Below are positions 1 through 64,000 of a stretch of DNA of 64,000 nt, one piece after another. The translations under genes were made by a program, and so were the position numbers. Every line of letters starts with the position of its first letter. Positions within the stretch are counted from its first letter, which is position 1. The stretch spans positions 1,116,001 to 1,180,000 of the forward strand of contig JAALGH010000011.1 in NCBI GenBank assembly GCA_011800155.1, given 5' to 3'. This DNA comes from Flammulina velutipes (lineage: Eukaryota; Basidiomycota; Agaricomycetes; Agaricales; Physalacriaceae). The notes under the pieces were generated by a model. The model did not search any database. It was not told the DNA's origin and saw only the letters and a list, made by a program, of their open reading frames with translations.

Positions 1-145
1 AGCCACCTAGAGAAATATCGACGTTCAAGAAGGTATAAAATGTCGTGGAACAAAAACAAACACACCTTGGTTGATGATTTTTTGTCACATAGAAAGATAA
101 TAGCTTATTCAGGCGACGAAGTGTGCGTTTCTCTTGCGTGCTCAT
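1..145 (-). CDS. 5' end of an unknown-function family gene, running off the left edge
   Basis: The minus strand opens at an ATG at 145 and stays open to the window edge. The protein begins MSTQEKRTLRRLNKLLSF. This aligns with the start of the complete family gene at 3477 (MITQEKDILARLDEVLSS), and both continue with a hydrophobic FLxxFL-like stretch. Thirty-eight bases upstream of the ATG is a perfect 16-bp palindrome shared with the two related 5' ends near 3.5 and 3.75 kb. Only about 48 residues are visible. The family is not one I can name; no function is assigned. The start is supported by alignment with the paralogue. Confidence 0.5.
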   Translation of the reverse strand, partial: MSTQEKRTLRRLNKLLSFYVTKNHQPRCVCFCSTTFYTFLNVDISLGG

Positions 146-182
146 TGCGTCAGGACGAGAGTGTGTTTTGTCCAACGGATGG

Positions 183-198
183 CTCTGTACGTACAGAG
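183..198. promoter_or_regulatory. Palindrome upstream of three paralogous starts
   Basis: CTCTGTACGTACAGAG reads identically on both strands. Related sequences lie at 3506-3521 and 3746-3761, each 15-40 bp upstream of the ATG of a family member, and each is followed on the plus strand by a TGAGCA block. A binding-site role is inferred from symmetry and conservation. Confidence 0.4.
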
Positions 199-697
199 CG
201 TGAGCATGCTCTCAGCACGAGGTAAGAACGCGCGGGTAGCATACGTGCGGTTCGTGCGAGAGTGCCATCATGAGTCTGGAATTACGCCATGTCCCAGCTG
301 GCCTTTGGACGTTTGAAACCGTATTGTTGAGATCTTCTCCTCCATGTTGGCATGGGAGAAAGATCTGAGATGCCCGAACAAAGTAGGTCTCTGAAAATCT
401 GTACGTGTAACGTCAGTACTTCGAGCTTATAGAGCATAAGGTAAAAGAAGATAAGTTGTAAGTATGCGTACGCATGGGTAGGTAGTGGTAGTATCTGGTA
501 GTATGTACTTGCATGAAAGTCCGGTACTCGGACCGATGATGTCAACCAGTCAATAACCAACGTTCAAACTTCATGATCACATTGACACAGACGTAGAGCA
601 CCTCAGCTCTCAGAGACTACAACGCACAGAGCAATAGGATTCAAAATGTATAAATTGTATCATGCACCGATAAAATTTGAGAATCCATGCACCAATT

Positions 698-1810
698 TTA
701 CAGGAGAACATCGTTCCCATTCTGCTCCAACCAAGCCTCTAGATTCGCCTTCACCTCCCATGTATGTCTTCGTAATGACATCAACGTCGTCGCGATACGA
801 ACCACACCATCATAGTGCGGCGGGGAGAATGCCTCTTCGTGATGTCCAGTTGTCGAGGTTTCTGTCACTAACTGCCAGCGCGTTTCACTCGGAATCCATT
901 CGGGATAGTGCGCAAAGACGCGCACACCACATGATGTATAAAGTAGTCCATATAGGACACACCACGGCGGAAGTTCATGGTTTGCTGCTGGGCTTGGAAG
1001 GTTGGCAACTAGCAGGTTCAGCGTCCACTCAAAGTACGAAGTAAGCACAAGCTGGCCCTCATCAAGTGGGCGTGCATCCCATGGCAGCGCCACCAGAAGT
1101 GTCGGAGAACGAGAGTCCGGGATGCCACTGATTTTCATCCGACTTTGGATCGCAATTGGCAGTGGTGCCACCCCGCCCGGATGAGGCGTAAATGTGCTGG
1201 GGATGTGAGCTTTGGTAGATATCAATGCAGAGATCTACTCACTGGGAGACCTGGCATCCCGGCATGTCAAAAAAAGCAGGTAACGTCTCGAGCATGACAT
1301 TGAAGACATCTCGCTCGTAGGAAATGGGGGCCATATGGGTAAAAAATATACGAAATGCTTGTGGTTTTGGGTCCAGACGGAGAGTAACATCCAGATCAGG
1401 ATAGATACGTGGAAGGGAAACTATGCCTGAGGTCTCGCTACGCTCAACACATTCAGCCTCCAATGCAAAGTCCGTAACACCTCTGAGATACAATTCTAGG
1501 GCAGAACGAAGACTCTTCAAATCACCCCAGGAAATCTCACGGTCAGACTGGGAGAGCTGCGAAACAGACGTAAACATAGATAATTGAATGTGTAGATTGC
1601 GTACCAACAACTGCTCCGGGATTGTTAGGGCTTTATATGGGCCTGCTATCGCCCATCGTATTTCATGAGCTCGGGCACGGGGACTGGGTCTTCTGAATAC
1701 AGGTCGTGCTCGAGTGAAAACTCTCCAAGCCGTTCTAAGACGGCAAGATTAACAGTGTCCACAAATATCTGGGCAAAAACATACATGGGGATATTCCTAG
1801 CTTGCGCCAT
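698..1810 (-). CDS. Hypothetical protein, agaricomycete-type unknown family
   Basis: Three exons are proposed. Exon 1 starts at ATG 1810 (MAQARNIPMYVFAQIF). A 68-bp intron with a CTAAC branch point leads into a long exon (QLLVRNLHIQLS frame). A 51-bp intron (GTGAGT...CCCCAG near 1190-1240) leads to the last exon, ending at 698. The C-terminal part contains LPPWCVLYGLLYTSC followed by an FAHYPEW motif. The neighbouring gene (1872-3477) has the same pattern (LPDYAIIFGVIYDARHL, IVAHFL), so the two share a C-terminal domain. No catalytic motif was recognised. The first exon is the least certain part; this could instead be a 3' part of the upstream gene, 62 bp away. Confidence 0.5.
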
Positions 1811-1871
1811 TGCTAGCAAACCAAAGTGCGAATCAGGTTGTGGTTCAGGCTCTGGTCTGCATCTCTCAGAA

Positions 1872-3477
1872 TCAATAATTTATCGGTATATAGCTCTGAG
1901 AGAAAACCCACATGCCAGCCGGCTCATCCACGCAGACAGTGTCAAGCCATTTTCTGACAAATTTTGCCAGTTTGGAGTCTGGTGAAAGTCGAAAGCCAGG
2001 TTTCACTTCCTCGACGTCGTCATCTGGCGCGAATTGTATGCACCACCTCGAGTCGTTGCTCGTCTGGCTATACACACTCGGGGACGTCCGTATCATGTAT
2101 GTCGGCCCCATGATATGGTCATCTAGTTCGCTGGAGACCTGAATGATATCCTGAGGGAAATGTACGTCGTCCCAAAATGATGCCAAACGATGAACATGTT
2201 TTTGCACGGTCAGAAGGGCCACAACCATCCTCGTTCGACTCTCGGACCAGGCTGCAAAGTCTACGTTGTCTTCATCGACCACCGACGGAAAGTCAAAAGT
2301 ATCAACGATCAACGAAACATAGTCCAGGTTATCAGTCAGAAAATGGGCAACAATGTGGAGGTGCCGTGCGTCGTAGATGACGCCGAAGATGATGGCGTAG
2401 TCGGGGAGGGGCGGGCACTGAGAGGAATGGTGATGATGAATTCGCCATGTCGCCAGGAGAATATCTAAGTTCGGCTTAGCGTGGGCGGCCAGGGCGCGAA
2501 CAATAGGTGTGATTGTCGTTGGGTTGTCTCCACTGGAATCCCAACCCCGTGGGCCCTTCATCGCCATGCATATAGCAGGATGCGTGAATGTGATACCAAG
2601 TGCTGCGTCCCGGATTTTATTTTGGAAGGATGACGAGCTTTGGGGATATGGAAGGACTGCAAAATCTAGGTTATGCTGCATTTGGGGAACTTCCAACGAT
2701 GCGGGAAGATGATACTTTGGTTGGCTGCTCAGAATTACATCAACAGAGTTTAACATGATTACTTGGATTCTTACAGTGTCAACCAACATCCAGGGATACC
2801 AGAGAAAATGCCCGATACAACGTAGCTCGCTAGATGTTCCCCGCCGGTGTAAGTCATCAGTGGCGCTACAGTGGCTTCGCAAGGAGACATCAACTTGTTG
2901 ATGTGATAAGCCATTTGGATTTCGTGAAAGCCCTGGATGTTATCAGGTTTGAAGTGAGGCTCGGTTCGATACGTCTGCAAGCAAAAATCAGGACTTGCAG
3001 AAAAGCCGTCCCCCTGCAAGTAACGTTCGGCGAGAGCGGAAGGTGTAATCGAGTCAACGATGTGGCGGATTGGGGCTGTCATGAGGCTGATGTTGTAGAC
3101 ATTCGTGGCATTGTTCATGAAAGGAACTATTTTCGAATTTTTAGGCTGCCAACGTACATGAAATGAGCACTGCATTGACGATATTGAGCACTTACGGCCC
3201 AGGTGGTTGGAAGCTTCAATCGCTCCGAGCACCATTCATTTTTCATACGCTTGACAAGGGCTAATTGAGACGTCTGGGTCTGTTCTGCGGCGGCCGTATA
3301 GTCATGACATCTGCTATCGATATAGAGCCATCTGGGAAAATGCATATGACATTGTTCAAGAAACGGTGTTAAAATGAGGTGGAACAATGGAACATACCGT
3401 TGTTCGGGATTTCTCGTCACAGACGAAGATAGAACCTCGTCCAGGCGAGCAAGTATGTCTTTCTCTTGTGTGATCAT
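1872..3477 (-). CDS. Hypothetical protein, complete member of the local family
   Basis: Three exons join cleanly. Exon 1 starts MITQEKDILARLDEVLSS and ends at a GTAAGT donor near 3195. The second starts at the PKNSKIVPFMNN frame. A 49-bp intron (GTAAGA...AGCAG, about 2727-2775) leads into the frame QPKYHLPASLEVPQ, which stays open to the stop at 1872. The predicted product is about 510 residues, with no signal peptide or obvious membrane helix. The C-terminal LPDYAIIFGVIYDARHL motif is shared with the gene at 698-1810. Start choice rests on the match with the truncated paralogues at 145 and 3731, which begin at the same place. Function unknown. Confidence 0.6.
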
Positions 3478-3638
3478 TGTGGCAGGACGCTGACAGTTCG
3501 TCTGCTTTTGTACGTACAGAGTGAGCAGGTTTCCAAGATCAGGGACGTACGGAGGACGCACGGGTATCATAGTTTGCGTGAGGCAGCATCGTCAAGAGTC
3601 TCAAGTTGGTGGACGACGTGTTATTATAACCCTTCTCC

Positions 3639-3731
3639 TTATGGCTGAATGGCTTGGCACTGTGGATTTCCTATCGCGACCGAGGACAGCAGTCCATCCA
3701 GGCGACGAAGTATATCTTTCTTCGTGGTCAT
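3639..3731 (-). pseudogene. Truncated 5' relic of the same unknown family
   Basis: The ATG at 3731 opens a 30-codon frame starting MTTKKDILRRLDGLLSS, clearly related to the starts at 3477 and 145, then hits a stop at 3639. The upstream sequence also matches the other copies: a palindrome-like motif at 3746-3761 and an AGTCCGGxAxTCGGxCCG-type block at about 3900-3920, which recurs near 515-535. Nothing downstream restores the frame before the intact gene begins. It looks like a leftover from tandem duplication. Confidence 0.55.
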
Positions 3732-4138
3732 AGTAGTATGGCAGATTCTGTATGTACAGAGTGAGCAGGCTGGGAATCAAAAACGAGGTAGGGGCGTACA
3801 TTTATGTCGCATGCTTGAGGTGGCATCGTGGATGAACCACGCATTTTTGTCATGTAATGCATTGCACCAGCGTATAAGCTTCATGGTGACTGTTGAATGG
3901 GAAAGTCCGGCATTCGGTCCGCTGAGCTTTTAGTCTACGCTGCCCACCCTCTCGACAGCTTTGAGCTTTCCTTATAGAAGCGGTCCTTTTTAAATATCTC
4001 AGGGGGATATGTACTCCACTTTTCCATCTATGTTCACTGGCGCACAGTTGCGCACTAAATATACGTAGAGCTAATGAAGATGTAAAAGCGTGAGAGAACC
4101 ATACCCCTTTCGGCCATTGTGCTTCGACTTTGACTTTC

Positions 4139-6091
4139 ATGGGCGTTGCTGGTTTGACACCTTTCTTGCAGAGAACATGGTATGTTGTTATGTTTTATGG
4201 ACGAAATAAAGTCTAATGAACTGTCTTCCAGTCCTGAAGTCATAAAGTACCTTCCCGAACGTTTAAAAACAATCGCAGGATCTCGTATTATAATGTGCGC
4301 CACATTGGTTTACTTCTGGCCCCCCGTTGACCCTCCACAACAGAGATGGAACTCTTATTACACAGCGCCTTCATTTTGTGCCTCTGTCACATCCATACCG
4401 GCATGTACTTGGCTGGTTCAGACTCGTCAAGGAGCTGCAAGAACATAACGTCTCAGCCTTGTGCGTATTTGACGGAAGGGAACGGAATATCGCCAAAGCG
4501 AAGGAGGTACGTCTGTCAACGTCGGATATCTTGTAACGTCTCTTATTCTCACAGACACTAAAACGTCAAGAGGCCAAAAAGCTCGCGAGTGCGCGCGAAG
4601 TCATCGAAAACGACCGCCTGAAAAGACTGACGGACATCGGACTTCTATTGAACTCGCTCAGAGCGCTGGACGCCTTCGGAAAATCACGCGTCGCTGGCAT
4701 GATTCGAGACGCTACGCATGAAAATGAGGTTCCGGCAATGCTACTCCCAGAGTACTACGTTCCGACTTCCGGTATGAGTCTAAATCTCCTTTTTTTCTTC
4801 TTGTCATCTACAATTCAACAGGAGATGCCAGTGAAGATGACTTACAGATAGACGACACGTACCCGCCACTCGATTACTCTCTGAACGATGCCCCCGGACA
4901 ATCAGCATCTTACATCTCCGTCGAGCAAATTGCCAACAACCCCGACATAGCGCCCATCGCATCTGAGTGCCCTACACGCTCCGACTACGTACCCCCTATC
5001 TACACGCCTACTCTACCAGTAAGGCCCTCTCCCTCCCCTTGCTTCACAACTAACGGTGATAGTCAGAAACAAATAATACATCCGGCTCCAACTCTAAACG
5101 AAGACATCGCTAATTCTCTAATATCCCTTTACCACGACTTCCGAAACAGCATCCCAAAACTGGCGTCACTCCCGGTTACACCCTCTTCCGCGGCACTGGA
5201 CGATGTCGAAATACGGACAGAATACATAATGAGCAAAGGCCAATATCAGCTCACGCTAGACGAGGGCCAACTATGGAACCGTCTTGGACAGGAGGACAAG
5301 GCTGTCATAGAGGAAACACTTCAAGCGCTGTACGATAAAAGCGCTTTCATGTCCGAATCCTATGCTCGACGCACTCATCCACCAACGGTCCAGACATACA
5401 CCGAATGCAAAGAAATTCTGGAGGCTATGGGTGTCCCATGCATCGAGACGGAAGGCCCGTACGAGGCTGAAGCTCTGGCGTCGTCTCTTGTTCTCGAGGG
5501 TCTCGCCGACTACGTCGCCAGTGAAGACACGGTATACTCCCTTATCGTCTCGCATAAAGTCCAACATCTAATTCCCACCAGGACGTAATCGTGTATGATG
5601 CACCATTGCTACGAAATCTGACGAACCGACAAGTCCCGCTCATGGTCCTCTCTGGTCCCGAAATACGGAAGGGTCTTGAGCTCTCTCGCGACAGCTTTGT
5701 GGACTTTGCGCTCCTCCTAGGAACGGACTTTTCGCAGCGAATCAAGAACGTCGGTCCCGCTAGAGCCCTCAAGTTCATCAAGGCGCACGGAACCATCGAG
5801 CGTATCCTGGAGGCAGAGACCAAGTTTCCGCCCAAGCAAAATCTGGAAGAATATATGGACGAGGTGGGTGTGGCACGAACGGTGTTCCAGACGCTTCCCC
5901 CTATACCTGAGGCTGCTCGTACTGCTAAAGGGCAGAAGGACGACAAGAAAGTGCGGGATATCATGATTCGCCACGGGCTCGCGAAGGAGGTGGAATGGGA
6001 TCATGGAAATGCACTGACAGGCAACTTCTTTGGTGACAATCCTAGCACTGAAACTGATGCTGATTTTACGACGAACGAGTTTTACATATAG
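4139..6091 (+). CDS. XPG/Rad2-family (FEN-like) structure-specific nuclease
   Basis: The spliced product starts MGVAGLTPFLQRTW, the classic GhxGLxxhL N-terminus of XPG/FEN nucleases. An exon junction at about 4295-4343 restores IIIDGTLITQRLHF, with the first catalytic Asp in the VDGT-like position. ALCVFDGRE supplies the next acidic motif. The XPG-I region reads TEGPYEAEALASSLVLEGLA then VASEDTD after a 50-bp intron (about 5533-5582). The helix-hairpin part contains ALLLGTDFSQRIKNVGPARA (GTDY-like). A less conserved linker of about 150 residues separates the N and I regions. Five introns are inferred. Such enzymes cut flap or branched DNA with two metal ions; which subfamily this belongs to is not settled. 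It is divergently arranged from the 3731 relic. Confidence 0.85.
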
Positions 6092-6830
6092 AAGAATACA
6101 ACAGCATATTTTCACTCAGACTTTTGTGCGGGACCTGCTAGCTCGGCGCCATTGGGAAGAATGGAAGATTCTTTTGGCTCTTACCAATAAGTCTCAATTT
6201 ATCGAGTCTCGTCTGTGCTTGACTGAATCGATGCCTGGACTGAACGTGAACGATAATCCCAGCAACATCGTGAGTGTCGTTCTTAGCCTTCAGCATCATC
6301 TTGGGTGCTATCGTTGAGATATTCAAGGATATAGTGGGTGGTTAAAGCTGATGGCATGTCCTGTGGTGGGCTAATCAAGACTGGACTACAGATGATCTCC
6401 GACGGCGTGCCACAGAGTTTTACATTTATGGAGTGGATTATCGAGCGTGTGAAACGCAAGGTCTAGAATCAAGGTCCTGTGGCGCAGTCTGAAGATGCCT
6501 ATTTACCGAATCGTCGTTCTACACCATTGAGGTACATCTCCCATCCGATGTAACAGTCAAAGAAAGCGACTGTCGCGACAAGAATAACAAAAAAGGAGAC
6601 TTCTGTTTGGCCAACTACCACATGATAATATACACCGAATAAGACACAAAAAAGGGAAGATTAAAACAAACAAGTCCTATGAATGTGAAAATATATAGCA
6701 GTGTGCGGGATGAGATAGCGATAGATATGGGGAGGGTTAGAGGGGGGTAAGCAGGTTGCCACTATCCCAGACGAACATCGCAGAAGGCAATCAGTAACTA
6801 CTACAACAACCAGAAAAAAACATCAGCGCA
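6092..6830. other. Intergenic region between convergent nuclease and G-alpha genes
   Basis: This stretch holds the presumed 3' UTRs of two convergent genes. AT-rich runs and scattered short frames are present, but no frame has splice-supported continuity or a recognisable motif. Confidence 0.5.
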
Positions 6831-8266
6831 TCATAGAATTCCTGAATCCTTCAACGCATTCTGCAATATGGTCTCCTTAACGGCGGCAAAGACAAGACGC
6901 ACGTTCGTCGTATCAGTGGCCTGTGTTAAGCTATACAGGTTAAGCGAGATGCACCCACTAGGGCGAAAAAGGACATACTGTGGATAGACGCTCAGACGAG
7001 CCCGATTTGCCTGCATAAATCGCCACAAGATGTATTTCGCAGCCTTGTTGATATCATTCCCACCAGTGTATTCAGGGAAATGTCGTTCTAATGGTACCTG
7101 AACATGGGTCAAGCTTCCACATGCAAAGAAGATGAAATCTTCGACGAACCTTGGGCACCTTGTTCTTGAACACATCGATTTTGTTCAAGAAAAGGATTAT
7201 TGATGTCCGGAGGAACCACCGGGAATTTATCACGCTCTCGAATAGGACCAGAGACTCTGCCATGCGGTTCTGTCACGCCACAAATTTAGCGGAGATGAAG
7301 AGTTGGAAATGGAAATCGGCGGGCTTACCTGGTTTCGCTCCTCCAGCAAGACCTGATCGTACTCGCTCAAGGCGGTACAGAATATTATGCTCGTCACACT
7401 CTCGAAGCAATGGATCCACTTTCTTCGTTCGGACCGTTGGCCACCGACGTCGAACATGTGTATCCTGCGTAGGTTGAACGTTAGATAGGCTTAAGGAATG
7501 TGGGAAGGACGCACTGTAGCTGCCCCATGGTAAACCTGGTCTCGGTTATGCCAGTGGTCTTGGCACGAGCGCGCAGGATGTCGACCTCCGTAGGCACGTA
7601 ATCTGAGGCACCTATCCGTAGTACTTCGGTGAAAAAGCTGTCGGCGCATGAAGATGAGTTGACCGCAGCAGACTGATATGTGGCGGAACGCACTATGAGG
7701 CACTGTCCATTAGGTAGAACTCGCTGGAGTGCTCGTCCATCATGGTCGGTATAATGGGATCCTGCCAGAGTTGGTGTATGGCATCCGCAATTTCCGGAGA
7801 GAGTATAAGGGCGGTATCATCGAGACGGTAGTCGAGGATTTGTTCTGCAAGTACCTGGCCGATTGGTTAGCAACCGGTAGGCTCACGACTCGATGAAAGG
7901 AAAAGCGCACTCTGTTCGAGTAGTTTGCACAGTCTACGCCAATTTTGCGCATTGCTTGTACTATCGCCTGTGCCGATTCGAGTACGTTCTTGTGCACCGT
8001 TGGTCGATACGTTGCCCGTTCCGCGTCCGTGAAGCCGCCTTGGTGGATAATCTTCATTTGTTTGACGATTGTCGACTTTCCAGACTCGCCCGAGCCTATT
8101 TCGCGGTAACGTTAATGGTCTGTTGGGATTGTCTCGCCAGCAACGCACCTAAAAGCAAAATCTTGCACTCTTTCTTGAACTTCTTGCTGTCATCTTCGAG
8201 CTGCCTGTCGATGAGGTCCGAACGAGCCTTTTCGTCTTTGTCGGTCTGCGACGCGCAGTTGCCCAT
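6831..8266 (-). CDS. Heterotrimeric G-protein alpha subunit
   Basis: The start [13 protein letters not shown] gives Gly2 and a nearby Cys for N-myristoylation and palmitoylation. A first intron (about 8096-8145) splits the P-loop, which reads GSGESGKST after splicing. The switch I region is [12 protein letters not shown]. The switch II region is [18 protein letters not shown]. The guanine-specificity motif is FLNKID, and the G5 loop is TQATDT in place of the usual TCATDT. The protein ends ALKDSGIL, with no Cys four from the end and so no pertussis-toxin site. Several introns interrupt the frame. The product binds GTP and couples seven-helix receptors to effectors at the plasma membrane. Assignment to a numbered fungal Gpa group needs a tree. 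Confidence 0.93.
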
Positions 8267-9661
8267 AGCGTGCAACAAAGGTATCGCTGAATGAATGGAT
8301 ATGTGTGATGGTGATCAAAGGGCAATAGTGCCTGGAGGACGTCGCGCGCGTTGAGCAAGCGTTCTAGTCGAGCTCGTCGTTGTCGTTGTCGTCGTGACGG
8401 TGCTACAGTGGACGGGGATGACAGTCGTCTACGGACATTACTCGTCGTCGGCGACGACGTTGACGTTAAGCAAAGAGATGGATATTGCTCCCGTGGGAAT
8501 ACGCCTGTCACTAATTGCTTATGAAATACTGATCTCCGTTCGCCGACGGCCCGCGCTATCCCGCCACCTTCTCACAAATTATGCCTTGCACCGATCTCTC
8601 TAACGTGGGGCAAGAACTTCCCAGCTGATATTTTGTGTCTACGCCCTCTGTTCTCACCACAACCACCAACGAAATAGGGGTTCTTTCCTTGATATCCTTT
8701 TTCTCACTTTGCTGTCGAATCTTCAATCCAAGATAGTCTCCCCTAGGCAGAATCGAACGCTCGGGGCCTCGCTTCAATCTAAGAGGTCTCAGTACCCAGT
8801 GTTGAAAAGCCAAACAAGCGAGTGCATCCGGTCGCAGTCCTCTCTCCCTCCATCCTAAAAAGATGCTGAATTGCCCAGCGTCAGCAAGCCTAGCAACTGA
8901 CCGTCTCTACTCACTGTCGGTCTTTACTTACAGCAGGCGTTTACACTCCTGATAAAGAGGCACAACGGCTTAACGTTAACGAACTTTTAAAAAGTTACTC
9001 TCCGTCGAGCCCGCGCCCGCCGCCGGGCGCAATTTGTTCTATGCTTTCCCCACTTCTGTTCTATTCGGTGTAAGTACATGATTATATCTGTAATGAACAG
9101 TTCCGACTGACTTCCCGGCTCTGGCCATATTATATGGAAGTATTTAAAATCTGCCAGCAGCAAGCCGCCAAGCCCACCACCAATTACTTACCCAAAGACT
9201 AGCGGCGCGTAATACAGCATTAACAAAGGGCAGTTCCATGCACTACATTCCATGGTCAGAGAACAGCGAACGATACACGGTAGAATGTGCTCCAATATAT
9301 TTCACCGCCCCGGGCGCTAGGAGACTTGGTAACTTGAACTCTCCGATACCGAATCTTTGGCAGTGACAAGGATAACGTACTATATCACCGGTGAATGTTG
9401 GCTCGCAGACGTGGATAGGATTGTGCTGTGATACTACGGCCATACTTCGATGGGAATTACAGCAATCGAAAATGCGATGTTGGCCCTCCTCCTCTCACGA
9501 AGCGTTCCGAATGTAAGATGGGCGGCCTTGATTCGTGTATACTAGTAGGCGCCATTATGAGTACTAAGTACGGCTGGGGAATGTAAGATAATGTGGATAG
9601 GCAGCAGTCAATGAAAATTGGAAGTATTTCGTGGAGGAGAAGTGATAAATGATGTCCAAAC
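8267..9661. other. Intergenic region, G-alpha upstream sequence
   Basis: The first part is the G-alpha 5' UTR and promoter on the minus strand, rich in TCGTCG-type repeats near 8370-8460. A GC-rich block (GCCCGCGCCCGCCGCCGGGC) lies near 9010. I see no supported gene; an 85-codon minus frame at 8556-8813 has no recognisable features. Confidence 0.4.
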
Positions 9662-10166
9662 TCAGCAATCATCCTCCTGCTCTGCGGCCTTGCGCTCCTT
9701 CTCCTCGGCCTTGCGCTTACTGTCTTCTTCTGCCTTCCGCTTTCTTTCCTCCTGTCTCTCTGCTTGTCTCTCTGCTCTAGTCAACCGCGCGGTGGCATCT
9801 GCGGGACTTTCAGATGGGCCACGACCTTCAAGCCTACAACATTGGTTGTTAACGACACGACATCAAATAATGAGATCAAGGCTCACGAGGTTTCGGAATC
9901 TCCTGTCTCCTTCCTGTGGCGCCATTAGTTGTTAGCGTCACAATCTGAAGATGGTGGGTCCCACCTTTCGGGAACCCTTGGAAGGATGTTCTTATCCCTG
10001 TCCTTGAAATAGTGTTCGCTACAGTGATAATTAGAAAAAAATAGACACCTAGGAAATATCAAAAAGCTCACTAGAGCGAAGCTATGAAGCCCTGAACAGC
10101 CTCCTTCAAACGAGGGAGACTCTCAAGAACGGTCATTGCGTCCTCGTGAACAATGTTGCTGGCCAT
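9662..10166 (-). CDS. Small protein with charged C-terminal coiled coil
   Basis: Four exons join without frame conflict. Exon 1 (ATG 10166) encodes MASNIVHEDAMTVLESLPRL and an amphipathic continuation. Three introns of roughly 45-55 bp follow. The last exon is a highly charged Arg/Lys/Glu run with repeated ERKAEE-type heptads, ending EQEDDC and a stop at 9662. Total length is about 110 residues. A TATAAATC box lies 51 bp upstream of the ATG. No domain was recognised; a coiled-coil or scaffold role would be a guess. Confidence 0.5.
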
Positions 10167-10216
10167 GATAGGTGTGGTGGGACTCAAGGTGACTCGAAAA
10201 AACGCAGGCCGACAGT

Positions 10217-10224
10217 GATTTATA
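10217..10224 (-). promoter_or_regulatory. TATA box of the small coiled-coil gene
   Basis: TATAAATC on the minus strand sits 51 bp before the ATG at 10166, a plausible core-promoter position. Confidence 0.4.
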
Positions 10225-10502
10225 CCTTCCCTTGGGCGATGCGGTGGTAGCTTGCTGTTTGCTGTATGCAGGACCGCACGAAGATCCATCTAAAAAGAAT
10301 ATCATAGTACGAGCTGCGCAGTCACAAGCAATGAACGCGACAACCAGCAAGGAACGTTGCGCGTTGCGCGCGCCTGATGCTCATAGAAACGAGAAGATAC
10401 ACTCCGAGCTCGAGGGAGGCTTGTTCATGATGAGTCTATTACAAAAAAAAAGATTAGGATCCGCGGACACTTGTACATTGTTGATCGAGATTGCTGTCTT
10501 AA

Positions 10503-10828
10503 TCATTTGGGCCTTCCACTGGTTGGCTTCCCAGATCCTCCCTGTGTCGGTGGGCGAATACGTCCCCGAGGCTGAGACCCACTTTTAAAGGTTATGAGTG
10601 CCTATCTCACAAGGCCAAGACGCTGACTTACGGTACTTGAGGGGGAGTGAGTATCTCCCCGTTCTCATCCAGCTCAGGTTGCTGCGGAAGCGCATCTTCC
10701 TCCTCTGATAGATCTCCCGCTGGCTCGGACGATAGGCCAGTTTCGACCGCAGGCTGCGCCTCCTGTACGGCCACAGGCGCGATATCAGCTGCGGTAGTCT
10801 CCCTGTAGGAATTGAGCGGCCGAAGCAT
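10503..10828 (-). CDS. Small acidic disordered protein (tentative)
   Basis: The frame from ATG 10828 begins MLRPLNSYRETTAADIAPVA and is rich in Glu, Pro, Ala and Gln. A 49-bp intron (GTAAGT...AAAAG, about 10582-10631) leads to a short Gly/Pro/Arg tail ending at 10503. It would encode about 92 residues with no fold signal. It is head-to-tail with the coiled-coil gene downstream and could be a separate gene or an upstream exon set of an unidentified one. Confidence 0.3.
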
Positions 10829-11231
10829 AGCATTGGGAAGGAGATTTACTTTGACTCAGATGTACTCATTATCCAGATACAAGAGTTGTGTGGTATGGTT
10901 CTGCGGGTTACACGTCGTGGTGCGATGAATGGTGTGTTTAAGCGCGCTATCTCCAAATCTTTGTACAGGGCAATCAATCGCGGCAGAGTTCGGCTTCGCT
11001 CACCATTATCCGTCTTCGCAAGGCGGTGTGTACTGTTCTCCGATTGTCAATGGAACCGAAGAGGCTCTGCGGATCATTGCTATGTTTCCGTTCGATTGTG
11101 GTGAGCCCGTGGCAAGGCAGTTGAGTGGCATTGCCTCATGATGCATGACCCGTCGCAGCCCATAAAGCCCGGCTCTTTTACCAACAAATGCACCTGTCCC
11201 TTTCTTCTGTCTCTTACTCTCACAACCAGCC

Positions 11232-13208
11232 ATGAACACCACATTTGCCTCTGAAAAGGATCCCGTCTCATCTGCTGGAGATATCATCACTCCTCTCATG
11301 CAAGGCTCTCTTCGTCCGACAACTCCCCATAACACCCAACGTTATGATCAACGAGGCCTGCAAGTTTTTCATATACACTCTATTCCTTCACCTTCTTATC
11401 ATCTCTTAGAGTCGAGACGACCTATCTGTCTATCCCATCCCCAATCGAAAAGAAGTCTGCTGATCCCGAGTAGGCTTTCTTCCATTCTCACTGTGGCGCA
11501 ATTCTCATGACCTGTCAAGACTTCCGCTCTATCTCCCCGCCAATTGGGCACCTTTCACACACCCAGAGGGCCAGCCCTACTTTCTCAGGAGCACCTCCCT
11601 TCGCATCGTAACGGAAGACAATCTCTACGAGCCCGCCACGCGCCTCAAAGTTGAATTTTGGACGAAGCTCATCGAAGCCAGACTCGAGGAGAACCAAGTG
11701 CCCTCATCGAACACCCTAGAAATTTTCATCAAGATTGATGACGACGATTGCGACTACTATATTGTTGACTTTGAACGTCAAACCATCTTTTGGCTCACCA
11801 CCGTTGGCACGGAAGAGCTGGGCATCAGCGCCGCTGCATCTCAGTCCCACCTCGGTGCGTTCTCACCCGCTATTTCCGCGAAAACGCTTGGTACTCATGT
11901 TCGTCATTATTAGACCTCGCTCTGAAGGGCCTCTTTTGGAGCCACGTTGAATTCTTTCCGATGCACTTTGGCGGGCTTCCCCGTCAGAGTATCGATGAGC
12001 TCATTGGTGTCTTTAGCCACGGTTATGCTGGTCCGTGTCCCCGTGTACTGACGTCCGCACATGCTTACCTTCGTCATAGATCAAATGACCTCTAACGAGT
12101 CCACGTTTTGCTATGGAAAAGAGGATTGCAAAAAGTTGCTCGGTTTACTAAAGATTGCCAGAGGTACTATCGTTGTCTTTCCCGGTGCTCCTCAGCTGAC
12201 GATGTGTTCCTCAGAGTACCCTTTTGATGGTTACCAAACGTGTCTCGTCGGTGAGCAGGGACCATATATCGGTGTATAGCGATGTACTGATGGTTCTTTA
12301 GCGCGGCTATGGAGCATGATCTGTGAGGCTTGCTGTATTGCTGTCGTGATGTCGGTCCTAACGGTCTTGACAGATCAACATAGGTTTTCCACTCATTTTG
12401 GACAGCCACTGGCGCGCTTGGGACGAGATCAAAATATTATCTACGAGGTTGACGACAATCGCCGTACCGCCGCTATTGTATCGGTCTGGTCTCTGGGCAT
12501 GGCCGAGCATTTCTCAAAGAGCCTGGACAACATTTTTGTCGACCATTTTGTCTATGCCGACCAATGGCGTCCGTTTGTTTCTGTGTGCTTACAGGAGTGG
12601 AAAGATACTTTAATATTTGTACGTCTTCCCTTCATTTCGGAAGACTTTAATGCTCATGTTTGACCAGACATCGATATCATTATTGTCAGTCTCGCGTTTG
12701 TGGCGTCCCGACAAATTCTCATCGTTTTCCATAGGTTCCAGATCGCGCTCTCGTTTATACCCGGCTCGCAAATAGTAGCCACCATGACCGCTCTGTTCTT
12801 CTTGAGCAGCATCGCCGCATCTCTTCTGCTTATCTTGAAATATCGAACAATGGATAAATTCAGCGCCCACTCTGCTGTGAGTGTCTCCACACGTTCCGTG
12901 ATTTTCCATCTTTCTAACATTACTTACAGCTGCACTATCTTGAGTCTGTCCACTCCGAAAAACATCAATTCCATTTTGTAGCACTAGTATATTCCCTCCC
13001 GTCCGTTTTGCACCTCTGGGGAACTGGGCTCCTTTTGTCCAACTGTATCGTTAGTATTTATCTCCATTTTGGAGCTATACCCGCCATTTTGTCTGGTTGC
13101 TTTGTTGTTTTCGGTCTCATCTCCTCATACCTCGTCCTCTCGCCGGCGTCGATGCCTTCTTGGCGGTCTCTTCGGCGAGTGGAGGCGGCAGAGGATGATT
13201 TAGTATAG
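11232..13208 (+). CDS. WW-like domain protein with C-terminal transmembrane region
   Basis: About eleven exons assemble into one frame. After an N-terminal leader (MNTTFASEKDPVSSAGDIIT), a GC-AG intron (11360-11409) restores frame into ETTYLSIPSPIEKK. Next comes a WW-like segment, LPANWAPFTHPEGQPYF with RIVTEDNLY. The middle region contains FWSHVEFFPMHFGG and HRFSTHFGQPLARLGRD. The C-terminus has three or four hydrophobic helices (for example TALFFLSSIAASLLLIL and GCFVVFGLISSYLVL) and stops at 13208. The gene at 19042-21949 has the same order of motifs, so both are full-length members of one family. I know of such proteins only as fungal hypotheticals. Membrane anchoring is well supported; a partner-binding role for the WW-like module is inferred. 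Confidence 0.75.
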
Positions 13209-13524
13209 AAGTAGTACCTGCTGGACAATGTAATGTAATATAGTGCATGTAACTGCTTTACTTTCAATGATGTACCAGTATTTGGCCAAGCAAGTGGTGG
13301 TAGTAGCGCACCGTCCCATATTCGCCAACTCGATGATAGTCGAGTACCCGGTGAAATGTATTGGAGTGTGTCCTGCCGTGCGTTGTTAGCTGTTCTCTGA
13401 GTCCTGACCATGAAAAATATCATTAGGCTATGTATATATGACAGATGGCATCTAGATATTTATGAGCGCCCCAAATGAGATGGTGATAAGTAACAATGTT
13501 ATCCACTACCCTGATACATACATA

Positions 13525-13566
13525 AGTGCTCCTCAATTCTTAGTTTATTGCGCTCAGTTTATTTGG
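13525..13566 (+). repeat. Left terminal inverted repeat
   Basis: It is an exact reverse complement of 13845-13886. Confidence 0.85.
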
Positions 13567-13844
13567 CACGCTGATGGCGGACATCCAAACAGTCATGGCA
13601 GTCTCCGAGAACCTGTTCCAGGCCTGTTCAAGGACTTCGGTGGCGTGGTTGAGGAAAACAACCCAGAGTGCATCGTTTCGCCCCGTTCAAGTTCGAGGGC
13701 TCGTAGACCGGCTCTCTGAGTGGCTCTACCAAACTTTATCGATGAATATCCTCGTTATTTTACTTCCTATGCTCGCGCAGCGTTCAAGGATTTTGAGCTG
13801 CGATTTTGAACTCCGCTGGTTCGCATCACCCGGTCCGAGCGCGC

Positions 13845-13886
13845 CCAAATAAACTGAGCGCAATAAACTAAGAATTGAGGAGCACT
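13845..13886 (-). repeat. Right terminal inverted repeat
   Basis: It is an exact reverse complement of 13525-13566. Confidence 0.85.
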
Positions 13887-14528
13887 ATAGTAGGATCCCT
13901 CCGCGTCGCGCCACAGCGTGGCGCTGTTTGGTTGTGCTTGGCGGCGCATTGAACCTTTTCAACCTTACGTTCATGTGTCACGCATACACATCCGATCCGC
14001 CACCATTGAGCTCGAGGCCTGTTTCCTCTGAGTCTATCTGATATCATTTCAGCGCTTCCACAGGATACAGAGATACTATGATCTACCGTAGATCCATATC
14101 AATGTGCCAGTGATCAGTATTGCAACGTCTCGAGACGGGTAAGTATCATCTTACCACTTGAACCAGCGCTGCCGTGATGTCACCCAATTAGAGATGCCAC
14201 CAGTAACAATCACCCCTACACTACTAAGCGAAGAAGTGATAGGGATATGCAAGCAACCTTTAACTTGAATATTTACCCTGTCATGCTCAACGTTCAACGT
14301 TCAGCATCTAGCACTCACTGGCGGTGCCCCAAGAATATACAGGAAACCTTTGCTACCAGTTACGCTTCTGGCTGTGCCCACGCCGATGCAACGGATCGTC
14401 GCTTTGTCGTGGTTGTCAAGCGACGAATGCGCGATAACCAGCTAGATACTTAAGGCTGCTGATGGGCAATCCCCTCCCCATTCCCACCCAAGCCCACCCA
14501 CCTGTATTAACCTAGCCCATCAAATCGC

Positions 14529-15838
14529 ATGCTACACAATCACAGCGTCCTGCTTCACTTCTTCTTCCTCTTCTATGGAAAAACCATATTCACCAATGCG
14601 CTGTGAGTACTCTTCTAGATTTTGGCTCTTAGGCATTCAATATTCATCATTTCCTCAGTCCTGTTACGGTCACAGATGACTCGGAGTTGTCGTGGCGCGA
14701 CTTACAGGTCTCGCACAGTTTGAAAATCCTCGGCGAGGTGTACAACTTCGAGCTCCTCTCAGAAGCGGACCAGGGCTCTTACTCAAAAAGCTATGATGTG
14801 ATAGACGGATTCATTGCTGACGGTAAGCGCGTCCCGGCCATCTTGAAAGTCGTCATCGACTCAAAGGACGAGAATTCTAAAACTCGGAAAGAAATCCGCT
14901 ATCTTGGAAAGGTGGGCGCTACAATTTCCGAACGATGAAGTGTATTGAAGCTGATGATATACTCTACCCTAAGCCTACAGTCGGTCTTCTTTTGCACTGG
15001 GAATGGGTCGAAGAGCGTGCCAGCTATTATATTATCGTCAAAAACGTCAGGGAATTCGATCCGCCTTTCAAACCATTGTTTGAACACTATCTGGAAGACA
15101 CTGATTTGGTGGCTTTGGATGCTTTGAAGACAGCGAGAGAGACCGTGTTCGAGAAACTGGCTGACTTTGCTGAGAATGATAATCTCCTGTGCGTCGATCT
15201 CCTTCAGAATTACTGTATATTCTGCTCATTTAGCCATACGAACAGTTATTTCGATTTTCATCAACAGAATATATTCTTTGATAGATCATTGCAGAAGATC
15301 AAGCCCATAGATTGGGGACCGCCAGATTATCACGAAGGCGTCGAAGAAATCGTAGATCCGGGGAAAAAGGAGAGCGAGAAAAAATATCTGAAGTATAGGA
15401 TGGAAATAAAACTTCCAGAATACTACAGCCTTGACAAGCTCGAAGACGAGCTCTTTCTACGTGGCAAAGATTTGCGGCTGTAAGTTCAGAAGGTCAAACA
15501 ATCTTTGCAGACTCAAAACTCACGCGTACGATTTCAGCAGGGATAGGAATCGAACAGATTATTTCAACGGTGTTACTTACGACCTTGAGCGCATCGGTAT
15601 TGACAAGACGACGAAAACGTTTCAAATTTCTGGTGGGTTCAAAGGCAAGCCTGCTCTCATGAAGATCATCAAGGGGCTCGAAAATGGTTCGGACATCAGA
15701 CAAGAGCTCGAGGAGGTGGGAAGTCTGCTACAGCCATGAAATAGGCTAATGCCTTATTCGCAGAAGGGCCTTTATTTGGATAGCGAACAAGACAGTAAAT
15801 CTAAGCGATATTACATTATCATGAAAGATAACACGTAG
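14529..15838 (+). CDS. Predicted secreted kinase-like protein, copy 1
   Basis: The start MLHNHSVLLHFFFLFYG is a hydrophobic leader followed by a 3' splice into PVTVTDDSELSW. The kinase-like N-lobe has RVPAILKVV (beta-3 Lys) and SKTRKEIRYLGK (helix-C Glu). The C-lobe has SYFDFHQQNIFFD, matching the HxDxxxxN catalytic loop with Asp and Asn kept, and IDWG in the DFG position. After this comes a second partial N-lobe (TKTFQISGGFKGKPALMKII) spliced to YYIIMKDNT and a stop at 15838. The intron after LGKV needs a GC donor (14916), where copies 2-4 have GT, so its splicing may be impaired. The intact SRPK gene follows on the opposite strand. Secretion and activity are inferences. Confidence 0.65.
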
Positions 15839-15953
15839 GATCAGCAGGACTGATATGTAGGATAGGGTGATATACAATGTAGTGGTAGATATTCAGTATA
15901 CGAACTTGGCGAGAGTAGTATACTGGTATTATATTCTACAATTTTCTGACTTG

Positions 15954-17469
15954 TTATGATTGGAAGTGCCAATTATCAAGAGAGGAAAATGCATCTTCGA
16001 ACCAAACATCCTGCAAGAGCTCCGCTGCAGACGCTCTCGACTGGGGATCAATAGACATGCACCGTCGTATGAATCATGCAGACGAAAGAGCGAGGGGATC
16101 GGGGGATTTGGCCAAATGCTCTTCGAGCGTCCCATATAATGGCGATGCAGTAGGGCGCAATGCACGTAGTTGACCTGAAGACATATGAATATCAAGATAT
16201 GTCGCGCCACAAAACAAAACAGCTTGCCATCGTCGTCAAAAATTCAGCACGTCTACCACCGGTGCTCACAGCGACCGGGAATAGTCCTAGGAACTCGGCG
16301 ATGAGGGTGAGACGAGCTTGTGAGCTGTCCATTCCAGCAGGAGGTTCGACATCGAATATATGGTTGTTAGTAAACAGCTCGAAGGCCTGGAGTGTAGTAA
16401 GTAAATTGGATGGTCAGAATTGACGGTCAGATGTACGACTAACCATACAACCAACGGCCCAGATATCAACTGGTTTGCCCCAAGTGTGCCCCAAGGTTAT
16501 CTCAGGTGCGCGAAGAGTGAGAGGCATCGCCTCCGATTCATGTCTGCCGTTCTCCGGTCGTCCTTGAGGAAAGGGGAAGTTAGTTGTCACCCAAAGTTAT
16601 GTTGACAGGACCTCACCTTCACCAAAATCAGCAAGACAGATACTCATGGATTTCAGATCGATGTCTATTGGCTGCGATTTGGCGAAATTCATTGTCGGTT
16701 CATCGTGCGGCGTGTACGTCTCTGCTGGGCAGTCCCTGAGGTAGTCGGCAACAGACTCGAGTTGTCCGTCCATGCATACAAGCAGGTTCGACATCTTCAC
16801 GTCTGTGGACCGTGTAAGATGGAAGCGGAATAGCAGAAAAGCGGGCAGACTCACCTGTATGAACGAAATCGAGGGAATGGAGATGATCCAATGCAATAAG
16901 AGTTTGACGTATGAAGCTTTTCACAACCCGGACAGGCAATTGAATAAGACATTGGTCTAATCCGAGCCAGAGGTGACGGAGAGAGAGTGGAGCGGAAAGA
17001 CGAAACATGCATGAATGAGATCATCGCCGTTCCGTGTGACGAAGATATCAATGAGAACGGAACAGTGTGCGCGCGCCCCGTTTGATTTTTGTAGTTTAGT
17101 CATGATTTTGATTTCGTGGCGGGACTCGGTGGAGACTCTGGTGGTCGCAACATGGCTCAAGACTTTGATAGCGACGAGGTCACCGTCACTGAAGAACAAG
17201 ATTGAGCTCGTTGCAGAAATAGTAGCTCGGTATCGGACGTACCCTTCCCGTGCCATCCACACTGTAGCATTTGAGCCACCTCCAAGTTTGCGAAGTATCG
17301 TGTACTCAACGCCAGTGCGATAGTTGCTTTCCAACTTGGAGCCGAACTCCAATTGATAATACCCATGGTAGATGATGCGTGACGCTGGAGGAAAATCCTC
17401 ATATACAGCATCTGAGTTTGGTGCAGATGCGTCGTCGAGACTAGCAACCTTAGCCTGTGGTGCGGACAT
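15954..17469 (-). CDS. SRPK-type serine/threonine protein kinase
   Basis: The start MSAPQAKVASLDDASAPNS is followed by EYTILRKLGGGSNATVW (glycine loop). After an intron comes GDLVAIKVL (catalytic Lys). The catalytic loop is HTxDVKMSNLL, with the HTD variant typical of SRPK kinases in place of HRD. An acidic insert follows. The DFG motif is LADFGE, and the activation-segment end LRAPEITLGHTWGKPVDIW is close to the SRPK consensus. The C-terminus includes IDPQSRASAAELLQDVW. About six introns are used. Such kinases phosphorylate Arg/Ser-rich splicing factors, but agaricomycetes have many divergent copies whose targets are unknown. Its 3' end is copied as relics at 17.6, 25.6 and 50.6 kb. Confidence 0.85.
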
Positions 17470-17597
17470 GATTGACGATAATCGATGATGAGTAACATGC
17501 AAAAAGAGAAAGTTTTGATGCCGAGAACACGTGGATACTATATCCGTTTTCAGCCTGAACGGGAGTCACGAACTTTTGCTGTCTGATACTACTACTA

Positions 17598-18000
17598 CTA
17601 CATATGGTGACCAAGCGGATAGCAAGCATCTTCGAACCATACGTCCTCCAAGAGCTCCGCCGCAGATGCCCTCGACTGAGGGTCAATCGAGAGGCATCGT
17701 TGTATGTATTTGTCAATAGTTCGAACACCTGTTACTTGGAATTAGATGAATGGGAAATAGAGAACTGAGGGGCATGACTAAATGACTAACCATACAGCCA
17801 ACCTCCCATACATCGATTGGCCTTCCCCAAGGATGCTTGAGGATGATCTCAGGCGCGCTCAGGGAAGTGTCGAACATCTGCCACCGGCGGTTTTAAGCTG
17901 CCGTGCTTTGGAATTATGAGCTACTACACTACTACATAAAATGGCGCATGTTTTGCCTCACCGTCACCAAAGTCTGACAGACGGCTTGGAGCGAGACATC
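17598..18000 (-). pseudogene. Decayed SRPK-type kinase fragment
   Basis: Reading the minus strand, a DFGD segment near 17965 is followed by SAPEIILKHPWGRPIDVW, then an intron and FELLTNTYN. The sequence then jumps directly into RCLSIDPQSRASAAELLED, with loss of frame and of the region that separates these motifs in the intact gene. The N-lobe and catalytic loop are missing. It is a 3' remnant of a duplicated SRPK gene. Confidence 0.65.
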
Positions 18001-18055
18001 AAGGGGAGGTAATTGCTGCGAGTGAATAGCAATAGTAGCAACGGGAGCAGAAGAT
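17991..18055 (+). repeat. Direct repeat, first copy
   Basis: The block GACATCAAGGGGAGGTAATT and the following 45 bp match 18776-18842 with few changes, including the shared AGCAACGGGAGCAGAAGATG. It overlaps the start of the decayed kinase. Confidence 0.6.
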
Positions 18056-18218
18056 GACGATAAACTTGAAGGCTCAAGACACTTGATACGGGATGAAGTC
18101 GGCAATCTTCCCGCTGTACGGCTGATCTCGGCAAAAACCGATCATAGACTTACACAGGCTACAGCACAATGGCACGTGCCGATTCTATAGTGAACCACGA
18201 CGACACCGCAGAGCCACA

Positions 18219-18662
18219 ATGTCCCAAATCCACACAGAAGGTATTCGACCTGACCGCCCGTGAGTCTCTATCACCGTCATAGTGTTTTATTCTTATGACT
18301 ACAGGCCGGTTCCCGCCATACCAGAAGAAATGCGTGGTCGTCCATGCGTCTATGGCCACATCATTTCTGAAAAGCATATCGACTTCTTTGGCAAACAACA
18401 CCCTGACATGAAGGCGTGGCATTATTCTGAGCCAAAAATGCTAATCAGAGCAGCCGCTACGCTGTCTGGAGAATATTCCCCCTTCACCGCTACTGTTTAC
18501 GATGAGGATGGCCAACAGGCGATATGCCTCATGTACATGGACTATCGTTGGGAGATCCCCGGCGTTAGGCAAGATAGAAGGCCGCCCACTGCTGCGATGA
18601 AGAAGGTAGAGGAGACTTTGGGGATCAGTCCAGAGGAGAAGCCCAAATGGTACAGGGCGTAA
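18219..18662 (+). CDS. Small conserved-looking hypothetical protein
   Basis: Exon 1 (MSQIHTEGIRPDRP) is joined by a 45-bp intron (GTGAGT...CTACAG) to an exon reading PVPAIPEEMRGRPCVYGHII and continuing to the stop at 18662. The product is about 145 residues with balanced composition, no signal peptide and no membrane helix. An alternative ATG at 18169 gives the wrong splice phase and was not used. The gene is flanked by the two kinase-derived direct repeats. I do not recognise the family. Confidence 0.5.
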
Positions 18663-18775
18663 TGTAATGTACGCGGCACGACGAAGCCCTCGAAAAGCCA
18701 TCTCCTCGCATCTTTCGCATATCTAATTCAGACTGCATTATTCTAGTTTATGTTACTCTGTATGCACATGGTCGG

Positions 18776-18842
18776 AGAGAGACACCAAGGGGAGGTAATG
18801 GCTGCGAGCAAATAATAGTACTAGTAGCAACGGGAGCAGAAG
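18776..18842 (+). repeat. Direct repeat, second copy
   Basis: It is similar to 17991-18055 in the same orientation, so the small gene at 18219-18662 lies between two copies of kinase-derived sequence. Confidence 0.6.
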
Positions 18843-19041
18843 ATGACTGTCTAATTGGGGAGATTTTGATCGACCTGAGTCGGCTCTTTTAAACTCTCAC
18901 CTAGATGGGAATTCCACTACTGCGCTAACAATTCAATATTGGCGGAAACCACAACGAGCATATAGAGTACAAAGGGATGCTAACGAAGTTCGTCCGAGTT
19001 CTAGACCGGAAACACAAAAATACATCATCCTCCAAATCCAA

Positions 19042-21949
19042 TCATACAACAACAGTCCTATCCGATTCCTCCAGAGACTTCCGATTCCTCCACGGGCCCG
19101 GCACACTTCTAATAAACTGGTTGATCACAGGCGGACCAACCCTCTCCCATAACGGCCACCAGAATCCCAACAATAACCAATACCACCTCCGGGTCCCATT
19201 CTGCTTCGCCTCCCACGATATGAATATGCACCACAGGACAAGACACGCCACCGCCATCCATGCGCTTCCCACTAGCATCCTCACGACGAGGCTGGATCCG
19301 ACGAAACACATCAGTGTGAACGCCGTCAAGAAAGACACCATCCTGATAAAAATGGACCCCCATCAGTGACTCCCGTTCGACGATGAAAGGTCCACTCACC
19401 CCCACATCAACAAAGCATACGGCAGACTGTACATGATCGCCAACGTCTCCAGCCCAAGCATATTATGCTTCTGAGAATTCAAAAACATGAGCTGTAAACG
19501 ATTAGACTCATCAATGCCTATCCGCGAAACCGCTTCAGCCTCACCGCTTCATTGGCCGTTTCTCGAGCTTTAGATCGATTCTGTCGGACGAGGAGCAAGC
19601 CGAGTATGATACTCCCTATACTAGACACCACGGACAAGTAGCTAGATATCTGGGCCGCTGTCCGGGATGGTACGTATGAGCCCTCATCGACACTCTGGAT
19701 CGCAAGGAACGCGACGTTCGCGTTTAACAGCACCGTTGCCTGTGGATTGGACGTTGAGGAAGTCTTCGAGGTGATGAATAGCTGGAGCACTCACGTATAG
19801 GATGAACTCCTGCCATTCATGGGTGAGTTTATCTATGAATGAGCCCCAGACTGAGTTGTTCAGTATCCCGTCCACCCAGATCTTCTCTAGGCCTTTGAGA
19901 TGGACGTCCGGCGCGAAGAATAGTAGTGGTGAAAGCAGGGCGATGAGGGGTGTTCTCCTAGCGTTCAACGCGCCATATACAGATCTATCGCGCTCAAGAC
20001 GTGCACTCGGCTCGCCGTAAAAGTGATAGAATCGCTGTCTGACTATCCTGATCATCAGCTATGTGCTGGGAAACATAAAAGAAAGCATACCGAAAACGAA
20101 CATAAAACGCCCTATGACATCGGTGAGATAATACAAACATGCTCAGTTTGAAGACTTACCCAGAGACGAGGTTGATCCTGGAGATGATCCCTGCGTCGTG
20201 TGGCCAGTGACTACGTTCTCTGGTACGATGGTCAGGTGCGTATAATACGCAGCGTAGTAACTTACTTCTGATACTATTGGCGAGAGAAAGAATTTGCTGT
20301 AGGTCCGTAAGATTGTAAGGGGCTGTTGACACCGGGGAGGTTACGATATCTGGCGTAGAAGTCAGAATCGATATCTCTCAGTTGACGAAGGACTGACCGC
20401 CAATAGCATGTATCAACAGATCTCGAAGTTCGTCTACCATCTTCGTCGTGAGCACACAACATGTCGGATAGAGCTGACAATGAAACCTAGAAGGCTAGTT
20501 CAACGCATGTCAAGCATCTAAGAGGGAACATACCAGTACTGAGACTCGATGATATGTCCTGGCGTTCGTTCGTCATTGAAACGTCCGTCAGAGAGCTACT
20601 AGACGCACTCACCGACCTGAGAGGCAGACTTGACACCTCGAACTTCCGACCAGATGTAAAAGTTGGTGGCATCATAACCATCCAGCCAGAATACACTTTT
20701 GTTGTCGTGATCAGCATAGTAGTATGCACAGTACGTCTTCCCGTCCTCCTGGCTACGAATGAGGTCAAAGACGAGGTCAACATTTTCGGGTATCTGGATG
20801 TTGCGCGTGGCAATAAACTCGTCTAGCTGCTCCAGAAACGTCTTTACAGCCTGGAAGATATCGGTGTCGCATAGATCGGCATCGGTGAAGACTCTCTGAC
20901 ATGGTTCTGAGTCAACTAGGCGCCAGAATGAGATTGCTCTTACCCTAGTCTTGTGGAAGTAGTAACGAGCACCTTCGGGATGAACAAGGGTACCCCAATC
21001 ATCGTGGCCGTGCTCCCTGAAGTGACGAGTCAATAGATCGCCTTTGTATGAGGGAGAGATACGTACACTTGGAAAGATTTGGTCAACGGCTCGATACGAT
21101 ATGCAGTCTCCTCGTTGGGTCTAAGTCGATGGCGCATTGGGGACAAGATACAGACAAGGGAGTAGTGACTTACACGAAGATTGCACGCTCGTAACGTTCC
21201 AGGAGCTCGGGTGGGATTGGGTAAAAGTCCGGGTAAGAGTCGGAGAGCTCCGCTGCTGGTACGTCAGGAGGATGGATGCTGCAGTGGCTGCCTGCGATAA
21301 GAGATGCAGGTCGGAGAGACGGGGATGGTACTCTTGAAGTATCATATCCTGCGCGCAAGGACGACGAAGGAGCCTTGTATGACAGAGTTGGGGGGCGAAC
21401 GGACGCGTGAATAGATTGAGAGTGCAGAGAAGGGGCATATAATGATCCACGTATGGATGGGGTATTAGCTCGCGGTGGAAGGTGGCGCGTGGAGATGTTG
21501 AGATGGCTCAAGTCGCCGAGGCTCACTCGAGAGGGATTTGTGGTGGCGATGGGCATTAGACTCGACAGCACGTGGTGTTGGTCCTCTGTGGGTGATGGTT
21601 CAATGACATTTTGGGTAATATTGTCAGACGTGGGTGACCTGGAAGGTGTGTGGCTGCGCGAACGTCGAGAAGGACCAGCTACGGCGTGCAGACGCGCTGG
21701 TCGCCCTGCGGGTATGTCGTGGCAAGATCGTGAGGCATCCGAAAACTGGTAAGGTGCGAGGCTGGCGCAGATGGTCACCACATTGCCGGGGTCGTCAAGT
21801 CGTTGGTCTTTGTCGGACGGTCGTTGAGGATTTCGTTTGTCGTGAAATTTAAAGTAGGTGCGTAAGATGGCCAGTAGACGTCGTAGATGAAGCTTTTGTC
21901 GCGTCAAGACGCTCTTCAAGACTTGCAAGAGCCAGCGAAGAAAATTCAT
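19042..21949 (-). CDS. WW-like domain protein with C-terminal transmembrane region, second member
   Basis: A long first exon (MNFLRWLLQVLKSVLTRQKL) contains a Ser/Pro-rich disordered region to residue 259. Splicing leads to DDWGTLVHPEGARYYFHKTR, the WW-like module, and RRVFTDADL. Later motifs are SVFWLDGYDATNFYIW, TSPVSTAPYNLTDLQQILSL and RFYHFYGEPSARLERD. The C-terminus has four hydrophobic helices, including ISSYLSVVSSIGSIILGLLL and SAWMAVACLVLWCIFISW, and ends at 19042. About ten short introns were traced in phase. Motif order is the same as in the 11.2-kb gene, with a much longer N-terminus. Localisation to a membrane is likely; function is unknown. Confidence 0.75.
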
Positions 21950-23340
21950 GGGCCTCCCGTGAGGGAAGGAGGAAGAAAATAAGCTGTAGAGTGTGCATCA
22001 ACATGAGGATGATGGATGAGCACAAACAGTGACACTATCTTGCTATCAACCTTCACCAACAGCTGCTATTGAATACCTAGGCATTCTATGGATTGTTAGG
22101 TACGTCTGCGGTGTTACAGCGTCTCAACAGCATTCATTCAACGTATCAACAGTGATTTACTATCATCATGTATTCCCCTTTTCACAGCGGTCTCAACGAC
22201 GAAGCTGAGGACCTCAAAGGACAGGCCATAGCCACCTCATGTCCTCTGCAATCATAGGGACCTAATGACGCTCTCGAGCTGGACGTTATCCACGCAGACT
22301 TCAGGTTGACTGCAAGCTATGTACTTTGCCGAGAGCACGGAACGACGTGTCGGTCGACATCTATTTGGCTGGCCTCTATTGCTCGAGGCGACAGGCTTCT
22401 CCGAGCCCTTGTCCTGTATGTCTCGTCCATTTTACTCCGGAATCAATGTGCTAATTCTTCCCAGCCCGCTAAATATATTGGGCAGCAGCAATTGTACTCC
22501 TTCAGGCCTCAGGGTATTAAAATCTTGCTTTCGTTTGCACGACCGCGTCCGAAGATGCATACCGGCCTTCACTATGATTATACGTCGAAGATAAACTGAA
22601 TTTCAGAGCGCTACATGAACAAAATTTATGGCATCATCCTGGCGCCTCATATCCACCCATCTCTCCCCGCATTCCGGTTTATCCTGCGAAGGAATGATTC
22701 CGATATCGCCTGCCCTGGAACCCGCATCGATGTGCGGGGTGGCGAATACGGGGGTGGACAGCCCGACGGCAGCTCACTGTAGCGCGGTAGCGCTGTCTTT
22801 CGACTCTTTCGATGGCGCGGTGGTTTCTGCTCCAGGATTTGGTGCGCCGGGACCCATGGGACGCCGTGGAGTGGAATGGGAAGGTGGTCCTCTTTGTGGG
22901 ATTTCCGACCTCGGGCTCGGATTATCGTGGGCTTCCTGCGGAGAGAAGGGGCGTGGTGCTCGGTGGATGTGGAGGCTGGATTTGCCAGCGTTCCTTCTTG
23001 GAACGCGTTGGATGATATGGAACCAATGGGGCGGTATTGTGGCTGCTGCATTGTGATGAAGGTCTGTATTCGAGGCGATTACATTTATACAGTGCTTTTG
23101 TGGGTCAACTTTCTCAGCTTTGTCCCCTGGTTACATACGAGTTATTGTTTTCTTCAATGGGAACAAGGCCCAAGGACGATGAAAACAATAGTCATCACCT
23201 TCCATCATCCTTGTTTTCTATTAGTCCTTGTTCTATAACAATACGAATTATGATGATCCACACTCTGGACAGGCACCTATAACAATTTCGCCACTTTTTC
23301 TTCAACCCAAAGGTTCTTTTGATGTTTTCAATGCTACGTG
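21950..23340. other. Region without a supportable gene
   Basis: Open frames occur on both strands near 22.3-23.2 kb (a Pro/Arg-rich minus frame of 134 codons and overlapping plus frames), but none shows splice-linked continuation or a known motif. The GC content near 22.6-23.0 kb is higher than around it. A disordered-protein exon cannot be excluded. Confidence 0.35.
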
Positions 23341-23355
23341 TTGCTTTGATCCAGA

Positions 23356-23830
23356 CGTCCAGCGTTGAGTGTGGCGGTGGCGGTGCTGATCACGCTTGTT
23401 GCTCCATGTTTGCCTCACATTCAGCATGCAGTCTACGCGTCTCTTGATCCTACCTTCGGGACGATACGACGCGTTTTGCTGGAAGTTTGCATAATCACTC
23501 ACTGTATTTTTCTATTGAATTCCTCACTGTCTGCATCACTACGCTGTGGCGTTCGTATCGGCGCTTGGGTTGTTCGAACCCACCTCACTGCTTCAACTCT
23601 AAGAATCTACTGAACGTTTTGAACAGCCTAGTACTCCACGAACCGCGACCGGATGTTTTGGTCTTGGGCGTCTTCAGTCAGTATTGCCAGGAGCTTCATT
23701 TCTCCGAATTTGGAGACTGTGTTGACTGATTCATTATTAGCGATGCTTCATTCCTTCTTCTGTCCAAGTTTCCTTCCACCGTGACGGCGAAGGCTTTCGT
23801 GGACAGAGTTCACAATTAGCCTTCTCTCGC
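23356..23830 (+). pseudogene. 5' fragment of the UvrD/TRANK1-like helicase gene
   Basis: The sequence parallels the beginning of the helicase gene at 25.7-26.2 kb. The matching block runs from a TTGTTGCTCCATGTTTGCCT region through NLLNVLNSLVLHEPRPDVLV to the first splice region. Short deletions break the frame, and the rest of the helicase is absent. A matching fragment sits on the other strand at 49960-50530. Confidence 0.6.
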
Positions 23831-24244
23831 TGTTGTCACGGTGTGTCAGGCTGAAATGCGAGCGCAATGGCGTCTCCGTGTGCATCCAGTACTAGCTAGC
23901 GGCTGTGCTGTCGGGCTATCGTCGAAATAACGATGCCAACGGGGTAGTTACCACGACTTTCGGCCGTACTGAATCTGTACCCATACACTACTAAGCGGCG
24001 AAATCTAAAATTCAATAGGTGAGCAACATTTCACTTCAATATTTACCCCATGATCATGCTCAATGCTCAGCGTTCAGCACTCGCTGGCGACGCCCCGAGA
24101 ATGTCTGGGAAACCTTTGCTACGAGTTACGCTGCTGGCTGTGCGCACGGCCACGTAACGGATCGTCGCTTCATCGGGGTTGTCAAGCGATAACCAGCTAA
24201 ATAAGGCTGCTGATGGACAATCTCCCACCCACCTCGCAAATCGC

Positions 24245-25381
24245 ATGCTACTACACAATCACAGCAGCCTGTTTCTGTTTCTTCACTTCTTCTTCCTCTT
24301 CTACGGCAGTACCATTTCTACACATGCGCAGTGAGTTATCATCCCGATTTTGGCTCTTAGGAATTCATTGTTTTCTTTCAGTCCTGTTACAGATACAGAT
24401 GGCTCGGAGTTGTCGCGGCGCAAGGACCCACCCGGCTTGGATTTCCTCAAAGATTACAAAACCGACTTACTCTCAGCAGCGGACCAAGGCCAACATTCAG
24501 AAAGCTATAATGTGGTAAATGGGTTCGTTGTTGGGGATAAGCGCGTCCCGGCCATCATGAAAGTTGTCCCCGATGTCGACAAAACCGACAACTCTAAAAC
24601 TCGGAAAGAAATTGAATTTCTCGGAAAGGTGGGTGCTGCGATTTGCAAAGAGCGTGTCATGAAGCTGATAATATACTCTACCCTAAGCCTGCAGTCAATT
24701 TGCTCTTGCGCTGGGGATGGGACGAAGGTCGCTATCATATTATCATCAAAAACATCCGGAAATTCGATCCGCCTCTCAAGCCATTGTATGAACACTACCT
24801 GGAAGACGATAAATTGGTGGCTTTGGATCTTTTGAAGAAAGCAAGAGACAGTGTGTTCAAGAGACTGCTTGAATTTGCTGAGAAGGATAATCTCTGGAGG
24901 ATGTTACGAAATCTTCCAAAAGACTACAGCATCGACAAACTTGAGGACGCACTCCTTATTCATGGCAAAGATTTGCGGGAGTAAGTTCAGGTCAAATAAC
25001 TTTACACACTTCAAAACTCACGTGTGTGATTGCAGGACGGATTGGAATCGAAGCATGTCTTTCAAGGGCACTTCTTACAAACTTCAGCGTATTGCTATTG
25101 ACCAGAAAACACAGTCGAAGACGTTTCAAATTACTGATGGGTTCAGAGGCAAGCCTGCTCTCTTGAAGACATTCAAGGTGTATAAAGAAGCTGATGACTT
25201 CCGACGGGAGCTCAGGGAGGTGGGAAGCGTTTTACAACCATGAACTAAACTCAGGCTGATGTTGTACCTGCAGAAAGACCTTCTCTTGGACAGTGACAGC
25301 AGCTTTGACGAAGACTGGTATCACTTCATTTATAAAGACGAGAATGCACGATCAGCAGGACTGACCAGTATTGACGTGTAG
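24245..25381 (+). CDS. Predicted secreted kinase-like protein, copy 2 (catalytic loop deleted)
   Basis: The leader is MLLHNHSSLFLFLHFFFLFY, then a splice into PVTDTDGSELSRRKDPPGLD. The N-lobe keeps KRVPAIMKVV and SKTRKEIEFLGK. A 62-bp intron (24633-24694, GT-AG) joins to VNLLLRWGWDEGRYHIIIKN. The C-lobe then runs LLEFAEKDNL directly into NLPKDYSIDKLEDALL, so the SYFDFH..N and IDW segments present in copies 1, 3 and 4 are deleted. The second partial N-lobe (FQITDGFRGKPALLKTFK) and the final KDLLLDSD...IYKDE tail remain, ending at 25381. The frame is otherwise open, so a shorter protein could be made. It would not be expected to be a kinase. Confidence 0.6.
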
Positions 25382-25542
25382 GATACGGTGACACACTAAT
25401 GCCGGTAGTGGTAGATATCTAGTAAAGTTCCGGACGCCGCCGTGCTCCTCGCTACTGGTATATGAATGAAAATAACCTTGGATTTTATCAACGGGAGTAG
25501 TATAACTACGACTTACAGTACTATGACTTGCCGTCATGATTG

Positions 25543-25650
25543 GATGTCCCAATTATCAAGGGAGGAAAATGCATCTTCGAACCAAACATCCTGCAAGAGC
25601 TCCGCCGCAGACGCTCATGATTGGGGATCAACAGACGTGCACCGCCCAAT
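25543..25650 (-). pseudogene. 3' exon relic of SRPK-type kinase
   Basis: The minus strand encodes ASAAELLQDVWFEDAFSSLD, identical in type to the C-terminus of the SRPK gene at 15954-17469, preceded by an in-frame stop where Arg is expected (SRAS). It lies between kinase-like copy 2 and the helicase start, mirroring 50536-50645 in the inverted copy. Confidence 0.7.
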
Positions 25651-25878
25651 GTGAGATATGTGTTGCTTTGATCACGCATTGTGTGTGTGGCGGTGGCTGT
25701 GTTGATCACACTTGTTGCTACATGTTTGCCTCACATTCAACATGCGGTCTCCGCGTCGCTTTGCATCTCTTTATCCTACCTTCAGGTAAAGGAACGCTAC
25801 GACGCGTTTTGCTTGAAGTTTGGATAATCACCCACTGTATTTTGCTATTGAATTCCTTACTGTCTGCATCGCTACGCT

Positions 25879-28800
25879 ATGGCGTTCGTATCGGCACCTT
25901 ATCGCCAAGGGTTGTTCGAACCCACCTCACTGATATCGATAGAGGCTATCGACGACGCATTCGCTGAACTATACTGTAGCGTCACCACCAAAAATCTACT
26001 GAACGTTCTAGACAGCCTACTCCACGAACCGCGATTGGATGTCCTGGTTTTGGGCGTCTCCAGTCAGTATTTTCAGGCGCCTTCACTTTGAACTCTATGC
26101 TAACCGATCTATTAGCGATGCCCCCGTTTCTTCTTTCAGAACTCTTGTCCAAGTACCCTTCCAACCCGAAAGCTTTCTTGGACAGTGTTCACAATCAGCT
26201 CCTTCAACGGATCTCTCAGACGCTAATCCCGCATTTTTTCGAAGATGGCGAGGCGCCTATCGATTTCGCTCAGAGCCTTCGTATTGTCCAAACGGGCACT
26301 ATCATTCTTAGAGCTTTGGTGACGTTCAAGCCACCCAAGGAGCATATCGCTGACGCGGAGGCTGAAGCGACACCGTTCGTTATGCGTCGCGGTAAAACCA
26401 ACCAGAAGAAACAGAAACTGACAAGGCACGGAGGCGTTGAGAGTATGATCCCCGTTGTAGAAGACAAGCATTACGCTGTGCTTGAGATCACTTCCCCATC
26501 GACTCCCGCCGAGGTCTCTGACATCTTAGATCTCGTATTGGTACGACTTCGCTCGTTGCTAGAGGTAAGTCACATTATATCGTTCTGCAATATCGCGTTA
26601 CTTAACCCGTTGTAAACAGTTGTATACCTCCTACTTGCAAAGAGTTAAAGTATCCTCATCCTTGAAAGAACAAGCAGTCTACGTTCCTCCAAAATGGCCT
26701 GATGTTGGTCTAGCCAAGGAGGATACCAGCGACCAAAAACTTGTTGAAATGCCCGATACTGACACTGGTCCTGGGTCCGCTTTCCCAGCCATACAGCCAA
26801 TGAAGTCGTGAGTTTGGCTCTATATCGAGCAACGTACCTCTCATCCTCGTTGCAGCGCGCTGTATTTCGATAGTCCCAGCAGCTTTGGTGCGTGGAAAAT
26901 TGTGATCAGCAAGAGTGCGGACGATGCACTCCGGACTGCTCGCAAAAAGGATACGGGGACATTGAAGCTTATACTCAAGAAGATCAAGTGGGTATCGTTA
27001 TCCACCGGTGTTGAGCTACGCACTGAGTGGAGACTATAGGGACCTTTCCTACGGTCAATTTTCAGCAGACAACCAGAAGCGCTTGAGTAGCCCCATCTCG
27101 ACTGACGTGGCGATATACGAGGCGAAGATATCGCGCAGATTGCGATTGGTCGTAGGTACTTCTTGGTCCCGTGGCTTTCAGTCTTTGACGCTCTCCCTGC
27201 AGTACCAAATTGACTTGATTCCTACCGAGCACGATGTGGGTACGATACATCTTCCATTTGTGTAACTCTGACAGTATCACAGTGTGAGGAGCAAGTGATC
27301 AAGATCTTCGGCATCTACACGCATGCCCAAATGGATGACCGATTGTGGGCGTCGATTGGGAGTCAATTACGAAAGAAGGGTCCGATATACAGAGACCAGT
27401 AAGTGCTCTAACATTCTTGCTCTTCCAATGTTGATGAGATTGTTAGATGCGCAAGACGCAAACGGTCCGAGCACAACAACAGTGACCTGTTCGTTCCCGA
27501 GAGCTTCCCTGCGCTGCCTGAAATCGCAGGATCAGACGTCAAAAACCTTCCGGATCTGCTTCCTGATGACTCCGCCGAGGTAATACTTGATGTTGTTGGA
27601 GTGTAGGAATCTTAAGCTGATATTGTCGCAGGTTCATTCACGAATTGTGTACGTTGACTTTCCAAGCTTTTTTCAGAGGTTTACCTATTCTCAAGCGTCG
27701 AGAAATTCGTCATTTTCTCGAAGGTAATTTCATGGTGTTTCTCGTCAGCGTTGACTAATTCTGATTACAGGCGTTCCTTGACTGTAAGTTGGAAGATATA
27801 AATGATCTTTTATCCAAGTAAATTCTCTCTTTAGCGCTCAACGCTGACATCGAGGCGACATTTCCACACCTGGTATCGTAAGTAGTATCATTCGTCGTAA
27901 AGATCATCTAACGATCTCTCAATCTCAGCTCGCAAGAGAAGAAAATTATCGAGAATCCAACGTCATGCTACGTTATCGGTCGTAGCGGTACTGGGTATGC
28001 GAGTCCTCATCTTTGACTTTTCAACTCGCCAACTTATTATCATATCTAGAAAAACAACGACCATGCTCTTCAAGATGCTTCTCATCGAGCGAGCGTATAA
28101 GTTGCACGACGAAGTGCCCAAGCCCCGCCAGGTCTTCGTGACCAAATCGCGTATCTTAGCTCAAAAGGTGCAAGAATATTTCGAGAAGTTGGCTGTCACC
28201 TTGGACCGTACGTCCATGACGGCCCAACAACTGAAAGACGCCTCTTCCGTGGCAAATGATAAGGCGGATGCCACGCCTCAGGCCCTTGTTGCTAACAACG
28301 ATTTGGGATGGCGAGCAGACCTCCCTCGCCGCTTTAGCGAATTGGAGGATAAACATTTCCCTTTGTTCATAACCTTTGATGAGGTGAGTACCTGTTGTTT
28401 TTCCTTCGTCGTCAAAGTCCTCATCCTCGCAGTTGTGCGCACTACTGGAAGCCGATATCCCAGTCGCAAGGGATGCAACGGGACAGACTGTCGAAATCGC
28501 AAGAAAGATGATAAAGTACGAGGACCACTTCGTCCCACTGTACTGGGCACACTTTTCGGAAACAACACGCAAAGGCTTGGGTGTGTATTGAATCAGGCAG
28601 ATGGAAGGTAGCTAACTGATTATCTTCGTCTAGACCCGGCTTTGGTCTTCAGTGAGATCATTGGTGCGCTAATTCATCTTGGGCGATGAATTGCTAATCT
28701 AACATAGAGTAGGTGTAATCAAGGGCTCCGAACAGAGCCTGAAAGAAGAGAAGAGGTTTTTGAGCAAGGTGGCATACACCGAGAGCTCCAGTGACCGCCA

Positions 28801-31800
28801 ACAATCCGCTCTTTCTAGCCGCAAGTCTGACGTCTACGCCCTATTCGAGACATACACGAACATGAAAGCGAGAAATGGCGCGTATGACGCTGCTGATAGG
28901 TATGTTTCTAAATCTTATCTAGGAACAACAGACCTAACGACTTGCAGGACACACCGAATCCTGCAATATCTCGAGTCAAGTGGCACTCCGGGAAAACTCT
29001 TAAACCGTCTGTCAGTCATGCTTCTTTCCGTACGAACAAACAGAGCATGTACTGAAAACGTTTGCAAGTTATGTTGACGAGGTTCAAGATAACCTTCTCA
29101 TCGACACGATGTGTATGCCCGTCTGTCCAGACAACTTTTTCTCGGCTGACGTGATTTGTATAGTCTTGCGCGCACTGTGTCCTGATCCTCATGGACTCTT
29201 CTGGGCGGGAGACACTGCACAGACCATTTCAGTTGGAAGTTCGTTCCGTTTCAACGAGTTGAAGGCCTTTCAGCACCGCCTTGATGTTTGTCTGTTAGCA
29301 TGGCATTCTCTTACCCATGCTTACTTGTCTGCTAGTTGAATCATCAAGAGGCGACATCGGGAACGTCTCGAGTCACACTGGCAGAGCCCGAACTTCATCA
29401 GCTGGCTGTGAATTACCGGTCCCACTCCGGCATCGTGGATTGCGCGCATTCCGTCATTGAGCTCATCACGAAGTTCTGGCCGAATTCGATAGATCGACTG
29501 GCGCCAGAGGTTGGAATCGTCCATGGATACAAGCCGGTATTCTTCAGCAAAGAAGATCCAGACCAATTAGAGAGGTTTCTTTTTGGAGACGTGGAAAGCC
29601 CCATTGAGTTCGGTGCACATCAATGTGAGCTCAATGATAGTCTGGTTCAGTCAAGGTTTGAATATTCTGAAAGGCATTCTTGTGCGAAACGAAGATGCTA
29701 AAAAGCGGTTGCTGGCGCAGGTCGGGGAAGTTGGTCTGATCTTGTGAGTTGTCGACTGTCTATTGTAGAGGAATGGTTATCTCAAGCATACTTCACAGCA
29801 CGATCTACGATAGTAAAGGGCTGGAGTTCAACGATGTAAGTGGCAGAGGGTCAGCTGGTATGATATTTAAGTTGCTTATTGTCTGATAGGTGCTCTTGTA
29901 CGACTTTTTCGCCGATTCGACCGTCAAAGATTCTTCCTGGCGTATAGTCCTAAACGCGATCGATGATTGGACCCCTATCGGCAAACCAATATCTGCACCT
30001 ACCTTCAACGACGTCAAACACGCTGGTATCTGTACAGAAGTGCGTACACTGGTCGCGGCTTATTTAGCCTGTTACTGACATATTAAGTAGCTAAAATCGC
30101 TATATGTTGCAATCACAAGGGCTCGCGCGAATGTTTGGATAGCAGATAGCTCGAAGAATGCAAGTTCGATGTTGGTACGGCTACTTTGTCCAGATCTGTG
30201 TTCAGTCGCTTATGTCTTTCCGCAGAAATACTGGATGAGTCGTAATGTCATCTATGAGTACGGGCCTGGAAAAGAGGCACCACAACTTGCAGCATCATCG
30301 ACCTTGGATGAATGGGAGGGAAGGGGGCACGAGCTTTTTCATCAAAACAAGTTCGGTCCCGCCCAGCACGCGTATAGTCGGGCGAAGAACTCCAAGCTGG
30401 CGGCGATCTCTGGGGCATACTATACCCAGCAGTTGGCCACCGCCATCAGTACTAGCTCAAAGGATATTAGCAAACGGCGCACAGCTTTCCGCGAAGCTGG
30501 AGAGGCCTTCTTCCAATGTGCTTGTACGGAGGAGAACAACGAGGGTAAAACAGTGTACCTCAAACTCAGCGCAGAGTGCTTTAGAGACGGTAACAGTTTG
30601 GAACGAGCTGCCCATGTTTACAGGCTCGCAAAGGATTTTAACTCCTCTGGAGCACTGTTCCGAGACATCAAGAAATTCGATGAAGCTGTTGAGATTGTGG
30701 ATGATCACGGCCAAGATATGAGCGTCGATATCGTCAACAGTATCATGAAGCGTGCAAAACTTGCGTATTTCGGAGCTGGAGATATTCAGTATGTTCTCTA
30801 ACACTCCTGGAATCTACTGTACTGATGGTACCTGTAGGAAGGCCTCTCGTCTCTTCGATACCAACGATGAGGCTGTAGAGTATCTCGCTATGCGCGGACT
30901 TGACATGGAGCGAGCTGACTTGTTGGAGAATCTCGGACAAAATGTGAAAGCAGCAGAACTCCATTATGCTGAAGGGCGGCGCGACAAGGCGATATCTCTC
31001 TTTCTCCAGAACAAAGAGGACAGTGTGGGACTCCAGCGAGGCATCGAATGCATTCTCGAAAATCTGTGGCAACTCTGCTCGTTCGGCCGACCATCGGCCG
31101 ATATGCGAGAAGACATCACATTCCAAAATCTGATGGCGCTACTTGCTGATGCAGACGCCTCGATATCTACGACGCAAAGGAAGCAGGTCAGCTGTCTTGT
31201 TCATATTTTCTTGCTGCGAAACTGATACATGTCGTTATCAAGGCTATGATGTTCCGTGCGATTGCCACCGACTCCAGACATGATCTTCTCTCCCTCAGTG
31301 TTGAGTTTCTCAAGGAGAATAATCGTCCCTCGGCTCTTCATTGCCTCAACCGTATTTTCTCCCAGCCGTTTGGGATCCAATCCACTCATCTGTCAGATCT
31401 GGTGGAGGAACTTGGCCACTTCGTGACTTATACCAGACTGCTTTCAGAAGCCGCATCTCATCCAGATGTAATTAGCAGCCTCTCTCTCACTCGGCTGTTT
31501 GGCTTCATTCGTATCGCGGAGAACGTCGTGTCCGTCCCACCCACGGCATATTATTTGCACCGCTGGCTCTGCAGCAGACGATTCCGATGGCAGTCTGACC
31601 CTTGTATGAGCCATGAGTTGGCTGTTGTCGAGCTGCAAACCCAACTGAAGGTTGCTCTGCGGAACCACTTGTACGACATTGTCCCGCCAGCCTTGGAGGC
31701 TTGCCGATACGTCCCGATACTCACACCGTGTCTACGGTTTGTGCTTTCGGGAACATGTCTCCGAGAGAAATGTCCAGACGCACATTTGAAAGCCGAAGAC

Positions 31801-34078
31801 ATTCCAGCGACGTTTTACAACCAGCGCCTCAGAGCATACATGCAGCAGATCGTCATGAGAGGAGCAATACAAGATGATATGAACCGGCACGAGCCAAGGT
31901 CGCTTATGTGAGAAAGCGCTTTTGTGCTATTCCTCGTTAAATGGCATTAAAAATTCTCTAGGATCATGATAACACACCTCTACGAGGCTCTTCATCCGTC
32001 ACACCACTGCTTGGGAATGATTTGCAATCTAGACTTGTCATTCATTCCAGAAGCCAGAGTAGCGATCCCTGTTCTGGCGCACTGGCTTCAGTCACTGTCC
32101 CTGTCAAAGAGCTTCTATCCGCCTGAGCACTTCTTGACAGATATCATGTGTGTGGCATCGCTCGTCTTTACTTTCGACAGAGCACGTGCAGTCTCTACTG
32201 AGTATGTGTATCAAGGGAAATATCACCAGGAAGTGAGGCCCAAACAACACCAGGAATACTCGTATCACGTTACCGAGCACTTGAAACCATTTCTCGCGCA
32301 GGACATCTTGCTCACACTGGCCGGACAGACTGGCCGAGGCGCATTCCCGCTACAGTATGTCCATTTGAGCTTCATCCGATCTCGTTAAAAGACATTTTCA
32401 TAGCTTTATTGTCGAGCATCGCCTTCCCATCAACATTTCTGTTCTATGTGATTACATGGAATTTGTCACTTCCTCTCTCTTGTTATGCTACTGCAAGAGA
32501 ACGGATACATTTCATGAAGTAACGTTGCCAGAAAGCTGGCTACTCAAGTTTTTCGAGCAAGATGGTCGCTATTTTAACCCCACAATTCGCACCAACATGT
32601 TTTGGCATATCCCTGTGTGCATGGGAACCCTTTTGAAACAACTGTACACTGGCTTTGATGCAGGTAGAGAAAAAGTATCTCTCTGTCGCCAGTTTTCTGA
32701 TGTGGTTCATTTCTAGGCCATCTCATCTATGGCACGAATCGTACCTTAGATAAAGTACCTGCTGTTGTGCGAAACGTGTTCATTCTTAGGATGTTTGTTC
32801 TATGCACTCTTATTGTCTGCATTCATGCTGACCACCCTCAATAGCATCCGTGCTTTGTTCTTCTGTTCGTGATGCGTATAATTCAGTGTTCTATATTTCT
32901 GACAAACTCTCAGTGGGTTACAATACTCGTTTCAATGACGCGTTGCGGCAACTCATAAGGAAGGCTGTTGCGTCTATAAAGGACGTGGCTGGAGACCAGT
33001 ATATGCTTCCTAGGTCTTACCGAGAGTGCGTAATATTAATTGACGTTTGCGACTGACCGTTCACCTTTCCCAGCTTCGTGGACGCGGCAGCAGATAGTTG
33101 GGAAGCTCTAGCCAAAGTCATGCGCAGATGTCTGGAGCATGACCGATGGGACAAGATGATACGACTTCGCCAAAGATCTCGGCTGAATGCAGCTCAGGCC
33201 AATGCAACGATCAAAGGTGTTACCGATATCATCTTCCAGTCCACTGGTGGCATCCCTGCCTTGCTTCGCGGCAGGCCTGTGGCAAAAGCCCATGAAACAG
33301 CCTCAGCACTGTCCGAGAAGGTCACGACTCTCGTTGAGGGCGGTGATGCTCTTGTCGCTACCAGGCCAAACGAGGAGCCAGTGAATAAAGAGATCAACCC
33401 ACCTCCGCAAAACACAGAGGAGCCCGATGAGCAGATCAATGTGCCCGCAATTGTAGCGCCTTCTGAACGGGAACATGTTGCTGCCCGCCACATCCAGTCC
33501 TTCTTCAGGCATATTACCGCCCATCGCAAAGGCCTTGCGAAGGACGGTGTTCTGGGTTCTCTGAACCACTTCTATGCTCAGTATATTGCTATCAACATTC
33601 CTTGGGGCCTTTATCGGCGCATGATGGTTGGACCTCTCCTGCACTTCATGCTGTGCCTTGAGGACACCAAACCTCTCTGCATCGATCACCTGAATCGTAC
33701 CAAGAAACTACTCTGTGACGCCACATCCGAGGAAGTGGATCGCTTGGATGAGGTGTTGACTGCTACAACGTCAGAATTCCACTTCTATCATGCCGTGAGT
33801 TGTGAATCTGACATTTCCTTCCTAGTCAAGCGCACAATATCATCATTGAGGTTCAGAAGACACTGTCTCCGACGTCCCAAATGCACAAGGAATGTGATCG
33901 ACCTAAATTCTTCCAGGCTGTACGAGAGGCCAATGATGTCTTGTCGAATCTTCCCTTCGAGTCCCCGTCAGAGCTCCGAAAAGAATTGGAGTTGGGGGTC
34001 AGAGGCATTTTGAAAGCTCCTAGCCCTCCCAAAAAGAAAGCCAAACCCGACCTAGTCATGGACGAATGCGAATTGTGA
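25879..34078 (+). CDS. UvrD-like superfamily 1 helicase, TRANK1-like, with TPR-type region and CCCH finger
   Basis: About thirty exons assemble to some 2,200 residues. The start MAFVSAPYRQGLFEPTSL is the only copy of this 5' region left open. Helicase motifs in order: YVIGRSGTGKTTTMLF (Walker A, about residue 570), YVDEVQDN (motif II), WAGDTAQTIS (motif III), VNYRSHSG (motif IV), YDSKGLEFND (motif V) and YVAITRARANVW (motif VI). The region after it is helical and repeat-like (AYSRAKNSKLAAISGAYY), as in TPR-containing TRANK1 relatives. CLRFVLSGTCLREKCPDAH is a CCCH zinc-finger pattern. A basic tail, PPKKKAKPD, may be a nuclear signal. SF1A helicases unwind nucleic acid 3' to 5'; the substrate here is unknown. 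Confidence 0.9.
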
Positions 34079-35404
34079 CCATTTCGATTGTTGGCTGCAA
34101 CTTTGTTTCTCGTATACATCTCTTGTTACCATTTGCTTTCGATATACTTTGACTTGTACTACTTGTCATCCCTACGTGTTTGATGTTCTGCTGTGTAAAA
34201 TATATATTGTGCCTGCCTAAAGAGCTGGTGAAGGTGCAATCGAATAGATAGGTTAGTAGGACTGGAACTTTCATTAGAATAGGGACAGAATCAGGCGTGG
34301 TCGCGCAGTTGAAAGGAATATTATGTGACAACTGAAGAAGTGTGATTGCTGCTGCCGAAGGAGGTTTGTAGGCTGAGAGAAATTTGATTCAAGGGAAAAT
34401 TAGACATACAGAACACGTCTCGTACAAGATTGCCAAACGGTGGCGCGAACCACACACATGCCGACATCCTCAACAGAAGTAATGCGTTGATGGGGTATAT
34501 ACAACGGCGCGACCTTATCGACACGTCGCTTGAGAAATTATGTGCTCTCGGAGGACGAGCTAGAAGCCAACGTCTGAGGCGCTGCCCAGAGATCCGTCCT
34601 GAGCGAAGGCTTGTTCATGTGCCGGAGAATATCCACAAGCTAACCTTGTCCTAGCCAACACATGTTGGTATATCGGCGAATAGGATACGATTTCGCATAC
34701 GAGCCGTCCGAAGCTATACTTGAAGTGAGAACAGATTTGACGATGTAAGGTAAACATACACGCTATAGTGTGTGTGAATATTCCTTGTTTTGTTCAAGCG
34801 CAGGTGGAATAGCTCGTCGTCGTCGTCTGAAAGCAAGAAGTTTCGCGGCCGGCATCGCGGGCCGGCCCCTTCCATCCTGTAAATCCTCGAATAAGGATTA
34901 AGCCGTTTCGCGAAGGTGACACCAAGAACATGCAGCAGGCAACCTGAACTACTGCTTTCTACGGTCGCAAGTAGTGTCCATTCTGACAATATTAATCTAA
35001 TATCCATATCGTAGGTGAATCACCCTTCTGTGGCACTCTCCCCCAGCTCGTTTCCCATCCAATAATGTACATTATATGCATTTATCTACTGGTCGACCTC
35101 TCTTCTTCGTCACCCAGCGCATCTCAGCTTGCAGGGCCATCTCATCTGCTATCCGTTGTCGGCTCCCTTCTCTTACAACAGACCAGAGCATTTGTGAAGC
35201 TTTTCATCGACTACTATGCAGAGGGTCTCCGTACCGACTTACATGACGTCGGAAAGCACTATTCGTGTGTGCATTACCAAAGACGTCCTGGGAAGCGCCA
35301 CAACAGGATTGGATATACATCGGCCCGGTTCAATTCTAACTAAGTACAATCCTCGATCATTCTTGGTTTTTGTTCCCGACCACCTCCACTGTCGTTTTCA
35401 AGAC
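34079..35404. other. Intergenic region between helicase and F-box gene
   Basis: Several short frames occur, including a 92-codon plus frame at 35065 with a hydrophobic start, but none connects by splicing or shows a motif. The last 300 bp presumably hold the F-box gene promoter and 5' UTR. Confidence 0.4.
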
Positions 35405-37692
35405 ATGGCAGATTTTCAGTCACGGTGAGCAGAGTCATTCAACACGGCGCAACAATCTAAAAATTCTCTACAGTTTAAAAGAATACTGCGAAGAATATGA
35501 GCTCCTCGAGGAGTTCGACAACAACGCTCTATACACCGCACTGGGCCGCACTGGAGAGCACCCGGTGATTGACCAAGTCGTCTTCGCATCCTCAAGGAAA
35601 CAGCTCGCCCGCATCAGCAAGGATTTGGATCGCGACATAGCTTCGCTCGTTGAAGCGCTTGCCAAGGTGACTCGATACCGGAAGGATTGGACTGGCGCCG
35701 ATAAAATTCTACTACGAGCTCTCGAGCATGATGCATGGGCCGCAAACAGCTCAAAGGCGACAGAGAGCACATTGGATATTCTGTCAGTAATTCGGTACCG
35801 ATTTATTACGGAATGTTTTCTTATTATTTCAATCATTCATTTCCAGATTAAGAGAACAATGCGAACGTTTCGCGCCTGGTGGTCATGCTGATGATGGTTG
35901 GGGGTACCCGTTCCATAATCACCCCTCATATATTCGTCATGTACGAGTCTTGATCGACCTGGCCTACGTGAAGGATTCCATGAAGGCTGCCCTCCGCATC
36001 CTCATTCGCTGCAAGTGTTCCTGTAGAAATCTCCAACGCGACTACAAGGCTGCGCTATCTCCCTTTCGCCGGTTTCCCGCAGAAATCCTCCTCGAAATAT
36101 TTCACTGGGTCCTCGATTTCCAAGGCAAGATAATGCTCGGTAACAGCCCGACTTTCTTTGATCGAGCGCGGCCGCGTCTAGGACAAGTTTGTCGTCAATG
36201 GCGCGCAATAGTCATTAACAGTGGCAGTTTGTGGTCGACGATCAACTATCTTTGGTCGGAAAGGCAGCTATCGTCTTTATATCCTGACCCAACAGGGTGG
36301 GTCCCGTGTGTACACAGAGTGCAGCGCGATCTGCAACTCACGCACCAACATCCTATCACACTCACCTTACATCGACTATCCGACAAGGCTGATCACCGGA
36401 AACCACTTATGCTTCTCGCGAAACGCGCTCCTCAGTTTCAACATATCACCATCGTCGATGCAATCCCGTATTGGGGCAAATGGTTGGATCAAATCCAAGT
36501 GCCATTCCCCCTGCTTAGATCACTCACACTCTCCTTCTCGGACAATACACTTAGGGATGACAGTTACACCCAAGTTGGACCACCAGATCTTCCGTGTAAC
36601 TCACTGCTTCAAGCGCTACAGTTGGTTCGTCTCACACTGAAGTACGAGGACAACAATAACACCGCACTCGAGGCATACATCACTCTTCCATTTCCACAGT
36701 TCCGAGAATGCTACCTTACTTCGAAAGGCCCTTTTCCCTCGTTCTTCTTATCCATACTAGACCGTTGTCCAGGCCTCATCAAGTACCTACAATTCAGTGC
36801 GGATCCTATTCCGTTCAAGTCACCGACAGCCTCCCATGCCCACCTGCGCATCGAGCGTTCCCACCTTGTAGAATTGGCGACGTGTTCCATTGGGGCTCTC
36901 GACGCGTTCACCTTCCCCAATCTCCGATCTTTGCTTGCTGGCCAGAACGCTCCCAGCTCCGGCTCTCTAAATCATACCTACCGAAAGGCGAAGGAGCAGG
37001 ATGAGCTCATGGGGTCGATATACCGCATGCTGGATGCCTCCCGGTGCTCTTTAACGGCCCTCGTCTTGGAGGGGGTCAGGTTGGATGTGCTATTCATGCG
37101 TGTACTTCGCGCACAGCGGTCTCTTGAGCGACTGGATGTCTCGTTGCAGTCATGGCTTTTTGCCGAGCAGGATGAAATTCTATCCTCGTTCTTTGCAGAA
37201 TTGGGAAGACGGCAAGATGTGGGTGGCAATTTCACCTTCCTCCCCTCGTTGAAGATCCTCGATCTATGTATCAACCTTCACAAAACCGGCAGAATAGGCT
37301 ACCAGCGGGGGGTCGAGAACAAGGATCACATCCATTTCAGCTTCGCGGACGCCACGCTCCTTAGCAGTATCGTTGCTCGTTCCGAGTCGATGACTCCCTT
37401 CAGTTTTGGTCTCAAAATGGTGGGGGATCGGATAACGTGGTCGCTTACGGATGAGCAGACGCTGCAACTTGAATCGCTTGACTGTGTCAAGGAGATTTTT
37501 TTGTGGCCAAATTGTTTAATTCCGGAATACGATGATCACGGCGGGGATTGCCTTTCAGACAAGGATCGTGATTATTTTGACTCTCTTGTCTGGAAGCCTA
37601 ATTATGAGGCCCATGGGATGATACAGAGCAAGGAGGAGACGATGATGATGGAGGGTGAAGAGGCGTTGTTGAAGGCGATAGGGTCTCAATGA
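35405..37692 (+). CDS. F-box protein with leucine-rich C-terminal region
   Basis: A short first exon (MADFQSR) is joined by a 49-bp intron to LKEYCEEYELLEEFDNNALY, and a second intron (about 35783-35846) leads to one long exon to the stop at 37692. The F-box core is LSPFRRFPAEILLEIFHWVL with VCRQWRAIVINSGSLWSTI, the usual agaricomycete form. The remaining ~450 residues show irregular Leu-rich strands (FPQFRECYLTSKGPFPSF, FTFPNLRSLL) like degenerate LRRs. F-box proteins recruit substrates to SCF ubiquitin ligases through Skp1. The N-terminal ~200 residues, with paired helices, are unlike the typical short N-terminus and have no assigned role. Confidence 0.85.
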
Positions 37693-37868
37693 TGATCTAC
37701 TCGACATCCTGCTGGAACAATGACTGTATTATTTACTTTTCCGTTTGTGAAGAACGTTGTAGGTACACAAGAATCATATCGGAATATGGGAGAGAGCCAT
37801 GTCGACAACAGTCATATTCTACTCTATCTGATACATTATTGGGATTAGGTGGGGACATTCTCCTGCGA

Positions 37869-39093
37869 TTATGTGGAAATAAAAACAGATGGTTCTGAAA
37901 AGCACCTCGAATCCATACCAACAAACCAATCCTCACTGGGCATCCAGTCTTTCCATGCATCCCCGACTTCCTTTCTAATGTTGTCTGCCTCGTCCTGCCA
38001 TCTCTGCCTCATCTGTATCCACCAAGTCATCGGGTGAAGATGCGCGACGCGCGTCATGATAGCGCAGTAATGAGCAGCAATAACGAGAGCCCGCGGACGT
38101 CGCTCCCACAGCAAACGCAAATAGTCGTCCGATATGAGGACGACCCAAGCGAGGTATTGCATCTCGTTTCCCACCTCAGATGAAGCCGCCAACATCCTCT
38201 TCGTCATTCGAACGGCCTCTGCGTAGGTCTCGGACACGCGGGGATCCATAACCTCCTCAGGATCAGGGGTTCCGGCAGACGGCAGATGGATTGTGGATAG
38301 GTAAGGGGGTAGAGGGCCATGCTGCAGGTCGAGGGCAGTGGTGTGTCGATAGCTATGGGAGATGTTGCGTACTAGTGGACCTATGGGGCCCACGGCATAT
38401 TTGTTCCACACGTTTACCACTGTAGATGGAAAGCGAGAGCGGATGAGGCGAATCCACTCGGGATCGTGCAGGGACTTGGACGTGAAAAAACTGTACAGCG
38501 CTAAAAGTAGATGGCTAATGAAGCTGACCCCCAATCCGTCGGTTGTGTTCATTCCGATGTGAGACGCCCGTTTTGCATGATCGAAATGTGTCGCAGCGGT
38601 GTAGCGATACCTCAATGAGAGCGTCGGTTCGGATTGTATTTCCGACAGATGTAATGCCGACATCGCAAACATGGCGTGTAGAAGGAAATGCGCATGGGTC
38701 GAGAAGGCCAGTGAAGGTATAGTAGTTTTCCAGACTTCAACGAGGTCTGGGTGGTACCCGTGCAGCGAATAACATGCAACGTTCGTATAGTGGTGCATAA
38801 GCTCGAGCGTAGGCAGGTCCATAGAGAATGTTGACACGGCCGATACTGCGGTAAGCGGGTCCGGGGTGTTGTACATCGGGCTCGCTGTTCGAAGAGCGGC
38901 GTTTGTGGATTCAGCCCAGATGCATTCAATTTCTCTCTTTAGACAGTTGTTGCAGGCCGGGAATTCCTCGCTGCACTGTAACCTGTTCAATTAGAGCAGG
39001 TACTCGTCAGATGAGTAGACTCACCTTTACTCTACGCTTTCTACAGGTCTTGCAGCCAGTCTTTGTTTTTTCATGACTTCGTCTTGGTGGCAT
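37869..39093 (-). CDS. Zn2Cys6 transcription factor, UPC2-like, tandem copy 1
   Basis: Exon 1 encodes MPPRRSHEKTKTGCKTCRKR. Splicing to the next exon completes the zinc cluster with spacing C-x2-C-x6-C-x6-C-x2-C-x6-C (ending CLKREIECIW). The regulatory domain contains LELMHHYTNVACYSL, typical of the sterol-uptake-control (UPC2/ECM22) family, and ends with MTWWIQMRQRWQDEADNI. The product is about 390 residues. It binds DNA in the nucleus; ligand and targets are unknown. Two close paralogues follow head-to-tail upstream on the same strand, giving a three-gene tandem array. Confidence 0.9.
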
Positions 39094-39179
39094 AGAGGAA
39101 ACATTACACCGGCAAATATGCGGCAGACCTCGTAAGCATGCTAAGTCACCGTTAGTGATCTACGGTCAATAGCTGTGAG

Positions 39180-40434
39180 TCATACATGAGTGATATTAGG
39201 ATCCTTCTGCGATTCTGTAGAAAGAAAAATGGATGGCTCTGAAAAGCACATCGAATTCACCCCAACGAACCAATCTCCACCGGGCATCCAGTCCTTCCAT
39301 GCATCCCCGACTTCCTTCCTGATATTGTCTGCCTCGTCCTGCCATCTTTGCCTCATCTGTATCCACCAAGTCATCGGGTGAAGATGTACCACGCGCGTCA
39401 TGATAGCACAGTAATGAGCAGCAATAACCAAAGCCCGCGGTCGTCGCTCCCGTAAAAAACGCAAGTATTCGTCCGATACGTGGACGACCCAGGCGATGTA
39501 TTGGATCTCGAAACCCGTCTCGGACGACGCTGCCAACATCCTCTTCGTCACTCGAACAGCCTCTGCGTACGTCTCGGACACATGGGGGTCCATGACCTCC
39601 TCGGGATCGGGAGTGCCTGCGGTTGGGAGATGGATCATGGAAAGGTAATCGGGTAAAGGACCATGCTGCAAGTCGAGGGCAGTGGTACGCCGATAGCTTT
39701 CGGTGATGTTGAGTACCAGTGGACCTATGGGCCCCATGGCATATTGGTTCCAAACATTTTTAATAGAGGAAGGAAATCGAGAGCGAATGAGACAGATCCA
39801 GTCTGAATCGTGCAGGGACTGGGAGGTGGAAAAGCTATACAGCGCAACAAGCAGATGGCACACGAAGTGAACTCCCAGCCCGTCTGTTGTTATTCCACCG
39901 CTAAACGCCTGCTTTGTCTTATCGAATTGCGTGGCGGCGGCATAGCGATACCGGAGGGATATAGTCGGTTCGGAATGTGTTTCTGACAGGTGCAACGCGG
40001 ACATGGCGAACATGGCGTGTAGAAGGAAATGCGCCTGGGTAGAGAAGGCTAGTGATGGTATAGCAGTTTTCCAGACTTCGACGAGGTCGGGGTGGTAGCC
40101 ATGCAGCGAATAGCAGGCAACGTTCGTATAGTGGTGCATAAGCTCAAGCGTAGGTAGGTCCATAGAGAATGTTGATACAGCGGATACTGTGGTGAGCGTG
40201 TCTGGACTGTTGTACATTGGGCTCGCTGTTCGAAGAGCGACATTGGTGGATTCAGCCCAGATGCATTCGATTTCTCTCTTTGAACAGTTACTGCAGACCG
40301 GGAATTCTTCGCTGCACTGTAACCTGTACAATTAGAGCATGTACTCGTCAAATGAGTAGGCTCACCTTTACTCTACGTTTTCTACAAGTCTTACAGCCAG
40401 TCTTCGTTTTTTCGTGACTTCGTCTTGGTGGCAT
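39180..40434 (-). CDS. Zn2Cys6 transcription factor, UPC2-like, tandem copy 2
   Basis: The gene has the same two-exon structure as its neighbours, with ATG at 40434 and the cluster completed by CSEEFPVCSNCSKREIECIW. Differences from copy 1 are concentrated in the middle region (for example KTKQAFSGGITTDGLGVHFV), and the C-terminus is ten residues longer (TESQKDPNITHV). It lies 87 bp beyond the start of copy 1, so its terminator and the copy 1 promoter share a very short spacer. Confidence 0.9.
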
Positions 40435-40565
40435 GAAGGAAACATACACCGGCAATTTAGGCGGCAAACCGCTTCGACTCATATACTAGGTGATCTGGTT
40501 TATACGAATGACAGCTGTGATGCTATTCTATGTGATACATGATTGATATTAGAATCCTCCTGCGA

Positions 40566-41790
40566 TTATGTAGAGAGAAAAATGGATGGCTCTGACAAGC
40601 ACATCGAATCCATCCCAATGAACCAATCCTCACTGGGCATCCAGTCCTTCCATGCATCCCCGACTTCCTTCCTGATGTTGTCTGCCTCGTCCTGCCATCT
40701 CTGCCTCATCTGTATCCACCAAGTCATCGGGTGAAGATACGCGACGCGTGTCATAATTGCGCAGTAATGTGCAGCAATAACCAGAGCTCGCGGCCGTCGC
40801 TCCCACAGCAAGCGCAAGTAGTCGTCCGATACGTGGACGATCCAAGCGATATATTGTATCTCGAAACCCACCTCGGACGAAGCTGCCAACATCCTCCTCG
40901 TCATTCGGACGGCCTCAGCGTACGTCTCGGAAAGATGAGGATCCATGACTTCCTCGGGATCAGGAGTGCCAGCGGTTGGGAGATGAATCGAGGATAAATA
41001 ATGAGGTAAAGGACCATGCTGCAAGTCGAGGGCAGTGGTGTGTCGATAGCTGTCGGTGATATTGAGTATCAGTGGGCCTATGGGCCCAGAGGCGTATTGG
41101 CTCCACACATTCTTGACACCGAAAGGGAACCGCGAGCGGATGAGGCGAATCCATTCGGAATCGTGGAGGGAATGGGAAGTGGAAAAGCTGTATAGTGCCA
41201 AAAGCAGATGGCTCACGAAGCTGACGCCCAGCCCGTCGTTTGCAGTCCTTACGAGGTCAGACTCCCGCTTTGCATGATCGAAATGTGTCGCAGCGGTATA
41301 GCGATACTTCAATGAGAGAGTCGGTTCGGATTGTATTTCTGACAGATGCAATGCCGACATGGCGAACATGGCGTGTAGGAGGAAGTGCGCCTGGGTAGAG
41401 AAGGCTAGGGAAGGTATTCCAGATTTCCAGATTTCAACGAGGTCTGGATTGTAGCCGTGCAGCGAATAACAGGCAACATTCGTAAAGTGGTGCATAAGTT
41501 CGAGCGTGGGCAGGTCCATAGGGAACGTTGACACAGCCGATACTGTTGTGAGCGGGTCTGGGCTGCTGTACATCGCGCTCGCCGTTCGAAGAGCGCCATT
41601 TGTAGGTTCGGCCCAGGTGCACACAACCTCTCTCTTTAGACAATTGTTGCAGACAGGGAATTCTTCGCTGCACTGTAACCTATACAATTGGACCAAGTAT
41701 TCATCGAAAGAGTAGACTCACCTTTACTCTACGTTTTCTACAGGTCTTGCAGCCAGTCTTCGTTTTTTCATGACCTCGTCTTGGTGGCAT
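40566..41790 (-). CDS. Zn2Cys6 transcription factor, UPC2-like, tandem copy 3
   Basis: ATG at 41790 starts MPPRRGHEKTKTGCKTCRKR, followed by the same intron position and CNNCLKREVVCTW to finish the cluster. The regulatory domain keeps LELMHHFTNVACYSL and the MTWWIQMRQRW tail. Copy 3 has a variable segment ESDLVRTANDGLGVSFVSH where copies 1 and 2 differ. It is the first gene of the array in transcription order. All three are intact, which suggests selection for retention or a recent duplication. Confidence 0.9.
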
Positions 41791-42182
41791 AGGGGAAAGA
41801 TGCATTCCGGCATTTGGGCGGCAATATTCTTATTAGTCTCTCAATGTCATGCCACACCAACTCGTACCACACAGGGGCTTATTTCTCAAGGCTATGCTTG
41901 GGAATTGCTTGGGACATGCCCTTGGCCTCGCGCTCTTTCTGTACGTTACAGTGGCACTGTTGCAAAATAGAAAGTCAACTCATGCATCATAGGCCAGTCA
42001 GCCTGCTCGAATTACGCTTGACTTCGAAGGTACTCCATTTCACATCAAAAGATCATAAATTGGGAGCATGTCTGTGCCGACGAGTATCACGCACGATAGT
42101 TGAGCGTTTCTCGATTCGTTTATGAATACATAGTACAAACAAACATACATCCTATAGCCAGATAAATTCGTAGTACAGATAT

Positions 42183-44395
42183 CTACACCTCCCTCTCCCT
42201 CCTCTCGTCAATCGTATCAAGAGGTGCCTGCTCGATTCTCTGCTCAATCAGCCCATCCTTGTTAGCCTCCGCCATCATTGGGTTGTCAACGGCAGCTGAA
42301 GCATGCGCGGTACCAAAGAGGTGATCCATAGCCTCCAAAGGTAACTCCTTTGTCTCCGGGATGAAGAAATACACGAACGGTGTCGCACACATAAAGATGG
42401 CACCGAACTACGCAGGCTATGAGTTTGCGTGGTCAACTGATCAACGGGAGACGAGACGTACGATGAAGTATGTTCGTTCACTGATATTGGTCAACGCCAC
42501 AGGCATGATGCGAACAATGGCGCTGTAAAGATGGAACGTCAGAGAGCAAAAAAGGAGTCATTGGACGGGACGTACAACGTGCAGAGCCACTGCCACATTA
42601 AACAGAAGGTCATGCTAAGCGCTCGGAAGCGCATCGTGAAGATTTCAGAGATAAGCGTAAGCGGGACGGAATTGTACTGCGCAAGTTCAGGTCAGTTAAT
42701 AGAGATAGGCGGGATCTTGGAAATCACGTACACCGAAGCAGTAGATGGCTGCATACAAGAAGATCGCAACGATGGCGGTGTAATCTCCGGGTCTCCGTCC
42801 TTGACCTTCATCTCGAGGACCTGCGCCGGCCAAATAGCCCCCAATGTACCAAAGGCACAGCGAGCCGATGGTAGATCCCACCATGAGTGGTCGCCGCCTA
42901 CCGATCCTATCGACGATAAAGAAGCCGAAAATCAGCGTGCATACTACTTTGACTGATCCATAAATTCCAGTGGCGAACCTATGGCGAAGACGTCAGATTG
43001 GTTGTTCAAATTCCGCCGGCGCGATACTCACAATTTGTTCTGCTGCCCTTCGAATCCAAGCTGCTCGAAGATTCGCGGACTGTAGTAATTGACGGCCTGG
43101 ACGCCAGAGAAGGTTTTGAAGAACTTCGGAGTGGATGTCAAGATCACGGACAACGGGAGTGAAACAGAATTCCTACCAGCAGCGCTAGACCGAGGCCCAT
43201 TCTCTTTCCGTGATCCCTACTCGTGAAGAGTTCCTTGACCAAGTCTAAGATACTTGCATTTCCCCGAACGCGCTCCTCGATGTCAAGCTGCTCGCGCGTC
43301 TGCAGAAGCTCCCACTGCACGTACTCGTGGTCGATGGGCAGCTTGCGTACGCGAGAAAGAGTCGTAGCCGCCTCATCATATCTCTGTGAGCACGATGTCA
43401 GCAGCTTCCGAAAGTATTTTGGGCCCAAACCCACCTTCTTCATCATGAGGAACCTAGGCGTCTCCGGAACGAAGAACATTCCTACAAGAAGGATGCCCGC
43501 AGGGAAAAGCTGAACTGCGCAGGGGAACTGCCATTGGAATCTGTTCTCCGAAGAGACCGTGTTGACGATAATGTAGTTTGCCCAAAAGCCAAAGATAGTC
43601 CCGACTTGGATGAAGATGTCGTAAAATCCGACTATGCGGCCACCTGTTTGATATGAACGTCAGTGAAGCGAAAGGTAATCGATGGGAGAATGGCGTACGG
43701 ATGGGCGCAGGCGCGAACTCGGATAAGTACACTGGAATGACCAGGGAAGATATACCAATGGCCAGTCCGCCCAAAAAGCGGCCTCCCACTAAGTCTCGAT
43801 GTTAGCTTGGTGCATGCTTGAAGAGATCGTATACCATACTCATAAGCGCAAGAGAGCCATCAGCAAAGACCTGCATGAATCCAGAGACGATGAAGATGAT
43901 GTTCGACACGATCACCGACCACTTCCTCCCAAACCTTTGCGTGAACGGCAGCTGCAGCGCCGCACCGAAAAAGCTGCCACCCTGGAACAGAGAAACGAGG
44001 TTCGCGCTGATAGCGTCCCGTTCGTCCGACGGCTTGTCCAGGATCCCAAAGTCACGCTGAAAAGAGTTCAGCGCGATCGTGCCGCCGAAGAAGCCAGTGT
44101 CGTATCCTGAATGAATTGAACTAAGTATACGGACCCTCATCAGCCACAGGACGGACATACCGTAGGCTGCAGCGCCCATACACATAATGATGGCAATGAG
44201 ATAAGTCCCAAAGTTGTTCACCTCCTTGGGCACAGGTGGCGCAGTTGACTGGACAGCAGCGAAGGTCTTTGCGTGCGAGTCAGAAACCGAAGACTTCATC
44301 GTAAAACTTTTCTTCAGCCCAGGCGTCGAACCTTCTCCCTTTTGGATGGAAGACATGTCCGACTGGGACGTGAACGTAGAGGCTCGTTTCAACAT
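42183..44395 (-). CDS. MFS sugar/quinate-type transporter
   Basis: The start MLKRASTFTSQSDMSSIQKG is cytosolic and polar. Helix 1 is NNFGTYLIAIIMCMGAAAYG, followed after an intron by YDTGFFGGTIAL. Sugar-porter signatures are present: FGRKWSV, GRFLGGLAIGISSLVIPVYL, PETPRFLMMKK, and in the second half IDRIGRRRPL-like VDRIGRRRP and FIPETKELPLEAMD. Twelve helices are expected at the plasma membrane. The long central loop and GGRFLGG..AIGISS form resemble fungal quinate permeases, but the substrate cannot be read from sequence. About seven short introns. The ATG was chosen because the upstream frame lacks one. Confidence 0.88.
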
Positions 44396-45953
44396 CTTGG
44401 AGAGCGTGAAGGAGGGAGAGACTCGAAGGACAGTCAATACGATGGCAAATCATTTTGTTCGCGTTATATGAGGAGTGGAAGGTTCCGCAGGTCATGTGTG
44501 TCCAGTTGATACGGAGGAACAAATCTACAATGATTGGGGGCCTGTCGCCCCGCGGGGAAGGGAATGTAGCTCTATACACGGGAACCATGGGATCTGTTCG
44601 AGGTCAAATGACAACTCAGGGAGCTCGTTTAGGGAGCAAGTCCACATTGATATTGCGACTCGAGACCTATTCATTACCAATAAAAAGATAAAAAGAAAGG
44701 ACGGAGAGAGATACGCACAGCCTTGAAGACTGCCCCCGTTGCAAGAGCTAGAACGTGGACGACCAATGAACGATGAGAGAAGAAGCGAAAGGAGTTTGAG
44801 AGAGCACAGCCACCGAAATCCAACACTTACCGCCCGCTATTCGCCACCTCTAAGATTCCACTGCCGAATCTTACACGCTAAAATGTAATTAAGTCTGTCA
44901 GTTTTCCACATGAACTCGGTATCAAGAATGTTTTTTCAAAGTCGGAGTTGTAAATTGTCCTGATGGTGCGCCACACTAGCTGATAATTGATTGCCGGATC
45001 GATTTGCGACGCGTCCTCAAATCATTGTAATTCCTAAAATTCTTGGAAGTTACTTGAGCCAAGCAAAAAAAACTCAGACCCATCGCCAATCGTTTGAGCG
45101 CGTGAGGAGCGTACTTATTATCAAAGGGTTTTTGAATGTGATTGGTCTATAGAACAGATACCCTGGGAACTGTTGGAAGATAGGTATCATCGATTCATCC
45201 TTCCAGAGGATTCTTAACGGCGAGTAACCTAGCCTCAGACGTCACAGTCGGATTCCTAAATATGAATCATTATTATAATGTTTGCGCCACTTTCGTAGAT
45301 ACATCCATCTGACATCCATCCTACTGGTACTTGGGTACGTTATTATCTTACTTTGTCGGGCGTCGCTAGCAGATGTAGACGCTCCGATTCATATACACAT
45401 TAATCCATAAAAAAACAGAGCGAAATTGAACCTAAGTGAGACGGACGAAGGATCATCGATCACCGTCGATAGCCGGCAGACATTGCCGGCTTAGCTCACT
45501 TGCGCTTCTCCTCTCGTTCTGTCTATCTCAAAACTATGGATGTGCTTGTGGCTTACCAGGTCTTCGGATGAATAAAGGATGAATAATAAGGAAGCAGGCA
45601 AAGGTCATATTACATAAATGCTCGACTGGTGCGTTCTTTCCTCCAAAGTTGATGACACTAATGCCCAATTGTTCTCGTCTCTAGTACGACGACGAAGATG
45701 CCTTGCGCTAACTAAACAATACAAGGACATATGTTATTTTCACCTAACGAACCTTGTTCTCCGTCGCCTTGTTCCCCGAATCTTTTAGGAAGCTGAAATC
45801 CTTCTTTTGAGGATTGCAACGGCGCGCCATGAAACTCTTCACGAAAATTCGCGACTTTTTGGTCTGAAGAAAGTGAAACGTCGCCAGCTTCGAGAGAGAA
45901 AGGTTCATTCTCTATCCATCCTTCTGTATTTCTCGTTGAACGTTCTTTTTCAG
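44396..45953. other. Intergenic region, divergent promoters
   Basis: It separates the transporter (minus) from the protease (plus). It is AT-rich from 44.9 to 45.4 kb. A hairpin-forming sequence (GCCGGCAGACATTGCCGGC) lies at about 45471-45489. No supported coding sequence was seen, though the true first exon of the protease must lie near 45.83-45.90 kb. Confidence 0.4.
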
Positions 45954-47594
45954 GCGCTCCTGGATAGACGCAGCTTCGGGGCAAGAGCGAGCCTGGTATT
46001 ACTATGGCATCGCCCATGACGGCGAGCATCCCGAGCTACTCTACCGCACGAGCTGGGAGAAGAAACCCTGGGTGGCCCCTACAGGCAGAGTTGCCCGTCC
46101 GTTCTACGGCACGCCTCTCAACCGCATTTGGGACACGGTTGGTCCCAAAATCGACAACCTGGTCAACGCTGCTGTCACGAAGAGCTACACCATTAATACC
46201 ACCCGTTTCTTTACTGTCCCAGATGGAGAGTCTGTAAAGAATGGGACTCTCGGTTCCGTAGTCGTCTGGATCTCTGTCCATCCTGGCTCTACCTCTGCCA
46301 GCACTGCTCATTTGGTCTCTCAGGGCATCCTCCAGCTTCTCACTGACAATGGCGTCACTGATGTCGATGTCGAATAGTGCGAGGGTGTTCTGTCGAGATT
46401 GGTCGCCCCACTCCTACCCCCTGCTGGCAGGCGCAACGCCACCGTCCTTGCCCGACGCCACCTGACAATTGCGCTCTCAATTCCCATTGCCGCTGACTCT
46501 ATGGCGATGGCGAAGAATAGCCAAGGCACCGGCGGCTTCTATTTCCATGAGAACTTCGACAAGAACGGGGATCCTAGCGAAAAGGTCCTCCTCGTCACGA
46601 ATCACCACGTTCTCTGCAAACGGGATGACAAGAAATATGACTTGAGGACTCACAACTTACGTCGCCAGAAGGTTCGGCTCTGTGGATTAGATCGCTTCCA
46701 AAGGGGCTTTGACACGCTCGACTCTGAGGTCGTCGCTCACGGCATACAAGCTAGTACACTCGTTGAAGAAATCGGGAGCCTCAATATCAAGGTGGCCAAA
46801 GGGAATGAGGATGCCACTGACGAGCTCAAAGAGGCGCTTGCAGAACTAAATAAGCATCGAGTGGCTATCGTTGAGCTGGAGAAATTTCATAATGACGTTT
46901 CCTCCACTTGGTCCAGCATCAGCCACCGCGGCATCGGCGTACTCGATTACACTCCCGCCCTCTCTATTGACGTCGACCACGATAGATACACTCAGGATTG
47001 GGCAACCATCCGACTTGCTAGGTTTAAGCCCAACTTCATGGGTAACATTATATATCTTGGTGCGTTTTCATTTACTCCCCTTCATTGATCTACCTCGTCT
47101 AACGAAAGCAACTCCTACAGGAAAAATATCCACCTCTGATTTCGCGAGGGTAATGAATGCCCGAGCTGACACCAAACCAGCAGTCAAGTACCCTGAAGGC
47201 GGCCTTTTGAGGATTAAGGGCTTCCTCACCAAGGAGCAGCTGGCTAACCCGCAATCGGACGGCGATCCCAGCCTCCACGTCCTCAAGGACGGATGTACTT
47301 CTCAACTCGCATTCGGACGCTGTGCTGGACTCGAGTCCTACACGCGTAGTGAGGACGGTGTCCGCCGAGATCTATAACTACGACAAGCAGAGCAAACCCT
47401 TTTCGTCTAAAGGGGACTCTGGTTCCCTGATTGTGGACGGTAAAGGGGACATGGTTGGACTCCTTCATTCTGGTGTGGCAAGGAGTTCAACGGCTACCGG
47501 TACCTTCGTTACGTACGCGACTACTGCGTGGCGTCACCGCGAATGGATCAAGGAGGTCTATCCCCACGCCGACTTCACCCGCGAGACCTGGTAA
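45954..47594 (+). pseudogene. Trypsin-fold serine protease-like gene with apparent frameshift
   Basis: The first clear exon begins after a TTTTTCAG acceptor at 45953 (RSWIDAASGQERAWYYYGIA). The tiny first exon with the ATG was not found with confidence. The catalytic triad can be read: VLLVTNHHVLCK (His), DWATIRLARF (Asp) and FSSKGDSGSLIVDGKGDMVG (Ser). A coiled segment (ELKEALAELNKHRVAIVELE) is inserted between His and Asp. One intron lies at 47060-47120. Between about 47351 and 47360 the frame changes by one base, so TSQLAFGRCAGLESYTR and the catalytic Ser are in different frames. An intron there would remove the conserved-looking segment. It is either a pseudogene or an assembly error. Confidence 0.6.
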
Positions 47595-48281
47595 AGGCGG
47601 GAACAATGTCGTTGGCGTATGAACCTTGTTTCGTAAGGGGCTTTCATCACAGGAAGATATTGTTTGGACACAATTAACCTTTCGCTTCAGCGCAATATCC
47701 TGCATCCTATTTTGATAGTTCTGCCTGTAAGCTAAGCACTGAATCGATGTAACGACTTCCGATTTGTGTGTTCTGACACCCGGGATACAGCGAGATAGTT
47801 CCCACAATTCACAAGTTGATCGCTTTTTTTCAATACTTTTCGACGTCAGCAAAAACTCGATAGGCAAACGAGCCTTATGATACTTTTTCACGATGCTCAT
47901 TAGATACTCACACAACGCCACACACGTAAGTGCGTCTTATACTCGACAGACTGAGATATCTTCTTCCGACATCGATGATCATCACTGATGGTCACTGACT
48001 TTTCCCCCGAGTCCAGAAAGTCTAATACTGTCAACGAAGTGCGGGTAGTCACTACTTGGAGGGCAAAGAAACCATTAGTATTCAGGGTTTGTATGCTCTC
48101 ACTGCATTGAGACGTAGTCACGAAGACTTTGTTGAAAGCCTTTGATTGAACCTTATACGACTCCCGTTGCAAAAATCCAAGTCTCTTTCTATTCAAATAC
48201 CCACAGTAAGGAGCACGGCGGCGTCCGGAGCTCTACTAGATATCTACCACTGCTGGCATTGATGTGTCACCCTCAGTGCTG
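47595..48281. other. Intergenic region after the protease
   Basis: Only short minus-strand frames of unclear meaning occur (for example 47900-48196). No motif or splice-linked gene is visible. Confidence 0.4.
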
Positions 48282-49579
48282 CTAAGCATGTCTTTCGTCT
48301 TTACATATAAAGTAATACCAGTCTTGTTTAGAGTTGCCTTCACTGTCCAAAAGAAGGCCTTTCTGCAAATACAACATCAGTTTAGTTCATGGCTGTAAAA
48401 CACTTCCTACCTCCTTGAGTTCCCATCGGAAGGTAAGACCATCTGCATACTTCATCGTCTTCATGAGAGCAGGCTTGCCTTCGAACCCACCAGAAATTTC
48501 AAAGGTTTTTGTTCTCTGGTCAATTTTAGTACGCTCAAGGTTGTACGCAATGCCATGGACAGATAGTGTTCGATGCCTATCCCCCCTGGAATCACACACA
48601 TGAGTTTAAAGTGTAAGGCTGTTTGACTTTGAACTTACGGTCGCAAATCCTCGCCACGCTCAATGAGTGCGTCTTCAAGTATCCCGATACTGTATTCATA
48701 TGGAAGATTCGCTAACATGTTAGCCTTCAGATCCTGTATCTCGCTCTTTTTTCCCCCCATATCCACGATTTCTTCGACGCCGGCGTCATCCTCTGGCGGT
48801 GCCCAATCTATGGGCATGGCCGTCTGCAATGACTTATCAAAGAATATGTTCTGTTGATGAAAATCGAAATAACTGTGTGGATGCCTAGTAATCAGCGGGA
48901 TTTACAGGAACTCGGAAGGAGATCGACGCACAAGAGATTATCCTTCTCAGCAAATTCAAGCAGTCTATCGTGCACAGTAATACTTGCTCTCTCCAGAAGA
49001 TCCGAAGCCACCAATTTCTCGTCTTCCGTGTAGTGTTCATACAGTGGCTTAAGAGGCGGATCGAATTTCCGGACGTTTTTGACGACAATGTAATAGTAAT
49101 CTCCGTCCCATCCCCAGTGCAAGAGCAAATTGACTGCAGGCTTAGGGTAAAGTATATTATCAGCTTCATGACACGCTCTTTGCAAATCGCAGCACCCACC
49201 TTTCCGAGAAATCCGATTTCTTTCTGAGTTTTAGAGTTGTCGGGTTTGTCGACATCGGGGACAACTTTCATGATGGCCGGATGCGCTTACCGCCAACGAC
49301 AAACCCGCCTTTCACATTATAGCTTTCTGAATGTTGGCCTTGGTCCGCTTCTGGGAGTATCCCGAATTCGTACTTTTTGAGGAAATCCAAGCCGGGTGGG
49401 TCCTTGCGCCGCGACAATCCGGAGTCATCTGTACCCGTAACAGGACTAGGAAACAATGAAGGCCTAAACGCCAAAATCTAGATGATAACTCACTGCGCAT
49501 AAGTGAGAATAGTACTGCCATAGAAGAGGAAGAAGAGGTGAAGAAACAGAAACAGGCTGCTGTGATTGTGTAGTAGCAT
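48282..49579 (-). pseudogene. Secreted kinase-like family, copy 3 (frameshifted)
   Basis: The gene has the family layout: leader MLLHNHSSLFLFLHLFFLFY, PVTGTDDSGLSRRKDPPGLD, N-lobe, catalytic-loop motif SYFDFHQQNIFFD, IDWA in the DFG position, and a second N-lobe (FEISGGFEGKPALMKTMK), ending at 48282. At about 49278-49280 one base is missing relative to copy 4 (ATCCGG in place of ATCCCGG), which shifts frame inside the beta-3 strand before the Lys. Downstream exons remain otherwise open. It is probably a recent pseudogene; a sequencing error would restore it. Confidence 0.6.
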
Positions 49580-49959
49580 GCGATTTGCGATTTGATGGAC
49601 TACGTGGGTGGGGATAGGAGGGAGATTGCCCATCAGCGGCCTTATTTAGCTGGATATCGCTTGGCAGCCACGATAAAGCGACGATCCGTTGCGTAGCCGT
49701 GCGCACAGCCAGAAGCGTAACTCGTAGCAAAGGTTTCCTAGACATTCTTGGGGCGCCGCCAGTGAGTGCTGAACGCTGAACATTGAGCATGATTATAGGG
49801 TAAATATTCGAATTCAAGTTAAAGGTTGCTCACCTATTAAATTTTATATTTCGCCACTTGGTAGTGTATGGGTACAGATTCAGTACGGCCGAAAGTCGTG
49901 GCAACTACCCCGTCGGCATCGTTATCTCGTCGATATCACGACAGCACCGCCGCTAGCTG

Positions 49960-50530
49960 GTACTGGATGCACACGGAGACGCCATTCCGCTCGCTGATTG
50001 TGAACTCTGTCCACGGAAGCCTTCACAGTCACGGTGGAAGGGAACTCGGACAGAAGACGGCATGGTGGCATCGCTAATGAATCGGTCAGCATAGTCTCCA
50101 AATTCAAAGAAAGGAAGCGTTGGGCAATACTGACTGGAGACGCCCAAGACCAGGACATCCGATCGCGGTTCGAGGAGAAGGCTGTTCAAAACGTTCGGTA
50201 GATTTTTGGAGTTGACGCTACAGTATAGTTCAGTGAATGCTTCGTCGATAGCAGTGAGGTGGGTTCGAAGTTGAACCCGGGGCGATTTGAAGGTGCCGAT
50301 ACGAACGCCATAGCGTAGAGTAAAGAATTCAATAGCAAAATACAGCGGGTGATTATCCAAACTTCGAGCAGAACGCGTCGTAGCGTTCCTGAAGGTAGGA
50401 TCAAGAGACGCGAAGCAACGCGTGGACCGCATATTGAATGTGAGACAAACACGTAGCAACAAGCGTGATCAGCATAGCCACCGCCACATACAATGCATCC
50501 GTCGCCTGGATCAAAGCAAAACATAACTTA
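49960..50530 (-). pseudogene. 5' fragment of the UvrD/TRANK1-like helicase, inverted copy
   Basis: The minus strand carries SVNSKNLPNVLNSLLLEPRS and DVLVLGVSSQYC, matching the first exon of the helicase at 25879. A deletion of about 13 bp after the ATG-equivalent breaks the start frame. The sequence ends soon after the region equivalent to helicase intron 1. It sits between kinase-like copies 3 and 4. Confidence 0.65.
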
Positions 50531-50535
50531 CATTG

Positions 50536-50645
50536 GGCGGTGCACGTCTGTTGATCCCCAGTCATGAGCGTCTGCGGCGGAGCCCTTGCAGGACATTTGG
50601 TTCGAGTATGTATTTTCCTCCCTCGATACTTAATTGGGACATCCA
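50536..50645 (+). pseudogene. 3' exon relic of SRPK-type kinase, inverted copy
   Basis: The plus strand encodes the degraded counterpart of the SRPK C-terminal exon seen at 25543-25650, in opposite orientation, again between a kinase-like gene and a helicase 5' fragment. It is the landmark that shows the two segments are an inverted duplication. Confidence 0.65.
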
Positions 50646-50764
50646 ATCATGACGGCAAGTCATAATACTGTAAGTCGTACTTATACCACTCCCGTTGAAA
50701 AAAATCTAAGGTACTTTTCATTCATATTCCAGTAGTGAGGAGCACGGTGGCGTCCGGAACTCTA

Positions 50765-52076
50765 CTAGATACCTGTATCTACCACTACTGGAACTGATGT
50801 GTTACCCTCCGTCCCGTGTCTCACGTCTTTGTAGATAATGTTATACCAGTTTCGTTTAGAGTTGCCTTCACTGTCCAAAAGAAGGCCTTTCTGCAAATCC
50901 GATATCAGTTTAGTTCATGGCTGTAAAACACTTCCCACCTTCTCGAGCTTCGATCGGAATTCATCACCTCTTTCATACCCCTTCATCATCTTCAGGAGAG
51001 CAGGCTGCCCTTTGAACCCATCAGTAATTCGAAATGTCTTCGCTATCTGGCTATAACCAGTGCGCCGAAGGTAGTAAGTAATGCCATTGACGGACATACT
51101 TCGATTCCTATTGATATCCTCCCTGCAGTCGTTTAAAGTGTGTAAGGCTGTTTGACATCGAACTTACGGCCGCAAATCCTTGCCACGCCTAAGTAGTGCG
51201 TCTTCGAATTTGTCGACGCTGTATGTTGTTGGAATATTTGCTTCCATTACAGCCTTCAAGCGTGCTATCTTGCTCTTCTTTTCTTCCTCATTCACGATTG
51301 TTTCGACGCCGTCGTAACGACCTGGCGGTGCCCAATCTATGGGCATGACCGTCCGCAAATCCTTATCAAAGAATATGTTCTGTAGATGAAAATCGAAATA
51401 ACTGTTCGGATGCCTCGTATGTCAGCGGTGATTCTGAAAGAGATCGACGCACAAGAGATTATCCTCCTCAGCAAATTTAAGCAGTCTATTGTACACAGCA
51501 AGTGCTGCTGTCTCCAAAAAATTCGAAGCTACCAATGTATCGTCATCCAGGTAGTGTTGATACAATGGCTTGAGAGGCGGATCGAATGCCCGGACGTTTT
51601 TGATGACAATGCTATAGCAACCTTGGGCCCATCCCCACTGCAAGAGCAAATCAACTGCGGGCTTGGGGTAGAGTATATTATCAGCTTCATGACACTTCGC
51701 AATCGCAAGCACCCACATTTCCAAGAAATTCGATTTCTTTCCGAGTTTTAGATTGGTCGGTTTTGTCTTCGTCGGGGATGATTTTCAGGATGGCCGGGAT
51801 GCGCTTACCCCCAACAACGAACCCATTTACCACATTATAGGTAACTGAATGTTTGCCTTGGTCCGCTTTTGGGAGTTCCCGTAATTCGTACCCCTCGAGG
51901 AATTCCACGCCGGGTGGGTCCTGGCGCCGCGACAACTCTGTATCTGTAACAGGACTAAAAGAAAACAATGAATACCTGAGTGCCAGAATATAGAAGACAA
52001 CTCACTGCGCATAAGTGAAGATGGTACTGGCGTAGAAGAGGAAGAAGAAGCGAAGAAATTGATTGTGTAGTAGCAT
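50765..52076 (-). CDS. Predicted secreted kinase-like protein, copy 4 (best-preserved copy)
   Basis: The leader MLLHNQFLRFFFLFYASTIF is spliced to PVTDTELSRRQDPPGVEFLE. The N-lobe has GKRIPAILKII (Lys) and SKTRKEIEFLGN (Glu). A GT-AG intron is followed by VDLLLQWGWAQGCYSIVIKN (hinge-like). After SNFLETAALAVYNRLLKFAE comes a short intron and NLLHPNSYFDFHLQNIFFDK, with catalytic Asp and Asn, then MPIDWAPP in the DFG position (Gly replaced by Ala). The second partial N-lobe is AKTFRITDGFKGQPALLKMM, ending in SKRNWYNIIYKDVRH and a tail to 50765. All splice sites are canonical and the frame is open throughout, so this is the reference member. Extracellular kinase-like function is inferred. Confidence 0.7.
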
Positions 52077-52429
52077 GAGATTTGCGCTAGGTGTGGGGAT
52101 AGGAGGGGGATTGCCCATCAGCAGCCTTATTTAGCTTCGTAGCTTGACAACCACGACGACGATCCGTTGCGTGGGTGTGCGCACAGCCAGAAGCGTAACT
52201 CGTAGCAAAGGTTTCCTAGATATTCGGGCGTCGAACGCTGGACTGAACGTTGAACACTGAACGTTGAGCATGACAGGGTAATATTGAAGTTAAAGGTTGT
52301 TCACCCATTAAATTTTAGATTTCGCCGCTAGGTAGTGTAGGGGTACAGTACGACTGAAAGTCGTGGCAACTACCGTTGGCATCGTTATTTCGACGATATC
52401 GCGACCGCGCCAGCGAGGGCGTGGTAAAA

Positions 52430-52565
52430 GGCTGACTTCACAGATAGGATTGAACGTCACCCCCCCATATCCTTTTTGCGAGCAGTCCCGAGCGCCTCAC
52501 GAACCAAAGCTGTCGGGGCTATCGAAATACAGCGCGCTGCAACGAACACTGGAAGTGTCTGCGCG
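52430..52565 (-). pseudogene. Internal exon fragment of the helicase gene
   Basis: The minus strand contains TTCGTTGCAGCGCGCTGTAT and a following block that matches helicase sequence at about 26855-26965 (exon reading ALYFDSPSSFG), with an internal deletion. It lies between kinase-like copy 4 and the homeodomain gene. Confidence 0.6.
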
Positions 52566-52709
52566 GATCAACGCGCCCCGATGAATGTTGACCGACCCCG
52601 AGCTGTAGGTCGAGATGCGTCGATGTTCCCTCCTGCGTTAACACAATAGATCCTTTGGTCCATCAGACGATAGGAAAATATCGCAAGTTGGAGCGACGAA
52701 CGTACCCTT

Positions 52710-53390
52710 TCACTGGCAAAATGTACCATTTTCGAGTATGGCTCGCATCTTGAGTTCGTACGGCGCGAAGAGGGCGTTGAATTCGGCACGGCTGAGGGAG
52801 GCGGGTGTGATGGTAGCCTCCATCCCGTCGATGAGGAGATTTGTGTCTTGAACGTCAGGAAGTTCAGGCTGTTCAGCGGTGAGGAAAGGTTCGGGAGTAG
52901 GATTTGATGGAGTCCGCACCTCGGTTTCTAAAGGTATTGGAGGTTGCGGGGTTTCGATTTCCGGCGCGGTCAATTGTTTAGGTTGATTGAGCATCACCTC
53001 CAACTGCGGCAATGGCAGCCTCAGAAGCTTCGCGCACGTCTTCATAATCGTCTCTGGATTATCCGAGCTCGAAAGTACGGGTTTGTAACGTTTTACAATG
53101 CATATTCTTGTTCTTGTTTTGATGCACTGGCGTTTCCGCTGGAACCAATCCTTGAGCCTGTGTAGGGTGAACTCGTCGTTCCCAGCTATCGCCTGGTTGA
53201 CTAGTCAGTGGTGTAGAAGTAGGAGGGTGATGGGATGGGTACGTTGACGGCTAGTAAGAGCTCTTTCTTTTGTGCGATAGTTGGGTTTTGGCTGACGTTG
53301 TCGAAGAACTCTATTTAGAGAGAGAGAGAGAGTAAGGATGACGGTGTTAACAGGAGTATGAGTACGCACCTTGAAGGACGCGAGAGCCAT
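52710..53390 (-). CDS. Divergent homeodomain-like protein
   Basis: Exon 1 is MALASFK. After an intron (about 53312-53369), exon 2 reads FFDNVSQNPTIAQKKELLLA, resembling homeodomain helices 1 and 2. A 53-bp intron with a CTGAC branch point leads to AIAGNDEFTLHRLKDWFQRK, placing helix 3 with WF followed by xRKR. The usual Asn of the WFxNxR motif is replaced by Arg. The remaining ~120 residues are Pro/Glu-rich with a final helical segment (SLSRAEFNALFAPYELKMRA). The product is about 185 residues. A DNA-binding role is inferred from the family; loss of Asn51 makes ordinary base recognition doubtful. Confidence 0.55.
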
Positions 53391-53824
53391 TAGTATTGAG
53401 ACGTTGGTAGGGCTTGTATGGCCTCACTGAAGCCATTGAGAGTTGGTTGAAGAGCGTTTGGAAGCCCCTTGATGGTTTACTTTCTCACTTGATGGTTTAC
53501 TTTCCCACCATCATTGGCATCAACAACACTGATTATGTCGGATCCGGGTGTAAGCATTACATGCATTGAAAATGAGTGGGCTGTAGTACGAGAATTTAGC
53601 TATGTGACTCCACAGGGAGACGAGGAGATTGTGCAGTGTAATTTCCCGAGTATTAGAACTGTGCGCCACATCTCGGGCAGTGGCTGTGCGTAACATCACG
53701 CATGTGACAGCCACGTCGTAATTTCAGAGTCCATCGACGAGCATAACTTTCCTTTATCTTTCATCTTCCAGGCTCGATTTCTGTATTAGCCTGCCCGCCG
53801 AGCCTGGAATAAACGCTTTCCACC

Positions 53825-56800
53825 ATGTCGGTGATGCTCACAAAGTTTGAATCGAAAAGCAACCGCGTGAAGGGTGCGTCGTCGCGCTGCAGAACATCGA
53901 AAGGCGATCCTAACCGCTGGCAGGCCTGGCATTCCATCCCACGCAACCGTTGTTGGCTGCTGCGCTGCACAGTGGCAGCGTACAGCTATGGAACTATCGA
54001 ATGGGGGTTCTGGTGGACCGTTTCGAGGAGCACGAAGGCACGTCGGGCGCATATATACATGCGCACAGGAAGTTCTAACGATTTGCGACAGGGCCCGTGC
54101 GTGGCGTGCATTTCCACCCGAGCCGAGCGCTGCTTGTGACTGGAGGCGACGATTACAAGCTGCGTGTCTGGGGTGCGTGCTAGTTGTAACTGGGTGGTGG
54201 TTATACTCATGTTTTGCGCAGATATCCGACCGCAGAACCGACGCTGCCTGTTTACGCTTCACGGCCATCTGGACTATGTGCGGACGGTGCAGTTCCACCA
54301 TGAAATGCCGTGGATTGTGAGCTGCTGTGTGACTGTGGCGTAGCGCGTAAAATTGACTTGTGACAGATGTCGACGTCGGACGACCAGACGATACGGCTGT
54401 GGAACAGCACGTCCCGCCAGTGCATCGCCGTGCTGACGGGCCACACGCACTATGTCATGTCCGCCTTTTTCCACCCCAAAGACGATCTGATCGTGTCCGC
54501 GTCGATGGACCAGACCGTACGCGTCTGGGACATCTCAGGCCTCCGCAAAAGTAGCTCGTCCACCGGCGGACCTGGAAACTTTGAGGCGTTCGACACGTTT
54601 TCCACGGTCAAATACGTCCTCGAAGGCCACGATCGCGGCGTCAACTATGCTGTCTTCCACCCAACTCTCCCTCTCATCCTCTCAGCCGCAGACGATCGCA
54701 CAATCAAAATATGGCGCATGAGCGAGACTAAAGCCTGGGAGGTCGACTCCTGTCGCGGCCACTTTAACAACGTCTCCAGCGCCCTCTTCCACCCCAAATC
54801 AGAGCTCATCGTCTCCTGCGGCGAGGACAAGACTATCCGCGTCTGGGATCTCGCAAAGCGCTCCGCCATCCAGACCTTCAGGCGCGAGAACGACCGTTTC
54901 TGGGTCCTCGCCTCACATCCAAACCTCAACCTCTTCGCTGCAGGTCACGACAGTGGTCTCATCGTCTTCAAGCTCGAGCGCGAGAGGCCCGCCTTCGCCG
55001 TCAACGGAGACTCCCTCTACTACATCCGCGACAAGTATGTCCGCTCCTACGACTTCAACACCGGTGCAGACATTGGCCTGCTGAGCGTCCGCAAATTCGG
55101 CAGCCCGTACATGCCCCCCAGAACACTCAGTTACAATCAAATGGAACGCGCCGTAATCACCACCATCTCCTCAGACAATGGCCAATTCGAGTTGACATCC
55201 TTACCACAACAAAGTCAAGGCGAAGTCAAGGATTCCAGTGTCGACGGAAAGAGAGGACCGGGACAAAGCGCAATCTTCGTTGCGCGCAACCGCTTCGCTG
55301 TCTTGAACAAGACTGGCCAGGTCTGTAATACTTTCGAAATTCAGCGCCCATTTCTGACCTGTCTATCAGCTCATCGAAGTCCGCGACCTGTCTAACGCCG
55401 TCGTGCGAACCATCAAGCCTCCCGTACAAACAAACGAGATCTTCTACGGTGGTACAGGTTGCCTTATCCTCAGCTCCACCAGTTCCGTTGTCCTCTTCGA
55501 CCTGCAACAACAAAAGTCTTTGGCTGAGATTAACAGTCCCCCTGTAAAATATGTTGTCTGGAATGCTGACTCGTCCATGGTTGCTTTGATGAGCAAGCAC
55601 AGTGTGTTTATTCTCCCTCGTCTGAAACGTTTGCTAACTACTCTCAGCTATAACTGTTGCTAACCGAACCTTCGCTGAGCATAGTCTCATTCACGAGACC
55701 ATCCGTATCAAATCCGGAGCATGGGACGATTCTGGCGTGTTCATATACTCCACTCTCAACCACGTCAAATATTGTCTGTATCAAGGGTATGTCGTTTCTT
55801 TTCGTTGATCTCAGCGAAGACTAAACTCGTAACCAGTGATCACGGTGTAATCTGTACTCTCGACAACCCCGTCTACTTGACGCGTGTCAAAGGCAAAACT
55901 GTGCACTGCCTTGACCGCTCTGCACGCCCCCGGACCATTACTTTTGACCCCACGGAGTACCGCTTCAAAGTGGCATTGCTGAAGAACAACTACGAGGAGA
56001 TGTTGTATATTATCAAAACCTCAACCCTAATCGGCCAGGGTATCATTGGTTACTTGCAGAAGAAAGGTTTCCCGGAGGTACATCCACCGTTCAGCGACAT
56101 AAACGCCTATTAACCCTTGATTTAGATTGCTCTTCACTTCGTTCAGGACACAAACACCCGCTTCGAGCTCGCCATTGAATGCGGTAACCTCGACGTGGCG
56201 ATGGAAACCGCCAAAGAGATCAATCGTCCCGAGTGCTGGGATCGACTAGCACAGCAAGCCTTGAAGCAGGGTAACCATAAGGTATAACCAAATGGACTCG
56301 GAGACGAAGACCCCGTACTGATGTTTAATTCTTAGGTCGTCGAAAAAGCTTACCAACAAACGAAAAACTTTGACAAGCTATCCTTCTTGTATCTCGCAAC
56401 TGGAAGCAGTGACAAGCTCTCCAAGATGCAGAAGATTGCCGATGCCCGAGGGGATCCAATGTCAAAGTTCCACAACGCGTTATATGCAGGCGATGTCATA
56501 GGCAGAATCGCGGTTCTACGGGATGTTGGGATGTGTGAGTTTTTGATTCTTGATTTTCTGGCATCTCACTGACAACGTGCATAGACCCCCTTGCGTACCT
56601 AACAGCGAAGACCAACGGTCTTGAGGATCTCGCGGAGGAGATACTAGAAACTGCTGGCCTGAATGCGGCTGATTTGGACGACGTTCCGTCCTTCGGCACC
56701 TCAACATTATCGATACCAGAAGTGGTGACAGAAACGACCGACCTCGTTTGGCCGCCTGTCTCATCTGGTGAAAACTTCTTTGACAAAGCACTCGCGAACG

Positions 56801-58103
56801 GTGGCCTTGATTCTATAGCTGAGCCAAGCTACACTAACGGCGACGCGGCTACAGGCGCGCTTGATGCATGGGCTGAGGAGGAAGCGCAAGAGGACATTGA
56901 TCCTGAGGAAGGTGGATGGGATCTTGATACGGAGGAGATCGAAGACGCGCCGGTTCATGTCAATGGAGACGAAGTTCCCGGGGAGGAAGAGCTCGGTGCT
57001 GGTGCCACTCCTGGTGTCGACGAGACGGAACACTGGATTCGAAACTCACCTCTTGCAGCGGATCATGTTGCAGCGGGGTCTTTCGAGACTGCTATGCAGG
57101 TATGTCTAAATGTCGGGGATAGATGTGTACTATACTGATATTGCTCGCAGCTTCTCAACCGCCAACTCGGCGTGGTCAACTTTGCTCTACTAAAGCCCCA
57201 GTTCATCGCGACCTATCGTTCAGCGCACACATACTTAACTCCAGTCGCCTCACTTCCTCCTCTGAAACTCAATATCCGCCGTAACCCCGCAGAGTCGTCG
57301 TTAAGCCGTGTCTTACCTGTGAATGTGATCACTTTGGAATCTGCACGTGTGGAGCTGGCGGAAGGATGCAGATTTGTGTCGCAAAACAAGCTTGTGGAGG
57401 CGAAGGGTGTTTTCAGCTCTGTTCTCCGGTCGCTGTTACTCGTTGCGTTGACGTCTGATGCTGAGGCCAAGCAGGTATGTCGCCTCGTATTTCTAAGTCT
57501 TGTGGAATGCCTCTAATTGTGTTTCGTAGTGGAGAGATACTGTTACGAGTGCACGAGAGTACCTCGTTGGGGTCTCCATCGAATTGGAGAGGCGACGAGT
57601 AGCAGAAGAGGATCCCACTGATATCCGGCGAAGTCTCGAGCTCGCTGCTTATTTCACCCACTGCCAACTCCAGCCTGCTCAGATGCAGATTGCACTCCGC
57701 AGTGCTATTAGTGTGTTTGCGAAAGCGAACAACCAGGCTGATGCTGCACGGTTCGCTAAACGCCTCCTTGAACTCAAGCCTGATCCTAAGATCGTCGCTA
57801 CTGTACGTTTTGCTCTCAACGTCTTTATCTTGTCCTAGCTGACGAGATTTTTTTGTGCAGTGTCGTCAACGCATCGCGGCTGGGGAACGCAATCCGCGCA
57901 ACGCGGTCGAGATCACGTACGACGAGCACACACCGTTCGAGATTTGCGCTGCGACGTTCACGCCGATATACAAGGGGTCTCCTGCGGTGCATTGTCCGTA
58001 TACGAACGCGGCGTACTTGCCTCAATTTGCGGGCAAGTTGGATCCACTTTTGGAGTTGACGGAGGTTGGGGCTGCTGCGTCTGGGATGCCTGCTCCTTGG
58101 TAA
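53825..58103 (+). CDS. COP1: Coatomer subunit alpha (COPI)
   Basis: The N-terminus [17 protein letters not shown] leads into a WD40 propeller whose repeats include [40 protein letters not shown] and [20 protein letters not shown]. This is followed by the coatomer WD-associated region ([33 protein letters not shown]) and a helical solenoid ([20 protein letters not shown]). An acidic linker ([20 protein letters not shown]) precedes the COPI C-terminal domain, with [18 protein letters not shown] and the end [11 protein letters not shown]. Many introns are used. It forms the COPI coat with beta' and epsilon for Golgi-to-ER traffic and reads KKxx cargo tails. It is a single-copy housekeeping gene. 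The symbol follows yeast usage. Confidence 0.95.
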
Positions 58104-58482
58104 TTGTTGTTTGATAGTGGCACGAAAATCTTTATCTTATTCTGTGCGGAGTGAAGGAATGGTGTAGTTTGTGCGGTGATTAGAGCGTGGATGGTCCCGA
58201 CTAACGCCATTGTGGGATAAGTATTTGGGACTGGGACTGGTGTAAGGATGAATTGTGCTCTTGAATTGTTTTCTTGGAGCGAAGCGCTTTTTTGGAGGGT
58301 AAGGTTGCATACGAATTGCTTGTGCTAACGTTGAGTTTAGTAACAAGTAGCTGCCGGCGGTTTAAATATAACCCCGATTCCTGATCTTGGAAATTTGTGC
58401 CAAGAATGGTTGCATCCGAGACTTGAAAAGGACTGTCAACCTTCGGATTGAGTCAACGCTCTCCCCTCGTAACCCCCCTCCC

Positions 58483-59592
58483 ATGTCTGAAATTGCCGAG
58501 GCTGAAAGGTTGCCCAAGGCTGATGGGTCCACTGGCCATACGACCCCGACCAACCATACGACCCCGGAAGCGGAGCCAGGCCATCTCCGCAAAGCAGATA
58601 CGTTCTCCACTGTAGGCGCGGGCGACAGAGAAGGTGGCGCATCCACGGCTGCTACTTCCCCCAAGAAGTGGTCCTTCTGGTCGCACCTCAACGAAGACGT
58701 CGACCCGAACGAATCGACGGGTCCGCTGGCTGCATACTGCTTCATGACCGGCTACATGTATGTCCTCGATCCGTTGCTTTCATCGTATCTTATCGGTGTG
58801 CATCTCCTAGCGATGTGATTTCTTTTTCTGCCATCTTCGTGTGGTGTGGTTTCCAGACTGGGAATTTTGCCCAGGTGAGCTTAATTTACGCATTATCGCG
58901 TGGGTCTGATGTTTTGGCGGTAGCTGGGTCTTGCGCTGGCCCGCCTATTCGACGGCTCGCACGGGCATCGAATGTCGGATTTCCACATTGCGGATAGGCA
59001 GGCTTTGACGTCGCTTATTACTTTCAATATGGGTGCTTTCGTTGGGCGGCTTGGGGATCGTATTGGGGCGCAGAAGCGGATTTGGCTCATCACGGGGACT
59101 TTTTTGCAGGCGCTGCTTACTATGGCTGCTGCTGTGACGTTGTATAAGAGCGGGCAGGATAGCGTGTCTGACCAGCGGGCTTTTCCGACGTGGACGAATG
59201 CGCTTAGCTATGTCGCACTCGGGTTCATGAGCGCTAGTCTTGGGGTGCAAGGTATTCAGGCTAAGCGTCTTAATACTCAGTTCACGACTACGAGTACGTC
59301 CTTCTTCTGTTCACCTTCTTGTCTGTTCCGTTCTGATATGTTCCCGTAAACAGTCGTGCTGACGACTGTCTGGGTCGAGCTCGTTACCGATCCCGATCTG
59401 TTCAACTTCATGCACAAAGTGAAGACAAGGGATCATAAATTGATTGCGGCCACTGCGCTTTTCTTGGGGGCGTTCATTGGACGTGCGATATTGGGTGCGG
59501 TGGGTTCGCCGGCGGCTTTGGGGGTTGGGTGTGGGCTCCGGGTGTTGGTCTCGATGGCGTGGTTTTTCGTTCCGAACAAAAGGAAGAACTGA
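58483..59592 (+). CDS. DUF1275 (YoaK-like) membrane protein
   Basis: The start MSEIAEAERLPKADGSTGHT opens a polar, disordered ~80-residue N-terminus. The family core follows: GPLAAYCFMTGYM, an intron, DVISFSAIFVWCGFQTGNFAQ, an intron, and LTSLITFNMGAFVGRLGDR. Further helices are LITGTFLQALLTMAAAVTL and ALSYVALGFMSASLGVQGIQ, with KRLNTQFTTTIVLT across an intron, then AATALFLGAFIGRAILGAVG and ALGVGCGLRVLVSMAWFFVP. Six helices are expected. The FQTGN and MGVQ-like motifs are diagnostic of DUF1275. Its biochemical function is not established. Confidence 0.9.
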
Positions 59593-60251
59593 TTTATTGC
59601 TAGAATTATTGATAGAGATAGAGACGCCTGTGATACCATGAACGATGGATTGTAATTCTTTCACTTGGCGCGGGCTTCCGTCTTCATCCCATGACTTTGG
59701 GTGACTCTATTCCATGGATGAAAGGTATAGATGGAATTTTCTGAAGGCGAATCCATATTATTCAGCATGGGGAACTATGAACGTCAATTGAGCCAATGTT
59801 CCTTTGTGCATAGCTCAAAGTGGGCAGCAACCGTTCCATAGATCAAGCATGCCGTTCTGCTCCTCCTTTGATTATGGTCAGGAGGGTAGCAATCGTGCTC
59901 GTCATCGTCATCTCCAAAAGGATATCTCCACCTCGGAACGAAAGCGTAGGACATGCCGCCATGTACAGTGCAGAATGGCGCCCTGCTGACCTCCGCTGCT
60001 GCTTCAAAATAAGTGGCACACAAGCAACATGATGGTTAGGAGCCTCCGACGTGAACGACGGCGTGCAGTGAAGGTGATTGATGCTGTAGAAGGTGATTTA
60101 AGATGATACACTCACAGTGCACCCCATAGGTAGCGACTACGGTGAATACGTCTGTGATGCTGGGCGTCTCCGAGAGCGGCTCGTGTGCGGTTACTAGTTC
60201 AGAAGGTCAATTGGGCTCGAGAATGTTTCACAACAGACGAACCTCGTGCGT
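59593..60251. other. Intergenic region without a clear gene
   Basis: A 79-codon minus frame at 59784-60023 is open but shows no motif. I see nothing else that can be supported. Confidence 0.35.
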
Positions 60252-61296
60252 TCATTCCAGGTCGGCGTCGTAATCGGTCGGAGAGAGCGACGTATAGTTT
60301 ATCGATGATTCCGTCGTTGGTGTATCCTTTGTCCTCCACATTTTTGGCTGTCCATTCCTATCCTGCTGCGACCAAGATTGATTCATAAGAAACCCGAGAG
60401 ACGATGAATGTAAACGGATCGGAGGAATTGTCCAGAGCTTGAACTGCGACTGGTTGACGGCAGAACTGCCCTTGGCTGCGTCGACGCTGCCCACCACCGA
60501 CAAGAAATGGGAACGACCTTTGCGAGCCGATGTTTGAGCCGTAGTTTCCTGTCGACTAGGATAGCAAATTTAGTATATCGCTCTGTCGGCCAAAAGGTAC
60601 ACATACAGTACAAAAACCATTGGTGCAAGGCGTCGATGTCGTCAGAGTTCTGCGCAAGGAGTTCGTTTACCGGCATCACCGATGGCCTCGACACCATCAT
60701 CGGCCCTTTGCAGAGCAACGTGCGCCAACTTGACGCACGTCCAGAGTGCTTAAAAAGTTTTGGTAGCCTCTGGAGCTTACGAATGAGATACATGTTTACT
60801 TTCGGCATCTGGAGGGAACGGATTATCTAGGAGGGCGTTCATCCCATTGTGGAAAGAGGAGGCGCGCGACTTTTTCTCGACGTGCCGAAGAATCTTTGGG
60901 AGAACGTCGAGTTCGAGTTGGAGGACGGCAGATGGGATAGGACGGTCGTCCAAGGTGGACGAGGCGATGCGCGTGTCGAGATCTGAGTCACGCAATGTCC
61001 GAATGGCACAGAGAGAGTCGAGAATGTGCTGTATATGTTGTATAAGTATTTCGTCGACGGATCCTCCGTTTGCAGCAACGAGAATCGTGACAGCTCCTTC
61101 GTGGCCTACGGTTGCGCCGATAGTCCGACTGGCAGAGCGCAAGGCGGGCAAGACTATCGAGAAATTTGGCCTCTCTGGACCGGTCGGAGCTTTCGTATTT
61201 CTCTTGGGCTGGAATGCCCCTACCTCCCAAAGCGAGGAAGGCGAGATGGTCTGGGTTATGAGCACTCAGTCGTGGTGTTGCTGTTGATGGATCCAT
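60252..61296 (-). pseudogene. Unknown-family gene, inverted paralogue (frameshifted)
   Basis: From ATG 61296 the frame reads MDPSTATPRLSAHNPDHLAF and continues to AKFLDSLARLALCQ. The next conserved block, IGATVGHEGAVTILVAANGG, is in another frame, because bases present in the plus-strand paralogue (SDQVVAIGAT) are deleted. ILIQHIQHILDSLCAIRTL follows. Further down, SRPSVMPVNELLAQNSDDID and HQWFLY look like coding exons of the same gene. The end is not defined; the range shown is approximate. Function unknown. Confidence 0.45.
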
Positions 61297-61807
61297 GGTG
61301 GTATATGACTAGGAAACCGAAGTGGTCAAATTTGAAGATGAGAGTATACTATGATTGCCTGTAAGGTAGAAATTAGCAGAAGAAGAAGAACATGTTGTCC
61401 AAAACGAGTGACTTGATGGTGGTACGAATACAAAGAATGTGTCGGGAATTCGGACGGCTGAAATATATCTAATCTTATCTGATGTGGCGTGTTTTTATAA
61501 AATTGCTCCTCGTTCGTGTGAGGAGGCGCGTATCCTTAGTACATTTGCAAAGAAGGGAGACTAGTACTATCCATCAGCTCGCATTTTCGTATGGCTTATC
61601 ATGCACCCTAGCGCCTCCTCGGTAGCTCAGAAGGAGGTGAATGCACTTCTCCTTGGCTATATTCACTGCTGGTTCAAAGAAAGCCTCTTGACACAGTCAA
61701 GCGCGATGCAGTCCGTGGGGATCCAGTTGTTAGAGATGTACTTACAGCAAGGACGTTACTGGTACAACACTTGGTCGGAATCGGGCCGAGACCTACGTCC
61801 TACCACC

Positions 61808-62406
61808 ATGTCAGATTGTCCGTCCTCAATACCATCTCTCAATGTCGACGACCCAAACCACCTTTCCTTCATCGCACTTGACTGCCCGTAGTAGGTTTCC
61901 AAAAGATGACCGTTGGAAGTCAAGCGAGGTTCCTCGACGGCCTTGCGCACCTTGCCGTCTGCCAGAAATCGGACCAGGTCGTCGCAATTGGGGCAACACT
62001 ACGCAGCAATGGCAACGTCGAGCTCCTCGTTTCAGAGAAAGGTGGCTCTGTTCAAGCCAAAGTCGTCCAGCACATCCAGTCTATTCTCGACTCTCTGTAC
62101 ACCATTCGCGCAGATATCCAAAAGACGACCACGTCTTCCCCTCCCATTTCACGATCTTGCCATATCACTGAAACCGCCGATGAAACCGTCCTGTCAGCTC
62201 TACACGAACTTGAGCACGAGATTATCCGTCACTCGTTACCAAAACTTCTACAGCGCATGGTGAAGGGCCTCGAATATTACACGCTTCAAATGTTCACAGC
62301 AAAGAATCGAAGAATGCACCGTCTTGTACCTGGTTTCAAACTTGTATTTCTTGCAATTTCTCATTGGTATGAAATTTCGCGAATCAAGTCTTCTGCTTCA
62401 TGCTGA
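61808..62406 (+). pseudogene. Unknown-family gene, plus-strand paralogue (possibly broken)
   Basis: The frame from 61808 (MSDCPSSIPSLNVDDPNHLS) matches the N-terminus of the minus-strand copy, then stops at 61891. From 61906 another frame reads MTVGSQARFLDGLAHLAVCQ, AIGATLRSNGNVELLVSEKG and ILDSLYTIRADI to 62406. The break between the two cannot be an ordinary intron (under 20 bp). A shorter protein from 61906 is possible. The two copies are head-to-head, about 0.5 kb apart. Confidence 0.45.
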
Positions 62407-62873
62407 TACCTAGCCCTTCTTATAGTCATACAGTACTGGCAACTCTTATTGCAGCTCGGGCTTGACCGGGGGACCATATCAACCCATGAAGGAGGAAAGT
62501 ATTACCATTTCGGCTGGTTATTAGGCCTCAGGCTTGTATCGCATTCAAGTTGTCTCGATTTTTGAAATTAATTTGCTCAAGTTCGTGAATTCTGTTTACA
62601 GTATCTTTTTTCTTAGTCTACGTTCTGTACTGATGCATAATACATATAGATTCTAGCATCTCGAACCAGCATGAACTTCCTCATCTCTCAGACGACTACA
62701 GACATAAAGGTTGACAACACACAACTGAGCGACGTTGACATTCGTTTCTCTGCAAAGCCATTTCTGACGAAATTCTGACACTCGGTGGAATATTCAAGAT
62801 GATATAGTTTGCATGTCTTCTTATTCACCGTCGCCCACTATGGCACGGCATCGTACAGGTCTACCAATGCAAT

Positions 62874-63083
62874 CTAGTGCTTGCAATCGCTGCAGTTGCA
62901 GTCGTTGGGCTGGCAGGAGCACCTGAACGCCGACGTCAACGTCCGCGGACATTCAAGAACGGGTTACTCACGTAGTGCAGCTGCACGACGCGCAGGCCTC
63001 GTTGACGGGGACTTGGATGGTCTGTATGGTGAGGTCAGTCTCGAAGCAATGTGGAGATAGACGATGGGACGCACAGACAACAT
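62874..63083 (-). CDS. Metallothionein-like Cys-rich peptide (about 35 aa)
   Basis: Three tiny exons are proposed. ATG 63083 gives MLS. An intron (GTGCGT...ATACAG) leads to TIQVPVNEACASCSCTT. A 49-bp intron (about 62928-62976) leads to CSCQPNDCNCSDCKH and the stop at 62874. The eight Cys follow C-x2-C-x-C-x2-C-x-C-x4-C-x-C-x2-C, with no aromatic residues, the hallmark of copper or zinc-binding metallothioneins. A TATAAAG box lies about 80 bp upstream. It would buffer metal ions in the cytosol. The gene is too small and too split to be found by frame length. The exon 1 boundary is the weakest point. Confidence 0.7.
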
Positions 63084-63162
63084 TTCTGGCTTTGCAATGA
63101 CGGTTTATTGGATATGGTGGTATGCGGGTTTCTGAGCTCAACATCGTTGAGATGTTGACCTC

Positions 63163-63169
63163 TTTATAC
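63163..63169 (-). promoter_or_regulatory. TATA box of the metallothionein gene
   Basis: TATAAAG on the minus strand sits about 80 bp before the ATG at 63083, a normal core-promoter distance for a short 5' UTR. Confidence 0.5.
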
Positions 63170-64000
63170 TCCTCATGATGTGTTGGTACGTGTTTACAGG
63201 ATCCGTCTATCGCCTTCCTTGGGTTCTCGTGACTGATTTGTATTGAATCTTATTCTAGCACCTGTGGAGTGGCGCACACATATGCTCCATGGCGATGCTA
63301 GTTGCAAGATCCGTACGCAATCTTTTATGCCGTTTCTCTCATTCAGTTAAAGCTGTTCTGCGTCAAGTGTCAATATTGCGTATCGACTCGTGTCGAGGAA
63401 CCCGCGTCAAGTTTCTTGCGATTGTATAACGCGAAAGCTTAGGATGAGTGACACTGGAGCTTTGCGGTCTCCACCCTTTCCACTTGTTCAACACGTTCAT
63501 GGAGTTTGCCAGGTCTTCCGTACATCCCATCTCCCACCTGATGCACGTTCGGGGTTGTCCAAACTCCAGAGGATGAGAGGAGCTGAGGTCATCCGTCCCA
63601 ATCCTGGAAGTGGGGACGTCTTGAGCCGAACGTGTCTCCACCAACGGCACTAGCCCGAATCTAGATCCCGCACACGCTCGCGAACTAGTGTAATTCAATG
63701 CCACTGCGGTCCCGGGCCCGTTATCTGAAGAACGAGTCCTGCTAGTGGCAGGCAACGGCGATGTAACTTGTATGGATATACTGAATGTAAGTCAAGCTCC
63801 GAAACTTGTGACCCCAGATGCTGTTGAATTCAACAACCATAGATCTCCATAGTTCTAGTCATGACGGTGATAATACGCTCACTCACCCTGAAGTTTGCCA
63901 ACGTGAAGGCACGCCAGTGCAGGTCCAATGTCAACCACTTCCACTTCAAAGACAATTGAAGGCGGTGTACGGAGTACGGGTCTTCCTCCAGCCTATCGAC
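63170..64000. other. Right-edge region without a supported gene
   Basis: A 130-codon minus frame (63363-63755) is open but unremarkable. On the plus strand, EERVLLVAGNGDVTCMDILN near 63720-63780 has a beta-propeller-like look but is preceded by an in-frame stop. Either could be part of a gene beyond the edge. Confidence 0.3.

Follow-up and report, generated by a model that had tools for sequence, protein, structure and literature searches.

The window, a 64,000-nt stretch of Flammulina velutipes DNA, contains four related kinase-like genes (c1 to c4), the positions of which, as given in an initial annotation, are borne out by spliced gene models. Only c1 (14529–15838, forward strand) and c4 (50765–52076, reverse strand) are intact. 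Exon 1 of c1 (14529–14602) encodes a signal-peptide-like leader with a hydropathy of 2.28, exons 2–4 (14659–14911, 14974–15188 and 15246–15479) encode a complete kinase domain (14659–15479), and exons 5–6 (15538–15715 and 15764–15838) encode a second unit (15538–15838) that consists of an N-lobe only and stops at the hinge. c4 has the leader in exon 1 (52006–52076; hydropathy 1.85, below the threshold of 2.2), a complete kinase domain (51168–51954) in exons 2–4 (51717–51954, 51453–51661 and 51168–51401), and the N-lobe-only second unit (50765–51122) in exons 5–6 (50939–51122 and 50765–50890). The third gene model, c2 (24245–25381, forward strand), comprises a leader in exon 1 (24245–24330; hydropathy 2.6), a kinase domain in exons 2–3 (24382–24980) from which the YFDFH catalytic loop and the IDW/DWG motif are gone, and an N-lobe-only second unit in exons 4–5 (25036–25381). 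c3 (48291–49579, reverse strand) is broken by a frameshift in exon 2 (49200–49445), and its reading frame stops after 87 aa; the later exons are still recognisable, with a second N-lobe match at 48291–48545. The models of c1, c2 and c4, which start and end at the annotated positions, contain GT-AG introns of 45–62 nt and a stop codon in the last exon, and encode proteins of 342, 305 and 353 aa, respectively.

The leader, the β3 Lys, the helix-C Glu and the second N-lobe were correctly described as the shared architecture, but the catalytic loop and IDW motif that had been ascribed to all four copies are missing from c2, and c3 is frameshifted. The loop itself most likely reads L/F-YFDFHxQNIFF rather than SYFDFHxQNIFF, because the leading S results from reading through intron 3. 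In both N-lobes, the intron that separates helix C from β4 is in phase 0 (after aa 109 and aa 318 in c1, and after aa 103 and aa 312 in c4), as the matching intron positions noted earlier had indicated. All five c1 introns are recovered when c4 is used as the query for spliced alignment to c1 DNA; the same alignment places one extra intron at the 3´ end, which is probably spurious. The DNA identity among the kinase copies is 71–81% over 0.35–1.8 kb, which excludes chance.

A family of four copies, as initially annotated, proved far too small a count. Dozens of genes belong to it, with at least 61 gene-like chains in the window and 40 further places of the same genome, and 11 more places lie outside this count. 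An N-lobe-only second unit is carried by 27 of the 61 chains, so that the spare lobe is not a local accident, and it is shared by members of one large clade and by a few beyond it, and is not peculiar to the window copies. Another 26 of the 61 consist of a single kinase domain alone. Some members contain two full kinase domains, the first of which lacks at least one catalytic residue in seven of eight cases.

The Lys, Glu, Asp, Asn and DFG-type Asp appear in order, all five present, in 54 of 69 domains, and in 23 of the 26 kinase domains that are accompanied by a spare lobe. The five residues are invariant in 18 members that were hand-picked from 26 listed of 43 dissimilar domains, themselves drawn from the 51 best-scoring; because of this selection, their invariance exceeds that of the family, and 54 of 69 describes the whole set. 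A profile of the 18 members reaches CK2-alpha in the PDB (E=1.7e-5), and the 60 rows listed of 131 PDB matches are all CK2-alpha. The predicted structures, which were computed for two contiguous pieces and not for whole spliced proteins, have mean pLDDT values of 42.6 and 44.0, too poor for a fold search. On the catalytic residues and the profile match to CK2-alpha, the original kinase-like reading holds at the level of sequence, and the complete kinase domains of the family are probably active. CK2 alpha is the nearest in sequence among eukaryotic protein kinases, which have the same motifs in the same order as the family (P-loop, Lys, helix-C Glu, D-x-x-x-x-N loop and DWG). Unlike these kinases, typical family members have YxDxHxxN in place of HRDxKxxN, and the family possesses a leader, scarce Cys and a second N-lobe and falls under the sensitivity of Pfam.

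The hydrophobic leader recognised earlier is found in 48 of 60 genes, compared with 2.3% of 300 shuffled controls, in a hydropathy scan (threshold 2.2) rather than by a trained predictor; the other 12 genes, c4 included, fall under the threshold. The Cys content is 0.21% in the family versus 1.94% in other ORFs. KEX2 processing after the leader is not enriched (12 of 50 observed versus 11.9 expected). c3 is excluded from the leader, Cys, sequon and dN/dS counts. We infer that the proteins enter the secretory pathway, with a putative signal peptide on each intact member. The kinases might be retained in the ER/Golgi lumen and, like Fam20-type kinases, phosphorylate secreted proteins or glycans of the fungus itself, with the spare N-lobe as a regulatory partner. 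The leaders and scarce Cys suit any secretory compartment, the catalytic residues are complete, and ATP is present in the ER/Golgi lumen. However, 61 chains, strongly diverged and all from one genome, are many for housekeeping, and known lumenal kinases are few per genome, which makes a lumenal role rather unlikely.

The spare N-lobe is homologous to the first, as had been proposed: hhalign gives 98.3% from the window copies alone, whereas 60 shuffles give at most 5.5% (the wider hhalign set leaves out the spare lobes of L055, L062, L063 and L065). Its intron lies at the matching place in 21 of 27 spare lobes, the match ends at profile position 80–106 in 22 of 27, mostly at the hinge, and in 26 of the 27 the frame closes no more than 28 codons from the match. 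In the kinase tree, built without L063 and c2, 20 of the 24 domains carrying a spare lobe lie within a single group that has 21 members and a support of 94. The N-lobe tree omits L063, c3 and spare lobes of fewer than 40 residues. As to the origin of the spare lobe, 23 rows need three changes on a 92-column tree, and a single origin is suggestive only. The spare lobe most likely arose from copied N-lobe exons; phase-2 introns precede the kinase domain and, in many genes, also follow it, so that exon copying would preserve the frame.

A decaying, functionless remnant of internal duplication, tolerated at the gene end, could account for several features of the spare lobe, which retains the P-loop Gly in only 3 of 27 cases and the Lys and the Glu in 13 of 27 each; the lone kinase domains of 26 chains and the two broken window copies also fit this explanation. 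The dN/dS of the spare lobe has a 90% range below 1 in four of nine pairs, which are not independent, and a range that includes 1 in the other five, as a remnant would allow. Nevertheless, the frame of the spare lobe remains open as far as the hinge in paralogues that have diverged widely, and the dN/dS values of the two best-constrained pairs (0.22 and 0.30) are similar to those of the kinase domain. We thus regard decay as improbable and prefer a spare lobe that would have been retained in an accessory, non-catalytic role. The dN/dS lies near 1 in four pairs from the subclade of the window, which may result from a relaxation of constraint and not from an arms race.

The initial annotation could name no family for these proteins, and the Pfam and NCBIfam searches agree, with no match better than E=0.0067. 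No Pfam model scores better than E=0.0068 for c1, c2, c4 and the 18 members. An alternative reading of the family as APH/choline-kinase-type phosphotransferases of small molecules, and not as protein kinases, is very improbable: single-sequence scans match APH (PF01636) in 3 of 18 members (best E=0.0068) and Pkinase in one (E=0.0099), and one member matches MphB in NCBIfam (E=0.0067), but the 60 listed PDB matches all point to CK2-alpha and the PF01636 matches of the genome all lie outside the window. Three members match and c1, c2 and c4 do not, and APH membership is, on these scans, not supported.

FunK1 (PF17667), an expanded kinase family of mushroom fungi, resembles the family described here in that it, too, has expanded greatly as a kinase-fold family within this genome, with at least 116 exon-level matches (107 of 177 candidates scored). 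Membership in FunK1 is rejected: none of the matches listed from those 107 scored candidates lies in the window, PF17667 matches neither c1, c2, c4 nor the 18 members, and the C-lobe exons of seven FunK1 loci align with the family with a probability of 10.7%, in 20 columns belonging to the catalytic loop.

Searching a protein database with the whole of c4 and with its spare lobe returned no match, while the family alignment returned five. Their best counterparts are domains of this genome (65–88% over 78–170 aa) and the differences, judged by eye, lie mostly within unspliced introns; by these alignments the five appear to be metagenomic sequences of this species or of a sibling species, with no sign of wider spread. 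Coprinopsis cinerea is rejected as the source species, as the peroxidase has a best match of 54% identity, and a search for 5.8S rRNA gave no hit. In prokaryotic and viral collections, no match to the L040 domain, used as a single query, was confirmed by tblastn. Open-access full text, the scope of our literature search as distinct from subscription journals and preprints, yielded no description of such a family or of an N-lobe-only domain.

The window would thus hold four members, two intact and two broken, of a lineage-specific, expanded protein-kinase-fold family of the secretory pathway, an intact member of which would consist of a signal peptide and one complete kinase domain, followed in the window's clade by a C-terminal second N-lobe ending at the hinge. 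Anatomy, homology, conservation of the catalytic residues, the leader and clade-wide retention of the spare lobe were computed directly, and we infer catalysis, export, the target and a regulatory role for the spare lobe. Our tentatively favoured reading is an expanded, lineage-specific group of kinases that would be exported and probably active, carry an N-lobe-only module as a non-catalytic accessory, and have targets in another organism or mycelium. The spare lobe would most likely pack on the active domain or join two molecules, thereby setting activity, and the kinases would most likely leave the hypha, their substrates being proteins of a competing mycelium or of another organism nearby. 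Against this explanation stand the two broken copies among the four in the window, the 12 of 60 genes below the leader threshold, the dN/dS values near 1, the poor quality of the structure models and the requirement of exported kinases for ATP at the target.

The target step is modelled by analogy on exported kinase effectors elsewhere. The rhoptry kinases (ROPK) of Toxoplasma and its relatives are reported to be expanded, lineage-specific, secreted kinases and pseudokinases with an N-terminal extension (PMC3682881). By that description they resemble the family in lineage-specific expansion and secretion, but belong to another lineage and have an N-terminal extension in place of a C-terminal spare N-lobe. 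CRN8 of Phytophthora infestans is an exported kinase effector reported to dimerise (PMC3426532). It is likewise an exported kinase of a filamentous microbe, export being predicted for the family here, but differs in that it comes from an oomycete and is a modular effector of the CRN type, whose kinase domain is of the RD class. The KIND domain is also reported to reuse a single kinase lobe as a non-catalytic module; KIND is a C-lobe, whereas the module here is an N-lobe joined to its own putatively active kinase. It is possible, and we suggest with added reserve, that the N-lobe-only module mirrors the C-lobe-only KIND domain as a stable accessory domain through which an active kinase is regulated or paired, and that dozens of secreted kinases form an undescribed and rapidly diversifying arsenal in this mushroom-type fungus.

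If true, the fungus exports a large kinase family, which raises the question of the source of ATP and substrate. The 27 chains with the N-lobe-only module and the 26 plain single-domain chains form a natural set in one genome for testing the effect of the module on activity. The same genome contains 36 exon-level AA9 and 13 exon-level GH28 matches, counts that fit a litter decomposer better than a pectin-rich pathogen.

The window contains four copies of a family of kinase-like proteins with a hydrophobic leader and a spare N-lobe, a C-terminal second unit that comprises an N-lobe only: c1 (14529–15838), c2 (24245–25381), c3 (48291–49579) and c4 (50765–52076). The gene models are computational, with exons joined at GT-AG introns. 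The predicted c1 gene (plus strand; exons 14529–14602, 14659–14911, 14974–15188, 15246–15479, 15538–15715 and 15764–15838) encodes 342 aa, and the predicted c4 gene (minus strand; exons 52076–52006, 51954–51717, 51661–51453, 51401–51168, 51122–50939 and 50890–50765) encodes 353 aa. When c4 was aligned to the c1 DNA with a purpose-written spliced aligner, all five c1 introns were found, together with one extra intron at the 3´ end that is probably spurious. The c2 model (plus strand, 305 aa) has a damaged kinase domain (24382–24980) without the catalytic loop and DWG, and an exon 2 frameshift in the c3 model leads to a stop after 87 aa. By eye, the metagenome protein P0002 matches c2 upstream of the lost part and retains the missing catalytic region, which indicates that intact relatives exist and that the loss is probably recent; a recent event or a strain difference is likely. 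The copies and their flanks are duplicated segments on both strands (71–81% DNA identity over 0.35–1.8 kb). Another repeated stretch adjoins the kinase copies (23335–23820, 25657–26199 and about 49950–50525), and its ORFs at 25980–26612 (+) and 49956–50468 (-) match no Pfam family.

Eighteen dissimilar domains (32–59% identity to c4), picked by hand from the best-scoring members, were aligned. The P-loop Gly and Ser, Lys36, Glu52, Asp131, Asn136 and Asp150 are invariant. A PDB search with the 18-member profile retrieved CK2-alpha at E=1.7e-5, and CK2-alpha chains make up all of the best 60 of 131 matches. As single sequences, c1 and c2 have no Pfam match, and c4 matches only an unrelated model, under the cut-off of that model. 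Among the 18 members, Pfam matches are weak, to APH in three (best 0.0068) and to Pkinase in one (0.0099), and the NCBIfam match is equally weak (best 0.0067). Judged from sequence, a protein kinase is favoured over APH, though not proved; structure prediction, applied to contiguous pieces only, gave unusable models. Of 69 domains, 54 have the full set of five catalytic residues, including 23 of the 26 that precede a spare lobe (the domain of the broken c3 gene among them) and 23 of 27 single domains. In two-domain genes, the set is complete in 7/8 last domains versus 1/8 first domains. Four two-domain members at the loci L044 and L043 of the same genome (G000:C7:2073000-2080000 and 2089500-2095500) are pseudokinase-kinase pairs in tandem, in which the first domain carries N-P/T-N instead of Y-x-D and the second is complete. 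FunK1 (PF17667), with 116 exon-level matches, is a second large kinase-type expansion in this genome.

With c4 as the query, at least 142 exon-level matches (E≤1) were found in its own 38-Mb genome, with 115 of 162 candidates scored. A profile built from this first pass gave 61 chains in 40 of 51 chosen genome places plus the four window copies: 26 are a kinase alone, 25 a kinase with a spare lobe, one (c3) the same with a split first lobe, seven two full domains, one two full domains with a spare lobe, and one a kinase with a C-lobe piece. The 27 spare-lobe chains may be an undercount, since the C-terminal tails of two members counted as kinase alone (L051 and L047_2209) resemble the spare lobe by eye. 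Introns are conserved at profile positions 66 (phase 0; 64/69 kinase domains) and 135 (phase 2; 67/69); phase-2 introns also lie after the leader in 41 of 48 leader-bearing genes and at or near position 214 in many domains. Tandem copying of a unit flanked by phase-2 introns can leave the frame intact, which would explain the kinase with a spare lobe, the pair of full domains and the pair with a spare lobe.

The spare lobes are homologous to the kinase N-lobe. In a profile-profile comparison with the kinase domains, those of c1, c2 and c4 alone score 98.3% over 79 columns, versus at most 5.5% in 60 column-shuffled controls; a set of 20 scores 99.3%, a partly circular figure because the kinase profile had itself picked out most of the set. 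In 21/27, an intron lies at the equivalent position between helix C and beta-4. The match ends at positions 80–106 in 22/27, earlier in five and beyond position 110 in none, and no unit ending between the N-lobe and the full domain was seen among the chains examined. With introns ignored, the reading frame ends no more than 28 codons past the match in 26/27, and the remaining one runs on for 47. Few spare lobes retain the P-loop Gly (3/27); Lys persists in 13/27, Glu in 13/27 and all three in 1/27, making it very probable that the spare lobe is non-catalytic. In the kinase-domain tree, 20 of 24 rows with a spare lobe fall inside one group of 21, the sole other member of which is L051 (SH-aLRT 94, just below the starred level of the tool).

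The spare-lobe dN/dS is 0.30 (90% range 0.17–0.58) and 0.22 (0.10–0.54) in the two best-constrained pairs and 0.49–1.27 in the seven remaining pairs; the range lies wholly below 1 in 4/9. For kinase domains, dN/dS is 0.20–0.62 in eight pairs, 0.67 (no range) in a thirteenth (L039-L040, members elsewhere in the genome) and 0.94–1.26, every range including 1, in four that involve window copies 1, 2 and 4 (W4-L039, W2-W4, W2-L039 and W1-W4). Either diversification or relaxation may underlie this pattern, and some relaxation in the window is favoured because two window copies are broken.

Each gene was scanned for its most hydrophobic start, spliced or unspliced, and the resulting leader reaches the threshold (hydropathy ≥2.2) in 48/60 genes versus 2.3% of 300 shuffled controls. 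The c4 leader (1.85) is ordinary in appearance, and by eye leaders often end in A, followed by R/H/L-P. Cysteine accounts for 0.21% of family residues versus 1.94% in ten other window ORFs, and the domains of 35/60 genes contain none, a pattern consistent with free cysteines being avoided in an oxidising compartment. There is a slight deficit of N-glycosylation sequons (49 versus a shuffle mean of 62; lowest shuffle 49). Most likely, active kinases would be exported from the fungus, the spare half-domain would have a regulatory or pairing role, and the targets would lie in neighbouring organisms; ROPK (PMC3682881) and CRN8 (PMC3426532) are precedents for exported kinase families. The main alternative is a lumenal function, with cargo of the fungus itself as the substrate. 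In the protein search, no family member turned up beyond what is apparently the same species.

Other loci surround the copies. A Zn2Cys6-type transcription-factor gene is present in three tandem copies (37816–41824; 83–85% DNA identity), with a Zn_clus match in both copies scanned, above the cut-off in one. ORF pieces at 16597–17565 (-) resemble an ordinary protein kinase by eye (GGGSNATVW, VAIKV); the sole piece scanned (16960–17565) has no Pfam match. A G-alpha piece (7484–7816) matches just under the cut-off, and an F-box-like protein (35791–37689), a sugar transporter (43147–43659) and a WD40/coatomer-like protein (54364–55392) are ordinary neighbours.
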